From assembly GCA_937873425.1 (NCBI GenBank), contig CALMYE010000235.1, forward strand, positions 1 through 55,710: DNA of 55,710 nucleotides, in the 5' to 3' direction. The notes under the pieces are model-generated. The model searched no databases, was not told where the DNA came from, and saw only the letters and a list, made by a program, of their open reading frames with translations. This DNA comes from an uncultured Sphingopyxis sp. (lineage in GTDB: Bacteria; Pseudomonadota; Alphaproteobacteria; Sphingomonadales; Sphingomonadaceae). Each line of letters begins with the position of its first letter. The first letter of the stretch is position 1. Both the position numbers and the translations under genes were made by a program. Shown piece after piece: positions 1-55,710 of the stretch.

Positions 1-14
1 CCAAACGAGCGAGG

Positions 15-860
15 ATGCCTTCGATGTTCTGCAAGACCTATCACGCCACCCATCCCGACATGATGGAGCAGGTGTCGAACGACGAGCTGCGCGCGCGCTA
101 CCTCGTCGCCGGCATGTTCGAGGAGGGCAAGGTCAACCTCAACTACTCGCACAACGAACGCTTCGTGATCGGCGGCGCGGTGCCGAAGGGCGGCGCGCTC
201 AAGCTGCCCGACCAGACCGAACCGGCATCGGCGGCGGGCCATCCCTTCCTTGAACGGCGCGAGATGGCGGCGGTGAACATCGGCACCGACGGCGCGATCA
301 CCGTCGACGGCCAGCGTTTCGCGATGAAGAACAAGGAATGCCTCTATATCCCGATGGGATCGCAGGAGGTGAGCTTCGAAGGCGACGGTGCGCGCTTCTA
401 CCTCGCCTCGCTGCCCGCGCATAAAGTGTGTCCGATCAAGCATATCACGCTCGACCAGGCGAACCCGCTCGCGCGCGGCGACCTCGCCAATTCCAACCAG
501 CGCACCATCTATCAGCTCGTCATTCCCGGCGTGTGCGAAAGCGCGCAGCTGCTGCTCGGCCTGACGGTGCTCGAGGAGGGCAGCGTGTGGAACACCATGC
601 CGCCGCACCTCCACGACCGGCGCAGCGAAATCTATCTCTATTTCGACCTGCCTGAAGAGAATGACCGCATCTTCCATTATATGGGTGAGCCCGACAGCAT
701 GCGGCATATCGTCATCGGCAACGAGGAAGCGGTGATCAGTCCGCCCTGGTCGATCCACATGGGGTCGGGGACCAAGAAATATGCCTTCATCTGGGCGATG
801 GGCGGCGAGAATCTCGACTATACCGACATGAACGTCCTCGATATCTGCCAGCTGAAATGA
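15..860 (+). CDS. kduI: 5-dehydro-4-deoxy-D-glucuronate isomerase KduI
   Basis: Cytoplasmic isomerase converting 5-keto-4-deoxyuronate (from unsaturated pectin monomers) to 2,5-diketo-3-deoxygluconate. The 281 residues match the usual length of about 280. The second cupin half carries the metal ligands: H198 and H200 in [11 protein letters not shown]205, and H248 in WSIHMG, corresponding to the known zinc site of E. coli KduI (H196, H198, E203, H245). The ATG at 15 lies just after GAGCGAGG, a usable ribosome site; an in-frame ATG three codons later is possible. The stop overlaps the kduD start (ATGA), so the two are translationally coupled. The promoter lies outside the window. Confidence 0.96.
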
Positions 861-1612
861 GTCCGCTTTTCGACCTTTCGGGCAAGGTGGCGCTGGTCAC
901 CGGCGCCAATACGGGCATCGGGCAGGGCATCGCGCTGGCGCTCGCCGAAGCGGGCGCCGACATCGCCGCCGCGGGCCGCTCGCCCGCGACCGAAACGGTC
1001 GGCGAGGTCCGCGCGCTCGGGCGCGAGGCGGAGAATTTCGCCGCCGACCTGTCCGGTATCGCCGCCGTCCAGCCGCTCGTCGATGCCGTGCTCGCCCGCT
1101 TCGGCCGCATCGACATCCTCGTCAACAATGCCGGCATCATCCGCCGCGCCGATGCGGTCGATTTCACCGAGGCGGATTGGGACGCGGTGATCGACACCAA
1201 TCTCAAGACGCTCTTCTTCCTCTGCCAGGCGGTCGGGCGCCACATGATCGCGCGCGGTTCGGGCAAGATCATCAACATCGCCTCGATGCTGACCTTTCAG
1301 GGCGGCATCCGTGTGCCGAGCTATACCGCGTCGAAATCGGGCGTGGGCGGGTTGACCAGGTTGCTCGCCAACGAATGGGCGGCGAAAGGCTTGCAGGTCA
1401 ATGCGATCGCGCCCGGCTATATCGCGACGAACAACACCGCCGCGCTGCAGGGCGACGAGACGCGCAACCGCCAGATCATGGAGCGCATTCCCGCCGGCCG
1501 CTGGGGCGATCCCGCCGACATCGGCGGCGCCGCGGTCTTCCTCGCGAGCCGCGCGTCGGACTATGTGCAGGGCCATATCCTCGCCGTCGACGGCGGCTGG
1601 CTCGCGCGCTAG
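857..1612 (+). CDS. kduD: 2-dehydro-3-deoxy-D-gluconate 5-dehydrogenase KduD
   Basis: Short-chain dehydrogenase that reduces 2,5-diketo-3-deoxygluconate to 2-keto-3-deoxygluconate (KDG), the step after KduI. At 251 residues it has the size of classical SDRs. The cofactor motif TGANTGIG is at residues 15-22, NNAG at 90-93, and the catalytic triad is S143, Y156 and K160 (YTASK). The 4-base overlap with kduI and the position before kdgK fix the role; without that context it could only be called an SDR. Confidence 0.93.
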
Positions 1613-1621
1613 CTTCCTTCC

Positions 1622-2632
1622 ATGTCCGGCCGCCTCGTCTTTTTCGGCGAACTGCTGATCCGCCTGACCGCGCCGGGCAACGAGTTGCTGATGCAGTCGC
1701 CGTCGCTGGCGCTGCACGTCGGCGGGGCGGAGGCGAATGTCGCGATCGGCCTTGCCCATCTCGGCCATGATTGCGCGATGGTTGGCAAAATCCCTCCGAA
1801 TGCTCTGGGTCGCGGAGCAGTGGCGGCGGTGCGCGGCGCAGGCGTCGATTGTACCGCCGTCACCACCGGGCCCGGCCGCATGGGGCTCTATTTCCTCAGC
1901 GTCGGTGCGGGACTGCGCGCGTCGGAGATCGTCTACGACCGCGCCGGGTCGAGCTTCGCCGCCACCGGCGCGGAGGATTACGACTGGGATGCGCTGCTGC
2001 GCGGCGCGCGCCTGCTCCACCTGTCGGGCATCACCCCCGCATTGGGGCCGCGCTCGGCCGAGGCGGTGCTCGCCGCCGCGCGCGCGGCGAAGCGGCTCGG
2101 CGTGCCGGTCAGCTTCGACGGCAATTACCGCGCGATGCTGTGGGAGGCGTGGGACAGCGACCCGCGCGGAGTCCTTTCCGATCTGATCGGCATGGCCGAC
2201 ATCCTGTTCGGCAACCACCGCGACCTCTCTTTGGTCCTTGGCAAGGAATTCAGCGGTGAGGGCGAGGACCGGCGCCGCGAGGCGGCCGAGGCCGGTTTCG
2301 CGGCCTTTCCCGGCCTGAAGCTGATCGCTTCCACGGCGCGCCACGCGCTCACCGCCGACCATCACCGTATCGCCGCGCGCGTCGATCTGCGCGACGCGGC
2401 GCACCAGACCGCCGAGGTCGACGTGACCGGCATCGTCGACCGCATCGGCGCGGGCGACGCCTTTGCCGCCGGGGTGCTCCACGCGCATCTGGCGGGCGGC
2501 GACACGCGCGCGATGGCCGAGAGCGGCCTTGCGCTCACAGCCCTCAAACATTCGCTGCCCGGCGATGCGAGCCGCTTCGGCCAAGCCGACATCGACGCCT
2601 TCCATGCCGGCGGGCTGGATGTCCGGCGGTGA
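1622..2632 (+). CDS. kdgK: 2-keto-3-deoxygluconate kinase (PfkB family)
   Basis: Sugar kinase phosphorylating KDG to KDPG. The 336-residue PfkB/ribokinase fold shows the N-terminal substrate motif GGAEANVA at residues 34-41 and the C-terminal anion-hole/base motif DRIGAGDAF with catalytic D279. It begins 9 bases after the kduD stop. It receives KDG from the KduI/KduD branch and from the UxaC/reductase/UxaA branch encoded further right. No KDPG aldolase lies in the window, so the last step must be encoded elsewhere. The 3' end overlaps the next gene by 14 bases. Confidence 0.92.
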   Translation: MSGRLVFFGELLIRLTAPGNELLMQSPSLALHVGGAEANVAIGLAHLGHDCAMVGKIPPNALGRGAVAAVRGAGVDCTAVTTGPGRMGLYFLSVGAGLRASEIVYDRAGSSFAATGAEDYDWDALLRGARLLHLSGITPALGPRSAEAVLAAARAAKRLGVPVSFDGNYRAMLWEAWDSDPRGVLSDLIGMADILFGNHRDLSLVLGKEFSGEGEDRRREAAEAGFAAFPGLKLIASTARHALTADHHRIAARVDLRDAAHQTAEVDVTGIVDRIGAGDAFAAGVLHAHLAGGDTRAMAESGLALTALKHSLPGDASRFGQADIDAFHAGGLDVRR

Positions 2633-4058
2633 ACTGACCCGCCGGGCGCTGCTCGGTGCCGGCCTCGCCGCTGCGGCGGCTCCCGCCTTCGCTTTGGATG
2701 TCGCATCCGGCGTCCGTGCCTTTCTCGGGATTCGCTATGGCCGGGCGCAGCGCTTTCAGGCGCCGGAAGCCGTCGAGTGGAGCAGTTTTCAGATGCGCGG
2801 CACCGGTCGGTTCGGGCCGTCCTGTCCGCAAGTCGCGTCGCGTTATCGGCCGCAAAGCGAAGATTGCCTGTTCCTCAACCTATGGACGCCCACCGGGCGA
2901 GGGACGGCTCCGCACCCCGTCATGGTCTATTTTCACGGCGGCGCCTATTCGACCGGCAGCGTCGCCGATCCGCTCAACGATGGCGCGGCGCTTGCGGATC
3001 GCGGCGATGTCGTCGTGGTCACGGTCAACCATCGGCTGAATGCGCTCGGCTATCTCTATCAGCCCGACCGATTCCCCGACAGCGGCAATGCGGGGCAACT
3101 CGACCTGATCCTCGCGCTCGAATGGGTGCAAAGGAACATCGCGGCCTATGGCGGCGATCCCGGCAACGTCACCGTCTTCGGCCAGTCGGGCGGCGGGGCG
3201 AAGATCGCGACGCTGATGGCGATGCCGGCGGCGAAGGGCCTGTTCCACAAGGCGATCACGATGAGCGGGCAGCAGGTCACCGCCTCGGGTCCGCTCAATG
3301 CGGCGAAGCGCACCGCAGCTTTCCTGGCGAAACTGGGGGAAGGCGTCGATCCCGCGACCGCGCCGGTCGAAGACCTGATCGCGGCGCTCTCGGCGACCGA
3401 TCCGATTCTCGGCGGTTCGGTCTATATGGGGCCGGTTCTCGACATGCGGCACCTCATGCGCCACCCCTTCTGGCCCGACGCCGCGCCGCAGTCGCTCGGC
3501 ATTCCGATGATGCTCGGCAATATGGTGATGGAGACGCGCGCCTTTTATGCGCCCGAAGGAAGGCAATTGGCGGGCCTGACCTTCGACAATCTCGCCGCGC
3601 GCATCGCGCCCGAGATGCGGGTCGACATCGCGCCCGACTGGATCGTGGGCCAGTTTCGCGCGCGCTATCCGCGGGCCGCGCCGCCGGAACTCTTCCACCG
3701 CATCGTCACCGCCGCGCGCAGTTGGCGCGGTCAGGTCGAGGAGACCGAGGCGCGCGCCCGCGCCGGGCATCCGGCCTTCGTCTATCAGCTCGATTTCGAG
3801 GATGCGAAGCATGGTGACGACATCGGCCTCGCCTTTGGAACCATCCCCGATCCCAGCCCCGCGCAACAGTCGATGCGCGACCGCATGATGGACGCTTTCG
3901 TCCGCTTCGCACGCACAGGCGATCCGGGCTGGCCGGCCTATGATCTGAAAGAGCGGCAGACTATGATATTCGATACCGAGAGCCGGGTCGCGAGCGATCC
4001 GCGCCGGTGGGAGCGCGAGTTGTTCGCGCGGGTGCCCTATATCCAGCCGGGAACGTAA
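2619..4058 (+). CDS. type-B carboxylesterase, Tat-exported
   Basis: Alpha/beta hydrolase of the carboxylesterase type-B family, 479 residues from the ATG at 2619, which overlaps kdgK by 14 bases. A longer reading frame extends upstream inside kdgK, but this ATG starts a clean twin-arginine signal (LTRRALLGAG, then an Ala-rich stretch ending about residue 25). The family signature EDCLFLNLW, the oxyanion motif YFHGGAY, the nucleophile S190 in FGQSGGGAK and the probable catalytic H398 in DAKHGDD are visible. By context it may remove acetyl, methyl or feruloyl esters from pectin fragments in the periplasm; the substrate is inferred. Confidence 0.87.
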   Translation: MSGGELTRRALLGAGLAAAAAPAFALDVASGVRAFLGIRYGRAQRFQAPEAVEWSSFQMRGTGRFGPSCPQVASRYRPQSEDCLFLNLWTPTGRGTAPHPVMVYFHGGAYSTGSVADPLNDGAALADRGDVVVVTVNHRLNALGYLYQPDRFPDSGNAGQLDLILALEWVQRNIAAYGGDPGNVTVFGQSGGGAKIATLMAMPAAKGLFHKAITMSGQQVTASGPLNAAKRTAAFLAKLGEGVDPATAPVEDLIAALSATDPILGGSVYMGPVLDMRHLMRHPFWPDAAPQSLGIPMMLGNMVMETRAFYAPEGRQLAGLTFDNLAARIAPEMRVDIAPDWIVGQFRARYPRAAPPELFHRIVTAARSWRGQVEETEARARAGHPAFVYQLDFEDAKHGDDIGLAFGTIPDPSPAQQSMRDRMMDAFVRFARTGDPGWPAYDLKERQTMIFDTESRVASDPRRWERELFARVPYIQPGT

Positions 4059-4074
4059 AGCCTATCTATCTTCA

Positions 4075-4141
4075 CCGTAGCCCTGAGCCTGTCGAAGGGC
4101 GCCTATCCGCGAAGCGCCCTTCGACAGGCTCAGGGCTACGG
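4075..4141. repeat. 28-bp perfect inverted repeat between convergent genes
   Basis: Two exactly complementary 28-base arms (4075-4102 and 4114-4141) around an 11-base loop, with the core CCTGAGCCTGTCGAAGGG. It fills most of the gap between the esterase (+) ending at 4058 and the esterase (-) ending at 4158. T-rich sequence follows on the right (TGTTTCTTC). It can act as a two-way terminator or mRNA 3' stabiliser. The core resembles dispersed intergenic palindromes I recall from sphingomonad genomes. Confidence 0.85.
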
Positions 4142-4157
4142 TGTTTCTTCAGTCGGG

Positions 4158-5129
4158 TCAGGCGATCCCGCGCGACCCGAGCCAGTTCCACAGCAGTTCG
4201 GGCCAGATCGCCACCGGCAGCCCCGCCGTCCTCATCAGCCCGAAGCCATGACCGCCGCGCTCGAAGACATGCGCCTCGACGGGCGCGCCGACCGCGCGGG
4301 TCGCCGCGTGCAGCCGCAGGCTGTTCTCGACCTTGACCACGCTGTCGTCCTCGGCGTGCAGCAGCCACAGCGGCGGCTGGTCGGGCCGCACGTTGCGCTC
4401 GGGCGAATGGAGGGCTTCGCGCGCCGCGTCCGGATTGGTGCCGATCAGCTTCTCGCGGCTTCCCGCATGGGCGATCGCCGGGTCCATCGACACCACCGGA
4501 TAGACGGCAGCAAGCGCATCGGGCCGGGCGGACAGGGCGTCGGCGGCATCGGCAGGCGCATAAACCCGTGCATCGAAGCGCGTCAGCAGGCTGGCCGCGA
4601 CATGGCCGCCCGCCGAAAAGCCGCCGAAGGCGACCCGCGCCGGGTCGATGCCGTCGATGCCGGCGCGGCCGCGCACCAGCCGCACCGCGCGCTGCGCGTC
4701 GGCGAGCGGCACGTCCGATCCGTTCGCCCAGCCCTCGCCGGGCAGGCGATGGAAGAGGACATAGACGGTGACGCCGCGATCCTTCAGCCAGCGCGCGAGT
4801 TCATAGCCCTCCTTGTCGATCACGATCAGCCGATAACCGCCGCCGGGCGCGAGGATCACCGCCGCGCCATTGGGTCTTGCCGGCCGGAAGATGTCGAGCC
4901 GCGGGCGCGCGATCCCCTGCAGCGCCCGGTCGCTGGCCTGCGGATCGTCGCTGCGCTGGACCACCTGTTCGATCAGGCCGGACGGCGGCGCGATATGGCC
5001 GTCGGGCCAGAGCGGAATGCTCGCATCGGGCGCGAGGCCCGCGGGCCTCGTCCAGACCGCCTGCGCCGCCGCGCCCGCGAAGGGCAGCGCGAGCCCCGCG
5101 CCGAGCAGCGCGCGGCGATCGAGCGTCAC
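4158..5129 (-). CDS. secreted alpha/beta-hydrolase esterase (BD-FAE/acetylesterase-like)
   Basis: 323-residue alpha/beta hydrolase. The chosen start is GTG at 5129, which overlaps the upstream stop (GTGA); it opens a twin-arginine signal (LDRRALLGAGLALPFAG). An ATG further up lies inside the cupin gene. Visible are the oxyanion loop APGGGY (about 94-99), the nucleophile S172 in GGFSAGGH, an acid in HAEDDS and the histidine in GGHGFG. Families of this shape remove acetyl or feruloyl groups from plant polysaccharides. It sits 3' of the cupin and pectate lyase genes in one leftward operon, so a pectin acetylesterase role is plausible but inferred. Confidence 0.85.
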   Translation of the reverse strand: MTLDRRALLGAGLALPFAGAAAQAVWTRPAGLAPDASIPLWPDGHIAPPSGLIEQVVQRSDDPQASDRALQGIARPRLDIFRPARPNGAAVILAPGGGYRLIVIDKEGYELARWLKDRGVTVYVLFHRLPGEGWANGSDVPLADAQRAVRLVRGRAGIDGIDPARVAFGGFSAGGHVAASLLTRFDARVYAPADAADALSARPDALAAVYPVVSMDPAIAHAGSREKLIGTNPDAAREALHSPERNVRPDQPPLWLLHAEDDSVVKVENSLRLHAATRAVGAPVEAHVFERGGHGFGLMRTAGLPVAIWPELLWNWLGSRGIA

Positions 5130-5527
5130 TCGGCCGCCGTCTTGTTCGGATAGGCGATGATCAGCACCAGCGGTTCGTCGCCCGTCTGGCGGATGCCGAC
5201 CTTCGCGCCCTTGTAGAGCCATGCGGCCATGCCCGGACCCAGTTCGCGCTCCTCGCCGTCCGAATGAACGATGCCGGTGCCGGAGAGGACATAATAGATT
5301 TCGTCATGGTCGATCGGGTGGATGCCGATCGCCGCGCCGACGTGCAGCGCGCGCTTGCGGAATTCGAAGCTGCGCGGCGCGGGGACGGCGTCGCTGATCC
5401 GCCAGGCGGTCGACATTCCGATCGCGCCGTGCGGCGGCGGCTCCTCGCGCACCGTCGCCGCCTCGTCGATCACCACCATCGGCGGCGCGTCCGCCGCTGC
5501 GAGCAGCAGCGCGAGAAACGCCGCCAT
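5126..5527 (-). CDS. small exported cupin-domain protein
   Basis: 133-residue single cupin. Residues 1-14 (MAAFLALLLAAADA) look like a short signal peptide. Cupin motif 1 is visible as HPIDHDE (H70, H74, E76) with G83 following. It begins 2 bases after the pectate lyase stop and overlaps the downstream esterase by 4 bases. KdgF, which ring-opens unsaturated uronates, is a cupin of similar size found in pectin loci, so a related role is possible, but KdgF is cytoplasmic while this protein appears exported. The assignment stops at cupin. Confidence 0.78.
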   Translation of the reverse strand: MAAFLALLLAAADAPPMVVIDEAATVREEPPPHGAIGMSTAWRISDAVPAPRSFEFRKRALHVGAAIGIHPIDHDEIYYVLSGTGIVHSDGEERELGPGMAAWLYKGAKVGIRQTGDEPLVLIIAYPNKTAAE

Positions 5528-5529
5528 CG

Positions 5530-6906
5530 TCAGCCGCCGGTGCGCGAACTGCGGTCGCGCGGCGACAATATCTCCTGCGGCATCGGCTTCGTCTGACCCG
5601 GATAAAGACCCGATTTCGGCTCCATCGTCGCCAAGTCCCAGTCGGCCTCGACGAAGGGCGCGCGCACCGGTTCCTTGACCTCGGGATAGGCGCTGACCTC
5701 ATTCTCGTCGTCGATCACTTCGCCGCGCCCTTCGGCGATGAAGAAGAGAACGCGGATTTCCTCGGCGTCACGCGCCCAGGGGCGGGCGCCCGCGCTGGCG
5801 AGCACCGACGTCTCGACGTCGCGGACGGGCAGGATCTTGTAGCCGCCGGTCGGCGCGAGCGGCGCCTTCGCGCGGATCAGCTTCGCACGCGTTTCGCCAT
5901 AGCGGCCGAATTCGGGCAGCGGCTTCCCGTGGCGGTCGACGTGCAGATTGTCCTTGCCATAATATTCGAGGTCGCCGTCGCCGCCGAGCATCAGGAAGGG
6001 CAGGTCGGCGTCGGTGTCGTTGCCGCCGCGCATCACATTGCCGATCGCGGTGATCTGGCCGGTCACATAAGGCTGCCCGACCCATTCGAGGTTCATCAGA
6101 TTATATTGCACCGCGCGGTGCTGCGGATTGTAGATCAGATTGTTGATCATCAGCGCCTGCGCGCCGCCCTTGATCAGCGGGTTGCGCTCGACATTATGCG
6201 CCCAGACGTTGCGATAGAAGACGATGCCGGTCGCATTGTCGTGGATCAGCGACCCCTTGCTGTGCTCGCCCTTCGGATGGCTCGCGTCGGCAAGCCCCTC
6301 GGCGGCGAGATTGTTCGAGAAGGTGACGTTGCGGCTTGTGCCGTTGCGCCAGTCCTCGACCGTGGTGCCGGTGAAGCGCGGGCCCGACGCCGACATATTC
6401 TCGTCGATCGCCCACAGGAAGGTGCAATGGTCGACGACGACGTTGCGCGCCGCGACGGTCGACAGCGCGTCGGCCTCCCACCCGCTGCGCTTCGGCTGGC
6501 CATCGACGCCGGTATAGACGCGCAGGTGCCGGATCACGACGTCGTGGGTGCGCACGTCGATGCCGGTGCGGATCAGCGTGATCCCCGGTCCCGGCGCGGT
6601 CTGGCCGGCGATGGTCAGGTGCGGATGTTTGATGTCGATCGTCTCGCGCCCCATGTCGATCACGCCGCCGACCTCGAACACGATGATGCGCGGACCCGGT
6701 GTCTCGATCGCCGCCTTGAGCGATCCGGGGCCGTCGGGGGCGAGCGTCGTCACGCGCAAGATCTGCCCGCCGCGCCCGCCCGCGGTCTGCGCCGCCGGAC
6801 CGACCGCGCCGGGGAAGGCGAGGGGGGGCGAATCGGCCGCCAGCGCCGGACCGGCCGCTAGCGCGGGCGCCATCAAAAGCGCCGCCAACATCAGCTTTTT
6901 CAGCAT
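5530..6906 (-). CDS. pectate lyase, parallel beta-helix (PL1-like)
   Basis: 458-residue secreted lyase with signal peptide 1-23 (LMAPALAAGPALA). The N-terminal hallmark AGGRGGQILRVTTL and GPGSLKAAIE open a right-handed beta-helix; VVIRHLRV, VVVDHCTFLWAIDEN and later Asn-rich turns continue it, as in bacterial PL1-type pectate lyases. It should cleave polygalacturonate by beta-elimination outside the cytoplasm. It is first in a leftward operon with the cupin and esterase, and diverges from the TonB-dependent receptor gene across a region with three predicted LacI operators. It is a distant paralogue of the lyase at 10100-11296. Confidence 0.88.
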   Translation of the reverse strand: MLKKLMLAALLMAPALAAGPALAADSPPLAFPGAVGPAAQTAGGRGGQILRVTTLAPDGPGSLKAAIETPGPRIIVFEVGGVIDMGRETIDIKHPHLTIAGQTAPGPGITLIRTGIDVRTHDVVIRHLRVYTGVDGQPKRSGWEADALSTVAARNVVVDHCTFLWAIDENMSASGPRFTGTTVEDWRNGTSRNVTFSNNLAAEGLADASHPKGEHSKGSLIHDNATGIVFYRNVWAHNVERNPLIKGGAQALMINNLIYNPQHRAVQYNLMNLEWVGQPYVTGQITAIGNVMRGGNDTDADLPFLMLGGDGDLEYYGKDNLHVDRHGKPLPEFGRYGETRAKLIRAKAPLAPTGGYKILPVRDVETSVLASAGARPWARDAEEIRVLFFIAEGRGEVIDDENEVSAYPEVKEPVRAPFVEADWDLATMEPKSGLYPGQTKPMPQEILSPRDRSSRTGG

Positions 6907-6931
6907 CCCGCTCTCCTTTTCATTGGGGTAT

Positions 6932-6945
6932 TGACACGGCTGTCA
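6932..6945. promoter_or_regulatory. LacI-type operator, site A
   Basis: TGACACGGCTGTCA, a dyad with TGACA/TGTCA arms that matches the locus consensus TGACACCGGTGTCA at 12 of 14 positions. It is 26 bases upstream of the pectate lyase start, where binding would block leftward transcription. A TTGACA-like -35 sequence overlaps its left arm. Assignment to the local LacI protein is inferred from shared sites. Confidence 0.65.
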
Positions 6946-6962
6946 CATTGCTTCAATCTTCC

Positions 6963-6976
6963 TGACACCGGTTACC
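6963..6976. promoter_or_regulatory. LacI-type operator, site B
   Basis: TGACACCGGTTACC, 11 of 14 to the consensus with an intact left arm and ACCGGT centre. Its centre is 31 bp (about three helical turns) from site A, on the same DNA face. A second ACCGGT lies at 6980-6985, so this may be a double site. Confidence 0.55.
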
Positions 6977-7105
6977 CCAACCGGTCAATGAGAAAATTCC
7001 GATGGGGAGAGGGCAATGGATGGCCCGTCGCATATCTGCGACGGCATTGCACCACTCTCGAAAATTTCCGGACAGGCAGGCGGTTCGCCTCCTCTTGTCG
7101 CATAA

Positions 7106-7119
7106 AGTAACCGGTGTCA
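7106..7119. promoter_or_regulatory. LacI-type operator, site C
   Basis: AGTAACCGGTGTCA, 11 of 14 to the consensus with an intact right arm and centre. It lies 43 bases upstream of the TonB-dependent receptor start, placed to control rightward transcription, and could loop with sites A and B about 143 bp away. Confidence 0.55.
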
Positions 7120-7162
7120 TTCGCCGCAAGGGGGCGAGGATGCGCTGGTAAAAGGGAGGAAT

Positions 7163-10096
7163 ATGATGGCTATTCGTGCAATGCAGGGCGTCCGCAATCT
7201 GAGCAGGCTGGCGTGCGGGGCGTCGCTCGCGGTGCTGGCGGTGTCGCCGGCCTGGGCGCAGGATGTCGCCCCCGCCGCGGACGACGACGAGATCGTCGTC
7301 ACCGGCTTTCGCGCCTCGCTCGACGCCGCGCTCGATGCGAAGCGCCGCGACGGCGGCATCGTCGATGTCATCAAGGCCGAGGATATCGGCAAATTCCCCG
7401 ACACCAATCTCGCCGAATCGCTGCAGCGCGTCCCCGGTGTCGTGATCGACCGCGACGCGGGCGAGGGGCGTTCGATCACCGTGCGCGGTCTGGGTCAGGA
7501 CTTCACGCGCATCCGCATCAACGGCGTCGAGGCGCTGGCGACGACCGGCGGCACCGACAGCTCGGGCGGCGCCAACCGGTCGCGCGGCTTCGACTTCAAC
7601 GTCTTCGCGTCGGAACTGTTCAACTCGATCACCGTGCGCAAGAGCGCGTCGGCCAATGTCGACGAAGGCTCGCTCGGCGCGACGGTCGATCTGCAGGCGG
7701 CGCGCCCGTTCGACTTCGACGGCTTCCGCATCGCCGGCTCGATCAAGGCGCGCTACAACGATCTCAACGAAAAGATCGATCCGCGCGCCGCGCTGCTCAT
7801 TTCCAACACCTTCGCCGACGGCCGCTTCGGCGTGCTTGTCTCCGCCGCCTATTCGAAGCGGCGGCTCTACGAGGAAGGCTTCAGCACCGTGCGCTGGGAC
7901 AATGGTCCTTCGTCGCAGGGCTGGTGCGCGCCGATCGGCCTGACCTCGCAGGGGACCAATGCGACGCAGGCGACCTGCGGCCCGGCGGCGCAGGGCGTCG
8001 CGCGCCTGCCCGACACGCCGGCTAACCGCGCCGCTTTCGCGGCCGCCAGCGATCCTGCTAATTTCCACCCGCGCCTGCCGCGCTACGGCCGCCTGACGCA
8101 CGACCAGGACCGGCTCGGCATCACCGCGTCGGTGCAATGGGCGCCGACCGACAATACGACAATCACCGCCGAATTCCTCTATTCGAAGCTGAAGGCGACG
8201 CGGCAGGAGGATTTCATCCAGGCGATCTCGTTCAGCCGCAACGCCGCCGCGGGCGGCAAGCCGCAGACCAGCGTCGTCGAAACCCAATATGACAGCAATG
8301 GTGCGCTGCTCTATGGCGTCTACAACGGCGTCGACATCCGGTCGGAATCGCGCTTCGACAAATTGTCGACCGAATTCACCCAGCCGACGCTGACGATTGA
8401 CCATGCGTTCAGCGACCGGCTGCGCTTCAACGCCCGCGTCGGGCGCGCGGATTCGAAGTTCCGCAACCCGATGCAGACGACGACGACGCTCGATGCGCTC
8501 AACGTCAACGGCTATTCGATCGACTTCCGGAACAGCGACCGCCTGCCCGCGATCAACTTCGGGCTCGACGTCAACAGCGGAGCCGCGTTGCAGATCATCG
8601 GCGTGCCGCAGGCTGCGCCCGGTGCGACGCAGCCGAACACCATTCCCAATACGACGAGCAGCGAGATCCGCATCCGGCCGCAGGGCGCGAGCAACCGCAA
8701 CGACGTGCTGCACTTCGACCTGACCTGGGACATCGTTCCCGACGCCTTCAGCGTCAATGTCGGCGCCGATTTCAAGAAATATACCTTCGACACCTTCGAA
8801 TTCCGCCGCGTCAACCAGAACGACACCATCTTCGCGCCCACGGGCGGGATGAGCGGGCTGACCACGACCGTCACCGGCTTCGGCAAGGGGCTCGGCAGCG
8901 GCGCGGTGACGGGCTGGATCATCCCCGATCTCAAGGCGATCTCCGCCGCCTACGACATCTATTGCAACTGCCTGAAGAGCGGGCCGGCCGGCGGCCCCGG
9001 CGACTTCACCCTGTCGTCGATCACCAACGGCAATGCGCGCGGCAACAACCGCCGCATCGTCGAGCGCGACACGTCGGGTTTCCTGATGTTCGATTTCAAG
9101 CAGGATGTCGCGGGCATCCCCGTGCGCGGCAATTTCGGCGTGCGCTATGTCGAAACCGACATCACCGCGCAGGGCTATGTCGCGACCGGCGGCGGCACGC
9201 TGGTCACGGTGAAGAACAAATATGAAGACTGGCTGCCGTCGCTCAACCTGGCGGCGAACGTCACCGACGATTTCATCGTCCGCTTCGCCGCGGCGCGGGT
9301 GATGGCGCGGCCGCAGCTCGGCAACCTCAACCCCGGCGGCACGATCAACACCACCGGCAATCTGACCATCGCCGGCGGCAATCCGCTGCTCAAGCCGTTC
9401 CGCGCCAATACGCTCGATGCCAGCTTCGAATGGTATCACGGCAAGGGCGCCTTCGTCGGGCTCGGCCTCTTCTACAAGGATATCGGCACCTATATCCAGC
9501 AGCTCAGGACCACCATTCCCTATAACCAGACGGGCCTGCCGCTCAGCCTGCTGCCGTCGAACTTCACCGGCGACGAGCTGTTCCAGGTGACGACGCCGAT
9601 CAACACCAGCGGCGGCGCGCTCAAGGGTTTCGAGGTCAATGTGTCGCAGCCGTTCGACTTCCTGCCCGGCGCGCTCAGGCATTTTGGCGTGACGGCGAAC
9701 TACACGCGGGTGCAGTCGAAGATCAACTACCAGATCTCGCCGACCGCGACGGGGACGATCCGCGACAATCTGATCAACCTGTCGCCCGAAAGCTGGAACG
9801 CCACCCTCTATTACGACGACAAGAAGTTCAGCGCGCGCGCGTCGGTCGCCTATCGCTCCGACTATCTGCAGCGCGTGCCGGGCCAGAACAACAATGACGT
9901 CGAGGGCAAGAACAGCACGCTCAACGTCGATGCCCAGCTGCGCTACAAGATCAACAACTGGCTCGAGGTGACGCTGGAAGGCGTCAACCTGACCGACGAG
10001 TTCAACGACCAGTTCATCAGCCGCGCGCGCAACAGCGTCGTCGTCTACAACCACACGGGTCGCGAATTCCTCGCGGGCGTCCGCTTCAAATTCTGA
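7163..10096 (+). CDS. TonB-dependent outer-membrane receptor, probably for oligogalacturonides
   Basis: 977-residue receptor. The signal peptide ends about residue 32 (SPAWAQ), followed by a TonB box (DDEIVVTGF), a plug domain (IPxx-type segments LAESLQRVPGVVIDRD, ITVRGLGQDFTRIRING) and a long beta-barrel ending in phenylalanine (AGVRFKF). The layout fits the large TonB receptors of Caulobacter, Xanthomonas and sphingomonads that import carbohydrates. A strong ribosome site (AAGGGAGGA) precedes the ATG at 7163; the ATG one codon later is equally possible. It is divergent from one pectate lyase and followed by another, so pectin oligomers are the likely ligand (inferred). A strong terminator follows at once. 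Confidence 0.92.
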   Translation: MMAIRAMQGVRNLSRLACGASLAVLAVSPAWAQDVAPAADDDEIVVTGFRASLDAALDAKRRDGGIVDVIKAEDIGKFPDTNLAESLQRVPGVVIDRDAGEGRSITVRGLGQDFTRIRINGVEALATTGGTDSSGGANRSRGFDFNVFASELFNSITVRKSASANVDEGSLGATVDLQAARPFDFDGFRIAGSIKARYNDLNEKIDPRAALLISNTFADGRFGVLVSAAYSKRRLYEEGFSTVRWDNGPSSQGWCAPIGLTSQGTNATQATCGPAAQGVARLPDTPANRAAFAAASDPANFHPRLPRYGRLTHDQDRLGITASVQWAPTDNTTITAEFLYSKLKATRQEDFIQAISFSRNAAAGGKPQTSVVETQYDSNGALLYGVYNGVDIRSESRFDKLSTEFTQPTLTIDHAFSDRLRFNARVGRADSKFRNPMQTTTTLDALNVNGYSIDFRNSDRLPAINFGLDVNSGAALQIIGVPQAAPGATQPNTIPNTTSSEIRIRPQGASNRNDVLHFDLTWDIVPDAFSVNVGADFKKYTFDTFEFRRVNQNDTIFAPTGGMSGLTTTVTGFGKGLGSGAVTGWIIPDLKAISAAYDIYCNCLKSGPAGGPGDFTLSSITNGNARGNNRRIVERDTSGFLMFDFKQDVAGIPVRGNFGVRYVETDITAQGYVATGGGTLVTVKNKYEDWLPSLNLAANVTDDFIVRFAAARVMARPQLGNLNPGGTINTTGNLTIAGGNPLLKPFRANTLDASFEWYHGKGAFVGLGLFYKDIGTYIQQLRTTIPYNQTGLPLSLLPSNFTGDELFQVTTPINTSGGALKGFEVNVSQPFDFLPGALRHFGVTANYTRVQSKINYQISPTATGTIRDNLINLSPESWNATLYYDDKKFSARASVAYRSDYLQRVPGQNNNDVEGKNSTLNVDAQLRYKINNWLEVTLEGVNLTDEFNDQFISRARNSVVVYNHTGREFLAGVRFKF

Positions 10097-10099
10097 CGG

Positions 10100-11296
10100 A
10101 TGCCATCGGTCCCAAAGGGGGGAAGGGCGCAGTTTTGGGTCTGCGCCCTTCTTTTTTGCCCCGCCGCCGCGGGGGCGGCGCCGGCCTCCGAGCCGCCGCT
10201 GGCGTTCGAGGGGGCGGAGGGCGCCGGGCGCTTTTCGGCCGGCGGGCGCGGCGGGCAGGTGCTGCGCGTCACCAACCTGAACGATGACGGTCCCGGCAGC
10301 CTGCGCGAGGCGGTCGAACGCGATGTCCCGCGCATCATCCTGTTCGACGTCGCCGGGACGATCCGCCTCGAAAAGCCGCTGGTCATCCGCCACCCGCGGA
10401 TCACGATCAGCGGGCTCGGCGCCCCGGCGGGCGGCATCGCGCTCGCCGATCACGGGCTGATCGTCGATGCCGACGATGTGGTGATCCGCTATATCCGCTC
10501 GCGCCTCGGCAGCCGGTCGGGGGAGGAGAGCGACGCGATCTCGATCGCCGGGGGACGGCGCATCATCCTCGATCATGTCTCGGCGAGCTGGTCGGTCGAC
10601 GAGACGCTGTCGGTTTCCGCCGACTACGCCCGCACGCCGGGCATCTTCGACGTCACCGTGCAATGGTCGATCATCTCCGAATCGCTGCGCAGCGCCGGGC
10701 ACAGCAAGGGCGAGCATGGCTATGGCAGCCTGATCCGCGGCGGGAAGGGCTCGCGCTTCAGCTTCCACCACAATCTGTGGGCGCATCACGTCCAGCGCAT
10801 GCCGCGCCCCGGCAATTACACGCCGGCCGCCGCCGACCCCGAGGGGGCGTGGATCGAGTTCCGCTCCAACATCTTCTACAATTGGGGCGGCAGTGCCGCG
10901 GGCTACAACGCCGACAGGGACAGCGCGGCGACCTATGCCTTCATCGACAATTGCTACATCGCCGGGCCGGACAGCAAGGGGCAGCACATCTTCCGCGAGG
11001 AGAATCCGAACGCCCGATCCTGGTTCGAGGGCAACAGCCTGAACGGCGTGATACCAGTGGACCCGTGGAGCCTGGTCAAGGGGCTGCACAACCCGCTCGG
11101 CCGCGCCCCCGACATCGCGCCGGTCGCGCGCGATCCGGCGCCGCACGGCTGCGACCGGGTGCTGGCGGAAGCGGGCGCCTCGCAGCCGCGCGACGCCGTC
11201 GATGCGCGGGTCGTCGAGGAGGTGCGGACGCGAACCGGCCGGATCATCGACACCGAGGACGAAGTGGGCGGCTGGCCCGATCTCGCTAAAGAGTGA
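10100..11296 (+). CDS. second pectate lyase, parallel beta-helix
   Basis: 398-residue secreted beta-helix lyase with the same hallmarks as the lyase at 5530-6906: AGGRGGQVLRVTNL, GPGSLREAVE, VVIRYIRSR, IILDHVSASWSVDE and GHSKGEHGYGS. Residues 12-27 (FWVCALLFCPAAAGAA) form a signal peptide, but this part is encoded by an intrinsic terminator hairpin. The ATG at 10100 lies only 3 bases after the receptor stop and has no convincing ribosome site, so translation is probably coupled to the receptor. The 3' end overlaps the convergent uxaA by 11 bases. Confidence 0.85.
   Translation: MPSVPKGGRAQFWVCALLFCPAAAGAAPASEPPLAFEGAEGAGRFSAGGRGGQVLRVTNLNDDGPGSLREAVERDVPRIILFDVAGTIRLEKPLVIRHPRITISGLGAPAGGIALADHGLIVDADDVVIRYIRSRLGSRSGEESDAISIAGGRRIILDHVSASWSVDETLSVSADYARTPGIFDVTVQWSIISESLRSAGHSKGEHGYGSLIRGGKGSRFSFHHNLWAHHVQRMPRPGNYTPAAADPEGAWIEFRSNIFYNWGGSAAGYNADRDSAATYAFIDNCYIAGPDSKGQHIFREENPNARSWFEGNSLNGVIPVDPWSLVKGLHNPLGRAPDIAPVARDPAPHGCDRVLAEAGASQPRDAVDARVVEEVRTRTGRIIDTEDEVGGWPDLAKE
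10122..10157 (+). terminator. intrinsic terminator inside the 5' end of lyase 2
   Basis: Perfect 11-bp stem (GAAGGGCGCAG / CTGCGCCCTTC), 8-base loop, then six T. It has the form of a strong intrinsic terminator for the receptor mRNA, yet it lies within the first 20 codons of the next gene. It may therefore act as an attenuator that lowers lyase expression relative to the receptor. Confidence 0.85.
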
Positions 11297-12800
11297 CGCC
11301 CGATTTCCAGATCGCGATGTCGCGTTCCTCGTTCACCTCGGCCTTGCAATTCGCGCCCGATGCGGTCGCGGCGATCAGGTCGAGCAGGGCGTCCGCCGCG
11401 CCGTCGAAGCCTTCGTCCAATACCCGCCCCGCGTCGAAGTCGATCCAGCCCGGCTTGCGCGCGGCGAGGCTGCTGTTCGACGCGATCTTGAGCGTCGGCG
11501 CGGGAAAGCCGAGCGGCGTGCCGCGCCCGGTGGTGAAGAGGATCAGCGTCGCACCTGCGGCGGTCAGCGCCGTCGCCGACACCGCATCATTGCCCGGCGC
11601 CTCGAGCAATGTCAGACCGGGCAGCACCGCCTCGCCGCCATAGGGCCGGACATCGACGAGTGGCGCGCGGCCACCCTTCTGCACCGCGCCCAGCGACTTC
11701 TCCTCCAGCGTGGTGATGCCGCCGGCGATGTTGCCGGGCGAGGGATTCTCGCTCACCGGCTCGCCGTGGCGGAGGAAATAGTGCCGGAAATCCCGCGCCA
11801 GCCGCACCGCCGCGTCGAAGACGGCCTGCGATGCGGCGCGCTCGAACAGCATCGGTTCGGCCCCGAAAATCTCCGGAATCTCGGTCAGCACCACCTTGCC
11901 GCCCGCTGCCGCGACGGCATCGGCGATGCGCCCGACGAGCGGATTGGCGGTCAGGCCCGACAGCCCGTCCGACCCGCCGCATTTGACGCCGAGCGTCAGC
12001 GCCGCGAGCGGCTGAGCGCTGCGCCGGGCCGGAGCCGCCAGCTCAACCAGCTCGTCGGCCAGCGCCAGCCCGGCGGCAAGATCGTCCTCGACCGCCTGCG
12101 CCGACAGGCTGCGGATGTTCGCCCGCCGTTCGGGCGGGATGGTGTCGATCAGCGCCGCGAGCTGGTTGCTCTCGCAGCCGAGCCCGACGAGCAGCACGCC
12201 GCCCGCGTTCGGATGCTGCGCGAGCGCCGCGAGCAGGCCGCGCGTATGGCCGAGGTCTTCGCCGAGCTGCGAGCAGCCGAAGGGATGCTTGAAGGCGTGG
12301 ATGCCGTCGACGCGCCCGGCGTGGCGCGCGCCCGCGATGCGTGCGATCCGCGCCGCGAGATTGCCGACGCAGCCGACCGTCGGCAATATCCATATCTCGT
12401 TGCGCGTGCCGACCCGCCCGTCGGCGCGGCGATAGCCGGCGAAGCTGCGCGGAGAGGGAGGCAGGGCGGTCGAAGCCGTGCGCGGCGCATAGGTCCAGTC
12501 GGCCTCGCCGCCCAGCGCGGTCGCCAGATTGTGGCTGTGGACATGCGCGCCCGCTGCGATGTCGGCGGTCGCGCGGCCGATAGGGAAGCCATATTTGATC
12601 ACCGCCGCGCCGCGCGCGATCGGCGCGAGCGCGAATTTATGCCCGCGCGGCACATCGTCGCGAAGGCGGATTTCCTGCCCGCCGATCCGCGCCACATCGC
12701 CCGCGCGCGCGTCGGCCAGGCAGGTCGCGACGCTGTCGCCGGCGTCGACGCGGATCGCCGATACCGGTGTCATTTCGTCCGCAGGGCCGGAGCCGCCCAT
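11286..12800 (-). CDS. uxaA: altronate dehydratase UxaA
   Basis: Iron-dependent dehydratase turning D-altronate into KDG, the last step of galacturonate catabolism before KdgK. The N-terminal SAF-like domain has RGHKFAL; the large domain has GYRRADGRVGTRNE, KHPFGCSQLG, GLGCESNQ and KCGGSDGLSG, all typical of UxaA/GarD enzymes. From the ATG at 12800 it is 504 residues; an ATG at 12773 gives 495, the E. coli UxaA length, and is equally likely. It follows lacI by 4 bases in one leftward unit. A predicted operator overlaps the 12773 start. Confidence 0.92.
   Translation of the reverse strand: MGGSGPADEMTPVSAIRVDAGDSVATCLADARAGDVARIGGQEIRLRDDVPRGHKFALAPIARGAAVIKYGFPIGRATADIAAGAHVHSHNLATALGGEADWTYAPRTASTALPPSPRSFAGYRRADGRVGTRNEIWILPTVGCVGNLAARIARIAGARHAGRVDGIHAFKHPFGCSQLGEDLGHTRGLLAALAQHPNAGGVLLVGLGCESNQLAALIDTIPPERRANIRSLSAQAVEDDLAAGLALADELVELAAPARRSAQPLAALTLGVKCGGSDGLSGLTANPLVGRIADAVAAAGGKVVLTEIPEIFGAEPMLFERAASQAVFDAAVRLARDFRHYFLRHGEPVSENPSPGNIAGGITTLEEKSLGAVQKGGRAPLVDVRPYGGEAVLPGLTLLEAPGNDAVSATALTAAGATLILFTTGRGTPLGFPAPTLKIASNSSLAARKPGWIDFDAGRVLDEGFDGAADALLDLIAATASGANCKAEVNEERDIAIWKSGVTL
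12759..12772. promoter_or_regulatory. LacI-type operator at the uxaA start
   Basis: On the coding strand TGACACCGGTATCG, 12 of 14 to the locus consensus, starting at the second base of the alternative uxaA ATG (12773). Binding here could roadblock transcription coming from lacI or cover an internal uxaA promoter. The codons are also compatible with ordinary coding, so chance is not excluded. Confidence 0.45.
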
Positions 12801-12804
12801 CGCC

Positions 12805-13896
12805 TCAGCCCTTCGGCGCGGCGACCGACTGGCGCTCGATGAAGGCCGAGGCGAGGACATTCTCGTCCTCGGCCGGCTTGTTCGGAATGTCGAGGAAGTC
12901 GGGGACCAGCGTCCGCGCGGCGCGCACGCCCATCTCGCGGATCGGCCAGCGCACCGTGCTCAGCGCCGGCCAGATATGCGTCGCGGTCGGGCTGTCGTCG
13001 AAACCGATGATCGACAGGTCGGCCGGCACCGTGATGCCCTTGCCATAGGCGACGCTCATCACCCCCGCCGCCATTTCGTCGTTGGAACAGAAGATGGCGG
13101 TCGGCGGTTCGGCGAGCGACAGCAGGGTCTCGCCCGCCTCGACGCCCGCCGCGTAGCGGTAATTGCCCGGCGCGGAATAGGCGGCGGGCAGCGTCAGCCC
13201 CGCGCCCGCGAGCGCCTCGTGGAACCCTTTTTCGCGTTCGGCCGCCGAGCGGAAGCCGACCGGGCCGCGGACGAAGCCGATGCGGCGGTGGCCGAGGCCG
13301 ATCAGCTTGCCCACCGCTTCCGCCACCACCTCGCGGTCGTTCGACGAGATGCAATGGCGCGCGTCGTCGAGCGGGGCGGAGCCGACGCGGACATAGCGCA
13401 CGCCCAGATCCTCGCACAGCGCGGCGAGCTCGTCATTCTCGGAGATCGGCGGCAGCAGCAGCGCGCCGATCGGTCGCTGCTTTTCGAGGAAGACGCGAAC
13501 ATCCTCGAGCAGCCGGTCGGACCCGCGGTCGACCGGGCGGACGAGCAGCGCGAGGTCGCTGTCCTTGATCGCGTCGAGCACCCCTTGCTGGAAATTGAGC
13601 ACCGTCTGCGCGTTCGGATTGTCGTGGAGCAGCGCGATCAGGAAGTTGCGGCGAAAAGCGAGCGCGCGCGCCTGCGGGTTCGGCACGAAGCCGAGCATCT
13701 TGATCGCCTGTTCGACCGCCTGGCGCGTCTTGTCGGTGATGAATTCGGACCGGTTGATCACCCGGCTGACGGTTTTCTTCGAAACGCCGGCGAGCGCGGC
13801 GACATCGTTGATCGTCGGTTGCTTGCCGCTTTTTCCCCGGTCGCGTGCCGCCATGAATGTTTCACTTTTCCTGTGCATGCCCGGTCGGTCCTGCAT
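12805..13896 (-). CDS. LacI/GalR-family regulator of the pectin locus
   Basis: 363-residue transcription factor. The LacI helix-turn-helix is at residues 28-48 (TINDVAALAGVSKKTVSRVI), followed by the hinge (FVPNPQARALAFRR) and a periplasmic-binding-protein-like effector domain with SNDREVV, CSNDEMAAG and SIIGFDD. The ATG at 13896 has a ribosome site (AGGGAAAA, 3 bases upstream); ATGs at 13878 and 13854 are alternatives and keep the HTH. It is divergent from the hydratase-transporter operon and upstream of uxaA. By context the inducer should be a pectin breakdown product such as KDG; this is inferred. Confidence 0.9.
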   Translation of the reverse strand: MQDRPGMHRKSETFMAARDRGKSGKQPTINDVAALAGVSKKTVSRVINRSEFITDKTRQAVEQAIKMLGFVPNPQARALAFRRNFLIALLHDNPNAQTVLNFQQGVLDAIKDSDLALLVRPVDRGSDRLLEDVRVFLEKQRPIGALLLPPISENDELAALCEDLGVRYVRVGSAPLDDARHCISSNDREVVAEAVGKLIGLGHRRIGFVRGPVGFRSAAEREKGFHEALAGAGLTLPAAYSAPGNYRYAAGVEAGETLLSLAEPPTAIFCSNDEMAAGVMSVAYGKGITVPADLSIIGFDDSPTATHIWPALSTVRWPIREMGVRAARTLVPDFLDIPNKPAEDENVLASAFIERQSVAAPKG

Positions 13897-13962
13897 GCTT
13901 TTTCCCTAGTGGGCGCTGCCCGACATAAAATCAACCCGCGCCGACGGTTCTTCGCTTGCTTT

Positions 13963-13976
13963 TGACACCGGTGTCT
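13963..13976. promoter_or_regulatory. LacI-type operator, best site of the locus
   Basis: TGACACCGGTGTCT, a near-perfect 14-base dyad (13 of 14) between lacI (start 13896, leftward) and the hydratase operon (start 14003, rightward). Its position suits both autoregulation and repression of the uptake and catabolic operon. TTGACA at 13962-13967 overlaps the left arm and may be a -35 element. Confidence 0.7.
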
Positions 13977-14002
13977 CATAGAGCCATTTGCGGAAGAGGG
14001 AA

Positions 14003-14797
14003 ATGACGAATATGCCGGCGACGAACGAACAGCAAAGCGTGGCGAAGGCGTTTCTCGCGGCGCGCGCGAAAAAGACACCGCTTACCGTCTACCCCGGCGC
14101 GATGCCGCGGACGCTGGCCGAGGCCTATGCGATCCAGGATGCCGCGATCGCGCTCGACGGGCGCCGCATCGGCGGCTGGAAGGTCGGGCGGATCGCCGAC
14201 GAGCTGGTCGCACGCTTTGGCGGCAACCGGCTCGCGGGACCGATCTTCGCCGACGAGATCGTCGATGCCGCGGGCGGCGCGGTGCCGGCGATGCCCGTCT
14301 ATGGCGAGGGCTTCGGCGCCGCCGAGGCCGAGGTGCTGCTGCGCTTCGGCGAAGTGGGCGATGATGACCACGACATCGACAGCATCCGCGACTGCATCGC
14401 CGAGGTCCGCACCGGCATCGAGATAGCAAGCTCGCCGTTCCCCGAGATCAACCAGCACGGCCCCGCGGTCACCGCGTCGGACTATGGCAACAACAAGGGG
14501 CTGGTGCTCGGCCCGCCGATCCCCGACTGGCGCGACCGCGATCTCGTCGCCATGCCGGTCGAATTCCGCATCGACGGCATCCTCGCCGGCGCGGCGACGA
14601 TGGAAACCATGCTCGACGGCCCCTTCGGCTCGGCGCTGTTCCTTGTCCGCACGCTGCGCGCGCGCGGCATCGCCATTCCGCCGGGGACATGGGTGTCGGC
14701 GGGCGCGATCACCGGGGTCCACGAGATCGGCCCGGGCCAGAGCGCCGAAGCATTGTTCGACGGAAAAATCCGGGTCAGCTGCACGATTAAGGGCTAA
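14003..14797 (+). CDS. FAH-superfamily hydratase (2-keto-4-pentenoate hydratase-like)
   Basis: 264-residue member of the 2-oxopent-4-enoate hydratase branch of the fumarylacetoacetase fold. Seen are PRTLAEAYAIQDA, GGWKVGR, the metal-binding acidic pair in GAAEAEVLLRF and the C-terminal GTWVSAGAITGVHEIGPGQ. The ATG at 14003 follows GAAGAGGGAA; a TTG upstream (13988) is less likely. It is the first gene of the operon hydratase-MFS-uxaC-reductase behind the best LacI operator. The usual hexuronate route does not need this enzyme; it may act on a 2-keto-3-deoxy acid, but the substrate is unknown. Confidence 0.82.
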   Translation: MTNMPATNEQQSVAKAFLAARAKKTPLTVYPGAMPRTLAEAYAIQDAAIALDGRRIGGWKVGRIADELVARFGGNRLAGPIFADEIVDAAGGAVPAMPVYGEGFGAAEAEVLLRFGEVGDDDHDIDSIRDCIAEVRTGIEIASSPFPEINQHGPAVTASDYGNNKGLVLGPPIPDWRDRDLVAMPVEFRIDGILAGAATMETMLDGPFGSALFLVRTLRARGIAIPPGTWVSAGAITGVHEIGPGQSAEALFDGKIRVSCTIKG

Positions 14798-14820
14798 GCA
14801 GGCCAGCAAGGGAGAGAGAC

Positions 14821-16137
14821 ATGGCACAGGCAATGGCGGACACCGGGGCTGCGGCGCCGGTGCCGAGGGCGGGGCGCTATCGCTGGATGATCGTCGCGCT
14901 GCTCTTCGCGGCGACCACGGTCAACTATATCGACCGCACCATGCTGGGCCTGCTCGCCCCCGCGCTCGGCGACGAGCTGGGCTGGAGCGAGAATGATTAC
15001 GGCAACATCGTCACCGCCTTCCAGGCCGCCTATGCCTTCGGCTTCCTGATCATGGGCTGGCTGATCGACCGCTTCGGGCCGAAGATCGGCTATTCGATCG
15101 CCATCGCCATCTGGACCGTCGGCCATGTCGCGCACGGCTTCGCCTCGTCGGTCGTGTCCTTCATGCTCGCGCGCATCGTGCTCGGCGTCGGCGAGGCGGG
15201 GCATTTCCCGTCGGTCGTCCGCGCATCGAGCGAATGGTTCCCGCAAAAGGAGCGCGCCTATGCGATCGGCTGGGTCAACAGCGCGACGACGATCGGCGTC
15301 ATCCTGACCGCGCCGACGGTCGCGCTGTTCATGCGCATCCTGGGTTTCGACTGGCGCGAAACCTTCATCTACACCGGCATCTTCGGTGTCATCCTGCTGC
15401 TGCTGTGGCTCTGGCTCTACAGCAACCCGCGCGAGAGCGGGAAGGTGAGCGAAGCCGAACTGGCGTGGATCGAGCATGACCCGCCCGAAAAGATCGAACG
15501 GCTCGGCTGGCGCGCGATCGTCACCAAGCGCGAGGCGTGGGCCTTTGCGACCGCCAAATTCCTGACCGATCCGGTCTGGTTCCTGATGCTCTTCTGGCTG
15601 CCCAAATATTTCGCGACCACCTATGACGTCGATCTGAAGATCGTGCTGCTGCCGATGATCATCATGTATCTGCTCTCCGACGTCGGCAGCATCTTCGGCG
15701 GCTGGGTATCGTCGAAGCTGATCCACATGGGCCGCAGCGTCAATTTCGCGCGCAAGGTGACGATGATCGGCGCGGGCTGCTGCGTCCTGCCTTTGCTGTT
15801 CGTCACCGGGCTCGACAATATGTGGCTCGCGGTGGTGCTGATCGGCATCGCGCTCGCCGGGCATCAGGCCTTTTCCTCGACGATCCTGTCGATCCCGCCC
15901 GACATGTTCCCGAAGCGCGCGGTGGGCTCGGTGATCGGCCTCGGCGGTTTCATGGGCGGCATTGGCGGCATGATCATGGCGAAGTCGACCGGCCTCGTGC
16001 TCGATGCGACGGGCGGCAATTACACGATCATCTTTGCGGCCTGCACGACCGTCTATTTCATCGCGGTGTTCGCCGTCCATCTGCTCAGCCCGCGCCTCGC
16101 GCCGGTGACGGTCGAGGGAGCGCGTCCCGTCGCATGA
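14821..16137 (+). CDS. MFS hexuronate-type transporter (ExuT-like)
   Basis: 438-residue major-facilitator protein of the anion:cation symporter type, with about 12 predicted helices. The first helix ends in the family motif VNYIDRTMLGLLAP, the 2-3 loop is GWLIDRFGPKIGYS, and the helix-4 region has GVGEAGHFPS. It should move galacturonate or glucuronate across the inner membrane. A clear ribosome site (AAGGGAGAGAG) precedes the ATG, and its stop overlaps uxaC (ATGA). ExuT substrate assignment rests on this linkage. Confidence 0.88.
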   Translation: MAQAMADTGAAAPVPRAGRYRWMIVALLFAATTVNYIDRTMLGLLAPALGDELGWSENDYGNIVTAFQAAYAFGFLIMGWLIDRFGPKIGYSIAIAIWTVGHVAHGFASSVVSFMLARIVLGVGEAGHFPSVVRASSEWFPQKERAYAIGWVNSATTIGVILTAPTVALFMRILGFDWRETFIYTGIFGVILLLLWLWLYSNPRESGKVSEAELAWIEHDPPEKIERLGWRAIVTKREAWAFATAKFLTDPVWFLMLFWLPKYFATTYDVDLKIVLLPMIIMYLLSDVGSIFGGWVSSKLIHMGRSVNFARKVTMIGAGCCVLPLLFVTGLDNMWLAVVLIGIALAGHQAFSSTILSIPPDMFPKRAVGSVIGLGGFMGGIGGMIMAKSTGLVLDATGGNYTIIFAACTTVYFIAVFAVHLLSPRLAPVTVEGARPVA

Positions 16138-17546
16138 CCCGCCCGCTGATCCTGCACCCCGACCGGCTGTTCCCGTCCGATCCGGTGCAGCGGGACATCG
16201 CGCGGCGCCTCTATGCCGCGGTCGCGGACCTGCCGATCGTCAGCCCGCACGGGCACACCGATCCGGCCTGGTTCGCGGCCGACGCGCCCTTCGGCAATGC
16301 GGCCGAGCTGCTGCTCCATCCCGATCATTATATATTCCGCATGCTCTATTCGCAGGGAGTGCCGCTCGACGCGCTCGGCATCGGCAATCCGGATGCGGAC
16401 CCCCGGACGAGCTGGCGGCTGTTCGCGGAGCATTATCATCTCTTCCGCGGCACGCCGACGCGCATGTGGATGGACTGGGTGTTCGCCGAGGCGTTCGGGA
16501 TCGAGGTGCAATTCTCGGGCGAAACCGCCGACCTCTATTACGACCGGATCACCGAAAAGCTCGCGACCGACGCCTATCGCCCGCGCGCGCTGTTCGACCG
16601 CTACCGCATCGAAGTGATTGCGACGACCGAAAGCCCGCTCGACACGCTCGATCATCATGCCGTCATCCGCGCCGCCAACGATAGCGGCGAATGGGGCGGG
16701 CGCGTCATCACCGCCTACCGCCCCGACCCGGTGGTCGATCCCGAATTCGAGGGCTTCCGCGATAATCTGGCCCGCTTCTCCGAATTGTCAGGCGAGGATG
16801 CCTTCTCCTATGCCGGCTATCTCGCTGCGCACCGCAATCGCCGCGCCTTCTTCGCCGGCATGGGCGCGACGTCGACCGATCACGGACACCCGACCGCGGC
16901 GACCGCCGACCTGTCGGATGCCGAAGCCGAGGCTTTGTTCGCGCGCGTCACCGGCGACGCCGCGACGCCCGCCGACGCCGAGCTGTTCCGCGCGCACATG
17001 CTGACGGTGATGGCGGGGATGAGCCTCGACGACGGGCTCGTCATGCAGATTCACCCGGGCAGCTTCCGCAACCACAATCCCCGGCTGTTCGCCCGCTACG
17101 GCCGCGACAAGGGCGCCGACATCCCGACCGCGACCGACTATGTCCATGCGCTGCGCCCGTTGCTGTCGCGCTACGGCAACGAGGCCGGGCTGACGATCAT
17201 CCTCTTCACCCTCGACGAGACGAGCTATGCGCGCGAACTCGCGCCGCTCGCCGGCCATTATCCGGCGTTGAAGCTCGGCCCCGCCTGGTGGTTCCACGAC
17301 AGCCCCGAAGGAATGCGCCGCTTCCGCAGCCAGACGACCGAGACGGCGGGCTTCTACAACACGGTGGGCTTCAACGACGACACGCGCGCCTTCCTGTCGA
17401 TCCCCGCGCGGCACGATGTCGCGCGGCGCATCGACTGCGGTTTCCTCGCGCAGCTCGTCGCCGAACACCGGCTGGAGGAATGGGAAGCCGCCGAGCTCGC
17501 CGTCGACCTCAGCTACAATCTCGTCAAGGCGGCCTACCGGCTGTGA
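16134..17546 (+). CDS. uxaC: uronate isomerase UxaC
   Basis: Isomerase converting D-galacturonate to D-tagaturonate and D-glucuronate to D-fructuronate. 470 residues from the ATG at 16134, exactly the common UxaC length; a longer frame upstream lies inside the transporter gene. The amidohydrolase-fold metal motif SPHGHTDP (H39, H41) is near the N-terminus, and WRLFAEHYHLFRGTPTRMW and GAWWFHDSPEGM-like segments are conserved. It overlaps the transporter (ATGA) and the next gene (GTGA), indicating tight translational coupling. Confidence 0.95.
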   Translation: MTRPLILHPDRLFPSDPVQRDIARRLYAAVADLPIVSPHGHTDPAWFAADAPFGNAAELLLHPDHYIFRMLYSQGVPLDALGIGNPDADPRTSWRLFAEHYHLFRGTPTRMWMDWVFAEAFGIEVQFSGETADLYYDRITEKLATDAYRPRALFDRYRIEVIATTESPLDTLDHHAVIRAANDSGEWGGRVITAYRPDPVVDPEFEGFRDNLARFSELSGEDAFSYAGYLAAHRNRRAFFAGMGATSTDHGHPTAATADLSDAEAEALFARVTGDAATPADAELFRAHMLTVMAGMSLDDGLVMQIHPGSFRNHNPRLFARYGRDKGADIPTATDYVHALRPLLSRYGNEAGLTIILFTLDETSYARELAPLAGHYPALKLGPAWWFHDSPEGMRRFRSQTTETAGFYNTVGFNDDTRAFLSIPARHDVARRIDCGFLAQLVAEHRLEEWEAAELAVDLSYNLVKAAYRL

Positions 17547-18865
17547 GGCTGTCGCCCGACACGCCGCTTCCCGCGTCGGTGCGGCGGCCGGCCTACGACC
17601 GCGCGGCGCAGGCGGCGGGGATCGTCCATATCGGCATCGGCGCCTTTCATCGTGCGCACCAGGCCGTCTATACCGACGATGCGATGGGCGCGGGCGACCG
17701 CGACTGGGGCATCACCGGCGTGTCGCTGCGCTCGGGCGAGGTCGCGGCCCAACTGAATCCGCAGGGCGGGCTCTACACCGTCGGCGTCCGCGGTGCGGAC
17801 GGCACGGCGCTGCGCCTGATCGGCGCGGTGCAGCGGGTGCTGGTCGCGCCCGGCGATCCGCAGGCGGTGGTCGATGCCATCGCCGCGCCCGCCACGCATA
17901 TCGTCGGCTTCACCGTGACCGAGAAGGGCTATCTGCGGCGTGCCGACGGGTCGCTCGACCTCGCCGCGGCGGCCGGCGGGTCGAGCCTCTATCGCCTGGT
18001 CGCCGCCGGGCTGGCGGCGCGCAGGGCCAGCGGCCTCGGCGGCGTCACGCTGCTCAGCTGCGACAATCTCGCGGGCAATGGCGCGGTGCTGCGCCGGCTG
18101 ATGCGCGAATATCTGGCCGCCCGTCATCCCGGCCTGTCGGCATGGTTCGACAGCGAATGCACCTGTCCTGCAACGATGATCGACCGCATCGTTCCGGCGA
18201 CCACCGACGCCGACCGCGCGGCGGTCGAGGCGGCGCTCGGCGCGCGCGACGAGGGCGCGGTGGTCACCGAAGGCTTCAGCCAATGGGTGATCGAGGATGA
18301 TTTCGCCGGCCCGCGCCCGCGCTGGGACGCCGTCGGCGCGCAGCTGGTCGCCGACGTCGCGCCCTATGAGACCGCCAAGCTCCGCATGCTCAACGGCGCG
18401 CATTCGGCGCTTGCCTATATCGGCCTCGGCCGCGGTCACGCCTATGTGCATCAGGCCATCGCCGATCCCGCGATCCGCCCGCTGATCGAGACACTGATGC
18501 TGCACGAAGCCGCGCCCAGCGTCGCCGCGGCGCCGGGGCAGGATCTCGCCGCCTATGCCGGTGCGCTGCTCGATCGCTTCGCCAATCCGGCGCTCGACCA
18601 CCGGCTGATCCAGATCGCGATGGACGGCAGCCAGAAGATCCCGCAGCGCTGGCTCGAAACCCTCGCCTGGCACCGGCGGCGCGGCGGGCGCTGCCCGGCG
18701 CTGCTCGCCGCGATCGATGCCTGGATCGCCTTTCTGCGCAGCGGCGCCTTTCCGGTCGACGATCCGCTCGCGGACCGGCTGCGCGCGGCGGTGGCGGGGC
18801 CGGATGCGCTGCGGGCGCTGTTCGGACAGGGCGGTTTGCTGCCTTCGGAATGGGCGCCCGATTAA
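17543..18865 (+). CDS. mannitol-dehydrogenase-family hexuronate reductase (UxuB type)
   Basis: 440-residue NAD-dependent polyol dehydrogenase. The N-terminal motif VHIGIGAFHRAHQ and the catalytic K279, N284, H287 set (KLRMLNGAHS) place it with UxuB/mannitol dehydrogenases rather than UxaB, whose N-terminus differs. The start is the GTG at 17543 overlapping the uxaC stop. The window encodes UxaA (altronate) but no UxuA (mannonate), so pathway logic calls for tagaturonate reduction while the family suggests fructuronate reduction. I therefore give no gene symbol. Confidence 0.87.
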   Translation: MRLSPDTPLPASVRRPAYDRAAQAAGIVHIGIGAFHRAHQAVYTDDAMGAGDRDWGITGVSLRSGEVAAQLNPQGGLYTVGVRGADGTALRLIGAVQRVLVAPGDPQAVVDAIAAPATHIVGFTVTEKGYLRRADGSLDLAAAAGGSSLYRLVAAGLAARRASGLGGVTLLSCDNLAGNGAVLRRLMREYLAARHPGLSAWFDSECTCPATMIDRIVPATTDADRAAVEAALGARDEGAVVTEGFSQWVIEDDFAGPRPRWDAVGAQLVADVAPYETAKLRMLNGAHSALAYIGLGRGHAYVHQAIADPAIRPLIETLMLHEAAPSVAAAPGQDLAAYAGALLDRFANPALDHRLIQIAMDGSQKIPQRWLETLAWHRRRGGRCPALLAAIDAWIAFLRSGAFPVDDPLADRLRAAVAGPDALRALFGQGGLLPSEWAPD

Positions 18866-18907
18866 GGGCTTGGGTTTGCGGCGCGGCCACCGCATAGAGG
18901 CGTTCCA

Positions 18908-19264
18908 ATGCAGGGGAGAGGCGCCTTGGAACAGGATGATGGGTTGCACGATGCGGAAACGGGCGCTGCGCCGCTCGCGATAGAGTCCGACGAACGCTAC
19001 CGCCGGCTGGTCGCGGGCCGGTCGCGCTTCGCCTGGACGCTGACCATCGTCATGCTGCTCATCTATTTCGGCTATATCCTGCTCGTCGCCTTCCGGCCCG
19101 ACCTGCTCGCGCGGCCGATCGGGACCGGAGTGACCTCGCTCGGCATTCCGCTCGGCCTCGGCGTCATTGTCGCGGGCATCCTGCTAACCGCCGCCTATGT
19201 CCGCCGCGCCAACCGCGTCTTCGACCGCGATCTCGATGCGCTGCGCCGGGATCATGGCGCATGA
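18908..19264 (+). CDS. DUF485 membrane protein, partner of the symporter
   Basis: 118-residue inner-membrane protein with two helices (about 42-64 and 76-97) and a conserved pre-helix segment [16 protein letters not shown], typical of DUF485 (YjcH). Such genes pair with acetate permease ActP; here its stop overlaps the symporter start (ATGA). The start may be the ATG at 18908 or the TTG at 18926, the latter preceded by AGGGGAGAGG. Its function in the pair is not established. Confidence 0.85.
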
Positions 19265-20973
19265 GCCGCTTTCCCGCGACGCGCGCCGCGCTGATCCTCG
19301 TCGCGCTGGCGTGGCCCGTCGCCGCCGCGGCCGATGCGCTGACCGGCAGCACGGTGCAACAGGCGGCCAACTGGCCCGCGATCCTGATGTTCGCCGCCTT
19401 CGTGATCGGGACGCTCGGCATCACGCGCTGGGCGGCGAGCCGGGTGCGCACCGCGTCGGACTTCTACACCGCGGGCGGCGGCATCACCGGCTTCCAGAAC
19501 GGCCTCGCCATTGCCGGCGACTATATGTCGGCGGCCTCCTTCCTCGGCATTTCGGCCCAGATTTTCGCCGACGGCTATGACGGGCTGATCTATTCGACCG
19601 GCTTCCTCGTCGGCTGGCCGATCCTGCTCTTCCTGCTCGCCGAGCGGCTGCGCAATCTCGGCCGCTACACCTTTGCCGATGTCGCGAGCTTCCGCTTCGC
19701 GCAGCCGCCGGTGCGGATGTTCGCGGCGTTCAGCACGCTCGCGGTCGTGCTCTTCTACCTGATCGCGCAGATGGTCGGGGCGGGACAGCTCATCAAGCTG
19801 CTCTTCGGCCTGCCCTATGCGACCGCGGTGCTCGTCGTCGGCGCGCTGATGACCTGTTACGTCCTGTTCGGCGGCATGATCGCGACGACCTGGGTGCAGA
19901 TCATCAAGGCGGTGCTGCTCCTCGGCTGCGCCAGTTTCATGGCGCTCGCGGTGCTGTGGCATTTCGGCTTCTCGCCCGAGGCGCTGTTCGCGAAGGCGGT
20001 CGAGGTCAAGACCGGCATCGCGGCGGCGGGCGGCGCTTCGGCGGACGAGGCGGCGGCGCGGGGGTTGTCGATCATGGGGCCCGGCGGCTTCATCAAGGAC
20101 CCGCTCTCGGCCATCTCCTTCGGCATGGCGCTGATGTTCGGCACCGCCGGCCTGCCGCACATATTGATGCGCTTCTTCACCGTCCCCGATGCGAAGGAGG
20201 CGCGCAAGTCGGTGCTGTGGGCGACCGGCTGGATCGGCTATTTCTACATATTGACCTTCATCATCGGTTTCGGCGCGATCACCTTCGTCGCCTCCAACCC
20301 CGACTATCTGATGCCCGACGGCAGCCTGAAGGGCGGGGGCAATATGGCGGCCGTGCATCTCGCCTCGGCGATCGGCGGCGACATCTTCCTCGGCATCGTC
20401 AGCGCGGTCGCCTTTGCGACCATCCTCGCGGTGGTCGCCGGGCTGACCCTGTCGGGCGCGTCGGCGGTGTCGCACGACCTCTATGCCTCGATCATCAAGC
20501 GCGGCGAGGCGAAGTCGGCGGACGAGCTGCGCGTGTCGCGCGCCACCGTGCCGGTGCTCGCGATCATCGCGATCGTCCTCGGCATCGCGTTCGAGAAACA
20601 GAATGTCGCCTTCATGGTCAGCCTGGCCTTCGCGCTCGCGGCGTCGGGCAATTTCCCGGTGCTCGTCATGTCGCTGTTGTGGAAGGGTTGCACGACGCGC
20701 GGCGTCGTGGTCGGCGGCTTTGTCGGGGTGGGCCTCGCGCTCGTGCTGACGATCCTGTCGCCGGCGATCTGGGAGGCGGTGCTGGGGCGCGAGGGCGCGC
20801 CTTTCCCCTATAGTTCGCCGACGATCTTCTCGATGTCCGCGGCCTTTTTGGCGATCTGGCTCGTTTCGCTCGCCGACCGCAGCGGGCGCGCGGCGGTCGA
20901 CCGCGCGGGCTATCCGGCGCAGCGCGTCCGCGCCGAAACCGGTATCGGCGCGGCGGGGGCCAGCGCGCACTGA
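19261..20973 (+). CDS. sodium:solute symporter, ActP-like (acetate/monocarboxylate)
   Basis: 570-residue SSS-family transporter with a cleavable-looking N-terminal helix (1-23) and about 13 further helices. ActP hallmarks are [32 protein letters not shown] and, later, a DUF485 partner upstream. ActP homologues carry acetate, glycolate or pyruvate. It lies 43 bases plus DUF485 beyond the hexuronate operon and lacks a recognisable LacI operator, so it may be an independent unit. The region 20045-20090 is a typical inter-helix loop. Confidence 0.88.
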
Positions 20974-21321
20974 CGCGCCGGCGCCGCGCCCGACGGAAAA
21001 AGCCGGTTTTCGCCTGACGCTACGGCATCGCCATCTGTTGCCGCACGCCGCATCGGCGGCGCGCGGATGGCTGGTCCGGTGCGCCCGGTGTCAGATGGGG
21101 CTTGCGTTCCGTCGCCCTTCGTGATTCACGGGGAGGAGAACATATATCGGGTCGGCTTCCGCCGATGGGCATCGCAGCGAGCGGAGACACAGATGAGGGA
21201 CCAGCCTGTCGATCTGGGATATGGGAAAGGCGCCGCCGCGCTGCCGTTGCGGCCGCCGCCATGGGCATCGCGGCGCGGTGCGCGACCGCGCATACTTAGT
21301 TAGCAAACTTGATTTCGAATC
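20974..21321. other. intergenic region, no confident gene
   Basis: About 350 bases between the symporter and the LuxR-HTH gene. The first two thirds are GC-rich with no protein I recognise; the last 40 bases (from about 21285) turn AT-rich and probably hold the promoter of the LuxR-HTH gene. The 11-mer ATGGGCATCGC occurs twice (near 21165 and 21262). A 36-codon frame from 21193 exists but has nothing to support it. Confidence 0.5.
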
Positions 21322-21822
21322 GTGATTCATTATCCCCGACCCGTGCAAGGCGATCCCGATAATTACGTCAGCCTCCTCTCGGCCGCGCAGATCGAAACGC
21401 TGCGCCATGTTTTCGAGCATAAAAATTCCAAGGAAATCGCCCGGCTGATGGACGTGTCGCCGCACACCGTCGACGAACGGGTGCGGAGGTCTTTAAAAAA
21501 ACTTAATGTTTCCAATAGAATAGAAGCCGCAACGATATTGGCTCGTAACGGTGTCTTCGAAGATGTTACCCCTTATCAACCTTTGACATATCAACCGGGT
21601 GACCTAGCCGCTCCATCCCCCGCCGACGAAGCCGAAGCGGGGCAAGGTTCGGTCTGGCAGCTGCTCAACATCGGTCTGCCGTTCCCGACTGCGTCCCAGC
21701 CGGTCAACCGGCACGGGTTGATGGAAAGGATTATCTGGCCGATCCTGATCGCGTTCGCGACCATTTTGGCTTTCTCCGCCCTCTATTCGATCCTTGTCGG
21801 ACTTGGCCGGGTTCTAGGCTGA
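21322..21822 (+). CDS. LuxR-type HTH protein with C-terminal membrane anchor
   Basis: 166 residues from a GTG start; no ATG is available and no good ribosome site is visible, so the exact start is uncertain. Residues 18-72 form a GerE/LuxR helix-turn-helix (LSAAQIETLRHVFEH, KEIARLMDVSPHTVDERVRR, LKKLNVSNRIEAA). A proline-rich linker follows, then one C-terminal membrane helix (about 140-162, IIWPILIAFATILAFSALYS). No receiver or autoinducer domain is present. The part from 21485 to 21600 is AT-rich with rare codons and an A7 run, unlike its neighbours. Target genes are unknown. Confidence 0.75.
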   Translation: MIHYPRPVQGDPDNYVSLLSAAQIETLRHVFEHKNSKEIARLMDVSPHTVDERVRRSLKKLNVSNRIEAATILARNGVFEDVTPYQPLTYQPGDLAAPSPADEAEAGQGSVWQLLNIGLPFPTASQPVNRHGLMERIIWPILIAFATILAFSALYSILVGLGRVLG

Positions 21823-21872
21823 CCGAATGCTGCGGGGGGTCCGTCGGCATTCTCTTTCAAGGACCAGGAAAA

Positions 21873-22238
21873 ATGCTGAACGAACGAGTTTCCGGGGCGA
21901 AAAGGATCGCGTCCGAACTGCACGAAGCCGAAGATTCGATCGACGAAACGATGATCCGCATCGCCCGGCTGGCCGCGACGCTGCCGACGGTGCGCCGCGA
22001 CACCAACATGTCGGCGATCGTCGGCCAGGAGGCGATGGCGAAGGTCGCGCACGCCCTGGCGGCGGCCGGCGAAGTGCGGCAACTGCTGACCGACGCGCAT
22101 CTCGCGCTCACCGCGACGCAAAAGCAGGTGGGGCTCGGCACACGCATGTTCGGTGCCGGCGTCAAGCCGCCCGCGAGCGCCTCGCTCGTCGAACAGGGCA
22201 GCAACGACGCGGCCGAGCGGCTGGCGCAGGCCGGCTGA
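21873..22238 (+). CDS. small protein of unknown function
   Basis: 121 residues, with a good ribosome site (CAAGGACCAGGAAAA) before the ATG. It is largely alpha-helical by composition, with heptad-like stretches (IASELHEAEDSIDETMIRIARLAA is such a region in residues 12-35), and has no signal peptide or membrane helix. It lies between the membrane-anchored LuxR-HTH gene and a membrane-protein gene on the same strand and may be co-transcribed with them. I do not recognise a family. Confidence 0.7.
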   Translation: MLNERVSGAKRIASELHEAEDSIDETMIRIARLAATLPTVRRDTNMSAIVGQEAMAKVAHALAAAGEVRQLLTDAHLALTATQKQVGLGTRMFGAGVKPPASASLVEQGSNDAAERLAQAG

Positions 22239-22265
22239 TCCGCAGCGCAGGGATTGTCGCATAAT

Positions 22266-22685
22266 ATGTGGGGCGTGGCGGTCTATTACGCTGTTCTGCT
22301 GCTCACGGTCGCCGTCGCGCTGCGGCGCGGCGGCGTCCTCGAGCGCTGGGCGGCCTATACGGCGCTTATCGCTTCGCTCTGCACCACCATATTGTCGCCT
22401 GCTCCGCTCTGGACCGACATCGAAATCAATATCTTCGTCATCGACCTCGTGGTCTTGACAAGTTTCTGGTTCATCGCCTTGAAAACCGAGCGTTTCTGGC
22501 CCTACTGGATCACCGGCTGGCAGCTGATCGCGATTTTCGGGCATCTTCAGAAGCTGATGTTCGCGGAGATACTGGCGCGCCCCTATGCGCTGCTTTCGAT
22601 GTACATATCCTATCCGATCCTGTTCGTGATCATCTACGCGGCCGGATCGACGAAGCGGAGCGGTGACGTTCGGGCGACGACATAG
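22266..22685 (+). CDS. small polytopic membrane protein of unknown function
   Basis: 139 residues from the ATG at 22266; a TTG four codons upstream is an alternative. About five hydrophobic helices: WGVAVYYAVLLLTVAVAL, the AAYTALIASL region, IFVIDLVVLTSFWFIAL, WITGWQLIAIFGHLQKL and YALLSMYISYPILFVIIYA. Such proteins recur in sphingomonad genomes, but I know no function. It starts 27 bases after the preceding small gene. Confidence 0.7.
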   Translation: MWGVAVYYAVLLLTVAVALRRGGVLERWAAYTALIASLCTTILSPAPLWTDIEINIFVIDLVVLTSFWFIALKTERFWPYWITGWQLIAIFGHLQKLMFAEILARPYALLSMYISYPILFVIIYAAGSTKRSGDVRATT

Positions 22686-22706
22686 TCGCCCCCACAGGGT
22701 CATCAC

Positions 22707-23204
22707 ATGCAGCAATTCTCGCATTCAGAAATTGCCGAACTCAAGTCGCGGATCGATCAGATACAGGAGATGCTGGCCGGCGGCGCGGCCGCGCCCCAGC
22801 CCGGCCGCATCGATGGCGGCCGCACCGGCTCCGACGCGCCCGAGGCGGGCCTGCTCGACCAGATCGCGTTCAGCATCCAGATGCGCCGCACGCGCAAGAG
22901 CCATTTCGGCAGCAATCAGCTGTCGGGTCCGACCTGGGACATGATGCTCGACCTGATGCTGGCGCGCAGCGCCGGCCGCGAGCTGTCGGCGAGCGATCTC
23001 GCCGCCGGCGCCGGCGTGCCGCTGTCGTCGGGAATGCGCATGATCGCGACGCTCGAACAACTCGGGCTCGCGGAGCGCTTCACCGATGCGCGCGACCGTC
23101 GCCGTTCGATCGTCCGCCTGACCGATCGCGGCTGCGAGAGCATGGCGAGCTATTTCGCGAAAATGGACCAGGCGTGGCAGAATCGTCCCAGCCGGACGAT
23201 GTGA
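22707..23204 (+). CDS. MarR-like winged-helix protein
   Basis: 165 residues. An N-terminal coiled-coil-like stretch (IAELKSRIDQIQEML) is followed by a MarR-type winged helix: WDMMLDLMLARS, LSASDLAAGAGVPLSSGMRMIATLEQLGL (split over residues 92-120) and the wing DARDRRRSIVRLTDRG. It lies last in a row of small same-strand genes and converges on fliA across 48 bases with no clear terminator. Ligand and targets are unknown. Confidence 0.78.
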   Translation: MQQFSHSEIAELKSRIDQIQEMLAGGAAAPQPGRIDGGRTGSDAPEAGLLDQIAFSIQMRRTRKSHFGSNQLSGPTWDMMLDLMLARSAGRELSASDLAAGAGVPLSSGMRMIATLEQLGLAERFTDARDRRRSIVRLTDRGCESMASYFAKMDQAWQNRPSRTM

Positions 23205-23252
23205 GCCCACCTTTGCCGCGACGCGGGCGTGGGGGTCCGCCGATGGCTCCCT

Positions 23253-23999
23253 TCATTCGGTGATGTCGCGCAGCATGCGGTCGATCTTCACCATCGCGTC
23301 GCGCTTGATCTGGCAGACCCGCGCCGCGCTGACGTCGAGCGTCGCGCCGATCTCCTGCAAATTGAGCTCCTCGAAGAAATAGAGCTGCAGCACGAGCTGC
23401 TCGCGCTCGGGCAACCGCGCGATGCACTGGCCGAGCGCTGCGAGCAGATCCTCCTGTTCGCACCGGTCGTCGGCGCCCTCGCTCTCGTCGGCGAGCAGGA
23501 AGCTGCCGTCGTCGATCATCGCGTCGAGCGAGGTCGAACGGCCGTGCGCCGCGCTCCGCTCGAAGGCGAAATACTCCTCCGCCGACATTTCGAAGGCCTC
23601 GGCCATCTCGGCGGTCGTCGGCGCGCGCATCAGATGCTGTTCGAGCGCCGCGCGCACCGCGCCGATGCGCTTGGTCGCGACCATCGCCGACCGGCCGATA
23701 TCGGCCTCGCGGCGGAGATGGTCGATCATCGCGCCGCGGATGCGCGTCGAGGCATAGGTGGCGAAGGCATAGCCGCGATCCTCATAGTGACGGCTCGCCT
23801 CGATCAGCGCGATCAGCCCGGTCTGGACCAGATCGTCGAGGTCGCTCGTCCGCGCCGCGCGCGAGAAGACCTGCCAGGCGATCTTGCGGACCAGCGGCGC
23901 ATATTCCTCGATCAGCTGCTCGGCGCTGGTGCCATAGCCCTGCGGCGACACGGCGCGCGCCGCGTTGCCGGCAAAATGCTCGGCAGGCTCAATTCTCAT
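23253..23999 (-). CDS. fliA: flagellar sigma factor FliA (sigma-28)
   Basis: 248-residue sigma factor of the FliA type. Region 2 has SDLDDLVQTGLIALIEA and YAFATYASTRIRGAMIDHLR, region 3 has RAPTTAEMAEAFEMS, and region 4 has LPEREQLVLQLYFFEELNLQEIG and the HTH DVSAARVCQIKRDAM. It should direct the late flagellar genes; four fitting promoters are in the window (flgM, motA, fliD, fliC). The start overlaps flhA by 11 bases, so it belongs to the slt-flhA-fliA operon with its sigma-54 promoter. The FlgM antagonist is encoded at 27326-27628. Confidence 0.95.
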   Translation of the reverse strand: MRIEPAEHFAGNAARAVSPQGYGTSAEQLIEEYAPLVRKIAWQVFSRAARTSDLDDLVQTGLIALIEASRHYEDRGYAFATYASTRIRGAMIDHLRREADIGRSAMVATKRIGAVRAALEQHLMRAPTTAEMAEAFEMSAEEYFAFERSAAHGRSTSLDAMIDDGSFLLADESEGADDRCEQEDLLAALGQCIARLPEREQLVLQLYFFEELNLQEIGATLDVSAARVCQIKRDAMVKIDRMLRDITE

Positions 24000-26118
24000 G
24001 ATGGTCCTCCATCTGGCCGGCGTCGGCGGCCGCGAGACGCGGCACGTCGGCGCCGATCGTCGCGACGATCTCGGTCGCCTTGGTCGCCGGGATTTCGAGG
24101 TAGGAAATGACCGCGACGTCGGGGAAGGTTGCGCGCACCAGCCGCGACAGGGCGGAACGGCAGATCGGCGAGGCGACGAGCGCGAAGCTGCGCGTCGAGA
24201 GCAGCAGCGGCTCGACCGCCTGCCCGATCTGCTCGACGATCTTCATCGCCATGCCGTGCTCGAACGGCCATTCGGCCCCCGGATTGGCGCGCACCGCCTG
24301 GTTGAGCAGCATCTCGACCTCGGGGCTGAAGGTGACGACGGGCAGCGGCATGCGGCTCGGCACGATCGTCTGGACGATCAGCGCGCCGATGCGCTGGCGC
24401 ACCGCCTCGACCAGCTCGGCGTCGCCGAGCTGCTGGCCCGACACCGCGACCATCGCCTCGGCGATCTTGCGGAAATCGCGCAGCGGGACGCGCTCGACGA
24501 GCAGCGCCTTGCACAGCGCCGCGACGCGGGGGAGCGCATAGCCCGCCGGGGTCAGGCTGGCCGCGAGCTGCGGATATTGCGCCTTCAGATGGTCGATCAG
24601 CGCCTGCGCGTCGTCGATGCCGAACAGCTCCCAGGCCGAACCGACGATGCTGTTGTTGAGGTGGGTCGCGACCACGGTCGCCGGATCGACCACCGTATAG
24701 CCGGCGGCGATCGCGTCATTCTGCGACGCGCGCGGAATCCATAGCGCGTCGAGCCCGAAGGTCGGGTCCTTGCACGGCCGCCCCGCGACCTGCGTGACCA
24801 GATCGCCCGAATCGAGCGCGAGCATTTCGTGCGGGAACACTTCGTCCTCGCCGACCACGACGCCGGCGATCGAGATGCGATAGACGTTGCCGGGCAGCGA
24901 CAGATCGTCGGCGACCTTCACCGGCGGGATGACGAAGCCCAGTTCCTTCGACAGCTGGCGGCGAATGCCGGTGATCCGGCCCATCAGCGGCGCGCCCTTG
25001 CGCTCGTCGACCAGGCTGACCAGCGCATAGCCGATCTCGAGCTGGCACGGGCTGCCCTCGCTGACGTCGGCCCATTCGATGCGCGACGGGTCGGCGGCGG
25101 GCGCGCCGGGCTCGCTGTCCGTGGCGGCGATTGCGGCCGCGGCGGCGCTGCGCTTCAGCTGCCAGCCGACCGCGAAGGCCAGCGCGGCGGCGGGCAGGAT
25201 CAGCATCTGCGGCATCGCGGGGACGAGGCCGAGCACGAACAATATGCCGCCGACCGCCATCCAGATGGCGGGCGAGGCGAACTGGCTGCCGATCTGGCCC
25301 GACAGGTTGAAGGGCGAATTGACGCGGGTGACGATCGCGGCGGCGGCGATCGACAGCAGCAGCGCGGGGATCTGCGCGACCAGCGCGTCGCCGATCGCCA
25401 GCGTGACATAGGTGCTGCCGGCTTCGGAGAAGGAGAGGCCGTGGCTGAACACGCCCAGGATCAGCCCGCCGATGATGTTGACGAACAGGATCAGCAGACC
25501 GGCGATCGCGTCGCCCTTCACAAATTTCGAGGCACCGTCCATCGAGCCGTAGAAATCGGCCTCGGTTGCGACTTCCTGACGCCGCGCCTTGGCTTCGTCG
25601 GGGGTCAGGATGCCGGCGTTGAGGTCGGCGTCGATCGCCATCTGCTTGCCGGGCAGGGCGTCGAGGGTGAAGCGCGCCGACACCTCGGATACGCGCCCCG
25701 CGCCCTTGGTGATGACGACCAGGTTGATGATCATCAGCACGACGAAGACGAACAGGCCGACGACATAGTCGCCGCCGATCAGCACCTTGCCGAACGCCTC
25801 GATGACATGGCCCGCCGCATGCGTGCCTTCGTGGCCGTGGACGAGCACGACGCGCGTCGAAGCGACGTTGAGCGCGAGCCGGAACAGCGTCGCGAGCAGA
25901 AGCACGGTGGGGAAAGCCGAAAAGTCGAGCGGTTTCGACGCCTGCAGCGCGACCATCAGGATCAGCAGGCTGACCATGATGTTCAGGACGAAACTGATGT
26001 CGAGGATGGTCGGCGATACCGGGATCACCATCAGCGCGACGAGGATCAGCATCCCCGCGGGCAGCGCGGCGGCGCCCGCGGCGCGGCCGATCTGCACGAT
26101 CTTCGGGCCGCCGCTCAT
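23989..26118 (-). CDS. flhA: flagellar export gate protein FlhA
   Basis: 709-residue core of the flagellar type III export gate. The first 310 residues hold about eight membrane helices, including the family signature FPTVLLLATLFRLALNVASTR; the proton-coupling loop has KGAGRVSEVSARFTLDALPGKQMAIDADL within residues 138-168. The rest is the cytoplasmic docking domain. It overlaps slt (ATGA) upstream and fliA downstream. In many bacteria flhA sits next to flhB; here flhB ends the separate fliE operon. Confidence 0.96.
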   Translation of the reverse strand: MSGGPKIVQIGRAAGAAALPAGMLILVALMVIPVSPTILDISFVLNIMVSLLILMVALQASKPLDFSAFPTVLLLATLFRLALNVASTRVVLVHGHEGTHAAGHVIEAFGKVLIGGDYVVGLFVFVVLMIINLVVITKGAGRVSEVSARFTLDALPGKQMAIDADLNAGILTPDEAKARRQEVATEADFYGSMDGASKFVKGDAIAGLLILFVNIIGGLILGVFSHGLSFSEAGSTYVTLAIGDALVAQIPALLLSIAAAAIVTRVNSPFNLSGQIGSQFASPAIWMAVGGILFVLGLVPAMPQMLILPAAALAFAVGWQLKRSAAAAAIAATDSEPGAPAADPSRIEWADVSEGSPCQLEIGYALVSLVDERKGAPLMGRITGIRRQLSKELGFVIPPVKVADDLSLPGNVYRISIAGVVVGEDEVFPHEMLALDSGDLVTQVAGRPCKDPTFGLDALWIPRASQNDAIAAGYTVVDPATVVATHLNNSIVGSAWELFGIDDAQALIDHLKAQYPQLAASLTPAGYALPRVAALCKALLVERVPLRDFRKIAEAMVAVSGQQLGDAELVEAVRQRIGALIVQTIVPSRMPLPVVTFSPEVEMLLNQAVRANPGAEWPFEHGMAMKIVEQIGQAVEPLLLSTRSFALVASPICRSALSRLVRATFPDVAVISYLEIPATKATEIVATIGADVPRLAAADAGQMEDHHEN

Positions 26119-26942
26119 GCGGCGCCTCCGGTCGCGGCGAGGCGCTGATAGGCCTGGGCGGCGAAGCCCATCGACAATTTCCTCGGCATCGGCTGGATAT
26201 CCATCATCGGCAGCGGCGGACGGCCGCCCTGGGTGGCGCTGGCAGTCTGAAAGCTCCAGCCGGGAGCGGGCGCGGCGCCGCCCGGCAGGGTGCCGGGGAT
26301 GGGGCCGGGCATGCCGCCTTCGTCGAGCTTGGCGCGGAAGCGTTCGCGGATTTCGTCGAGGCTGCGCATGCTGCCGTCGGCGGCATAGAAGACCGAACGG
26401 TTGGCGGCGGCGGCATCGGGCATCATCGGCGCGCCGGACTGGCCGGGATCGGCCGCCCAGGCGTTGAGGAAACGCACCGCGCCCGCTGGGCCGAGGAAAT
26501 GCGCGAGATAGAGGTCGACCGGCTCGGCGCTGCGGCCGATCCGGCTTTCGACATAGGCGCGATTGTCGGCGGTGAAGGCCGCCGCCATGCTCGCCGAAGC
26601 CGCGGGATCGTCGCGCAGCGCGAAGATCTGCTCGCGCAATTGCGGGTCTGCAATCGAGAAGCGGCCCGACGCGTCGCGGCCGATCGCGTCGGCGGCCCAG
26701 CCGAGGCCGTGGGCGGCGCCGTGGCGGTCGAGCGTCGCGAGCCAGGTCTGGCGGGTGAACTGATACAGGCCGCGCGCCGAGGATGTCGGCGCCTGTGCGG
26801 TCGGATTGAAACGGCTCTCGACGCGCGCGACGTCGACCAGATAGTCGAAATCGATCCCGGTGCGCGCCGACGCGTCGTGCATCGCCGCCATCACGGGCGA
26901 GGCGGCGCCGTTGGTCGATGCAGGACTGTTGATGCCATTCAT
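26115..26942 (-). CDS. SLT-type lytic transglycosylase linked to flhA
   Basis: 275 residues from the ATG at 26942. The longer frame to 26981 is excluded because its ATG lies within the sigma-54 promoter. The transglycosylase core shows DVARVESRFNPTAQAP with likely catalytic E42, then SSARGLYQFTRQTW and LYLAHFLGPAGA. No signal peptide is evident, so export may be through the flagellar system. FlgJ in this window lacks its hydrolase domain, so this protein may cut peptidoglycan for the rod, as SltF does in Rhodobacter. The role is inferred from operon context. Confidence 0.8.
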   Translation of the reverse strand: MNGINSPASTNGAASPVMAAMHDASARTGIDFDYLVDVARVESRFNPTAQAPTSSARGLYQFTRQTWLATLDRHGAAHGLGWAADAIGRDASGRFSIADPQLREQIFALRDDPAASASMAAAFTADNRAYVESRIGRSAEPVDLYLAHFLGPAGAVRFLNAWAADPGQSGAPMMPDAAAANRSVFYAADGSMRSLDEIRERFRAKLDEGGMPGPIPGTLPGGAAPAPGWSFQTASATQGGRPPLPMMDIQPMPRKLSMGFAAQAYQRLAATGGAA

Positions 26943-26972
26943 GCTTTGGTTCCGCTTGTTCGGCAGACCAAA

Positions 26973-26988
26973 AGCAATCATCGTGCCA
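26973..26988 (-). promoter_or_regulatory. sigma-54 promoter of slt-flhA-fliA
   Basis: Reading leftward TGGCACGATGATTGCT: GG (26987-26986), ten bases, GC (26975-26974). It matches the consensus TGGCACG-N4-TTGCW at every fixed position. Predicted transcription start about 26963, giving a leader of about 20 bases before the ATG at 26942. Confidence 0.85.
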
Positions 26989-27020
26989 TTTCAGGAAAAC
27001 GGCGGGTTAGGCAGGGCCGC

Positions 27021-27326
27021 TCAATAGCTTAGCGCGATCCCCCGCGACTGGGTTCCGCGGATATGATGGTTTCTGTCAATCCTCTGACGCGTCCAGTCCT
27101 TCAGGATGTTGACGCGGATCGCCGCGGCCTCGAGCTTGCGCAGCACGCGGTCGATCATCAGCCGCGCCTGCTCCTCGCGTCCGGGTGGCACCGGGCTGGC
27201 CTGGAACAGGATGACGGCGGTCGCCAGCGCTTCGGTCGCGGCGATGATCGCGCCGGCGTCCTGCCCGTCGAGCGCGGCGACCAGCGCGTCGAGCTGCGCC
27301 TGAACCTCGTCCATCGGTGCCGGCAT
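27021..27326 (-). CDS. flgN: FlgN-like export chaperone
   Basis: 101 residues from the ATG at 27326, which overlaps the flgM stop (ATGA); an ATG four codons later is possible. It is a small helical protein (DEVQAQLDALVAALD, ARLMIDRVLRKLEAAAIRVN). Direct similarity to FlgN is weak by eye; the call rests on size, predicted helical content and the invariant flgM-flgN order. FlgN would hold hook-filament junction proteins FlgK and FlgL for export. Confidence 0.65.
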   Translation of the reverse strand: MPAPMDEVQAQLDALVAALDGQDAGAIIAATEALATAVILFQASPVPPGREEQARLMIDRVLRKLEAAAIRVNILKDWTRQRIDRNHHIRGTQSRGIALSY

Positions 27327-27628
27327 CAATCGGCTCCACCGGCATAATGCTGCAGCATCGCCCGCGCCGTGGCGTCGGGCTGGAGTTCGTAGCGGCCCTC
27401 CGCAATGGCGCTGCGCAACGCCGCGACGCGCGCGCCATCGACGGGCGCGGGCTGGGCGGCAATGTCGGCGGCGATGCCGATCAGCCGCGCGACCGGCACG
27501 GGGGTGGTGGCGGCCTTCGCCTGCGCGGGCGTCGGCCCGGGTTCGGCGGTGGCGCCCGCGACACGACGGACGGCGCCGATGCGCACGACGTTGCCGACCT
27601 GCAATCCGATCTTGCCGTCTCCCGTCAT
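27326..27628 (-). CDS. flgM: anti-sigma-28 factor FlgM
   Basis: 100-residue antagonist of FliA. The C-terminal half carries the FlgM pattern VDGARVAALRSAIAEGRYEL and ARAMLQHY; the N-terminal half is low-complexity, as in exported, partly unfolded FlgM proteins. It is preceded by AAAGGAGG and by a sigma-28 promoter, giving the known feedback loop in which FliA activates its own inhibitor. It overlaps flgN by ATGA. Confidence 0.85.
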   Translation of the reverse strand: MTGDGKIGLQVGNVVRIGAVRRVAGATAEPGPTPAQAKAATTPVPVARLIGIAADIAAQPAPVDGARVAALRSAIAEGRYELQPDATARAMLQHYAGGAD

Positions 27629-27679
27629 GTGCGCCTCCTTTCCATGGCCGTCGGAAAATCGACGGGCGTTCGAAGGCCA

Positions 27680-27706
27680 TTAACGGACGCGGAAAGGATT
27701 GATTAA
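27680..27706 (-). promoter_or_regulatory. sigma-28 promoter of flgM
   Basis: Leftward TTAA (27706-27703), 15 bases, TCCGTTAA (27687-27680). It fits the TAAA-N15-GCCGATAA type and closely matches the other three sites in the window. Predicted leader of about 45 bases to the flgM ATG. Confidence 0.75.
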
Positions 27707-27719
27707 GGCGCGCGCGCCG

Positions 27720-27771
27720 AAAAAATAAAGAAAAGGCCCGGCGGCGTCGGAAAACCGACGGCCGCCGGGCC
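27720..27771 (-). terminator. intrinsic terminator after flgA
   Basis: A long GC-rich hairpin (27735-27771: GGCCCGGCGGC-GTCGG paired with its complement around AAAA, one bulged base) followed leftward by a T-rich tract (27734-27720). It ends the leftward flgA transcript about 57 bases after the flgA stop and insulates the flgM promoter. Confidence 0.85.
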
Positions 27772-27793
27772 AGGGCAGGGACTTGCCGAAAAG

Positions 27794-27815
27794 CCCCTCC
27801 CCTTCAGGGGAGGGG
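27794..27815. repeat. GC-rich hairpin CCCCTCCCC/GGGGAGGGG
   Basis: Nine-base perfect arms around TTCA, just downstream of the flgA stop. The same CCCTCCC-type palindrome appears in the fliS-activator gap (39487-39607), so it is probably a dispersed intergenic palindrome family. Confidence 0.7.
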
Positions 27816-27827
27816 TGAATCAGTTGG

Positions 27828-28337
27828 TCAGTCCGCCAGGCGCGCGCGCCCCGGACCGGTGACGATCGCGCTCAGCGTGCTTTTGGCGTCGCTGCCGCGC
27901 AGCGCGATCAGGTCGCCGACGCGGCCGTCCTGCGTCGCGGTGGCGGCATAGCTGATCGAAAAGCTGTTCGTGTCGATGGTGACGCGGACATTGTCGCCGC
28001 GGCGCACGACCGGCGCCGATGCCGCGGGCTTGGCGACAAGGCCGCCGCCGGCCGCCGCGTTGGCGGGTCCGGTCATCGGCACGCGCAGCCGCCAGCCGAG
28101 CGAGGGGCAGCGGACGGCGAGCGTCTGGCCGTCGATCGCGGTCACCGTCGCCTGCTCGGGGCAGCGCGCCAGTTTGATGCGGCGGTCGATCGGCGTCGCG
28201 GTGCGGCCCATCGCATTCGCCACCATCTGCGTCAGCACGTCGATCGTCTGCCAATCCTCGGTCGCCTGCTGCGCGGTGGCCGCGGCGGGGATGCCGACGG
28301 CGAGCGCGGCGAGGCCGGTCACAAGCTTGCGGGTCAT
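27828..28337 (-). CDS. flgA: flagellar P-ring chaperone FlgA
   Basis: 169-residue periplasmic protein needed to assemble the FlgI P-ring. The ATG at 28337 follows AAGGAGATGGGCC and opens a signal peptide (LVTGLAALAVGIPAAATAQ). The C-terminal SAF-type domain has VVRRGDNVRVTIDTNSFSISY and AALRGSDAKSTL-like turns typical of FlgA. The frame extends far upstream, but that part crosses the sigma-54 promoter and is not coding. It is divergent from flgB. Confidence 0.88.
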   Translation of the reverse strand: MTRKLVTGLAALAVGIPAAATAQQATEDWQTIDVLTQMVANAMGRTATPIDRRIKLARCPEQATVTAIDGQTLAVRCPSLGWRLRVPMTGPANAAAGGGLVAKPAASAPVVRRGDNVRVTIDTNSFSISYAATATQDGRVGDLIALRGSDAKSTLSAIVTGPGRARLAD

Positions 28338-28368
28338 GGCCCATCTCCTTCGGTCCAAAATCATCGCC

Positions 28369-28380
28369 TGCCAATCTGCA
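28369..28380. promoter_or_regulatory. possible regulator site TGCCAATCTGCA
   Basis: Differs by one missing G from the palindrome TGCCAATCTGGCA found twice before the sigma-54 activator gene. It overlaps the -12 element of the flgA promoter, a position where bound protein would repress. Only one copy is here, so the evidence is modest. Confidence 0.35.
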
Positions 28381-28392
28381 CGATGCGTGCCA
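28377..28392 (-). promoter_or_regulatory. sigma-54 promoter of flgA
   Basis: Leftward TGGCACGCATCGTGCA: GG (28391-28390), ten bases, GC (28379-28378). All of TGGCACG is present; the -12 box is GTGCA instead of TTGCA. The start point would be about 28367, leaving a leader of about 30 bases. Confidence 0.75.
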
Positions 28393-28479
28393 GTCGCGCT
28401 TTGCCGCGGGGTTCGGCCGCCTTGCCGCGGGGCCTGTCGAATTTTTGACCGCCGGGTTGCCGGCCTGCCGTGCGCGCCG

Positions 28480-28534
28480 TTTGGCATGCCGTCATACAAT
28501 TGAAAAACCTTCCGAAAATCATTTTGGCATGCCG
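28480..28534. repeat. direct repeat TTTGGCATGCCG, two copies
   Basis: Copies at 28480-28491 and 28523-28534, 43 bp apart (about four helical turns), each containing the palindrome GGCATGCC. The second is also the -24 half of the flgB sigma-54 promoter; the first lacks a -12 element and may be an activator or decoy sigma-54 site. Confidence 0.6.
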
Positions 28535-28541
28535 ATTGCAT
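28524..28541 (+). promoter_or_regulatory. sigma-54 promoter of the flgBCDEFGHIJKL operon
   Basis: TTGGCATGCCGATTGCAT: GG at 28526-28527, ten bases, GC at 28538-28539, with TTGCA intact. Predicted start about 28551, a 66-base leader before flgB. Transcription should run through flgL. Confidence 0.85.
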
Positions 28542-28616
28542 CATGCCTTGGTGTTTCCGCGCGCTCGCGCCGGCCCCGGCCGAAACGAAGCGGCGGCGAA
28601 GGAAGGAATGACAAGC

Positions 28617-28955
28617 ATGGCATCCGAAAAGCTCTTCGGCATCCACGCCACGGCGCTCCAGCTACGCAACCAGCGCATGATGATGCTCGCGTCGAACATC
28701 GCCAACGCCGCGACGCCCAATTACAAGGCGCGCGACATCGACTTCGCGAAAGCGCTCGATCTCGCGCAGCAGGGCGGCTCGCTCGACGGCGCCGTCGCCT
28801 ATCGCGTCCCGGTCCAGGCGTCGCTCGACGGCAACACGGTCGAGATGGCGACGGAGCAGACCGCCTTCGCCGAGAATGCGCTCGCCTATCGCTCGAGCCT
28901 CTCCTTCCTCACCGGCCGCATCAACACGCTGACGCGCGCGCTGAAGGGCGAATGA
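28617..28955 (+). CDS. flgB: flagellar proximal rod protein FlgB
   Basis: 112-residue rod protein, close to the family length. The N-terminal rod motif LRNQRMMMLASNIANAATPNYKARD spans residues 20-44, with the ANxxTPxYK pattern. The ATG at 28617 is about ten bases after GGAAGGA; an ATG at 28608 is too close to it. It is first in the rod-hook operon, and its stop overlaps flgC (ATGA). Confidence 0.93.
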   Translation: MASEKLFGIHATALQLRNQRMMMLASNIANAATPNYKARDIDFAKALDLAQQGGSLDGAVAYRVPVQASLDGNTVEMATEQTAFAENALAYRSSLSFLTGRINTLTRALKGE

Positions 28956-29362
28956 CGATGAACGGCAATCTTTCCCTCTTCGACATTTCGGGCCGTGCCA
29001 TGTCGGCGCAGCTCGTGCGGCTCAACACCACGGCGTCGAACCTCGCCAATGCCGGCACCGTGTCGGGCAGCGAAGCGGGCGCCTATCGCGCGATGAAGCC
29101 GGTGTTCCGCACGGTGATGGACCAGAGCGGCCGCGCGACGGTCGCGGTCGACCGCGTCACCGTGTCGCAGATGGCCCCGTCGAAGCGCCACGACCCGACC
29201 AACCCGCTCGCCGATGCGGAGGGCAATGTCTGGGAAGCCGCGGTCGATAGCGCCGCCGAGCTGGTCGAGATGGTCGAGACCGCGCGCCAGTATCAGAACA
29301 ATGTCCAGGTCCTGGAAACCGCCAAGGGCCTGATCAACGAAACGCTCAGGATGGGACAATAA
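28952..29362 (+). CDS. flgC: flagellar proximal rod protein FlgC
   Basis: 136-residue rod protein. The N-terminus has LVRLNTTASNLANAGTVSG and the C-terminus the axial motif VEMVETARQYQNNVQVLETA. The ATG at 28952 overlaps the flgB stop; an ATG two codons later is an alternative. Stacks with FlgB, FlgF and FlgG to form the rod. Confidence 0.94.
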   Translation: MTMNGNLSLFDISGRAMSAQLVRLNTTASNLANAGTVSGSEAGAYRAMKPVFRTVMDQSGRATVAVDRVTVSQMAPSKRHDPTNPLADAEGNVWEAAVDSAAELVEMVETARQYQNNVQVLETAKGLINETLRMGQ

Positions 29363-29363
29363 G

Positions 29364-29684
29364 ATGGCGACCGCACCCGTGAACGGCACCACCCTGCCGA
29401 TCGTGCCCAAGAACAGCGGCATGCAGCTCGGCCAGTCGGACTTCCTCCGCCTGATGACCGCGCAGCTGACGCAGCAGGACCCGTTCAACCCGGTCGATAA
29501 TCAGGCGATGGTCGCCCAGATGGCGCAATTCTCCAGCCTCGCCGGGATCAGCGAGACCAATGTGACGCTTCAGCAGATCGCCGAGCAGCTTCAGGCGCAG
29601 ACCGCCCTGCTCAAGGACATCAAGGCCGCCGCCGCCACCCCGGCGCCGGCGCCCGCCCCCGAAACCACCACCCAGGAAGGATAA
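29364..29684 (+). CDS. flgD: short hook-cap protein FlgD (N-terminal domain only)
   Basis: 106 residues against about 220 in E. coli. The conserved N-terminal part is complete: SDFLRLMTAQLTQQDPFNPVDNQ and MVAQMAQFSSLAGISE. The fibronectin/tudor-like domains that form the hook scaffold are absent; the protein ends in a Pro/Ala tail. It starts 1 base after the flgC stop and precedes flgE, as expected. The following sequence shows no frameshifted continuation. Confidence 0.88.
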   Translation: MATAPVNGTTLPIVPKNSGMQLGQSDFLRLMTAQLTQQDPFNPVDNQAMVAQMAQFSSLAGISETNVTLQQIAEQLQAQTALLKDIKAAAATPAPAPAPETTTQEG

Positions 29685-29688
29685 GTCC

Positions 29689-30516
29689 ATGTCGTTCTAC
29701 ACCTCGCTTTCGGGCCTCAAGGGCGCCCAGACCGACATGTCGGTCATCTCGAACAACATCGCCAATGCGAGCTCGACCGGCTTCAAGCGCAGCCGCGCGC
29801 AGTTCGGCGACCTCTTCGCCTCGTCGCCGACGCAATCGACGCGGATGATCGCGGGGCAGGGGCAGCGCCTCAACGGCGTGATGCAGCAGTTCACGCAGGG
29901 CACGCTCGAGGCGAGCGAGAAGACGCTCGACCTCGCCATCGCCGGCGAGGGCATGTTCGTCGTCAAGGGCGAGCCGCCGCGCGAGGCCGTCACCTACACC
30001 CGCAACGGTGCGTTCAGCGTCACCGCCGACCGCCAGGTCGTCGATACGACCGGCGCCAAGCTCCAGCTTCTCCCCGTCGATGCCGACGGCAACGTCACCG
30101 ACCGCACGCTCGGCGGCGCGTTCGACTTCGTGCTGCCCGCGGGCTCGCCGACCGATCCCGATGCGGCGCTGGTCAATGTCTCGGTCGGCCTCGACGGGCT
30201 CGTTACCGCGACTTTCGCCGACGGCAGCGACCAGGTGCTCGGCAAGGTGGCGATGGCGACCTTCCCCGCGATGGAGGGGCTGCGCCCCGTCGGCGACGCC
30301 CACTGGCAGTCCACCGGCGAAAGCGGCCCGCCGACCATCGATGCCGCGACCAACGGCCCGATGGGCGCGATCCGCTCGGGCGCGCTCGAACGCTCGAACG
30401 TCGACATCACCGAGGAACTGGTGATGCTGATCGCCGCGCAGCGCAATTTCCAGGCCAATGCCAAGGCGATCGAAGGCGCCTCGGCGCTGACGCAGACGAT
30501 CATCGGCCTGCGCTGA
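29689..30516 (+). CDS. flgE: flagellar hook protein FlgE, short form
   Basis: 275 residues, against about 400 in enteric FlgE. The termini are standard: YTSLSGLKGAQTDMSVISNN and NIANASSTGFKRSR at the start, ITEELVMLIAAQRNFQANAK and the ALTQTI end. The exposed middle domains are much reduced. The identity comes from the order flgD-flgE-flgF. The ATG at 29689 follows AGGAAGG at a good distance. Confidence 0.87.
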   Translation: MSFYTSLSGLKGAQTDMSVISNNIANASSTGFKRSRAQFGDLFASSPTQSTRMIAGQGQRLNGVMQQFTQGTLEASEKTLDLAIAGEGMFVVKGEPPREAVTYTRNGAFSVTADRQVVDTTGAKLQLLPVDADGNVTDRTLGGAFDFVLPAGSPTDPDAALVNVSVGLDGLVTATFADGSDQVLGKVAMATFPAMEGLRPVGDAHWQSTGESGPPTIDAATNGPMGAIRSGALERSNVDITEELVMLIAAQRNFQANAKAIEGASALTQTIIGLR

Positions 30517-30548
30517 TCCGCTGCTAGCCGCCTGCCGGGAGATTCCAC

Positions 30549-31292
30549 ATGGATCGTGTCATCTATACCAGCCTCACCGCGATGCGGGGCAGCATGGCCC
30601 GGCAGACGGCGATCGCCAACAATCTCGCCAATGCGCAGACGCCCGGCTTCCGCGCCGACATGGCCGAGGCGCAGGCGCTGTGGCTGCACGGCAGCGGGCA
30701 CGACGCCCGCGCCCTGTCGTCGGAGGAAGTGCTCGCCGCCGACATGCGCGCCGGCACCGTCACCGCGACGGGCCGCGACCTCGACGTCGCGATGCAGGGC
30801 GACGCGCTGCTCGTCGTCCAGGCGCCGAACGGCGACGAAGCCTATACCCGCCGCGGCGACCTGCAACTGGCGCCGAGCGGCCTCTTGACCACCGGCGACG
30901 GCCATCCGGTGCTGGGGACGCAGGGGCCGCTGACCGTTCCGCCCGCCGACGCGATCCGCATCGACGCCGACGGCCGGCTGTTCATCGTCCCGCCCGGCGG
31001 CGATCCCGAAAATCCGGTCGAGGTCGACCGGCTGCGCCTCGCGGCGCCGGCGGGGTCGGACATCGTCAAGGGCCTCGACAATCTGTTCCGCGTGCGCGGC
31101 GGCGGGATTCTCCCCGACGATCCGGAGGCGCGCCTGACCACCCGCTCGCTCGAAGGATCGAACGTCAGCGCGACCGCCGCGCTCGTCGACATGATCGAGG
31201 CGAGCCGGATGTGGGATTCGCAACTCAAGCTGATCGGCGACGCGCGCGACATGGATGCCGCGACCGCGAACCTGATGCAGCTGCCCCGTTAA
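30549..31292 (+). CDS. flgF: flagellar rod protein FlgF
   Basis: 247-residue proximal rod protein. N-terminal MARQTAIANNLANAQTPGFR, middle DVAMQGDALLVVQAPNGDEA, C-terminal LEGSNVSATAALVDMIEASR. It lies between flgE and flgG in the usual order and is of normal length. Confidence 0.93.
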   Translation: MDRVIYTSLTAMRGSMARQTAIANNLANAQTPGFRADMAEAQALWLHGSGHDARALSSEEVLAADMRAGTVTATGRDLDVAMQGDALLVVQAPNGDEAYTRRGDLQLAPSGLLTTGDGHPVLGTQGPLTVPPADAIRIDADGRLFIVPPGGDPENPVEVDRLRLAAPAGSDIVKGLDNLFRVRGGGILPDDPEARLTTRSLEGSNVSATAALVDMIEASRMWDSQLKLIGDARDMDAATANLMQLPR

Positions 31293-31304
31293 GGAGATGA
31301 TGAG

Positions 31305-32093
31305 ATGAGCTTCGGTGCCCTGCACGTCGCACGGACCGGTCTGGATGCCCAGGGCTTCCGGATGCAGGTGATCGCGAACAACCTCGCCAATGTGAACACC
31401 ACGGGCTTCAAGCGCGACCGCGCCAGCTTCGAAACGCTGGGCTATCAGATGATGACGCTCGCGGGCGCCTCTTCCTCGGCCGACAACCGCTATGCGACCG
31501 GGCTCAATCTCGGCACCGGCGTTTCGCTCGCCGGCACCGCGCGCATCGACACCCAGGGGACGCTCACCGCGACCGGCAACGGGCTCGACGTCGCGATCGA
31601 GGGCGCGGGCTATTTCCAGGTCCAGATGCCCGACGGCCGCATCGGCTATACCCGCGCCGGCAATTTCAGCCTGTCGTCCGAAGGCACGATCGTGACGCCC
31701 GACGGCAAGCCGCTGGAACCGCAGATCCAGATTCCGCAGGATGCGACCGCGCTGACCATCGGCGCCGACGGCACCGTCTCCGCGTCGATCGCGGGGCAGA
31801 CGGGAACGACCGAGCTCGGCCGGATCGAGATCGCGCGCTTCGCCAACGCCTCGGGATTGCAGGCGATCGGCAACAATATCCTGCTCGAAACCACCGCTTC
31901 GGGCGCGCCGCTGGTCGGCGGGCCGGGCGAGGATGGGCGCGGTGCGCTCCGTTCGGGCATGCTCGAAGGATCGAACGTCAATGTCGTCGAGGAACTCGTC
32001 GACATGATCGAGACGCAGCGCGCCTATGAGGTCAATTCCAAGATGATCCAGGCCACCGACGAGATGATCAAAAATGCGACCCAGACTCTCTAA
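31305..32093 (+). CDS. flgG: flagellar distal rod protein FlgG
   Basis: 262-residue distal rod protein, nearly the E. coli length (260). Seen are FRMQVIANNLANVNTTGFKR, GNGLDVAIEGAGYFQVQMPD, YTRAGNFSLSSEG and the C-terminal SNVNVVEELVDMIETQRAYE. The ribosome site AAGGAGATGATG precedes the ATG. Its 3' end overlaps flgH by 20 bases. Confidence 0.96.
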   Translation: MSFGALHVARTGLDAQGFRMQVIANNLANVNTTGFKRDRASFETLGYQMMTLAGASSSADNRYATGLNLGTGVSLAGTARIDTQGTLTATGNGLDVAIEGAGYFQVQMPDGRIGYTRAGNFSLSSEGTIVTPDGKPLEPQIQIPQDATALTIGADGTVSASIAGQTGTTELGRIEIARFANASGLQAIGNNILLETTASGAPLVGGPGEDGRGALRSGMLEGSNVNVVEELVDMIETQRAYEVNSKMIQATDEMIKNATQTL

Positions 32094-32748
32094 ATCGCTC
32101 ACCGGCGCCCTGTTCCTCGTCCTGCTCGCGCTGCCGACGGCGGCGGGGGCGAAGAAGGACAGGATCGCGCCCGAGGCCTTTTCGGTCACCCTGCCGGAAC
32201 CGCCGCCGGCGCCGCCGGCGAACGGCTCGATCTTTCAGGGCGCCTATGTGCCGCTCACCTCGGGCGCGCGCGCGGGCCAGGTCGGCGACCTCATCACCAT
32301 CCAGCTCGTCGAGCGCACCGTTGCCTCCAAAAGCAACAGCGCCGGCACGACGCGCGACGGCAGCTTCGGGCTGACCCCGCCGTCCACCGGTCCGCTCTCG
32401 CTCTTCGACCCCAGCGATATCGCCATGGGGGGCGGGTCGCAGTTCAAGGGCAAGGGCGAGGCGAGCCAGTCGAACCTGCTGTCGGGCGAGGTCAGCGTGA
32501 CCATCGCCGCCGTCTATCCCAACGGCACGATGCTGGTGAAGGGCGAGAAGCTCGTCACGCTCAACCGCGGCGACGAGCGCGTCCAGATCTCGGGCATCGT
32601 TCGCGCCGCGGACATCAGCCCCGACAACCGCGTGCTGTCGACCCGCGTCGCCAACGCCCACATCCGCTACGTCGGCAAGGGCGAGATCGCCCGCGCCAGC
32701 CAGCAGGGCTGGCTGCAACGCTTCTTCTCGATCATCAGCCCGTTCTGA
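32074..32748 (+). CDS. flgH: flagellar L-ring protein FlgH, without lipobox
   Basis: 224-residue outer-membrane ring protein. It keeps the family core: GSIFQGAYVPLTSGARAGQV, GDLITIQLVERTVASKSNSA and LVKGEKLVTLNRGDERVQIS. The signal peptide (LTGALFLVLLALPTAAGA, then KKD) has no cysteine, so the usual lipid attachment is not possible. No in-frame start gives a lipobox. It overlaps flgG by 20 bases, and the ATG at 32074 is the only sensible start. Confidence 0.92.
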   Translation: MRPRLSKSLTGALFLVLLALPTAAGAKKDRIAPEAFSVTLPEPPPAPPANGSIFQGAYVPLTSGARAGQVGDLITIQLVERTVASKSNSAGTTRDGSFGLTPPSTGPLSLFDPSDIAMGGGSQFKGKGEASQSNLLSGEVSVTIAAVYPNGTMLVKGEKLVTLNRGDERVQISGIVRAADISPDNRVLSTRVANAHIRYVGKGEIARASQQGWLQRFFSIISPF

Positions 32749-32762
32749 AAAGGGACCATCAC

Positions 32763-33872
32763 GTGCGCCAGCGTCACGCCATCTTCATCTTCCTTGCGCT
32801 CCTGATCGCCAGCATCGCCTTTTCGGGGCCGGCGTCGGCGCAGCGCGTCAAGGACATGGGTCAGTTCCAGGGTCTGCGCGCCAACCAGCTCACCGGCTAC
32901 GGCATCGTCGTCGGCCTTGCCGGCACGGGCGACGACAGCCTCGACTATTCGACGCTGGGCATGAAGGGAACGGTGTCGCGCTTCGGCCTGACGCTGCCGC
33001 CGGGGGTCAACCCGGCGCTCAAGAACGCCGCCGCCGTGATGATCACCGCCGAGCTGCCGCCCTTCGCCAAGCCCGGCCAGCGCCTCGATGTCACCGTCTC
33101 GGCGCTCGGCAAGGCCAAGAGCCTGCGCGGCGGCACGCTGGTGCTCGCGCCGCTCTATGGCGCGGACGGCCAGATCTACGCGATGGTGCAGGGCAATCTG
33201 GTCATCGGCGGCCTCGGCGTCGATGCCGCCGACGGATCGAAGCTGACGGTCAATGTACCGTCCAGCGGCCGCATCGCCGGCGGCGCGACGGTCGAGCGCG
33301 CGGTCGACACCGGCTTCGCGACCGGCGACTGGCTGACCTTCAACCTCCACCAGTTCGACGCGACCAATGCGAAGCGGGTCACCGACGCGATCAACGCCGC
33401 GATCCCGAACAGCGCCTCGATGATCGACGGCGCCAGCATCGCGATCCGCGCGGTCGGCAACGGCGACGACCGCATGCGGCTGATGTCGCAGATCGAGAAT
33501 CTCTCTGTCCAGCGCGCCGAGCCGCCCGCGAAGGTCATCGTCAACGCGCGCACCGGCACGGTGGTGATCAACGGCGCGGTGCGCGTCGGCACCGCCGCCG
33601 TGGCGCAGGGCAAGCTGACCGTGTCGATCAAGGAATCGCCGACGGTCGTCCAGCCCGCGCCGTTCAGCCGCGGCGAGACCGCGGTCGAACAGTCGAGCGA
33701 TATCTCGGTCGAACAGGAATATCGCCCCATGATGATGGTGCGGCCGACCGCTTCGCTGTCCGAGCTCGTCGATGCGATCAACCGCATGGGCGTGCCCCCC
33801 GGCGACCTCGTCGCCATCCTCGAGGCGCTGAGCCAGGCCGGCGCGCTCACAGCCGAACTGGTGATCATATGA
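32763..33872 (+). CDS. flgI: flagellar P-ring protein FlgI
   Basis: 369-residue periplasmic ring protein of normal length, GTG start at 32763 after AAAGGGACC. A signal peptide ends near residue 27 (FSGPASAQ). Conserved parts are RVKDMGQFQGLRANQLTGYG, VVGLAGTGDDS, NPALKNAAAVMITAELPPFA and the C-terminal LVDAINRMGVPPGDLVAILE. The stop overlaps flgJ (ATGA). Confidence 0.95.
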   Translation: MRQRHAIFIFLALLIASIAFSGPASAQRVKDMGQFQGLRANQLTGYGIVVGLAGTGDDSLDYSTLGMKGTVSRFGLTLPPGVNPALKNAAAVMITAELPPFAKPGQRLDVTVSALGKAKSLRGGTLVLAPLYGADGQIYAMVQGNLVIGGLGVDAADGSKLTVNVPSSGRIAGGATVERAVDTGFATGDWLTFNLHQFDATNAKRVTDAINAAIPNSASMIDGASIAIRAVGNGDDRMRLMSQIENLSVQRAEPPAKVIVNARTGTVVINGAVRVGTAAVAQGKLTVSIKESPTVVQPAPFSRGETAVEQSSDISVEQEYRPMMMVRPTASLSELVDAINRMGVPPGDLVAILEALSQAGALTAELVII

Positions 33873-34162
33873 CGACGCCCATCTCCTTTTCGTCGGCGAC
33901 GCCGACCCCCGCGGCCGCCGGTGGCGGCGACGGCGGGCTGCGCAAGGCGGCCGAGGCTTTCGAGGCGGTGATCCTGCGCCAGTTGATGGCGTCGATGCGC
34001 CAGGCGAAGCTCGGCGACGACATCTTCGGCTCGAACGCCACCGACACCTTCCGCGACATGGCCGACGCCCGCACCGCCGACAGCATTGCGGCGATGCGCC
34101 AGTTCGGCATCGCCGATCTGGTCGAGCGCCAGTTCCGCGGAATCGGCGGAGGCGTACAATGA
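33869..34162 (+). CDS. flgJ: rod-capping protein FlgJ, single domain
   Basis: 97 residues containing only the rod-binding domain (LRKAAEAFEAVILRQLMASM, then FRDMADARTADSIAAM). The C-terminal muramidase domain of enteric FlgJ (about 313 residues) is absent, as in many alphaproteobacteria. A separate transglycosylase gene at 26115-26942 may supply the activity. Coupled to flgI and flgK by ATGA overlaps. Confidence 0.88.
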   Translation: MTTPISFSSATPTPAAAGGGDGGLRKAAEAFEAVILRQLMASMRQAKLGDDIFGSNATDTFRDMADARTADSIAAMRQFGIADLVERQFRGIGGGVQ

Positions 34163-35481
34163 GCGACCTGCTCGGCATCGGCGCCAGCGGCCTGCGCGCC
34201 TATTCGCGCGCCTTGTCGACGATCGGCGACAACATCGCCAATGCGCAGACGCCGGGCTATGCGCGGCGCACGCTGGAGCTTCAGGAAAGCCAGGCGGGCA
34301 GCAACATGCCGCTCTATCGCAGCTCGGTGAAGCCGGGAGGCGTCGCGATCAGCGGGATCACCCGCTCGGTCGATGCCTGGCTGATCGAGGATTCGCGCAT
34401 TTCCTCGGGGGACGCCGAACGCGCCGCGACGCGGCTCGGCTGGATGGACAAGGTGGAGGTCGCGCTGAGCGACGAGGCGAACGGCATATCGACCGGCCTC
34501 ACCAGACTCTTCACCACCGCTGACCAGCTGACGTCCGACCCGAACAACCGCACGCTGCGCGCCCAGTTCCTGCAGGCCGCCGACGATGTCGCGACGGGCT
34601 TTCGCACCACGGCGGGCCAGCTTTCGGGCATGGCGGACGGCATTTCGGGCGCGGCCGATGCGTCGGTCGCGGACCTCAACGCCAATCTCGACGCGCTGGA
34701 GCAGATCAACATCGGCCTGCGCAAGGCGCGCGCCGGCTCGACCAACGAAGCGGGGTTGCTCGACGAACGCGACCGGCTGCTCGACAGCATAGCGTCGCAG
34801 ATGGGCGTGACCGCCAGTTTCGACAAGCATGGCGCGGTGACGCTGCGCGCGGCCTCCGGCGAGCAACTCGTCGGCGGCGGCCAGGTCACCCATGTCGGCG
34901 TGACGACCGCGGCCGATGGGCGCCTGTCCTTCAGCATCGGCGGCGACGCCTTCGCGCCCGCGACGGGCGGGCTTGCAGGCCTCGGCCAGGCGGCCGACCA
35001 TGTCGCCGACCAGCGCGCCGGCCTCGACACCGCCGCGGCGCAGTTCGCGGCCCAGCTCAACGCCGCGCATCAGGCGGGCCTCGACGCGAACGGCAATGCC
35101 GGCCAGCCGCTCTTCACCGGCACCACCGCCGCGACGCTGACCGCCGTGGCGCTGGCCCCCGATCAGGTCGCCGCCGGCGACGTCGGCAGCGGCAACGGCA
35201 ACATGCTCGCGATCGGCGGCCTGCGCGGCGCGAACGATCCCGAATCCGTCTGGTCGGGCCGGCTGGCGCAACAGGCGCAGGCGACCACCTCGGCGCGCGC
35301 GCAGAGCGCCGCCGCGGAAACGCGCGCCGACGCCGCGAGCGCGGCGCGCTTTTCGGTCAGCGAGATCGACCTCGACCGCGAGGCGGCCGATCTGCTGCGC
35401 TTTCAGCAGGCCTATTCGGCGGCGGCGCGCACCATCCAGGTCGCCCGCGAGACGATGCAGGCGCTGCTGAACGCGGTGTAG
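34159..35481 (+). CDS. flgK: hook-filament junction protein FlgK
   Basis: 440 residues, shorter than E. coli FlgK (547). The N-terminus has LSTIGDNIANAQTPGYARRT and LTRLFTTADQLTSDPNNRTL; the C-terminus has the axial motif REAADLLRFQQAYSAAARTI and ends at the usual MQALLNAV. It overlaps flgJ by 4 bases and precedes flgL by 13. Confidence 0.93.
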   Translation: MSDLLGIGASGLRAYSRALSTIGDNIANAQTPGYARRTLELQESQAGSNMPLYRSSVKPGGVAISGITRSVDAWLIEDSRISSGDAERAATRLGWMDKVEVALSDEANGISTGLTRLFTTADQLTSDPNNRTLRAQFLQAADDVATGFRTTAGQLSGMADGISGAADASVADLNANLDALEQINIGLRKARAGSTNEAGLLDERDRLLDSIASQMGVTASFDKHGAVTLRAASGEQLVGGGQVTHVGVTTAADGRLSFSIGGDAFAPATGGLAGLGQAADHVADQRAGLDTAAAQFAAQLNAAHQAGLDANGNAGQPLFTGTTAATLTAVALAPDQVAAGDVGSGNGNMLAIGGLRGANDPESVWSGRLAQQAQATTSARAQSAAAETRADAASAARFSVSEIDLDREAADLLRFQQAYSAAARTIQVARETMQALLNAV

Positions 35482-35494
35482 AAGGAGTAGGGCG

Positions 35495-36325
35495 ATGATC
35501 AACGCCGTGGGCAATCGCATGACGCGCGAGATCGCGCGCCAGTCGAAACTCGCCGACCAGCTCGAACGCGTGCAGGTGCAGATATCGAGCGGCAAGCGCC
35601 TCCAGCGCGCGTCGGACGATGCCGTCGCGTCGCAGCGCATCGCGACGATCGGCAAGGCGCAGGCGAGCAGCACGACCTGGGCCGCGAACGTCCGGACCGC
35701 TCAGGCGCATGTCGCGCAGGCGGACGTCGCGCTGGCGTCGGTCAGCAATCTTCTCGTCCGCGCGCGCGAGCTGGCGCTGTCGGCGGCCAGTGACACGATG
35801 AACGCGTCCGACCGGGCGACGGTCGCCGCCGAACTGGTGACGATCGCCGAAGAGATCGAAAATTTTGCAGCAACGCGCGATTCGAACGGCGAGCCGCTGT
35901 TCGCCGCGGCCAATGCGAAGGTCGTGCGCTTCGACGCCGACGTCACCTTCGCGCCCGTGCCTTCGGCGAGCGAGGTCTTCGTCGTCGGCGGCAACAGCCT
36001 GTCGGTCGGCCTGCTCGACGCCGCCGCGGCGATCGCATCGGGGGACCGGGCGGCAATGGACGCCTCGCTCGGCACGCTCGGCGACGCGATCTCGCACATC
36101 GCCGACCAGCGTGCAGGCATGGGCCTGTCCGCCGGGCGGCTCGAACGGATCGGCGATAGCCTGGCGCTGCGCGACATCGCGCTCGCCGACGAGCGCGCGG
36201 CGGTCGAGGATGTCGATCTGTCGGTCGCGATCGCGCAGCTCAACGCCCAGAATCTGACGCTGGAAGCCGCGCAGGCGGCCTTCGCGCGCATCAACCGGCA
36301 GACCCTGTTCGATATTTTGGGCTGA
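35495..36325 (+). CDS. flgL: hook-filament junction protein FlgL
   Basis: 276-residue flagellin-like junction protein. Flagellin-type N-terminus KLADQLERVQVQISSGKRLQ with RASDDAVASQRIATI; C-terminus ALAQLNAQNLTLEAAQAAFA-like helix ending RINRQTLFDILG. The ribosome site AGAAGGAGTAGGG is strong. Last gene of the sigma-54-driven rod-hook operon. Confidence 0.92.
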   Translation: MINAVGNRMTREIARQSKLADQLERVQVQISSGKRLQRASDDAVASQRIATIGKAQASSTTWAANVRTAQAHVAQADVALASVSNLLVRARELALSAASDTMNASDRATVAAELVTIAEEIENFAATRDSNGEPLFAAANAKVVRFDADVTFAPVPSASEVFVVGGNSLSVGLLDAAAAIASGDRAAMDASLGTLGDAISHIADQRAGMGLSAGRLERIGDSLALRDIALADERAAVEDVDLSVAIAQLNAQNLTLEAAQAAFARINRQTLFDILG

Positions 36326-36331
36326 TCGCGC

Positions 36332-36358
36332 TCAATCTTTCGCCGCCGCTGCCGTTAA
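36332..36358 (+). promoter_or_regulatory. sigma-28 promoter of motAB
   Basis: TCAA (36332-36335), exactly 15 bases, GCCGTTAA (36351-36358). Predicted start about 36365, a 50-base leader before motA. It starts 7 bases after the flgL stop codon, separating motor genes from the rod-hook operon. Confidence 0.78.
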
Positions 36359-36414
36359 TCATCGAGACGTCCCTGTTTTCGCCGGGGCCTGGCCCCGACT
36401 GGAGTTGATCGCGC

Positions 36415-37278
36415 ATGTATCCCGTAATCGGCATCGTCGTTCTGATCCTGCTGGTTTTCGGTGGCTTCGCGATGACCGGGGGCAATCTCGGTCCCGTCAT
36501 GCACGCGTTGCCGCACGAGATGCTGATCATCGGCGGCGCCGCCATCGGATCGCTGATCATCGGCAATTCGGGCCGCGACTTGAAGGCGCTGGCCGGCGGC
36601 CTCGGCAAGGTGTTCAAGGGGCCGACCTACAAGAAAGCCGACTATCTCGACTGCATCCTGCTCGTCTCGACACTGATGAAGATGATGCGGACCGAAGGGC
36701 CGGTCGCGGTCGAACCGCATATCGAGGACCCGGCGAACTCGCCGATCTTCCAGCAATATCCGAAGCTGCTCAAGGACCAGACGCTCGTGCATCTGATCTG
36801 CGACACGCTACGCCTCGTCGTCGTCTCCTCGGGCACGCTCGATCCGCACGCGGTCGAGGAGGTCATGGACAGCGCCCTCAAGAACCACCACCACCATGCG
36901 ATCAAGCCCGCGGACGGCCTGCAGAGCCTCGCCGACGCGCTGCCGGCGCTGGGCATCGTCGCGGCGGTGCTGGGCGTGGTCAAGACGATGGGCTCGATCG
37001 ACCAGCCGCCGGCGGTGCTCGGCGCGATGATCGGCTCGGCGCTCGTCGGCACCTTCCTCGGCGTGCTGCTCGCCTATGGCTTCGTCGGTCCCTTCGCCGC
37101 GCGGGCGCGGACGGTGATCGAGAGTGACGCGGCTATCTATCACACCGTCAAGCAGCTGATCATCGCGTCGCTTCACGGACACCCGCAGCCGCTGGTGATC
37201 GAGGCCGCGCGCTCCGGCGTCGACCATGGCAACCAGCCGAGCTTCGCCGAAGTGTTCGACGGCATGCGGGGCCGCTGA
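36415..37278 (+). CDS. motA: flagellar stator protein MotA
   Basis: 287-residue stator subunit. Two N-terminal helices (IGIVVLILLVFGGFAM; EMLIIGGAAIGSLIIG), a large cytoplasmic loop, then helices 3 and 4 with the family stretch ALPALGIVAAVLGVVKTMGS and LVGTFLGVLLAYGFVGPFAA. With MotB it forms the ion channel that turns the rotor. The stop and the motB start overlap by one base (TGATG). Confidence 0.96.
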   Translation: MYPVIGIVVLILLVFGGFAMTGGNLGPVMHALPHEMLIIGGAAIGSLIIGNSGRDLKALAGGLGKVFKGPTYKKADYLDCILLVSTLMKMMRTEGPVAVEPHIEDPANSPIFQQYPKLLKDQTLVHLICDTLRLVVVSSGTLDPHAVEEVMDSALKNHHHHAIKPADGLQSLADALPALGIVAAVLGVVKTMGSIDQPPAVLGAMIGSALVGTFLGVLLAYGFVGPFAARARTVIESDAAIYHTVKQLIIASLHGHPQPLVIEAARSGVDHGNQPSFAEVFDGMRGR

Positions 37279-38126
37279 TGGCCGCCCGCCCGAACACGCC
37301 GCTCCGCCCGATCATCGTCAAGAAGGTGATCGAGGCGCCGCACGGCGGCCATCACGGCGGCGCGTGGAAGGTCGCCTATGCCGACTTCGTGACCGCGATG
37401 ATGGCCTTCTTCCTGCTGATGTGGCTGCTCGGCGCGACGACAGAGAAGCAGCGCAAGGCGCTCGCCGACTATTTCGCGCCGACGATCGTGCAGACGAAAA
37501 ACGACACGGCGGGCTCGACCGGCCTGTTCGGGGGCGATTCGCTGGTCGCGGTCGACAAATATCCGCACGGCGCGGCGCAGACCGGCACCCGCGCGATGAC
37601 GATCCCGCGCGACGCCACCGGCGGCCCGCGCGAGGCGTCGGGCCGCGAGCGGCAGCGCGCCGATTTCCAGAAGCTGGCGCAGGCGATGATCCGCGACATC
37701 CAGTCGAAAAAGGAAATCCGCCGCCTCGCCCCGAACGTGCGCTTCACCGAAACGCGCGAGGGGCTGCGCATCGACATCGTCGACGATGCCGATTTCTCGA
37801 TGTTCGTCGTCGGCACCAATCAGCTGACGCCTGACGCGACGCGCCTGTTCGCGCAGATGGCCGACATGGTGGCGGGGCTGCCCAACCAGTTGATGATCCG
37901 CGGCCACACCGACGCCAGCCCCTGGTCGGCGAAATCGGGCAACAACAACTGGCGTCTGTCGGCCGAGCGCGCCGAGGTGACGCGGCAGTTCCTCGAATAT
38001 CGCGGGATCGCCACGAATCGCTTTTCGCGCATCGAGGGCGCCGCCGAGCGCGAGCCCTATATCCCGTCCAACCCCTATGATCCGCGCAACCGCCGCATCT
38101 CGATCACCCTCGGCTGGGACAATTAG
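37278..38126 (+). CDS. motB: flagellar stator protein MotB
   Basis: 282-residue stator subunit. One helix follows AWKVAYADFVTAMMAFFLLM with the ion-carrying D36; a plug-like segment follows, and the OmpA-type peptidoglycan-binding domain has IRGHTDASPW and NWRLSAERAEVTRQFLEYRG. MotAB of this type usually use protons; I cannot confirm the ion from sequence alone. It ends one base before the first palindrome of the activator promoter region. Confidence 0.95.
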   Translation: MAARPNTPLRPIIVKKVIEAPHGGHHGGAWKVAYADFVTAMMAFFLLMWLLGATTEKQRKALADYFAPTIVQTKNDTAGSTGLFGGDSLVAVDKYPHGAAQTGTRAMTIPRDATGGPREASGRERQRADFQKLAQAMIRDIQSKKEIRRLAPNVRFTETREGLRIDIVDDADFSMFVVGTNQLTPDATRLFAQMADMVAGLPNQLMIRGHTDASPWSAKSGNNNWRLSAERAEVTRQFLEYRGIATNRFSRIEGAAEREPYIPSNPYDPRNRRISITLGWDN

Positions 38127-38192
38127 TGCCAATCTGGCAGTAATCGGAAAGCTTAATGACGGAGATTGGCCGCCAATGCTGCCAATCTGGCA
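38127..38192. promoter_or_regulatory. two copies of the palindrome TGCCAATCTGGCA
   Basis: Identical 13-base dyads at 38127-38139 and 38180-38192, 53 bp apart (about five helical turns), between motB and the sigma-54 activator gene. The first starts right after the motB stop. A GATTGGCCGCCAATGC segment between them gives a third, weaker dyad. They look like operators for a dimeric regulator, perhaps the master or the activator itself. No sigma-54 or sigma-28 promoter was found here. Confidence 0.65.
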
Positions 38193-38224
38193 ATAACTCT
38201 TTCTTTTGAAGGAGTTAGCTCCAC

Positions 38225-38311
38225 ATGGTTAGGCTTTTGTTTACCAGTTTCCTCAATCTCTGGGTCATCGAGAAAGCGCCGATTTGGGGGGCGCGGTGGA
38301 GACCGAAATGA
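38225..38311 (+). CDS. 28-codon upstream ORF coupled to the sigma-54 activator
   Basis: ATG at 38225 preceded by a strong ribosome site (GAAGGAG, 8 bases upstream). The frame reads 28 codons (start MVRLLFTSFLNLWVIEK, end GARWRPK) and its TGA overlaps the activator ATG at 38308 (ATGA). The activator start itself has no ribosome site, so it may depend on translation of this leader. It is Trp-rich (four of 28) and hydrophobic in its first half. Whether the peptide itself has a role is unknown. Confidence 0.5.
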   Translation: MVRLLFTSFLNLWVIEKAPIWGARWRPK

Positions 38312-39372
38312 CCGAGGTGGGGAATCGCGGCGGCCAGGCCGCGCTGGAAAATCTGATCATCGGGAACAGCCCGGCGATCCGCAATCTTCGCGAGATGATC
38401 CGCCGGGTGGCGCGATCGAACGCCTCGGTGATGCTCTGCGGCCCGTCGGGCTCGGGCAAGGAACTGGTGGCCCGCGCGATCCACGACGAAGGCGCCCGCT
38501 CGGGGCAGGCCTTTTCCGCGATCAACTGCGGCGCCATTCCCGCCGACCTCATCGAATCCGAACTCTTCGGGCATGAAAAGGGCAGCTTTACCGGCGCCCA
38601 CGCCCGCCGCATCGGCCATTTCGAGGCGAGCGAGGGCGGCACGCTCTTCCTCGACGAAATCGGCGACATGCGCTTCGACATGCAGGTCAAGCTTCTCCGC
38701 GTGCTCGAGGACCGGACGATCGTCCGCGTCGGCAGCAGCGAGATGCGCAAGGTCGACGTCCGCGTCGTCTCCGCGACGCATCAGGACCTCGGCGCCGCGA
38801 TCGCCGGGGGCAAGTTCCGCGAGGATCTGTTCTTCCGCCTCGGCGTGGTCGTGCTCCAGGTCCCGAGCCTCGCCGACCGGGTCGAGGACATCCCGGCGCT
38901 GATCCGCCATTTCCAGGCGAAGATGCCGGCCGACGCCAAATGCCGCTACGACGATGCCGCCATGGCGCTGCTGATGCGGCACGACTGGCCGGGCAATGTC
39001 CGCGAACTGCGCAACTTCGTCGAGCGCGCCAGCGTACTGCACAGCGGCGAAACGCTCGGCGCCGACGATGTCGCGCTGCTCCTGAACCCCACCGCAGCGC
39101 CGGCGCCGTGGCGGATCGCTTCGAGCGCCCCCGCCGCGGTGCCGGCCGACGCGGACGAGGCCGTCCTGCACGTTCCGGTCGCCCGGACGCCGGCGCCGGG
39201 CCGCCCGATCGACCTCAAGCGCGAGATCGAGACGATCGAGCTCGAACAGATCCACGTCGCGCTCGACCTTGCCGATGGCATCATTTCCGAAGCCGCGCGC
39301 CTCCTGTCGCTCAAGCGCACGACGCTGATCGAAAAGATGCGCAAATATGGAGTTCAGCAACAGGCAGCCTGA
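38308..39372 (+). CDS. sigma-54-dependent flagellar activator without receiver domain
   Basis: 354-residue bacterial enhancer-binding protein. The AAA+ domain shows Walker A GPSGSGKE (45-52), the sigma-54 contact loop GSFTGA (92-97), Walker B GGTLFLDEIGD (110-120) and the arginine-finger region KFREDLFFRLGVVVL. The C-terminal Fis-type HTH is GIISEAARLLSLKRTTLIEK. Only about 17 residues precede the AAA+ module, so there is no receiver or FleQ domain and ATPase control must come from another protein. It sits among genes with four sigma-54 promoters. An alternative TTG at 38284 is unlikely. Confidence 0.9.
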   Translation: MTEVGNRGGQAALENLIIGNSPAIRNLREMIRRVARSNASVMLCGPSGSGKELVARAIHDEGARSGQAFSAINCGAIPADLIESELFGHEKGSFTGAHARRIGHFEASEGGTLFLDEIGDMRFDMQVKLLRVLEDRTIVRVGSSEMRKVDVRVVSATHQDLGAAIAGGKFREDLFFRLGVVVLQVPSLADRVEDIPALIRHFQAKMPADAKCRYDDAAMALLMRHDWPGNVRELRNFVERASVLHSGETLGADDVALLLNPTAAPAPWRIASSAPAAVPADADEAVLHVPVARTPAPGRPIDLKREIETIELEQIHVALDLADGIISEAARLLSLKRTTLIEKMRKYGVQQQAA

Positions 39373-39400
39373 GCGTCCCCACCCGTCTCGGCGCCGCTGA

Positions 39401-39484
39401 ATCGGCACCGGTTCGCCTCCAGCCCCAACCAGTCCCCACCTTGGTCGCGGGGCAGGGGAGCGAACCGGTGCCGATGTTTTTTAT
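39401..39484 (+). terminator. 16-bp inverted repeat with T-run after the activator gene
   Basis: Perfect arms ATCGGCACCGGTTCGC (39401-39416) and its complement (39460-39475), 43 bases apart, followed by GTTTTTTATTT. The long loop is unusual but the T-run after the right arm fits a rightward terminator. Confidence 0.55.
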
Positions 39485-39486
39485 TT

Positions 39487-39607
39487 CCCCTCCCTGCAAG
39501 GGAGGGGTCAGGGGTGGGTGGCCGCAGGCGCTCTTTTCTTGTGGAAAGGTTGCAGGCGAGGCTGTCGCCTCGCTACCCACCCCCAGCCCCTCCCTTGCAG
39601 GGAGGGG
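39487..39607. repeat. nested palindromic repeat in the activator-fliS gap
   Basis: Arms 39487-39519 and 39575-39607 are near-complementary, and each contains its own palindrome CCCTCCCTGCAAGGGAGGG. The inner 55 bases show no gene. It lies between convergent genes and resembles the hairpin at 27794-27815, so it is probably a mobile-type intergenic palindrome (REP/BIME-like). Confidence 0.75.
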
Positions 39608-39614
39608 AGAGCGG

Positions 39615-40004
39615 TCACCGCAACTGCCGCCAGGCGCTGCTGATCGTCTTGATCCCGTCGAGCAGTTCGTCGAGCGCCTCGGCGCTGTTCGCCGCCACCG
39701 CCTTGTCGAGCTTGCGCCGTGCGCTGCCGTATACGCGCGACAGCGCCGTCGCGACGTCGCCGCCGGCCTGGTGGTCGAGCCCGGCGTCGAGCGCGATCAG
39801 GATCGCGCGCGCGCGGTGCGCGGGTTCGGTCGCAGAGATCGGCTGGCCCTGCCGCACCATCGCGCCGAGCACGCCGACCGCCACTTCCAGCTCGTCATAG
39901 AGCATGGTGACGAGTTCGACGGGGTCGGCGCCCGCGGCACGGCTTTCGTGCTGCATGCGGCGATAGAGGCCGGTCGCGCGGACGGTCGATGCGGTGGGAG
40001 GCAC
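39615..40004 (-). CDS. fliS: flagellin chaperone FliS
   Basis: 129 residues, helical. The family core VELVTMLYDELEVAVGVLG is near the N-terminus, and ARAILIALDAGLDHQAGGDV follows. FliS caps flagellin in the cytoplasm before export. It lies 11 bases after the fliD stop and is probably transcribed from the fliD sigma-28 promoter. Confidence 0.88.
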   Translation of the reverse strand: MPPTASTVRATGLYRRMQHESRAAGADPVELVTMLYDELEVAVGVLGAMVRQGQPISATEPAHRARAILIALDAGLDHQAGGDVATALSRVYGSARRKLDKAVAANSAEALDELLDGIKTISSAWRQLR

Positions 40005-40015
40005 GGCGGAGGCTC

Positions 40016-41392
40016 TTAGCGTCTATACTGGTTGTTCCAGATCTCGACCTGCTGTTCGAGATAGGATTGCGTCGCCTTGAACGCCGCCAGCTTGGCGTCG
40101 AGGCCGCCGAACTGCTTTTCCAGCCGCGCCCGATAGACGTCCTCGCGCTGCTCGATCCGTTCGAGCTGTTCGGTCAGCGTCTTGGTCCTGGCCTCCAGCG
40201 ACTTCGACACCCGGTCGATGACGCCGTTCGTCGCGGTCGCCTTGCGGTGGATCGCGTCGAGCGCGAAGGCGATGCCGGGATCGGTGGCCGCGGTGTGCGT
40301 CGCGTCGCGGCGCGGGTTGAAGATCGCCTCGACCGCGGCGGCGTCCGCTTCGATCGCCTTTTCCAGCTTGGCGGCGTCGAGCGACAGCAGCCCGTCGCGC
40401 GTCGACGAAATGCCGATGTCGGTCAGCTTGTTGATGGTGGGATGGCTGGTCAGCACCATGCTCATCAGATTGCCGAGCTCGCGTTCCAGTTCGCGCAGCG
40501 CCGTGGTCGATCCCGACATCTTCGATGCTGCCATCAGGCTCTGCTTCATCTGGTTGTAGACGGCGACGAAATCGCCGACGGTCTGCTTGATCATGTCGAG
40601 CGGCCGGCTCGCGCCGATATCGACGGGCTCGCCGGGCGCGGCTTTCTTCAGCGTCAGCGACATGCCGGGGACGACGTCGTCGACGATGTTACTCGCGCGG
40701 CTGAAGGCGATCCCGTCGATCTTGAACTCGGCATTGGCCGCCGACTGGCCGAGCGTCATCGCGCCGCCGGACCCATAGGTGAAGGCGTCGAGCCCCGGAT
40801 CGGCGCCGGGATCGGCGGTCAGGGTGAAGGCGTTGGCTTCGCCCGTCGGGCCTTTCAGGATGATGCGGTGGCCGCCCTCGTCGGCGACGATCGACGCGGT
40901 GACGCCGGCGCCGCTGGCGTTGATCGCATTGGCGAGGCCGGTCAGGCTGTCGTTGGCGCTGCCGATGGTGATCGTCCTGGCGACGCCACCGACGGTCAGC
41001 GTCATCGTGCCTTGGCCGATCGGCGCAGTCCGGCTGGCGGCGATGCTGGAATAGACGGTCTGCGCGCGCGCGAGCTGCGTCACCTCGACCGTCGCCGAAA
41101 AGCTGTCGGCGTGCAGCCCGGCGCGCGTCGTCGCGCCCAGGATGCTGGCGTCGGACACGGTCGGCGTGCTGCGCAGCGTGCCGTCGGACACCATCTGGCT
41201 CAGCGAATTGGCGAAGCCCTCCAGGTCCGACCGCGCCTGCGCCAGCGCGCTGATCTGCGCCTGATTCTGCTGCGCCAGCTTGACGACGCGCGCGACCTTC
41301 GGTTCGCGCGACGCGGCGGACAGGTCGGCGACCAGCTGCTTGATGTCGACGCCCGACCCGAAGCCGAGGCTGTTGGCGATTGAACTGACCAT
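40016..41392 (-). CDS. fliD: filament cap protein FliD
   Basis: 458-residue cap protein of normal length. The N-terminus ANSLGFGSGVDIKQLVADLS and C-terminal coiled-coil IDRVSKSLEARTKTLTEQLE with RIEQREDVYRARLEKQFGGL match FliD. The ATG at 41392 is only about seven bases downstream of a sigma-28 -10 element, so the mRNA appears to have no leader and no ribosome site. No later in-frame start preserves the conserved N-terminus. Confidence 0.93.
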   Translation of the reverse strand: MVSSIANSLGFGSGVDIKQLVADLSAASREPKVARVVKLAQQNQAQISALAQARSDLEGFANSLSQMVSDGTLRSTPTVSDASILGATTRAGLHADSFSATVEVTQLARAQTVYSSIAASRTAPIGQGTMTLTVGGVARTITIGSANDSLTGLANAINASGAGVTASIVADEGGHRIILKGPTGEANAFTLTADPGADPGLDAFTYGSGGAMTLGQSAANAEFKIDGIAFSRASNIVDDVVPGMSLTLKKAAPGEPVDIGASRPLDMIKQTVGDFVAVYNQMKQSLMAASKMSGSTTALRELERELGNLMSMVLTSHPTINKLTDIGISSTRDGLLSLDAAKLEKAIEADAAAVEAIFNPRRDATHTAATDPGIAFALDAIHRKATATNGVIDRVSKSLEARTKTLTEQLERIEQREDVYRARLEKQFGGLDAKLAAFKATQSYLEQQVEIWNNQYRR

Positions 41393-41398
41393 ATGCTG

Positions 41399-41425
41399 TT
41401 AACGGCGGCGCGCGCGCGCGATTAA
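41399..41425 (-). promoter_or_regulatory. sigma-28 promoter of fliD-fliS
   Basis: Leftward TTAA (41425-41422), exactly 15 bases of alternating GC, then GCCGTTAA (41406-41399). The best of the four sigma-28 sites. The -35 box overlaps the flhB stop codon, and the start point falls at or one to two bases before the fliD ATG. Confidence 0.82.
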
Positions 41426-42561
41426 GCCTGCTTTCGCCCGTCGGGGTCGAAGCGGTGCGACACGGGCACCTCGACCGCCGGCTGCGAAAGCCCCTCGGCG
41501 ACCGCGCGTTCGAGCCGGAAGACGAAGGCGAGCACGGTCGCGACCGCGACGAACAATTCCTCGGGAATGGTGCGGCCCGCGCGCGAGGTGAAATAGATGG
41601 CGCGGCAGAGCTGCGGATATTCGAGCATCGGCACGTCGGCGTCGCGGGCCAGCTCGCGGATCGCGAGCGCGACCTCGCCGCGCCCGCGCGCGACCACGAC
41701 CGGCGCCGCGTCGATGCCGGGACGATAGCGCAGCGCGACCGAGAAATGCGTCGGGTTGGTCAGGATCACCGTCGCTTCGGTGACGGCCTTGCGCGCCGAC
41801 CCGCTCAATATCTCATAGGCGCGCTGGCGCCGGGCCTGCTTCATCTCGGGCGCGCCGTCCGACTGGCGCATCTCTTCCTTGATTTCCTGCTTGCTCATCA
41901 TCAGGCGGCGGTTGCGCTGATACCATTGGGTCGGCACGTCGATCAGCGCGATCACGCCGAGTCCGCCCGCCATCGCGAGCACGGAGAATCCGACCGCGCG
42001 TCCGGCGAGGCCCAGCGCCGCGTGCAGGTCGGTGGTCGCCATCGACATGATCGCGGGCAGATGGCTGGATACCAGCCAATATCCGATGCCGCCGAGCAGC
42101 AGCACCTTCGCCAGCGCCTTGCCCAGCTCGGTCGCCCCCTGAAGCCCGAAAATGCGCTTGAGCCCGCTCCCCGGGTTGATTCTGTTGCCCTTGAAGTGGA
42201 GCGCCTTGCCGCGCCAGCCGAGCGAGCCGAGCATCGTCGGCCCCGCGATGGCGGCGAGCAGCGCCGCGCCGAACAGGGTGGCGAGCGGCGCCACGACGCC
42301 GCTGGCATTGCGCACTAGCGCCTCGGCGGGCGCGAAATGCGCGATGTCGCCATGCCCGATCGTCAATCCGCGCGTCACGAGATCGCCGACCGCGCGCACG
42401 AACCAGCCGCCCGCCGCGATGATCCACGCGGCGCCGACGAGCATGATCAGCGCCGTTCCCAGCTCGCGCGAGGTCAGCACATCGCCTTCGCGCGCCGAAT
42501 CGGCGCGCTTCTTCGGCGTCGGCTGTTCGGTTTTCTGGTCCTTTTCGGTCTGCTGCGCCAC
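41422..42561 (-). CDS. flhB: flagellar export switch protein FlhB
   Basis: 379-residue export-gate protein. Four membrane helices lie in residues 30-215, and the self-cleaving NPTH motif is at 269-272 (ILTNPTHFSVALRY), the same numbering as E. coli. Cleavage switches export from rod/hook to filament substrates. Last gene of the fliE operon; its stop carries the fliD -35 element. Confidence 0.96.
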   Translation of the reverse strand: MAQQTEKDQKTEQPTPKKRADSAREGDVLTSRELGTALIMLVGAAWIIAAGGWFVRAVGDLVTRGLTIGHGDIAHFAPAEALVRNASGVVAPLATLFGAALLAAIAGPTMLGSLGWRGKALHFKGNRINPGSGLKRIFGLQGATELGKALAKVLLLGGIGYWLVSSHLPAIMSMATTDLHAALGLAGRAVGFSVLAMAGGLGVIALIDVPTQWYQRNRRLMMSKQEIKEEMRQSDGAPEMKQARRQRAYEILSGSARKAVTEATVILTNPTHFSVALRYRPGIDAAPVVVARGRGEVALAIRELARDADVPMLEYPQLCRAIYFTSRAGRTIPEELFVAVATVLAFVFRLERAVAEGLSQPAVEVPVSHRFDPDGRKQA

Positions 42562-42564
42562 GGC

Positions 42565-43347
42565 TCAGCCTCCCGCCGCGACGGTGCGCGCCATGTCGAG
42601 CGCCTGCGACAGCGCGCGCGCGATGCCCTCGGCCATGGCCGGGGTCGCGACGCCGATCAGCACCACGCCGGCGAGCAATGTCGCCGGAATGCCGACCGCG
42701 AACAGGTTGAGCGCCGGGGCCGACCGACCGATCACGCCCATGATGATCTGGACGAGGATCAGCACGAAACCGACGGGCAGGGCAATGGTCAGCCCCGCCG
42801 CGAACATCAGGCTGCCGAAGCGGATGATGCCGCCGATCGCGTCGAAGGAGGGAAAGGCGCCGCCGGGAGGCAGCGCGCCATAGCTGTCGACGATGATCCC
42901 GATCAGCACCAGATGGCCGTCGGCGGCGAGGAAGATGGCGGTCGCCAGCATCGACAGGAACTGCCCGACCGCCGAGCTCATCCGGCCGCTCATCGGGTCG
43001 GCCATCGCGGCGAAGCCCAGTCCCATCGCATTGCTGATCGCCTCACCGCCGATCAGCGCGGCGGCGAGGCCCATCTGGAGGACGAAGCCGATGGCGAGGC
43101 CGATGACGACCTCGCCGATGATCAGGAAGAATCCGGGGACCGACACCAGCCCCTCGGCGGGCAGCGTCATGCCGGTCGCGGCGACCGTCGGGACGCCGAC
43201 CGCCAGCGCGATCACCAGCCGCAGCTGCACCGGCACATTGGTCGCGCCGAACACCGGCGCGGCGATGAAGGCGGCGCCCGGCCGGATCATGGCGAGCATC
43301 CACAATTGCAGCATCGCCTCGACATTGGGGATGTCGGCGGGGGTCAT
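42565..43347 (-). CDS. fliR: flagellar export gate protein FliR
   Basis: 260 residues, six predicted helices. Typical FliR segments: MLQLWMLAMIRPGAAFIAAP, PVQLRLVIALAVGV, EVVIGLAIGFVLQMGLAAAL and GRMSSAVGQFL. It joins FliP and FliQ in the membrane export gate and lies between fliQ and flhB with gaps of 7 and 3 bases. Confidence 0.95.
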   Translation of the reverse strand: MTPADIPNVEAMLQLWMLAMIRPGAAFIAAPVFGATNVPVQLRLVIALAVGVPTVAATGMTLPAEGLVSVPGFFLIIGEVVIGLAIGFVLQMGLAAALIGGEAISNAMGLGFAAMADPMSGRMSSAVGQFLSMLATAIFLAADGHLVLIGIIVDSYGALPPGGAFPSFDAIGGIIRFGSLMFAAGLTIALPVGFVLILVQIIMGVIGRSAPALNLFAVGIPATLLAGVVLIGVATPAMAEGIARALSQALDMARTVAAGG

Positions 43348-43354
43348 CGGCGGC

Positions 43355-43624
43355 TTATTTTACCAGCGCGGGAATCTGCGCGTAGAGCTCGCGCGTGAAG
43401 TCGGTGAGCAGCACCAGGATGCTGCCGCCGAAGACGGCGAGGCAGATCGCGGCGACGATCAGCTTGGGAATGAAGGTCAGCGTCTGCTCGTTGATCGAGG
43501 TCGCGGCCTGCACCATGCCGAGCGTCACGCCGACGATCAGCACCGGAATCAGGATCGGCGTCGTCGCGAGCGCGAGAATCCACAGCGACTGCTGCGCCAC
43601 TCCGATGAAATAGTCGGCTTCCAT
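43355..43624 (-). CDS. fliQ: flagellar export gate protein FliQ
   Basis: 89 residues with two helices (SLWILALATTPILIPVLIVG; LIVAAICLAVFGGSILVLLT), linked by ATSINEQTLTFIPK, the FliQ signature. Normal length; starts 4 bases after the fliP stop. Confidence 0.96.
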   Translation of the reverse strand: MEADYFIGVAQQSLWILALATTPILIPVLIVGVTLGMVQAATSINEQTLTFIPKLIVAAICLAVFGGSILVLLTDFTRELYAQIPALVK

Positions 43625-43628
43625 GTCG

Positions 43629-44393
43629 CTACGTCCCGAAGGAGGATGCTAGCGAGCCCATCGTCAGGGCCCAGCCGTCGACGAGGACGAAGAGCAGCAG
43701 CTTGAAGGGCATGGATATGATCATCGGCGACAGCATCATCATGCCCAGCGACATGAGCGAGGATGCGACGATCAGGTCGATGATCAGGAAGGGCAGGAAG
43801 ATCAGGAAGCCGATCTGGAAGGCGGTCTTGAGCTCGCTGGTGACGAAGGCGGGGAGCAGGATCGAGAAGGGGACGTCCTGCGGCCGCTCGTAATTGGGCG
43901 CCTTGGCGATCTTGGCGAACATCATCAGGTCGGACTTGCGCGTCTGCTTCAGCATGAAGCCGTGCAGCGCGTCGCCCGAGCGCACCATCGCCTCGCCGAT
44001 GTCGATCTGTTCCTGCCCATAAGGCTCGATCGCGACGCGGTTCACTTCGCTGATCACCGGCTGCATGACGAACAGCGACAGGAACAGCGACAGGCCGACG
44101 AGCACCTGGTTCGGCGGCGTCTGCTGCAATCCCAGCGCGTGGCGCAGGATCGACAGCACGATGATGATGCGGGTGAAGCTGGTCATCATGAGCAGCAGCG
44201 ACGGCAGAACCGTCAGCAGGCTCATCATCAGCAATATCTGGAGCGACAGGCTGAGCGGACGCCCGTCGCCGCCGATCTCGGCGACCGCGCGGTTCAGCCC
44301 GTCGGCGCCCTGCGCATAGGCCGAAGGCGCCGCGATCAGCAGCGCAAGCCCTGCGCCCAGCGCGGCGGCCCTGAGCCAGCCCCTAGTCGACAT
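43629..44393 (-). CDS. fliP: flagellar export gate protein FliP
   Basis: 254 residues with a cleavable signal peptide (ALGAGLALLIAAPSAYAQ), as FliP usually has. Core motifs are LPSLLLMMTSFTRIIIVLSI, RHALGLQQTPPNQVLVGLSL and LPFLIIDLIVASSLMSLGMM. The start overlaps fliO by 11 bases. Confidence 0.97.
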   Translation of the reverse strand: MSTRGWLRAAALGAGLALLIAAPSAYAQGADGLNRAVAEIGGDGRPLSLSLQILLMMSLLTVLPSLLLMMTSFTRIIIVLSILRHALGLQQTPPNQVLVGLSLFLSLFVMQPVISEVNRVAIEPYGQEQIDIGEAMVRSGDALHGFMLKQTRKSDLMMFAKIAKAPNYERPQDVPFSILLPAFVTSELKTAFQIGFLIFLPFLIIDLIVASSLMSLGMMMLSPMIISMPFKLLLFVLVDGWALTMGSLASSFGT

Positions 44394-44664
44394 GGAAGTC
44401 GCCCTGGCTGTTGTCGGCGAGCCGTGTGACCCCGTTGCGCGAAACCGACAGCAATATCTGCTGCCCGGCGAACTCGACCACCGCGAGCTTCGATCCGGGC
44501 CCGAGCGGCAGAACGCCGACCATCTCGACCGGCCGCGCCTGCCTGGCGCCGCCGCCCGCGATCGGCATGCCCATCTGGACGCGCTTCCACAGCCACAGGC
44601 TGCCCCACGCCATGCCGCCGACGAGCGGCAGCAGCAGAGCCAAGCGCAGGATATATTCGAGCAT
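44383..44664 (-). CDS. fliO: flagellar export assembly protein FliO
   Basis: 93 residues: one N-terminal helix (LRLALLLPLVGGMAWGSLWL), then a small domain with VLPLGPGSKLAVVEFAGQQI, the FliO pattern. It helps FliP assemble. Its start overlaps the fliN stop by one base. Confidence 0.88.
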   Translation of the reverse strand: MLEYILRLALLLPLVGGMAWGSLWLWKRVQMGMPIAGGGARQARPVEMVGVLPLGPGSKLAVVEFAGQQILLSVSRNGVTRLADNSQGDFHVD

Positions 44665-44996
44665 CAGGCCCTCCGGTCGAAACCGGCGAGGCCGCGGTCG
44701 GCGGCGACGACCTCGGCGACCTGAATGCCGTAGCGGCCGTCGACGTTGACGATCTCGCCGCGCGCGATCAGCGTACCGTTGGCATAGATGTCGAGCAGGT
44801 CGTTCGCGGCGCGGTCGAGTTCGACCACGCTGCCCTCGGCCATCGACAAGAGGTCGGAGAGCGTCATCGAGGTCGATCCGACCTCGACCGACACGCGCAG
44901 CGACACGCCGGCGAGCAGGTCGAAATTGGGCGCCATCGTCACATCCTTGCCGCCGCGGCGATCGCCGCGGGCGGGCGCTTCGCTGAGATCACTCAT
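44664..44996 (-). CDS. fliN: flagellar motor switch protein FliN
   Basis: 110-residue C-ring protein. The SpoA-type domain shows GVSLRVSVEVGSTSMTLSDL, LSMAEGSVVELDRAANDLLD, and YANGTLIARGEIVNVDGRYG. Overlaps fliM by 8 bases. Confidence 0.95.
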   Translation of the reverse strand: MSDLSEAPARGDRRGGKDVTMAPNFDLLAGVSLRVSVEVGSTSMTLSDLLSMAEGSVVELDRAANDLLDIYANGTLIARGEIVNVDGRYGIQVAEVVAADRGLAGFDRRA

Positions 44997-45927
44997 TGTC
45001 GGGTCCTTTTTCGATATGTTCGATCATGATGGCGGCGTTTCCGTTGGCTTCCCCGATGCTTCCGGCCGCGAAACGGCGGCCTGCAACGGTTATCGGAACA
45101 TTGCGCGGAATGGTTAACGGAATGATATCGCCGACCTCCAAAGCGAGCAGTTTCACCAAAGAAATTTCGGGTCGGGCCAGCACCGAGCGCACCGGCAGGC
45201 GCACCGTCTTCAGCGTGTCGTTGAGCGCGCCGGTCCAGGCGGCGTCGGCAGGGGAGGCGTCGCGCAGGTCGGGCGCCGGTTCCGCACCCGCGATTCCGCG
45301 CAGCGCCGCGACCGGATAGGTGCAGGCGATGATGCGTCCGTCGAGCACGCCGCCGCGCAGCGTGAAGCGCTGGACGAGCAGTTCGTCGTCGGCGCGCACC
45401 GCGGCGAGCTTGGCCGGGTCGGCGGTGACGCAGTCGAGTTCGGGCGCGAGGCCTATCTTGTCGCCCCAGGCGGCGGCAAGTTGAATCCCCAGGTCGCGGC
45501 CGAGCCGCGCCGCGAAGCGATCCTCCGCATCGGTCAGTTCCTCGCGTTCGCTCGCGAGCTGGCCCTTGCCGCCATAGAAGATGTCGACGAGCTGGAGCAG
45601 CAGCGGGCGGGCGCCCGCGACCAGCACCGGACCCTTCAGCGGCGGCGCGTGATAGCGCCAGAAGATCGCCGGCGCCGACGCGGCGCACCAGTCGGCGAAG
45701 CGCATCGGCTCGGCATCGGCGCGCTCGACCTGCACGGTCGGCGCGCCGAGCGCGCGCACCAGATCGCGCAAGGACCGCGCGAACTGGTTGGCGACCGTTT
45801 CGAGCAGCGGAAAGGCATAGCCGTCCTCGGCCTTGCGCAGCAGCAGCGACGATTTGTCGGTGCCGGTTTCCGCCTGTTTCGCGGCTGGCGCCTTGGGCGC
45901 CTTGAAGGGATTGCCCTTGGCGCTCAC
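44989..45927 (-). CDS. fliM: flagellar motor switch protein FliM, atypical N-terminus
   Basis: 312 residues. The middle domain has LVDIFYGGKGQLASEREELT and the C-terminal SpoA domain LVKLLALEVGDIIPLTIPRN, both expected of FliM. The N-terminus (MSAKGNPFKAPKAPAAKQAE) lacks the usual LSQxEIDALL helix that binds phosphorylated CheY. No upstream start restores it, because fliL ends at this start (ATGA). Confidence 0.88.
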   Translation of the reverse strand: MSAKGNPFKAPKAPAAKQAETGTDKSSLLLRKAEDGYAFPLLETVANQFARSLRDLVRALGAPTVQVERADAEPMRFADWCAASAPAIFWRYHAPPLKGPVLVAGARPLLLQLVDIFYGGKGQLASEREELTDAEDRFAARLGRDLGIQLAAAWGDKIGLAPELDCVTADPAKLAAVRADDELLVQRFTLRGGVLDGRIIACTYPVAALRGIAGAEPAPDLRDASPADAAWTGALNDTLKTVRLPVRSVLARPEISLVKLLALEVGDIIPLTIPRNVPITVAGRRFAAGSIGEANGNAAIMIEHIEKGPDNE

Positions 45928-46529
45928 TGGATCACCATGCTCGTGAAATAGACATTGTCGATGCCGCCGAAGCCTTCCTTGTCGCGCAGCACGCCGTTGA
46001 TCGCGCCGGTCAGCTGGCGCTGAAGCTGCTGCTTGCCGTGCGAGGTGGACAGCAGCGCCGGGTCCTGCTCGGCGAGCACCATCAGCACCGCGGAGCGGAT
46101 CGGCACTTCCTGGCGGCGGATGTTCGCGATCACCTTGCCGTCATAATAGGTCGACAGGCTGATCCCGATCTGAAGAAAGCCCGACCCGTCGGCGAGGTTC
46201 GTCGTGAACGCCTGCTCGACCGGATAGTAGGTGATCTCATATTTGCGCGGATCGACCTTGAACTTGTCGTTGGGGACCGAAACCGTGCCGACCTTCGGCG
46301 GCGCCTCGGCATTCTTGTCGGCGGGAGCCGCGACCTTGCCGTCCTCGACCCGCACGACCAGCTTGGGATAATAATCCTCGGGCTTCGGCGGGTGCGCGGC
46401 CATGCCGACGCCGAAATAGATACCGGCGCCCGCGCCGGCGCCGATCAGCACCGCGGCGCCGAGGCCGATCGCCAGCAGCTTCTTCACCTTGCCCTTCTTG
46501 GGCGCGGCTTCGGGCTTGTCCTTGCTCAT
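45924..46529 (-). CDS. fliL: flagellar basal-body protein FliL
   Basis: 201 residues: Lys-rich N-terminus, one membrane helix (LLAIGLGAAVLIGAGAGAGI), then a periplasmic domain with FLQIGISLSTYYD and the C-terminal GGIDNVYFTSMVIQ typical of FliL. It associates with the stator. The segment is slightly longer than enteric FliL (154). Confidence 0.92.
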   Translation of the reverse strand: MSKDKPEAAPKKGKVKKLLAIGLGAAVLIGAGAGAGIYFGVGMAAHPPKPEDYYPKLVVRVEDGKVAAPADKNAEAPPKVGTVSVPNDKFKVDPRKYEITYYPVEQAFTTNLADGSGFLQIGISLSTYYDGKVIANIRRQEVPIRSAVLMVLAEQDPALLSTSHGKQQLQRQLTGAINGVLRDKEGFGGIDNVYFTSMVIQ

Positions 46530-46543
46530 CTCTCAACTCCTCG

Positions 46544-47752
46544 TCAGGCGAAGCGACCGCGGCGATGGGCGGCGCGCTCTTCGTCACGGGTTTCGGAGCG
46601 CGTTTCCGCGCGGTCGGTTTCGATCAGGTGGGTGGCGTCCTCGCCCGGCATGCGGCCCTGGCCCTGCTGTGACTGGCGCCCGGCCTCGCCGGGCGTGTGG
46701 GTCACCTGCGCGTCGGCGACGCGGACGCCCTGCTGGCGCAGATCCTCGACCAGCCGCGGCTGCGCGGCGGCGACGATCGTCGCGGTCTTTTCATGCTGCG
46801 TGTCCATGGTCAGCGACACCCCGTCGTCGCCCGCCGTTATCGCGACGTCGAGCCGGCCGAGGTGGCGCGGCATCAGGCGGAAGCTGAGTTCGCCCGAGGC
46901 GGATTTGGTGGCGGCGATGTCCGACGCCAGCCGGTCGATCCAGCCGTCGTCGCTCGTCAGGTCGAGCACACGCTCGGCGACCACGGCGGGGCGCGCGGCC
47001 TCGGCGATCCCCGCCGTCTGCGCCGCGGGCTGGGTGAAGATCACGGTCATCGACGGCTCGGCGGCGGGTTTCGCGGCCTGCGGCTCGGCGACCGCGAACG
47101 CCATCGCGGGCAGCGGCTGCGCAGCCTCGCGCGGCTTCGGCGCCGCCATCGGCATCGCGGGTGCGTCGTCACGGTGCGCGGCGGGCTGCCGCGCGGCGTC
47201 CCTGGCGGGCTTGTCCGCGGCAGGCGCGGCGGCCGCCGGCGGCGCGGGCGCCCAGGCCAGCACCGGCGCGTCGTCGTCGGTTTCGCTTGCGCCCGCTTCG
47301 CCTTCCTCCTGCGCCTCACCCGGTTTCACCGCCGCCGGCGTCCTCGCAGGCTGCGCCGTGACGAAACGGCCGAGCGTTCCGGCGAGCCGGCTCGCGACCG
47401 CGACGGCCTCTTCGCCAGACGCTTCGGGTTCCGCCTTCGGCGGCGTCGGAGCGGCGGTTTTGCCGTCGCCGGTCTCGACCTGCGGTTCGGTGGCATCCGG
47501 CGATGCAGCAATGGGCTTCGCGGCGACCTGCTTCGATCCTTCCGGCACGCCCGCCTCCGGAGCGGCCAGCGAAAAGACCGGCGCATCGGCGGCGGCATCC
47601 GGTGCTGTCACCGGCGCGGCAGCATTCGCCTGCAAGGCGACGATCTGTTCGAACCCGCCCGCTTCGCCGCCGCCCTGCGGCAGCGCCGCGCCCGCCGCCG
47701 CGAGCGGCAGGGGCAGGGCGAAGGTCGCGGTCTGCGGCAGCGCGCCCATCAT
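46544..47752 (-). CDS. fliK: hook-length control protein FliK
   Basis: 402 residues. The long N-terminal part is Ala/Pro/Glu-rich and low in complexity; the C-terminal domain has ELSFRLMPRHLGRLDVAITA and LVEDLRQQGVRVADAQV, the FliK pattern. It measures hook length and triggers the FlhB switch. Its start overlaps fliJ (ATGA). Confidence 0.88.
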   Translation of the reverse strand: MMGALPQTATFALPLPLAAAGAALPQGGGEAGGFEQIVALQANAAAPVTAPDAAADAPVFSLAAPEAGVPEGSKQVAAKPIAASPDATEPQVETGDGKTAAPTPPKAEPEASGEEAVAVASRLAGTLGRFVTAQPARTPAAVKPGEAQEEGEAGASETDDDAPVLAWAPAPPAAAAPAADKPARDAARQPAAHRDDAPAMPMAAPKPREAAQPLPAMAFAVAEPQAAKPAAEPSMTVIFTQPAAQTAGIAEAARPAVVAERVLDLTSDDGWIDRLASDIAATKSASGELSFRLMPRHLGRLDVAITAGDDGVSLTMDTQHEKTATIVAAAQPRLVEDLRQQGVRVADAQVTHTPGEAGRQSQQGQGRMPGEDATHLIETDRAETRSETRDEERAAHRRGRFA

Positions 47753-48195
47753 GCCGCACCCCCGTCGATCAGGCGCAGCCGCATCCCGCCGCGCGCGCGG
47801 TGCGGGCGGTTGGTGTCGCTGCGGCGCTCCATTTCCTGCTCGGCCGACTTGCGGCTGCGTTCATAGAGGCGGACGGCGGATTCCTCCTTGACCATCGCGC
47901 TCTGCGCGAGCGCGCCCATCTGGTCGCGGCGGGCGCTGGCGCCCGCCATCGGCGCGGCGAGATTTTCCCGCGCCATGTCGAGCCGCGCGCCGAGTTCGCC
48001 GATGGTGTTGAGCGCCCGGCCCGCGACCGCACCCTTCGCCACCGCGAGGTCGGCGCGCAGCGCCTCGAGCCGTTTCGACAGCTCGACCAGGTTCGCCAGT
48101 TCGCCATTGGCCCGCGCAAGATTGGCCTCCGCCATCTGATGTTCGACGCTGCGAACGCGGATGATCCGTTTGCGGCGGGCGGTGGTCGCGGTCAT
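47749..48195 (-). CDS. fliJ: flagellar export protein FliJ
   Basis: 148 residues, mostly one long coiled coil (LARANGELANLVELSKRLEA; LYERSRKSAEQEMERRS), as in FliJ, the central stalk of the export ATPase. Low sequence conservation is normal; the identity rests on its place between fliI and fliK, to both of which it is coupled by 4-base overlaps. Confidence 0.83.
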   Translation of the reverse strand: MTATTARRKRIIRVRSVEHQMAEANLARANGELANLVELSKRLEALRADLAVAKGAVAGRALNTIGELGARLDMARENLAAPMAGASARRDQMGALAQSAMVKEESAVRLYERSRKSAEQEMERRSDTNRPHRARGGMRLRLIDGGAA

Positions 48196-49523
48196 GCACT
48201 ATATCCTTCAACAAGAGACTGGCGGGAGGTTTGGAAATCGACCTGAGCCTTGGCGCCCTGGGTCACGAAGGCGAGCTGGTCGGCGCGGCGCGCGATGGCC
48301 TCGTCGAGCACCGGATCGCCGCCGGCGACATAGGCGCCCATCAGCATCAGATCGCGATTCTCTTCATAGGCCGACCACAGCTGGCGAAAGCGCGCGGCGG
48401 CGGCGGCATGCTCGGCATCGACCGAATCGACCATCGTGCGCGACAGCGAGCGGGCGACGTCGATCGCCGGATAGACGCCCTGTTCGGCCAGGCTGCGCGA
48501 CAGGATGATATGCCCGTCGACGATCGCGCGGGCGCTGTCGACGACCGGGTCTTCGATGTCGCCGCCGTCGGCGAGCACGGTATAGAGCGCCGTGACCGAT
48601 CCGCCGGTCGCCTTGTCGATGCCCGCCCGTTCGCACAGCGAGGGGATCAGCGCGAAGACCGAGGGTGGATAGCCCTTCATCGTCGGCGGCTCGCCGAGCG
48701 TCAGCCCGATCTCGCGCTGCGCATGGGCGACGCGGGTCAGGCTGTCGATCAGCAGCAGCACTTTCTTGCCCTCGTCGCGGAACGCCTCGGCGATCGCGGT
48801 CGCGCGCATCGCGGCGCGCAGGCGCAGCAGGGGCGGGTGGTCGGCGGGAACCGCGACGACGACCGATTTCTTGCGCACGGCGGGGGGCAGCTTGGTCTCG
48901 ACGAAGTCGCTGACCTCGCGGCTGCGCTCGCCGATCAGGCCGACGACGATCACGTCGCATTCGGTCCCGGCGATCATCTGGCCCATCAGCACCGACTTGC
49001 CGACGCCCGATCCGGCGACGATCGCGACGCGCTGGCCCTCGCCGACGGTGAGCAGGCCGTTGATCGCGCGCACGCCCATGTTGAGCGCGCGGGTCACGCG
49101 GCCGCGGCGCAGCGGATTGACCTTGCGCCCGGCAAGCGGCCACAGGAACTGCGACTTGACCGGCGGGCGGCCGTCGAGCGGATTGCCCTGCGCGTCCATG
49201 ATCCGGCCGAGCAGCGCCTTGCCGACGGGAACCATCGACGAGGCGCCGTGCGGCTCGACCGGGGCGCCGGTGACCAGCGGCTTGTTCATGTCGAAGGGCA
49301 GGACCAGACTGCGGTGACCGCGAAAGCCGACGACCTCGCCATAGACATAGTCGTTGTCGGCCGATTTGATGCGGACATTGCTGCCCAGCGGCTGCGGGAA
49401 ACCCGACACTTCCAGCATGATGCCCTCGTGCGCGACCAGCGTGCCGATGCGGCGCGGGCTGGCCTTGGCGATATCGACGGGGGCGAGCAGTTGCTGCGCG
49501 GTCATGGCGAGGCGGCGGGTCAT
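48192..49523 (-). CDS. fliI: flagellar export ATPase FliI
   Basis: 443-residue F1-type ATPase. Walker A is GSGVGKSV, Walker B follows KVLLLIDSLTRVAHAQREIG, and EPPTMKGYPPSVFALIPSL is the family signature. An N-terminal start at 49523 overlaps fliH (ATGA). Energises export together with FliH and FliJ. Confidence 0.97.
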   Translation of the reverse strand: MTRRLAMTAQQLLAPVDIAKASPRRIGTLVAHEGIMLEVSGFPQPLGSNVRIKSADNDYVYGEVVGFRGHRSLVLPFDMNKPLVTGAPVEPHGASSMVPVGKALLGRIMDAQGNPLDGRPPVKSQFLWPLAGRKVNPLRRGRVTRALNMGVRAINGLLTVGEGQRVAIVAGSGVGKSVLMGQMIAGTECDVIVVGLIGERSREVSDFVETKLPPAVRKKSVVVAVPADHPPLLRLRAAMRATAIAEAFRDEGKKVLLLIDSLTRVAHAQREIGLTLGEPPTMKGYPPSVFALIPSLCERAGIDKATGGSVTALYTVLADGGDIEDPVVDSARAIVDGHIILSRSLAEQGVYPAIDVARSLSRTMVDSVDAEHAAAAARFRQLWSAYEENRDLMLMGAYVAGGDPVLDEAIARRADQLAFVTQGAKAQVDFQTSRQSLVEGYSA

Positions 49524-50116
49524 GCGGCGTCTTCCTCGCGGCCCAGCGCGGCGCGCAGTTCATTCAGGTAGACGGCGCGGCCATGCTCGATCCAGCCGGC
49601 GGAGGTCTCGACGCGCACGGTGCCGCGCACCATTGCCGGGTCGGCCTCGATGGGCAGGCGGATGTCGGCATCGACCAGCAGCGCGGCGTCCTGCGGATGG
49701 ACCCACAGGGTGCGCGCCTTGTCGGCCTCGGCGACCAGCGCGGCGGCGATGTCGGCCTGATCCTTCAGCCATTCGGCGTCGATCGGCGCGGCGACAACGA
49801 TCTGGCGGACGAGCCGTTCGACCGTCTCGGCGATCAGCTGCGCCAGTTCCTCGCTCGGCTCGTCCTGCAAAGCCTCGGTGCCCGCGACCAGCGCGAGCAA
49901 TTGCGCGCGCTCGACTGCGAAGCTCGCCTCGGCGAGGCGCTGGCCTTCGGCCAGGCCCTTTTCGAACGGGTCCTCGCCCGCTTCGGGCTCGGCCGGCGTT
50001 TGGGCGGCCATCGCGGCGCGTTCGCGCACGGCGGGGTCGAAGGACAGCGGGCGGAAACCGCCCTGCCGCGCGATCGCCATCGCCAGCGGCGTGGGGGCGA
50101 AGCTCTGGTCAGACAT
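49520..50116 (-). CDS. fliH: flagellar export regulator FliH
   Basis: 198 residues. The central part has a Gly/Ala- and acid-rich helix (GLAEGQRLAEASFAVERAQL); the C-terminal part has VERLVRQIVVAAPIDAEWLK and VHPQDAALL, as in FliH/SctL stator-like proteins. Position between fliG and fliI supports it. Confidence 0.87.
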   Translation of the reverse strand: MSDQSFAPTPLAMAIARQGGFRPLSFDPAVRERAAMAAQTPAEPEAGEDPFEKGLAEGQRLAEASFAVERAQLLALVAGTEALQDEPSEELAQLIAETVERLVRQIVVAAPIDAEWLKDQADIAAALVAEADKARTLWVHPQDAALLVDADIRLPIEADPAMVRGTVRVETSAGWIEHGRAVYLNELRAALGREEDAA

Positions 50117-51146
50117 AATCGTCGCCCGCGCCCGCGATCATGATCTCGCCGGCGGCGGCCATCTGGCGGACCACGGTCATGATGCTCTTCTGCGCATCCT
50201 CGACGTCGGCGCGCTTGACCATCGTCATCTCGTCCATCTCGTCGCGGATCGTTTCCGCGGCGCGCTTCGACATGGTGGACAGGCAGAGGTCCGCCATCTC
50301 GTCGTCGGCGCCCTTCAGCGCCAGCGCGAGCTGCGCCGCATCGACGCCGCGCAGGATGGTGCCGAGGCTGCGCATGTCGAGGTCGCGCAGATTCTCGAAG
50401 ATGAACATTTCCTCCTCGATCGTCTGGGCGAGTTGGCGGTCGGCCTTCTTCAGGTTCCGGATCGTCCGTTCCGACAGCGACTTGGGCATCTTCTTCATGA
50501 TCTTGGCGACATCGCTCGGGCCGCCGATCGGCTGCTTGGCGACGCGCTGGCCGCCGACATTGGCGGCCGCGAGCACCGATTCCAGATCCTCGATCGCGGC
50601 GGCGGGAACCGCGGTAAGCTGCGCGGCGCGCAGCACCAGATCGGCCTGCAGCGCCTCGTCGAGCGTCTCGATCGCACGCGCCGCGATATCGGGAACCAGC
50701 ACCGACAGGATCAGCGCGCCGACCTGCGGATGCTCGCTGGCGAGCAGGCCGCTGATCGCCTCGACGTCCATCCAGCGCAGCATCTCGAGCGAGGCGGCGC
50801 TGCGCTGCGGCGCGACGGCGGCCAGGATATTGTCGGCGCGGACATTGCCCACCGCCTGGCTCATCACCGTGCGGATGCGCGTGTCGGCGCCGATGGCGAG
50901 CGCGCTGACCGACCGGCTGCGATCGACGAAGCGGTCGAGCGCCTGTTCGATCTGCACCTCGGTCGCGTTGGCGGCGTCGAACATGCCCTTGGCGAGCTGG
51001 CGCACCTCGTCGGGGTCGAGATGCTTCAGGATCGTCGCCGCTTCGCTTTCGTCGAGCAGCATCAGCAGGATGGCGGCGGCGGCCGAGCCGTCGACCGGTG
51101 GCTTGGCGGGGGCGGTATCGATCGCGACGTCGAGTTCGTCAGCCAC
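50109..51146 (-). CDS. fliG: flagellar motor switch protein FliG
   Basis: 345 residues in three ARM-like domains. The EHPQ motif is in LLASEHPQVGALILSVL; the C-terminal torque domain has MFIFENLRDLDMRSLGTILR and MSKRAAETIRDEMDEM with the charged helix. Overlaps fliF and fliH by 8 bases each. Confidence 0.96.
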   Translation of the reverse strand: MADELDVAIDTAPAKPPVDGSAAAAILLMLLDESEAATILKHLDPDEVRQLAKGMFDAANATEVQIEQALDRFVDRSRSVSALAIGADTRIRTVMSQAVGNVRADNILAAVAPQRSAASLEMLRWMDVEAISGLLASEHPQVGALILSVLVPDIAARAIETLDEALQADLVLRAAQLTAVPAAAIEDLESVLAAANVGGQRVAKQPIGGPSDVAKIMKKMPKSLSERTIRNLKKADRQLAQTIEEEMFIFENLRDLDMRSLGTILRGVDAAQLALALKGADDEMADLCLSTMSKRAAETIRDEMDEMTMVKRADVEDAQKSIMTVVRQMAAAGEIMIAGAGDDYV

Positions 51147-52788
51147 GGGCGCCCTCCTGCATCAGCTGGCGCACGGCGAGCGCGGCGCGCCCCGAATCCT
51201 GGCGGACGAATTCGCGGACCAGATTGGCGCGCGCCTCATAGCTCGGCGCGGCCTCGATCATCTCCAGCGTGATCTCGCGGCCGCGCGGGCGGGCGAGGGC
51301 GGGACTGCCGTCGGCGGCGGCCAGCAGCGTCTCTTCGAGCGCCGCGTCGCGTTCGGCGCGCGCGGCGGCGCGGGCCTTGGCGCCCTTGATCAGCGGGCGG
51401 CCGATGAACAGGAAGGCGAGCAGCGCGACCAGCACGCCGCCGATCTGCTTGACCAGCGGCAGGAACCAGCCCTGTTCGTAGAAGGCGGGGGCCGCGCTTT
51501 CGATCTTGGCGAAGGGGCGCTGGCCGATGGCGACGCGGTCGCCGCGCGCCTCGTGGAAACCGATCGCGCCCTTCACCAGATTGTCGATCTTGGCGAGGTC
51601 GCCCTGGCTCAGCGCCTTGCTGCCCTGGTTGAGCGCGACTGCGACCGACACGCGCTTCAGCCGGCCCTGCGGCTGGTGGGTGACCGAAATCTCGCGGCCG
51701 ACCTCATAGGCGCGCGCGGCATTCTCGTTGCTGCTCGTCTCGGGCGCGGCGGCCGGGCCGGCGTCGGCGGCCGGCGTCGGGCTCAGCGTCGAGGCCGGCG
51801 GCGGCTGGTTCGACAGCGCGCCGGGAATGCCGACCGCGGGCGGCGTGCCCTGGCCGCTGACCGATCGCGTGACCTGTTCGCTGCGCAGCGCGCGGTCGTT
51901 CTCGGGGAAGCTCTCGCGCGTCGCCTGGCTTTCGGACATATCGACGTCGGCATGCACCTCGACGCTGTAGTTGCCGGCGCCGAGCATCGGGCCGAGCAGG
52001 CTGTCGAGCGCGCGGCGGAACCGGTCTTCGATCTGCGTCTGGAGCTGAAAGGCTTTCATGTCGCTGCTCGTCGCACTGTCGGACAGCAGCGCGCCGCGCT
52101 GGTCGATCACCGACACCTGTTCGGCGTTCATGCCCGGAACCGAGGAGGCGACGAGGAAGCGGATGGCCTGCACCTGCCCGTCGGACAGGCTGCGGCCGTT
52201 CTGCAGCGTCAGCATGACCGAAGCGGTCGCGGGCTTGTCCTCGCGGACGAACAGGCTGGGCTCGGCGGCGGCGAGATGGACGCGCGCGGCCTTGACCGCG
52301 TCGATCGCCTCGATGGTGCGCGCGAGGTCGGCCTCACGCGCGCCGCGCAGCGTTTCGCCCTCGATCGCGCGGCTCGCGCCCATCGGCAGCGCGCCGATCA
52401 TGTCGCTGCCGTCGGCGCCCGCCTTGGGCAGGCCCTGGCCGGCGAGCGCGATCCGCGCCTGGTGCAGCTTGTCGGCATCGACGGTCAGCGCGCCGGTGGC
52501 GGGATCGATCCTGTGGCCGATGCCCTGCGAGGAAAGCGCGTCGGCGACCGCGGCCTTGTCGGCGTCGGCGAGGCCGGAGAAGAGCTGCGCCTGCGGGGCG
52601 GAGGCGGTGACGAAATAGGCGAGCGCCGCGATGCCGATCGCCGCCGTGGTGGCGATGGCGGGCAGCGCGCGCTGGACGGCGGGCTGGCGCACGAACTGGT
52701 GCAGCGGATCGAAGCGTCCGCCGAAGCTGGGGACGGGAAGGTTGGAAACCGGTTCGGAGACCGGGGTCAGGACTTGCGTTTCGGCCAT
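51139..52788 (-). CDS. fliF: flagellar MS-ring protein FliF
   Basis: 549 residues. Membrane helices at about 42-62 and 448-468 flank the periplasmic ring-building motifs (LFSGLADADKAAVADALSSQ; ALAGQGLPKAGADG; ARVHLAAAEPSLFVREDKPA). The C-terminal tail binds FliG. Begins 3 bases after the fliE stop. Confidence 0.96.
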   Translation of the reverse strand: MAETQVLTPVSEPVSNLPVPSFGGRFDPLHQFVRQPAVQRALPAIATTAAIGIAALAYFVTASAPQAQLFSGLADADKAAVADALSSQGIGHRIDPATGALTVDADKLHQARIALAGQGLPKAGADGSDMIGALPMGASRAIEGETLRGAREADLARTIEAIDAVKAARVHLAAAEPSLFVREDKPATASVMLTLQNGRSLSDGQVQAIRFLVASSVPGMNAEQVSVIDQRGALLSDSATSSDMKAFQLQTQIEDRFRRALDSLLGPMLGAGNYSVEVHADVDMSESQATRESFPENDRALRSEQVTRSVSGQGTPPAVGIPGALSNQPPPASTLSPTPAADAGPAAAPETSSNENAARAYEVGREISVTHQPQGRLKRVSVAVALNQGSKALSQGDLAKIDNLVKGAIGFHEARGDRVAIGQRPFAKIESAAPAFYEQGWFLPLVKQIGGVLVALLAFLFIGRPLIKGAKARAAARAERDAALEETLLAAADGSPALARPRGREITLEMIEAAPSYEARANLVREFVRQDSGRAALAVRQLMQEGARG

Positions 52789-52791
52789 GGG

Positions 52792-53133
52792 TTACACCGG
52801 CATGTTCATGATGTCGCGATAGGCGGACAGCAGCTTGTTGCGGACCTGCAACGTGGTTTCGAAGCCGAGCGAGGCTTTCTGCCGCTCGATCATCACGCTG
52901 ACGATGTCGTGCGTGTCGCCGCGTTCATAGGCTTCGCTGATCGCGCTGGCCTTCGCCTGCTGGGCGTTGACCTGTTGCAGCGCGTTCGAGATCGCCGATC
53001 CGAAATCGGCGGCGCCCGTCGGGTCGGCGGGACCGGCGCCGCCGCCGCGGCCCGCGGCGCGTTGCAGCGCCTCGTTCTGGTTGAGGATCGAACTGCGCAT
53101 CTGCAGCAGCCGGCTCTGGTCGATCGTGCTCAT
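52792..53133 (-). CDS. fliE: flagellar MS-ring/rod adaptor FliE
   Basis: 113 residues from the ATG at 53133; an ATG three codons upstream is possible. Frames further up run through the sigma-54 promoter and cannot be translated from this mRNA. The C-terminal half has the FliE pattern DTHDIVSVMIERQKASLGFE and TTLQVRNKLLSAYRDIMNMP. First gene of the 12-kb operon down to flhB. Confidence 0.93.
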   Translation of the reverse strand: MSTIDQSRLLQMRSSILNQNEALQRAAGRGGGAGPADPTGAADFGSAISNALQQVNAQQAKASAISEAYERGDTHDIVSVMIERQKASLGFETTLQVRNKLLSAYRDIMNMPV

Positions 53134-53180
53134 GCTTCCCATCCGTCCTGTGGCGGCATCGCGCCGCACGCAGACAGTGA

Positions 53181-53197
53181 TGCAAAGCACGTGCCAA
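53181..53197 (-). promoter_or_regulatory. sigma-54 promoter of the fliE-flhB operon
   Basis: Leftward TTGGCACGTGCTTTGCA: GG (53195-53194), ten bases, GC (53183-53182); it matches the full consensus. Predicted start near 53171, leader about 38 bases. Confidence 0.88.
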
Positions 53198-53282
53198 AAA
53201 TTTTTATCGTTCTAAAACATGGGTTTCTTATGAGGTTCGAGCGGCGCATCCGCCCTTCCGGCGTTTTTTTGACGCGATCCGC

Positions 53283-53309
53283 TTAAGCCCCGCCGCCGCC
53301 GGTCGTTAA
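53283..53309 (+). promoter_or_regulatory. sigma-28 promoter of fliC
   Basis: TTAA (53283-53286), exactly 15 bases, GTCGTTAA (53302-53309). It lacks one consensus base in the -10 box relative to the fliD site. The leader would be about 60 bases, with GGAAAGGAAG as ribosome site. Confidence 0.7.
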
Positions 53310-53375
53310 CGCTGTCGTGAAGCTCGCCGAGCCGCACACCACGGGAATGGCCCCTGGGGGCCGGAAAGGAAGAAC

Positions 53376-54188
53376 ATGACTGTCATCAACACCAATGTGA
53401 GCGCGCTTCGCGCCCAGAACAGCTCGCGTGTTGCCGAGCGCATGCAGTCGCAGGCCATGGAACGTCTGTCGAGCGGCAAGCGCATCAACAGCGCGAAGGA
53501 CGACGCCGCCGGCCTCGCCATCGCGACCCGCATGGACGCCAGCGTCCGCGGCCTGAACCAGGCCGTGCGCAACGCCAACGACGGCATCTCGCTGTCGCAG
53601 ACCGCCGAAGGCGCGATGGGCGGCATTTCGAACATCCTCGTCCGGATGCGCGAACTGGCCCTGCAAGCCTCGAACGGCACGCTCGGCGACGACGACCGCG
53701 AAGCGATCCAGACCGAAGTCGACGCGCTGGTCGAACAGATCGGCGACATCGCGACCCGCACGACGTTCAACGGCACCGCGCTGCTCGACGGCACCGCCGA
53801 CATCGATATCCAGACGGGTCTCAACGACGGCGAAGTCGTGAACATCACGGTCGGCGACCTCCAGGCTGCCGGTCTCGGTGTCGGCTCGCTCGACTTCACG
53901 ACCGCTGCCGGTGCTTCGGGTGCGCTCGAAACGCTCGACGACGCGATCCAGACGGTCGCCACCGAGCGCGCCAACCTCGGTGCGCAGCAGAACCGCCTCG
54001 AAGCGGCTGTCGATAATTTGACGTCGACCGCCATCAATCTGGCGGACGCCAAGTCGCGCATCGAAGACACCGACTTCTCGGCGGAATCGACGAAGCTGGC
54101 GGCTGCGGGCATCCTGTCGCAGGCATCGACCGCGATGCTCGCCCAGGCGAACCAGAGCCAGCAGGGCGTGATGAACCTGCTGCGCTAA
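53376..54188 (+). CDS. fliC: flagellin FliC
   Basis: 270-residue filament protein, a short form with D0/D1 and almost no D2/D3. N-terminus MTVINTNVSALRAQNSSRVA, LSSGKRINSAKDDAAGLAIA; C-terminus IEDTDFSAESTKLAAAGILS and QANQSQQGVMNLLR. The only flagellin in the window; a strong terminator follows. The coding bias differs slightly from its neighbours (more GGT/GCT codons), as in highly expressed genes. Confidence 0.97.
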   Translation: MTVINTNVSALRAQNSSRVAERMQSQAMERLSSGKRINSAKDDAAGLAIATRMDASVRGLNQAVRNANDGISLSQTAEGAMGGISNILVRMRELALQASNGTLGDDDREAIQTEVDALVEQIGDIATRTTFNGTALLDGTADIDIQTGLNDGEVVNITVGDLQAAGLGVGSLDFTTAAGASGALETLDDAIQTVATERANLGAQQNRLEAAVDNLTSTAINLADAKSRIEDTDFSAESTKLAAAGILSQASTAMLAQANQSQQGVMNLLR

Positions 54189-54244
54189 GCCGCACTACCG
54201 AAACTCGGGCCATATTTGGTTGGTCCCTTAATTGGCCCGATCGC

Positions 54245-54286
54245 GATGCCCCCGGTCCCCCACGACCGGGGGCATCCATTTTTTTG
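54245..54286 (+). terminator. intrinsic terminator after fliC
   Basis: Perfect 13-bp stem (GATGCCCCCGGTC and its complement), 6-base loop, then CA and seven T. It lies 56 bases after the flagellin stop. Confidence 0.92.
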
Positions 54287-54365
54287 CGGTGCCTCGATAG
54301 CGAAGCGCTTGCCCCCGCCGGCCAATTGATCCAACGCGTCCCCGAAAGCCACAGGGGAGCCATGG

Positions 54366-55562
54366 ATGAGCCATCACGACACCGCCGCCGCGCAGACCGT
54401 TTCCGACCGCGCCCGTGCCATCGGCGAACGCGTCGAGGCTTTCGTCCGCGATGTGGTCGCCCCCCATGAAAGCGACCCTCGCCGCGACCATCATGGCGCG
54501 CCGACCGACGAACTGGTCGCCGAGCTCAAGGACAAGGCGCGCGCCGCCGGCGTCCTCACCCCGCACATCCTGCCTGACGGCGATCATCTGACGCAGGTGG
54601 AGACGGCGCATGTGCTGCAAAAAACCGGCCTGTCGCCGCTCGGCCCGCTCGCCTGCAACACCGCCGCGCCCGACGAGGGCAATATGTATCTGCTCGGCAA
54701 GGTGGGGAGCCCGGAACTCAAGGAACGCTTCCTCAAGCCGCTGGTCGAGGGCCGCGCCCGCTCGGCCTTCTTCATGACCGAACCCGCCGAGGAGGGCGGC
54801 GCGGGTTCCGACCCCTCGATGATGAAGACCAGCTGCCGCATGGACGGCAATCATTGGGTGGTGAACGGCCGCAAGGCCTTCATCACCGGCGCCGACGGCG
54901 CGCGCGTCGGCATCGTCATGGCGAAGGCGGAAGAAGGCGCCTGCATGTTCCTCGTCGACCTCCCCGACCCCGCGATCCGCATCGAGCATGTGCCCAACAC
55001 GATCGACAGTTCGATGCCCGGCGGCCACGCGACGGTCGTCATCGACAATCTGCGCATCCCCGCCGACCAGATGCTCGGCGAAGCGGGCGAGGGGTTCAAA
55101 TATGCGCAGGTGCGCCTCAGCCCCGCGCGCCTGTCGCACTGCATGCGCTGGCATGGCGCCTGCCAGCGCGCGCATGAGATCGCGGCCGACTATGCCAACC
55201 GGCGCCATGCGTTCGGCAAGCCGCTGATCGACCATGAGGGCGTCGGCTTCATGCTCGCCGAGAATTTGATCGACCTGAAGCAGGCCGAACTGATGATCCG
55301 TTGGTGCGCGGAGGTGCTCGACACGGGCGACCTCGGCACCGCCGAAAGCTCGATGGCGAAGGTCGCGGTTTCGGAGGCGCTGATGCGCATCGCCGACCGC
55401 TGCGTCCAGGTCATGGGCGGCACCGGCGTCACCGACAAGACGATCGTCGAACAGGTTTTCCGCGAGGTCCGCGCCTTCCGCATCTACGACGGCCCGACCG
55501 AGGTTCACAAATGGAGCCTCGCCAAGAAGATCAAGCGCGACTGGAAGACCGCGCAGGCGTGA
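54366..55562 (+). CDS. acyl-CoA dehydrogenase (ACAD10/11 type)
   Basis: 398-residue FAD-dependent dehydrogenase. Seen are FFMTEPAEEGGAGSDPSMM (FAD/acyl site), VVNGRKAFITGADGA, YANRRHAFGKPLIDHEGV and VQVMGGTGVTDKTIVEQVFR. Near the C-terminus the motif IYDGPTEVHKW has Asp where classical enzymes have the catalytic Glu (IYEGT), the pattern of ACAD10/11-like enzymes. The ATG at 54366 follows AGGGGAG. Substrate unknown; unrelated to the flagellar genes. Confidence 0.9.
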   Translation: MSHHDTAAAQTVSDRARAIGERVEAFVRDVVAPHESDPRRDHHGAPTDELVAELKDKARAAGVLTPHILPDGDHLTQVETAHVLQKTGLSPLGPLACNTAAPDEGNMYLLGKVGSPELKERFLKPLVEGRARSAFFMTEPAEEGGAGSDPSMMKTSCRMDGNHWVVNGRKAFITGADGARVGIVMAKAEEGACMFLVDLPDPAIRIEHVPNTIDSSMPGGHATVVIDNLRIPADQMLGEAGEGFKYAQVRLSPARLSHCMRWHGACQRAHEIAADYANRRHAFGKPLIDHEGVGFMLAENLIDLKQAELMIRWCAEVLDTGDLGTAESSMAKVAVSEALMRIADRCVQVMGGTGVTDKTIVEQVFREVRAFRIYDGPTEVHKWSLAKKIKRDWKTAQA

Positions 55563-55566
55563 CGCG

Positions 55567-55710
55567 TCAGGGCGAAACGCGCCCCTCGTCGCGCCCCGGC
55601 ATCGGCGCCATGATGCGCAGCACCGGCACCGACAGCGCGAGCCAGCCGGCGCCGGTCAGCACCGCGGCGGGCAGCGTCCACAGGTCGGCGATCAGCCCCA
55701 GCGCCCAGGC
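55567..55710 (-). CDS. C-terminal end of a membrane protein, cut by the window edge
   Basis: An open leftward frame of 47 codons runs from the window edge to a TGA at 55567. It encodes two hydrophobic stretches (WALGLIADLWTLPAAVLTGA; GWLALSVPVLRIM) and a short polar tail ending EGRVSP, as at the end of an MFS-type transporter. It converges on the acyl-CoA dehydrogenase with a 4-base gap. The family cannot be fixed from this fragment. Confidence 0.6.
   Translation of the reverse strand, partial: AWALGLIADLWTLPAAVLTGAGWLALSVPVLRIMAPMPGRDEGRVSP

Follow-up and report, generated by a model that had tools for sequence, protein, structure and literature searches.

A flagellar gene cluster from an uncultured Sphingopyxis sp., contained in a stretch of 55,710 nucleotides (the window), very probably carries a three-step transcription cascade leading from an activator to sigma-54 units and on to FliA units. 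From the observed sites and their conservation we infer binding, start points, operon lengths, and the following order of events: (i) a FleQ-like AAA+ activator (38308) would be made; (ii) it would bind GTC-N8-GAC boxes ~55 to 100 bases upstream of -24/-12 sites and open sigma-54 promoters at slt-flhA-fliA, flgA, flgB to flgL, and fliE to flhB, giving rod, rings, hook, switch, export gate, and FliA; and (iii) with the hook-basal body complete and FlgM exported, as in the known FliA/FlgM pair, FliA would open fliC, fliD, flgM-flgN, and motA-motB. This type of cascade is already known, and the one here is an alphaproteobacterial variant. The genes concerned are listed below; the names flhA, flgC-flgL, motA-motB, fliD, and those of the fliE-flhB line except fliE are ones we take to be correct from the translations.

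23253..23999, minus strand: fliA (sigma-28), NCBIfam FliA_WhiG 207.5 bits against a cut-off of 189.6; the narrower FliA model gives 196.9, just below its 201
23989..26118, minus strand: flhA, export gate, presumed from its translation
26115..26942, minus strand: slt, lytic transglycosylase-like, Pfam SLT
27021..27329, minus strand: flgN-like gene, from its position after flgM, with no family match
27326..27628, minus strand: flgM (anti-sigma-28), Pfam FlgM 34.9 bits against a cut-off of 25; NCBIfam gives 39.2, just below 40.75
27828..28337, minus strand: flgA, Pfam ChapFlgA
28608..36325, plus strand: flgBCDEFGHIJKL line, from translations; flgB is TIGR01396
36415..38126, plus strand: motA-motB, presumed from translation
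38308..39372, plus strand: FleQ-like sigma-54 activator without a receiver domain
40016..41392, minus strand: fliD, presumed from its translation
41422..53133, minus strand: fliE to flhB line, from translations; fliE is TIGR00205
53376..54188, plus strand: fliC, flagellin, Pfam Flagellin_N and Flagellin_C

The early units are preceded by four -24/-12 sites, ranked here among the 1354 GG-N10-GC words of the window by a score weighted by hand after the known consensus.

26973..26989, minus strand: sigma-54 site of slt-flhA-fliA, ATGGCACGATGATTGCT, rank 2/1354
28377..28393, minus strand: sigma-54 site of flgA, CTGGCACGCATCGTGCA, rank 4/1354
28524..28540, plus strand: sigma-54 site of the flgB line, TTGGCATGCCGATTGCA, rank 3/1354
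53181..53197, minus strand: sigma-54 site of the fliE line, TTGGCACGTGCTTTGCA, rank 1/1354

GG-N10-GC with TGGCA and TTGC or, at flgA, a variant of it, is found upstream of and facing the gene at all four units. The initial annotation had called these four exact sigma-54 promoters; the sites are real, holding ranks 1 to 4 and being conserved, but "exact" is slightly too strong because flgA reads GTGC in place of TTGC at -12 and flgB reads CAT in place of CAC. The listed slt reading frame starts at 26981, within the promoter, and we adopted 26942 as its start. In 300 simulated windows matched to the real one in dinucleotide make-up, words at least as good as the weakest of the four occurred at a mean of 0.12 per window (maximum 3), and none of the 300 held four as good. 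Weaker GG-N10-GC words (score 13 to 16.5) are present at chance level. When one mismatch is allowed, the looser TGGC-N7-TTGC matches the window 86 times where 59 matches are expected, and none of 100 shuffles has as many as 86. Across the 4.34-Mb draft genome, the bare pattern TGGCAYRNNNNNTGCW has 16 matches against 15 for a reversed control; four of the 16 are the slt, flgA, flgB, and fliE sites, all inside 26 kb. We reject a chance origin of the four sites on the grounds of rank, simulation, and conservation.

Conservation was counted in the best 80 of 527 relatives and, for fliE, in same-genus loci, using only genes whose start was placeable (match beginning no more than 25 residues from the query start) and which had more than 50 to 60 bases upstream; related species among these loci are non-independent events. 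Among the 80 relatives the site is present at 74/74 flgB, 50/55 slt, and 37/42 flgA orthologue loci, leaving five slt and five flgA loci in which it is absent; one of the former, L099, also has no site before flhA. A site precedes flhA in 11 of 55 regions, and in 10 of these 11 slt is absent or lies elsewhere in the locus. The fliE site is found at all 30 same-genus loci and at 0/1 in the wider scan, where L119 supplies the single fliE row. As negative controls in the same best 80 of 527 relatives, sites are found upstream of the activator gene in 0/34 loci, motA in 1/73 (L061), flgK in 0/80, flgM in 0/26, fliD in 0/23, and "fliC" in 0/28, the last rows being mostly flgL because most loci stop before fliC. 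Within their upstream regions the -24/-12 words belong to the best-conserved stretches, and they are kept across many genera.

The initial annotation had also placed a sigma-54 activator at 38308, and this is borne out: the protein has a full AAA+ sigma-54 domain and a Fis-type HTH. Among solved structures it comes closest to P. aeruginosa FleQ, with a match of 300 bits that extends through the HTH, and its nearest NCBIfam model is NtrC (335.7 bits, below the cut-off of 558.6). The N-terminal receiver-like domain is absent, the AAA+ match beginning at residue 17. FleQ contacts c-di-GMP through R138, R144, R151, R185, E330, E332, and R334, according to the available text of PMC10723142. Placing these residues by hand on the structure-match alignment (numbering shift 2; R138 falls outside and E332 is unplaceable), we found one of five placeable contacts kept (R185 to R), the others being changed (R144 to N, R151 to P, E330 to H, R334 to K).

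Candidate binding sites for this activator lie upstream of the sigma-54 sites.

27075..27088, minus strand: FleQ-type box GTCAGAGGATTGAC, within flgN and ~99 bases upstream of the slt sigma-54 site
28436..28449, plus strand: FleQ-type box GTCGAATTTTTGAC, common to flgA and flgB
53260..53273, minus strand: FleQ-type box GTCAAAAAAACGCC (one mismatch), 76 bases upstream of the fliE sigma-54 site

Published Pseudomonas FleQ boxes take the forms GTCaNTAAAtTGAC and GTCAaAAAAtTGAC in the portion of PMC6120874 available, and PMC10723142 likewise gives inverted repeats GTCAAT/ATTGAC. GTC-N8-GAC is this published form, and we predict that the boxes here serve the activator. The loci examined for them had no less than 150 bases upstream and, except at fliE, where no score threshold was set, a sigma-54 site scoring at least 19. 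Our Sphingopyxis group comprises the same-genus loci plus L048-L078, of which some carry only the title Sphingomonadales or Proteobacteria; the more distant L081 and L091, titled Sphingopyxis, were tallied as lying outside the group, although L091 was among the input sequences for the flgA-flgB and slt alignments. In this group the exact box occurs in 25/25 slt, 27/27 flgB, and 24/24 flgA regions, and no other spacing is present in all of them; at slt, its conservation is partly that of flgN, and other one-mismatch spacings are equally widespread there. At fliE, all 30 loci have the box with one mismatch; by our arithmetic, chance alone would place such a box roughly every 200 bases. Its fixed position, -76 in 29 of 30 loci and -75 in one, the best of all spacings, is an argument for its significance as a predicted box despite the mismatch. 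Outside the group, among the best 80 of 527 relatives, the exact box is found in 11/25 slt, 10/47 flgB, and 2/13 flgA regions. Genome-wide it precedes three of the 16 strict sigma-54 words, all three flagellar. GTCA-N6-TGAC followed by TGGCAC has one other match in the genome, a search that did not return the slt pair although it is present in the window, and to which we attach no weight. At flgB, the box accompanies an activator of at least 50% identity in 31/32 loci, a weaker activator in 0/3, and stretches with no activator seen in 6/39 (three of the six ending before the activator position); at slt, 12 of the 23 loci in which no activator was seen have the box too, three of the 12 ending before that position.

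Predicted FliA-type promoters of late genes, and the putative control of the activator gene, are additions to the initial annotation.

27680..27706, minus strand: FliA-type promoter of flgM-flgN, TTAA-N15-TCCGTTAA, in 26/26 loci
36332..36358, plus strand: FliA-type promoter of motA, TCAA-N15-GCCGTTAA, its T.AA form in 27/28 loci
41399..41425, minus strand: FliA-type promoter of fliD, in 21/21 loci
53283..53309, plus strand: FliA-type promoter of fliC, TTAA-N16-YCGTTA in 29/29 loci

The exact spacing is kept at fliC (29/29), flgM (26/26), and fliD (21/21), and no other spacing from 8 to 24 is. The strict pattern has four genome matches, three of them in this cluster, against one for the control; at motA the strict TTAA form is found in 0/28 loci, and a relaxed -35 is needed. 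An initial pattern matched flgM in 27/29, fliD in 21/23, and motA in 1/41 loci, and flgK, flgN, and flhB in 0/44, 0/31, and 0/23. At fliC, where the last base varies, it matched in only 2/29 (a further locus has no fliC), and it was relaxed afterwards.

Upstream of the activator gene lie three further elements.

38127..38139, plus strand: palindrome TGCCAATCTGGCA, first copy
38180..38192, plus strand: palindrome TGCCAATCTGGCA, second copy
38229..38245, plus strand: CtrA-like box TTAGGCTTTTGTTTACC

The CtrA-like box, TA[AG]-N7-TTTAC, is found with its spacing kept in 36 of 37 close sequences. It reads TTAG-N7-TTTA (then CC), two letters from the full site TTAA-N7-TTAA given in the accessible part of PMC6180460. 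The pattern is not enriched genome-wide (7 matches against 17 for the control). A ctrA gene gave no match in this draft genome, though 56 of 60 congeneric genomes have one. TGCCANNNTGGCA occurs at five places in the genome against one for the control, two of them before the activator gene, and no clear common theme links the remaining three. The region upstream of the activator gene suggests control by CtrA and one further protein. In a tentative joint reading, to which we give slightly less than an even chance, CtrA would turn on a FleQ-type activator lacking a receiver domain and c-di-GMP pocket, and a second regulator would act at the paired CCA-N3-TGG palindromes; a Pseudomonas-like cascade would so have been cut from the second messenger and tied to the alphaproteobacterial cell cycle. 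The cluster is a clear test case for such a joining of CtrA to a FleQ-type cascade. No terminator-like word was found between motA and the activator gene, and read-through from the motA FliA-type promoter may therefore feed back on the activator.

The initial annotation had proposed that the units for rod, hook, export gate, and FliA depend on sigma-54. This is supported by their conservation as set against the negative controls, a single rpoN match in the draft genome, the AAA+ domain of the 38308 protein, and the FleQ-type boxes. With the FliA-type promoters added, the sequence gives good support to the predicted scheme, in which a FleQ-like activator and sigma-54 would drive these units and FliA/FlgM would then drive filament, cap, and motor. 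It is very unlikely that the sites are real but served by another, FlbD-like or NtrC-like activator, the 38308 protein having some other role. The genome holds 12 sigma-54 activator domain matches, eight of them strong, and other sphingomonads among the best 80 of 527 relatives show the same -24/-12 sites with no 38308-type activator seen in the stretch. Yet the 38308 protein scores 281.7 bits against the NCBIfam FlbD cut-off of 750, its nearest solved structure is FleQ, FleQ-type boxes stand at these promoters, and at flgB the box tracks the activator gene. Further strict sigma-54 sites precede what we read as glnK-amtB, pspA, and rtcB, which have known activators of their own. That CtrA controls the early genes directly, as in Caulobacter, with the -24/-12 words mattering little, is the least probable reading: although work on Sphingomonas melonis, cited in the available text of PMC7713065, reportedly has CtrA as the master regulator of flagella, those words are among the most conserved upstream stretches and are shared by many genera, and the conserved CtrA-like box we found precedes the activator gene.

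Under the preferred cascade, fliA is predicted to be made only after sigma-54 activation, as initially proposed. We consider it unlikely, if less so than the preceding readings, that fliA is also expressed from a second promoter, making its synthesis independent of sigma-54 and its timing a matter of FlgM alone. P. aeruginosa fliA is constitutive in the account available in PMC3930126, and one sigma-70-like word lies within flhA at 26003-25976; however, such a word is at chance level (one found against 1.0 expected in the scanned stretch), fliA, which lies downstream of the slt sigma-54 site, has an 11-base overlap with flhA, and the slt-flhA-fliA order is kept in all 25 Sphingopyxis-group loci holding all three genes.

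The proposed cascade resembles that of Pseudomonas (FleQ/sigma-54/FliA) in its FleQ-like AAA+ and HTH domains, the published box form, and late genes under FliA/FlgM, but its activator has no receiver domain and most tested c-di-GMP contacts are changed, fliA lies behind a sigma-54 site, and the host is an alphaproteobacterium. In Rhodobacter sphaeroides fla1, early genes are under RpoN1 with FleQ/FleT and late genes under FliA (PMC6180460, in part); this alphaproteobacterial scheme is alike by its description and differs from the Sphingopyxis cluster, which has one activator gene. Vibrio FlrA is likewise a master sigma-54 activator with fliA among the early genes (PMC3930126, in part), whereas in Sphingopyxis the rod and hook genes carry the same site type as fliE and flhA. 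Caulobacter (CtrA/FlbD/FliX) may share a CtrA input at the top, but has no FliA and RpoN-dependent flagellins in the same partial source, where Sphingopyxis has FliA, FlgM, and FliA-type promoters.

Eight promoters and three activator boxes, all of them predicted, form a compact set, common to the Sphingopyxis relatives examined and open to testing in a laboratory strain such as S. granuli TFA. An open-access literature search, S. granuli papers included, found no promoter map of this kind in the text available. The accessible S. granuli literature describes 39 flagellar genes, a putative sigma-54 activator, fliA, and flgM. RNA data for S. granuli TFA, from partially available text, show flagellar genes, putative fleQ, and ctrA down in anoxia and up in a stress-response mutant, in agreement with the predicted cascade.

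Sphingopyxis loci are the nearest named relatives of the window, in which the flagellar genes extend from fliA (23253) to fliC (54188). We scored every GG-N10-GC word on both strands, against the sigma-54 consensus with weights set by hand, and the four sigma-54 sites proposed in the initial annotation were borne out: they rank 1 to 4 among the 1354 such words in the window, each upstream of the gene it faces. In 300 simulated windows of the same dinucleotide make-up, an average of 0.12 words per window equalled or exceeded the score of the weakest of these sites, and no simulated window contained four; lower-scoring words occur in the window at chance level. As a bare pattern across the whole genome the strict motif is not selective (16 matches vs 15 for the reversed control). 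The sites, their candidate activator boxes and a palindrome discussed below are as follows, with distances to start codons counted by hand.

26989-26973 (-), slt sigma-54 site, GC element 31 bases from start codon 26942
28393-28377 (-), flgA sigma-54 site, GC element 40 bases from start codon 28337
28524-28540 (+), flgB sigma-54 site, GC element 68 bases from start codon 28608
53197-53181 (-), fliE sigma-54 site, GC element 48 bases from start codon 53133
99 bases upstream of the slt site, inside flgN, GTC-N8-GAC box
common to the flgA and flgB sites, single copy of the GTC-N8-GAC box
76 bases upstream of the fliE site, one-mismatch GTC-N8-GAC box
38127-38192, upstream of the activator gene (38308..39372, +), palindrome TGCCAATCTGGCA, two copies 53 bases apart

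Strict sites elsewhere in the genome (loci L008, L014 and L016) precede genes reading as pspA, glnK-amtB and rtcB, as expected for sigma-54. At C72:27575-27643 of the same genome (middle of locus L004), a sigma-54-like word with a CtrA-like box beginning 53 bases upstream precedes a small, membrane-protein-like ORF.

Conservation was assessed in 80 named sphingomonad loci around flgI (the best 80 of 527), in which tblastn placed the gene starts and a site was counted if it scored at least 19 and lay no more than 350 bases upstream of the gene. Among usable loci of this set, a site precedes flgB in 74/74, slt in 50/55 and flgA in 37/42; within the Sphingopyxis group (L048-L078) the counts are complete (27/27, 25/25 and 24/24, respectively). 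The same test gave 0/26 for flgM, 0/34 for the activator gene, 0/80 for flgK, 0/23 for fliD, 1/73 for motA and 0/28 for rows labelled fliC, which are mostly the related flgL. A site precedes flhA in 11/55 loci; in ten of these slt is absent or lies elsewhere in the locus, so the site occupies the position that the slt site has in the window. Among the five loci lacking a site at slt, three carry one upstream of flhA, a fourth has an flhA whose start was not placed, and L099 lacks a site at either gene. All 30 same-genus loci, the window's own included, carry a site upstream of fliE; the sole fliE row of the 80-locus test (L119, Novosphingobium) does not.

The draft genome holds one match to rpoN and 12 to the sigma-54 activator domain, eight of them strong. 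The protein encoded at 38308 has its AAA+ domain (residues 17-183) almost at the start, followed by a lid and a Fis-type HTH. Its nearest solved structure is P. aeruginosa FleQ (8p53 chain C; 300 bits, aligned through the end of the HTH), and among the 25 listed of 28 NCBIfam models it passes no cut-off, scoring highest against NtrC (335.7 vs a cut-off of 558.6). Seven FleQ residues are named as c-di-GMP contacts in passages of PMC10723142; five can be placed on the alignment. Since a receiver domain is absent and only one of the five placed contacts (R185) is retained, the protein is, judged by sequence, FleQ-like rather than FleQ. Among the matches listed, 55 of 59 other same-genus genomes encode a protein of 82 to 90% identity, the remainder giving one match of 76% over part of the query and three weaker ones, and identity reaches at most 52% in 39 genomes of the order's other families. 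A plain text search of one strand, which may count some species twice and include some other activators, found the sigma-54-contact loop as GSFTGA in 42/43 matches of the close loci L018-L078 and as GAFTGA in 8/8 of the more distant L079-L091.

GTC-N8-GAC is the published form of the FleQ box in the relevant passages of PMC10723142 and PMC6120874, the latter describing the consensus as unreliable genome-wide in P. fluorescens. For each sigma-54 site, GTC-Nk-GAC was tallied over the preceding 200 bases at every spacing from k = 0 to k = 16. In the Sphingopyxis group k = 8 is found at slt in 25/25, flgB in 27/27 and flgA in 24/24 loci, with runner-up spacings of k = 12 (16/25), k = 11 (5/27) and k = 11 (7/24), respectively; beyond the group the k = 8 counts are 11/25, 10/47 and 2/13. 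The exact box is absent upstream of the fliE site (0/30), and the one-mismatch form lies at -76 in 29/30 loci and at -75 in the other. When one mismatch is allowed, the most fliE loci with a common position number 29 at k = 8 and 17 at the next spacing. At slt, k = 4, 12 and 13 are then common to 24, 24 and 25 of 25 loci; the slt box taken alone therefore proves little, other spacings being equally widespread in this flgN coding stretch. By its distribution, the flgB box goes with the activator gene: it is present in 31/32 loci whose activator has at least 50% identity, in 6/39 with no activator seen (three of the six end before the activator's place) and in 0/3 with a weak match. The apparent link is weaker at slt (24/24, 12/23 with three cut off, and 0/3). 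Among the genome's 16 strict sigma-54 words, only the three at slt, flgA and flgB are preceded by an exact box within 200 bases.

The known sigma-28 form is TAAA-N15-GCCGATAA. The pattern TTAA-N16-YCGTTAA resembles it; the draft genome contains four matches vs one for the control, and three of the four lie in the cluster, upstream of flgM, fliD and fliC. With the last base free and the spacing exact, it precedes fliC in 29/29, flgM in 26/26 and fliD in 21/21 loci of the Sphingopyxis group; these genes have none at other spacings from 8 to 24, and flgK, flgN, flhB, fliE and motA have none at any spacing in that range. Relaxation to TNAA adds motA (27/28, at that spacing only) and leaves exactly four such words in the window, all preceding late genes. 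FliA scores above the FliA/WhiG cut-off and slightly below that of a narrower FliA model; FlgM clears the Pfam threshold and narrowly misses the NCBIfam one. A hairpin-like word between flgA and flgM (27772-27759; 11 such words found vs 9.0 expected) would fit an flgM with its own promoter.

At 41392-41425 the FliA-type promoter of fliD ends six bases before the start codon, vs 21 in locus L049, so the message in the window may be nearly leaderless. The sole strict FliA-type word outside the cluster (L173 886-912, C151 of the same genome) precedes a gene for a small secreted-looking protein, at roughly 200 bases from that gene's likely start. Apart from the related flgL, fliC (53376-54188) is the single flagellin gene found in the draft; S. 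granuli TFA is described with fliC and fliC2.

We infer every functional step of the cascade from these sequence patterns, which support well the predicted sigma-54 control of the early flagellar operons. The proposed working order is that of the FleQ/FlrA, sigma-54, FliA cascades of gammaproteobacteria, and the cascade would be of the same working type as R. sphaeroides fla1. Unlike both, the activator here has no receiver domain and there is a possible CtrA input.

Roughly 180 bases upstream of the activator gene are well conserved. Two CCA-N3-TGG palindromes occur in 33/37 distinct Sphingopyxis-group sequences, separated in most cases by 52 or 53 bases, and TA[AG]-N7-TTTAC in 36/37 (with a spacing of 8 in one sequence and 12 in another) and in 7/9 more distant sequences. 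The TA[AG]-N7-TTTAC word resembles the CtrA site TTAA-N7-TTAA, as given in PMC6180460. Against a CtrA reading, the CtrA-like pattern is not enriched genome-wide (7 vs 17 in the control). No ctrA was found in the draft, which may reflect a gap, as the draft is 92% complete and ctrA is present in 56 of the 60 genus genomes searched, the window's own being among the four without. In S. granuli TFA, passages of PMC6472365, PMC7713065 and PMC7083833 describe co-varying expression of a putative fleQ, flagellar genes and ctrA, a correlation only; PMC7713065 attributes its own case to no growth. A MarR-type regulator gene (22707-23204), found in 22/25 Sphingopyxis-group loci with fliA, adjoins fliA, and its product is a possible owner of the activator-gene palindrome. 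Near the cluster, a small LuxR-type HTH protein (21322-21822) carries a hydrophobic stretch at its C-terminus.
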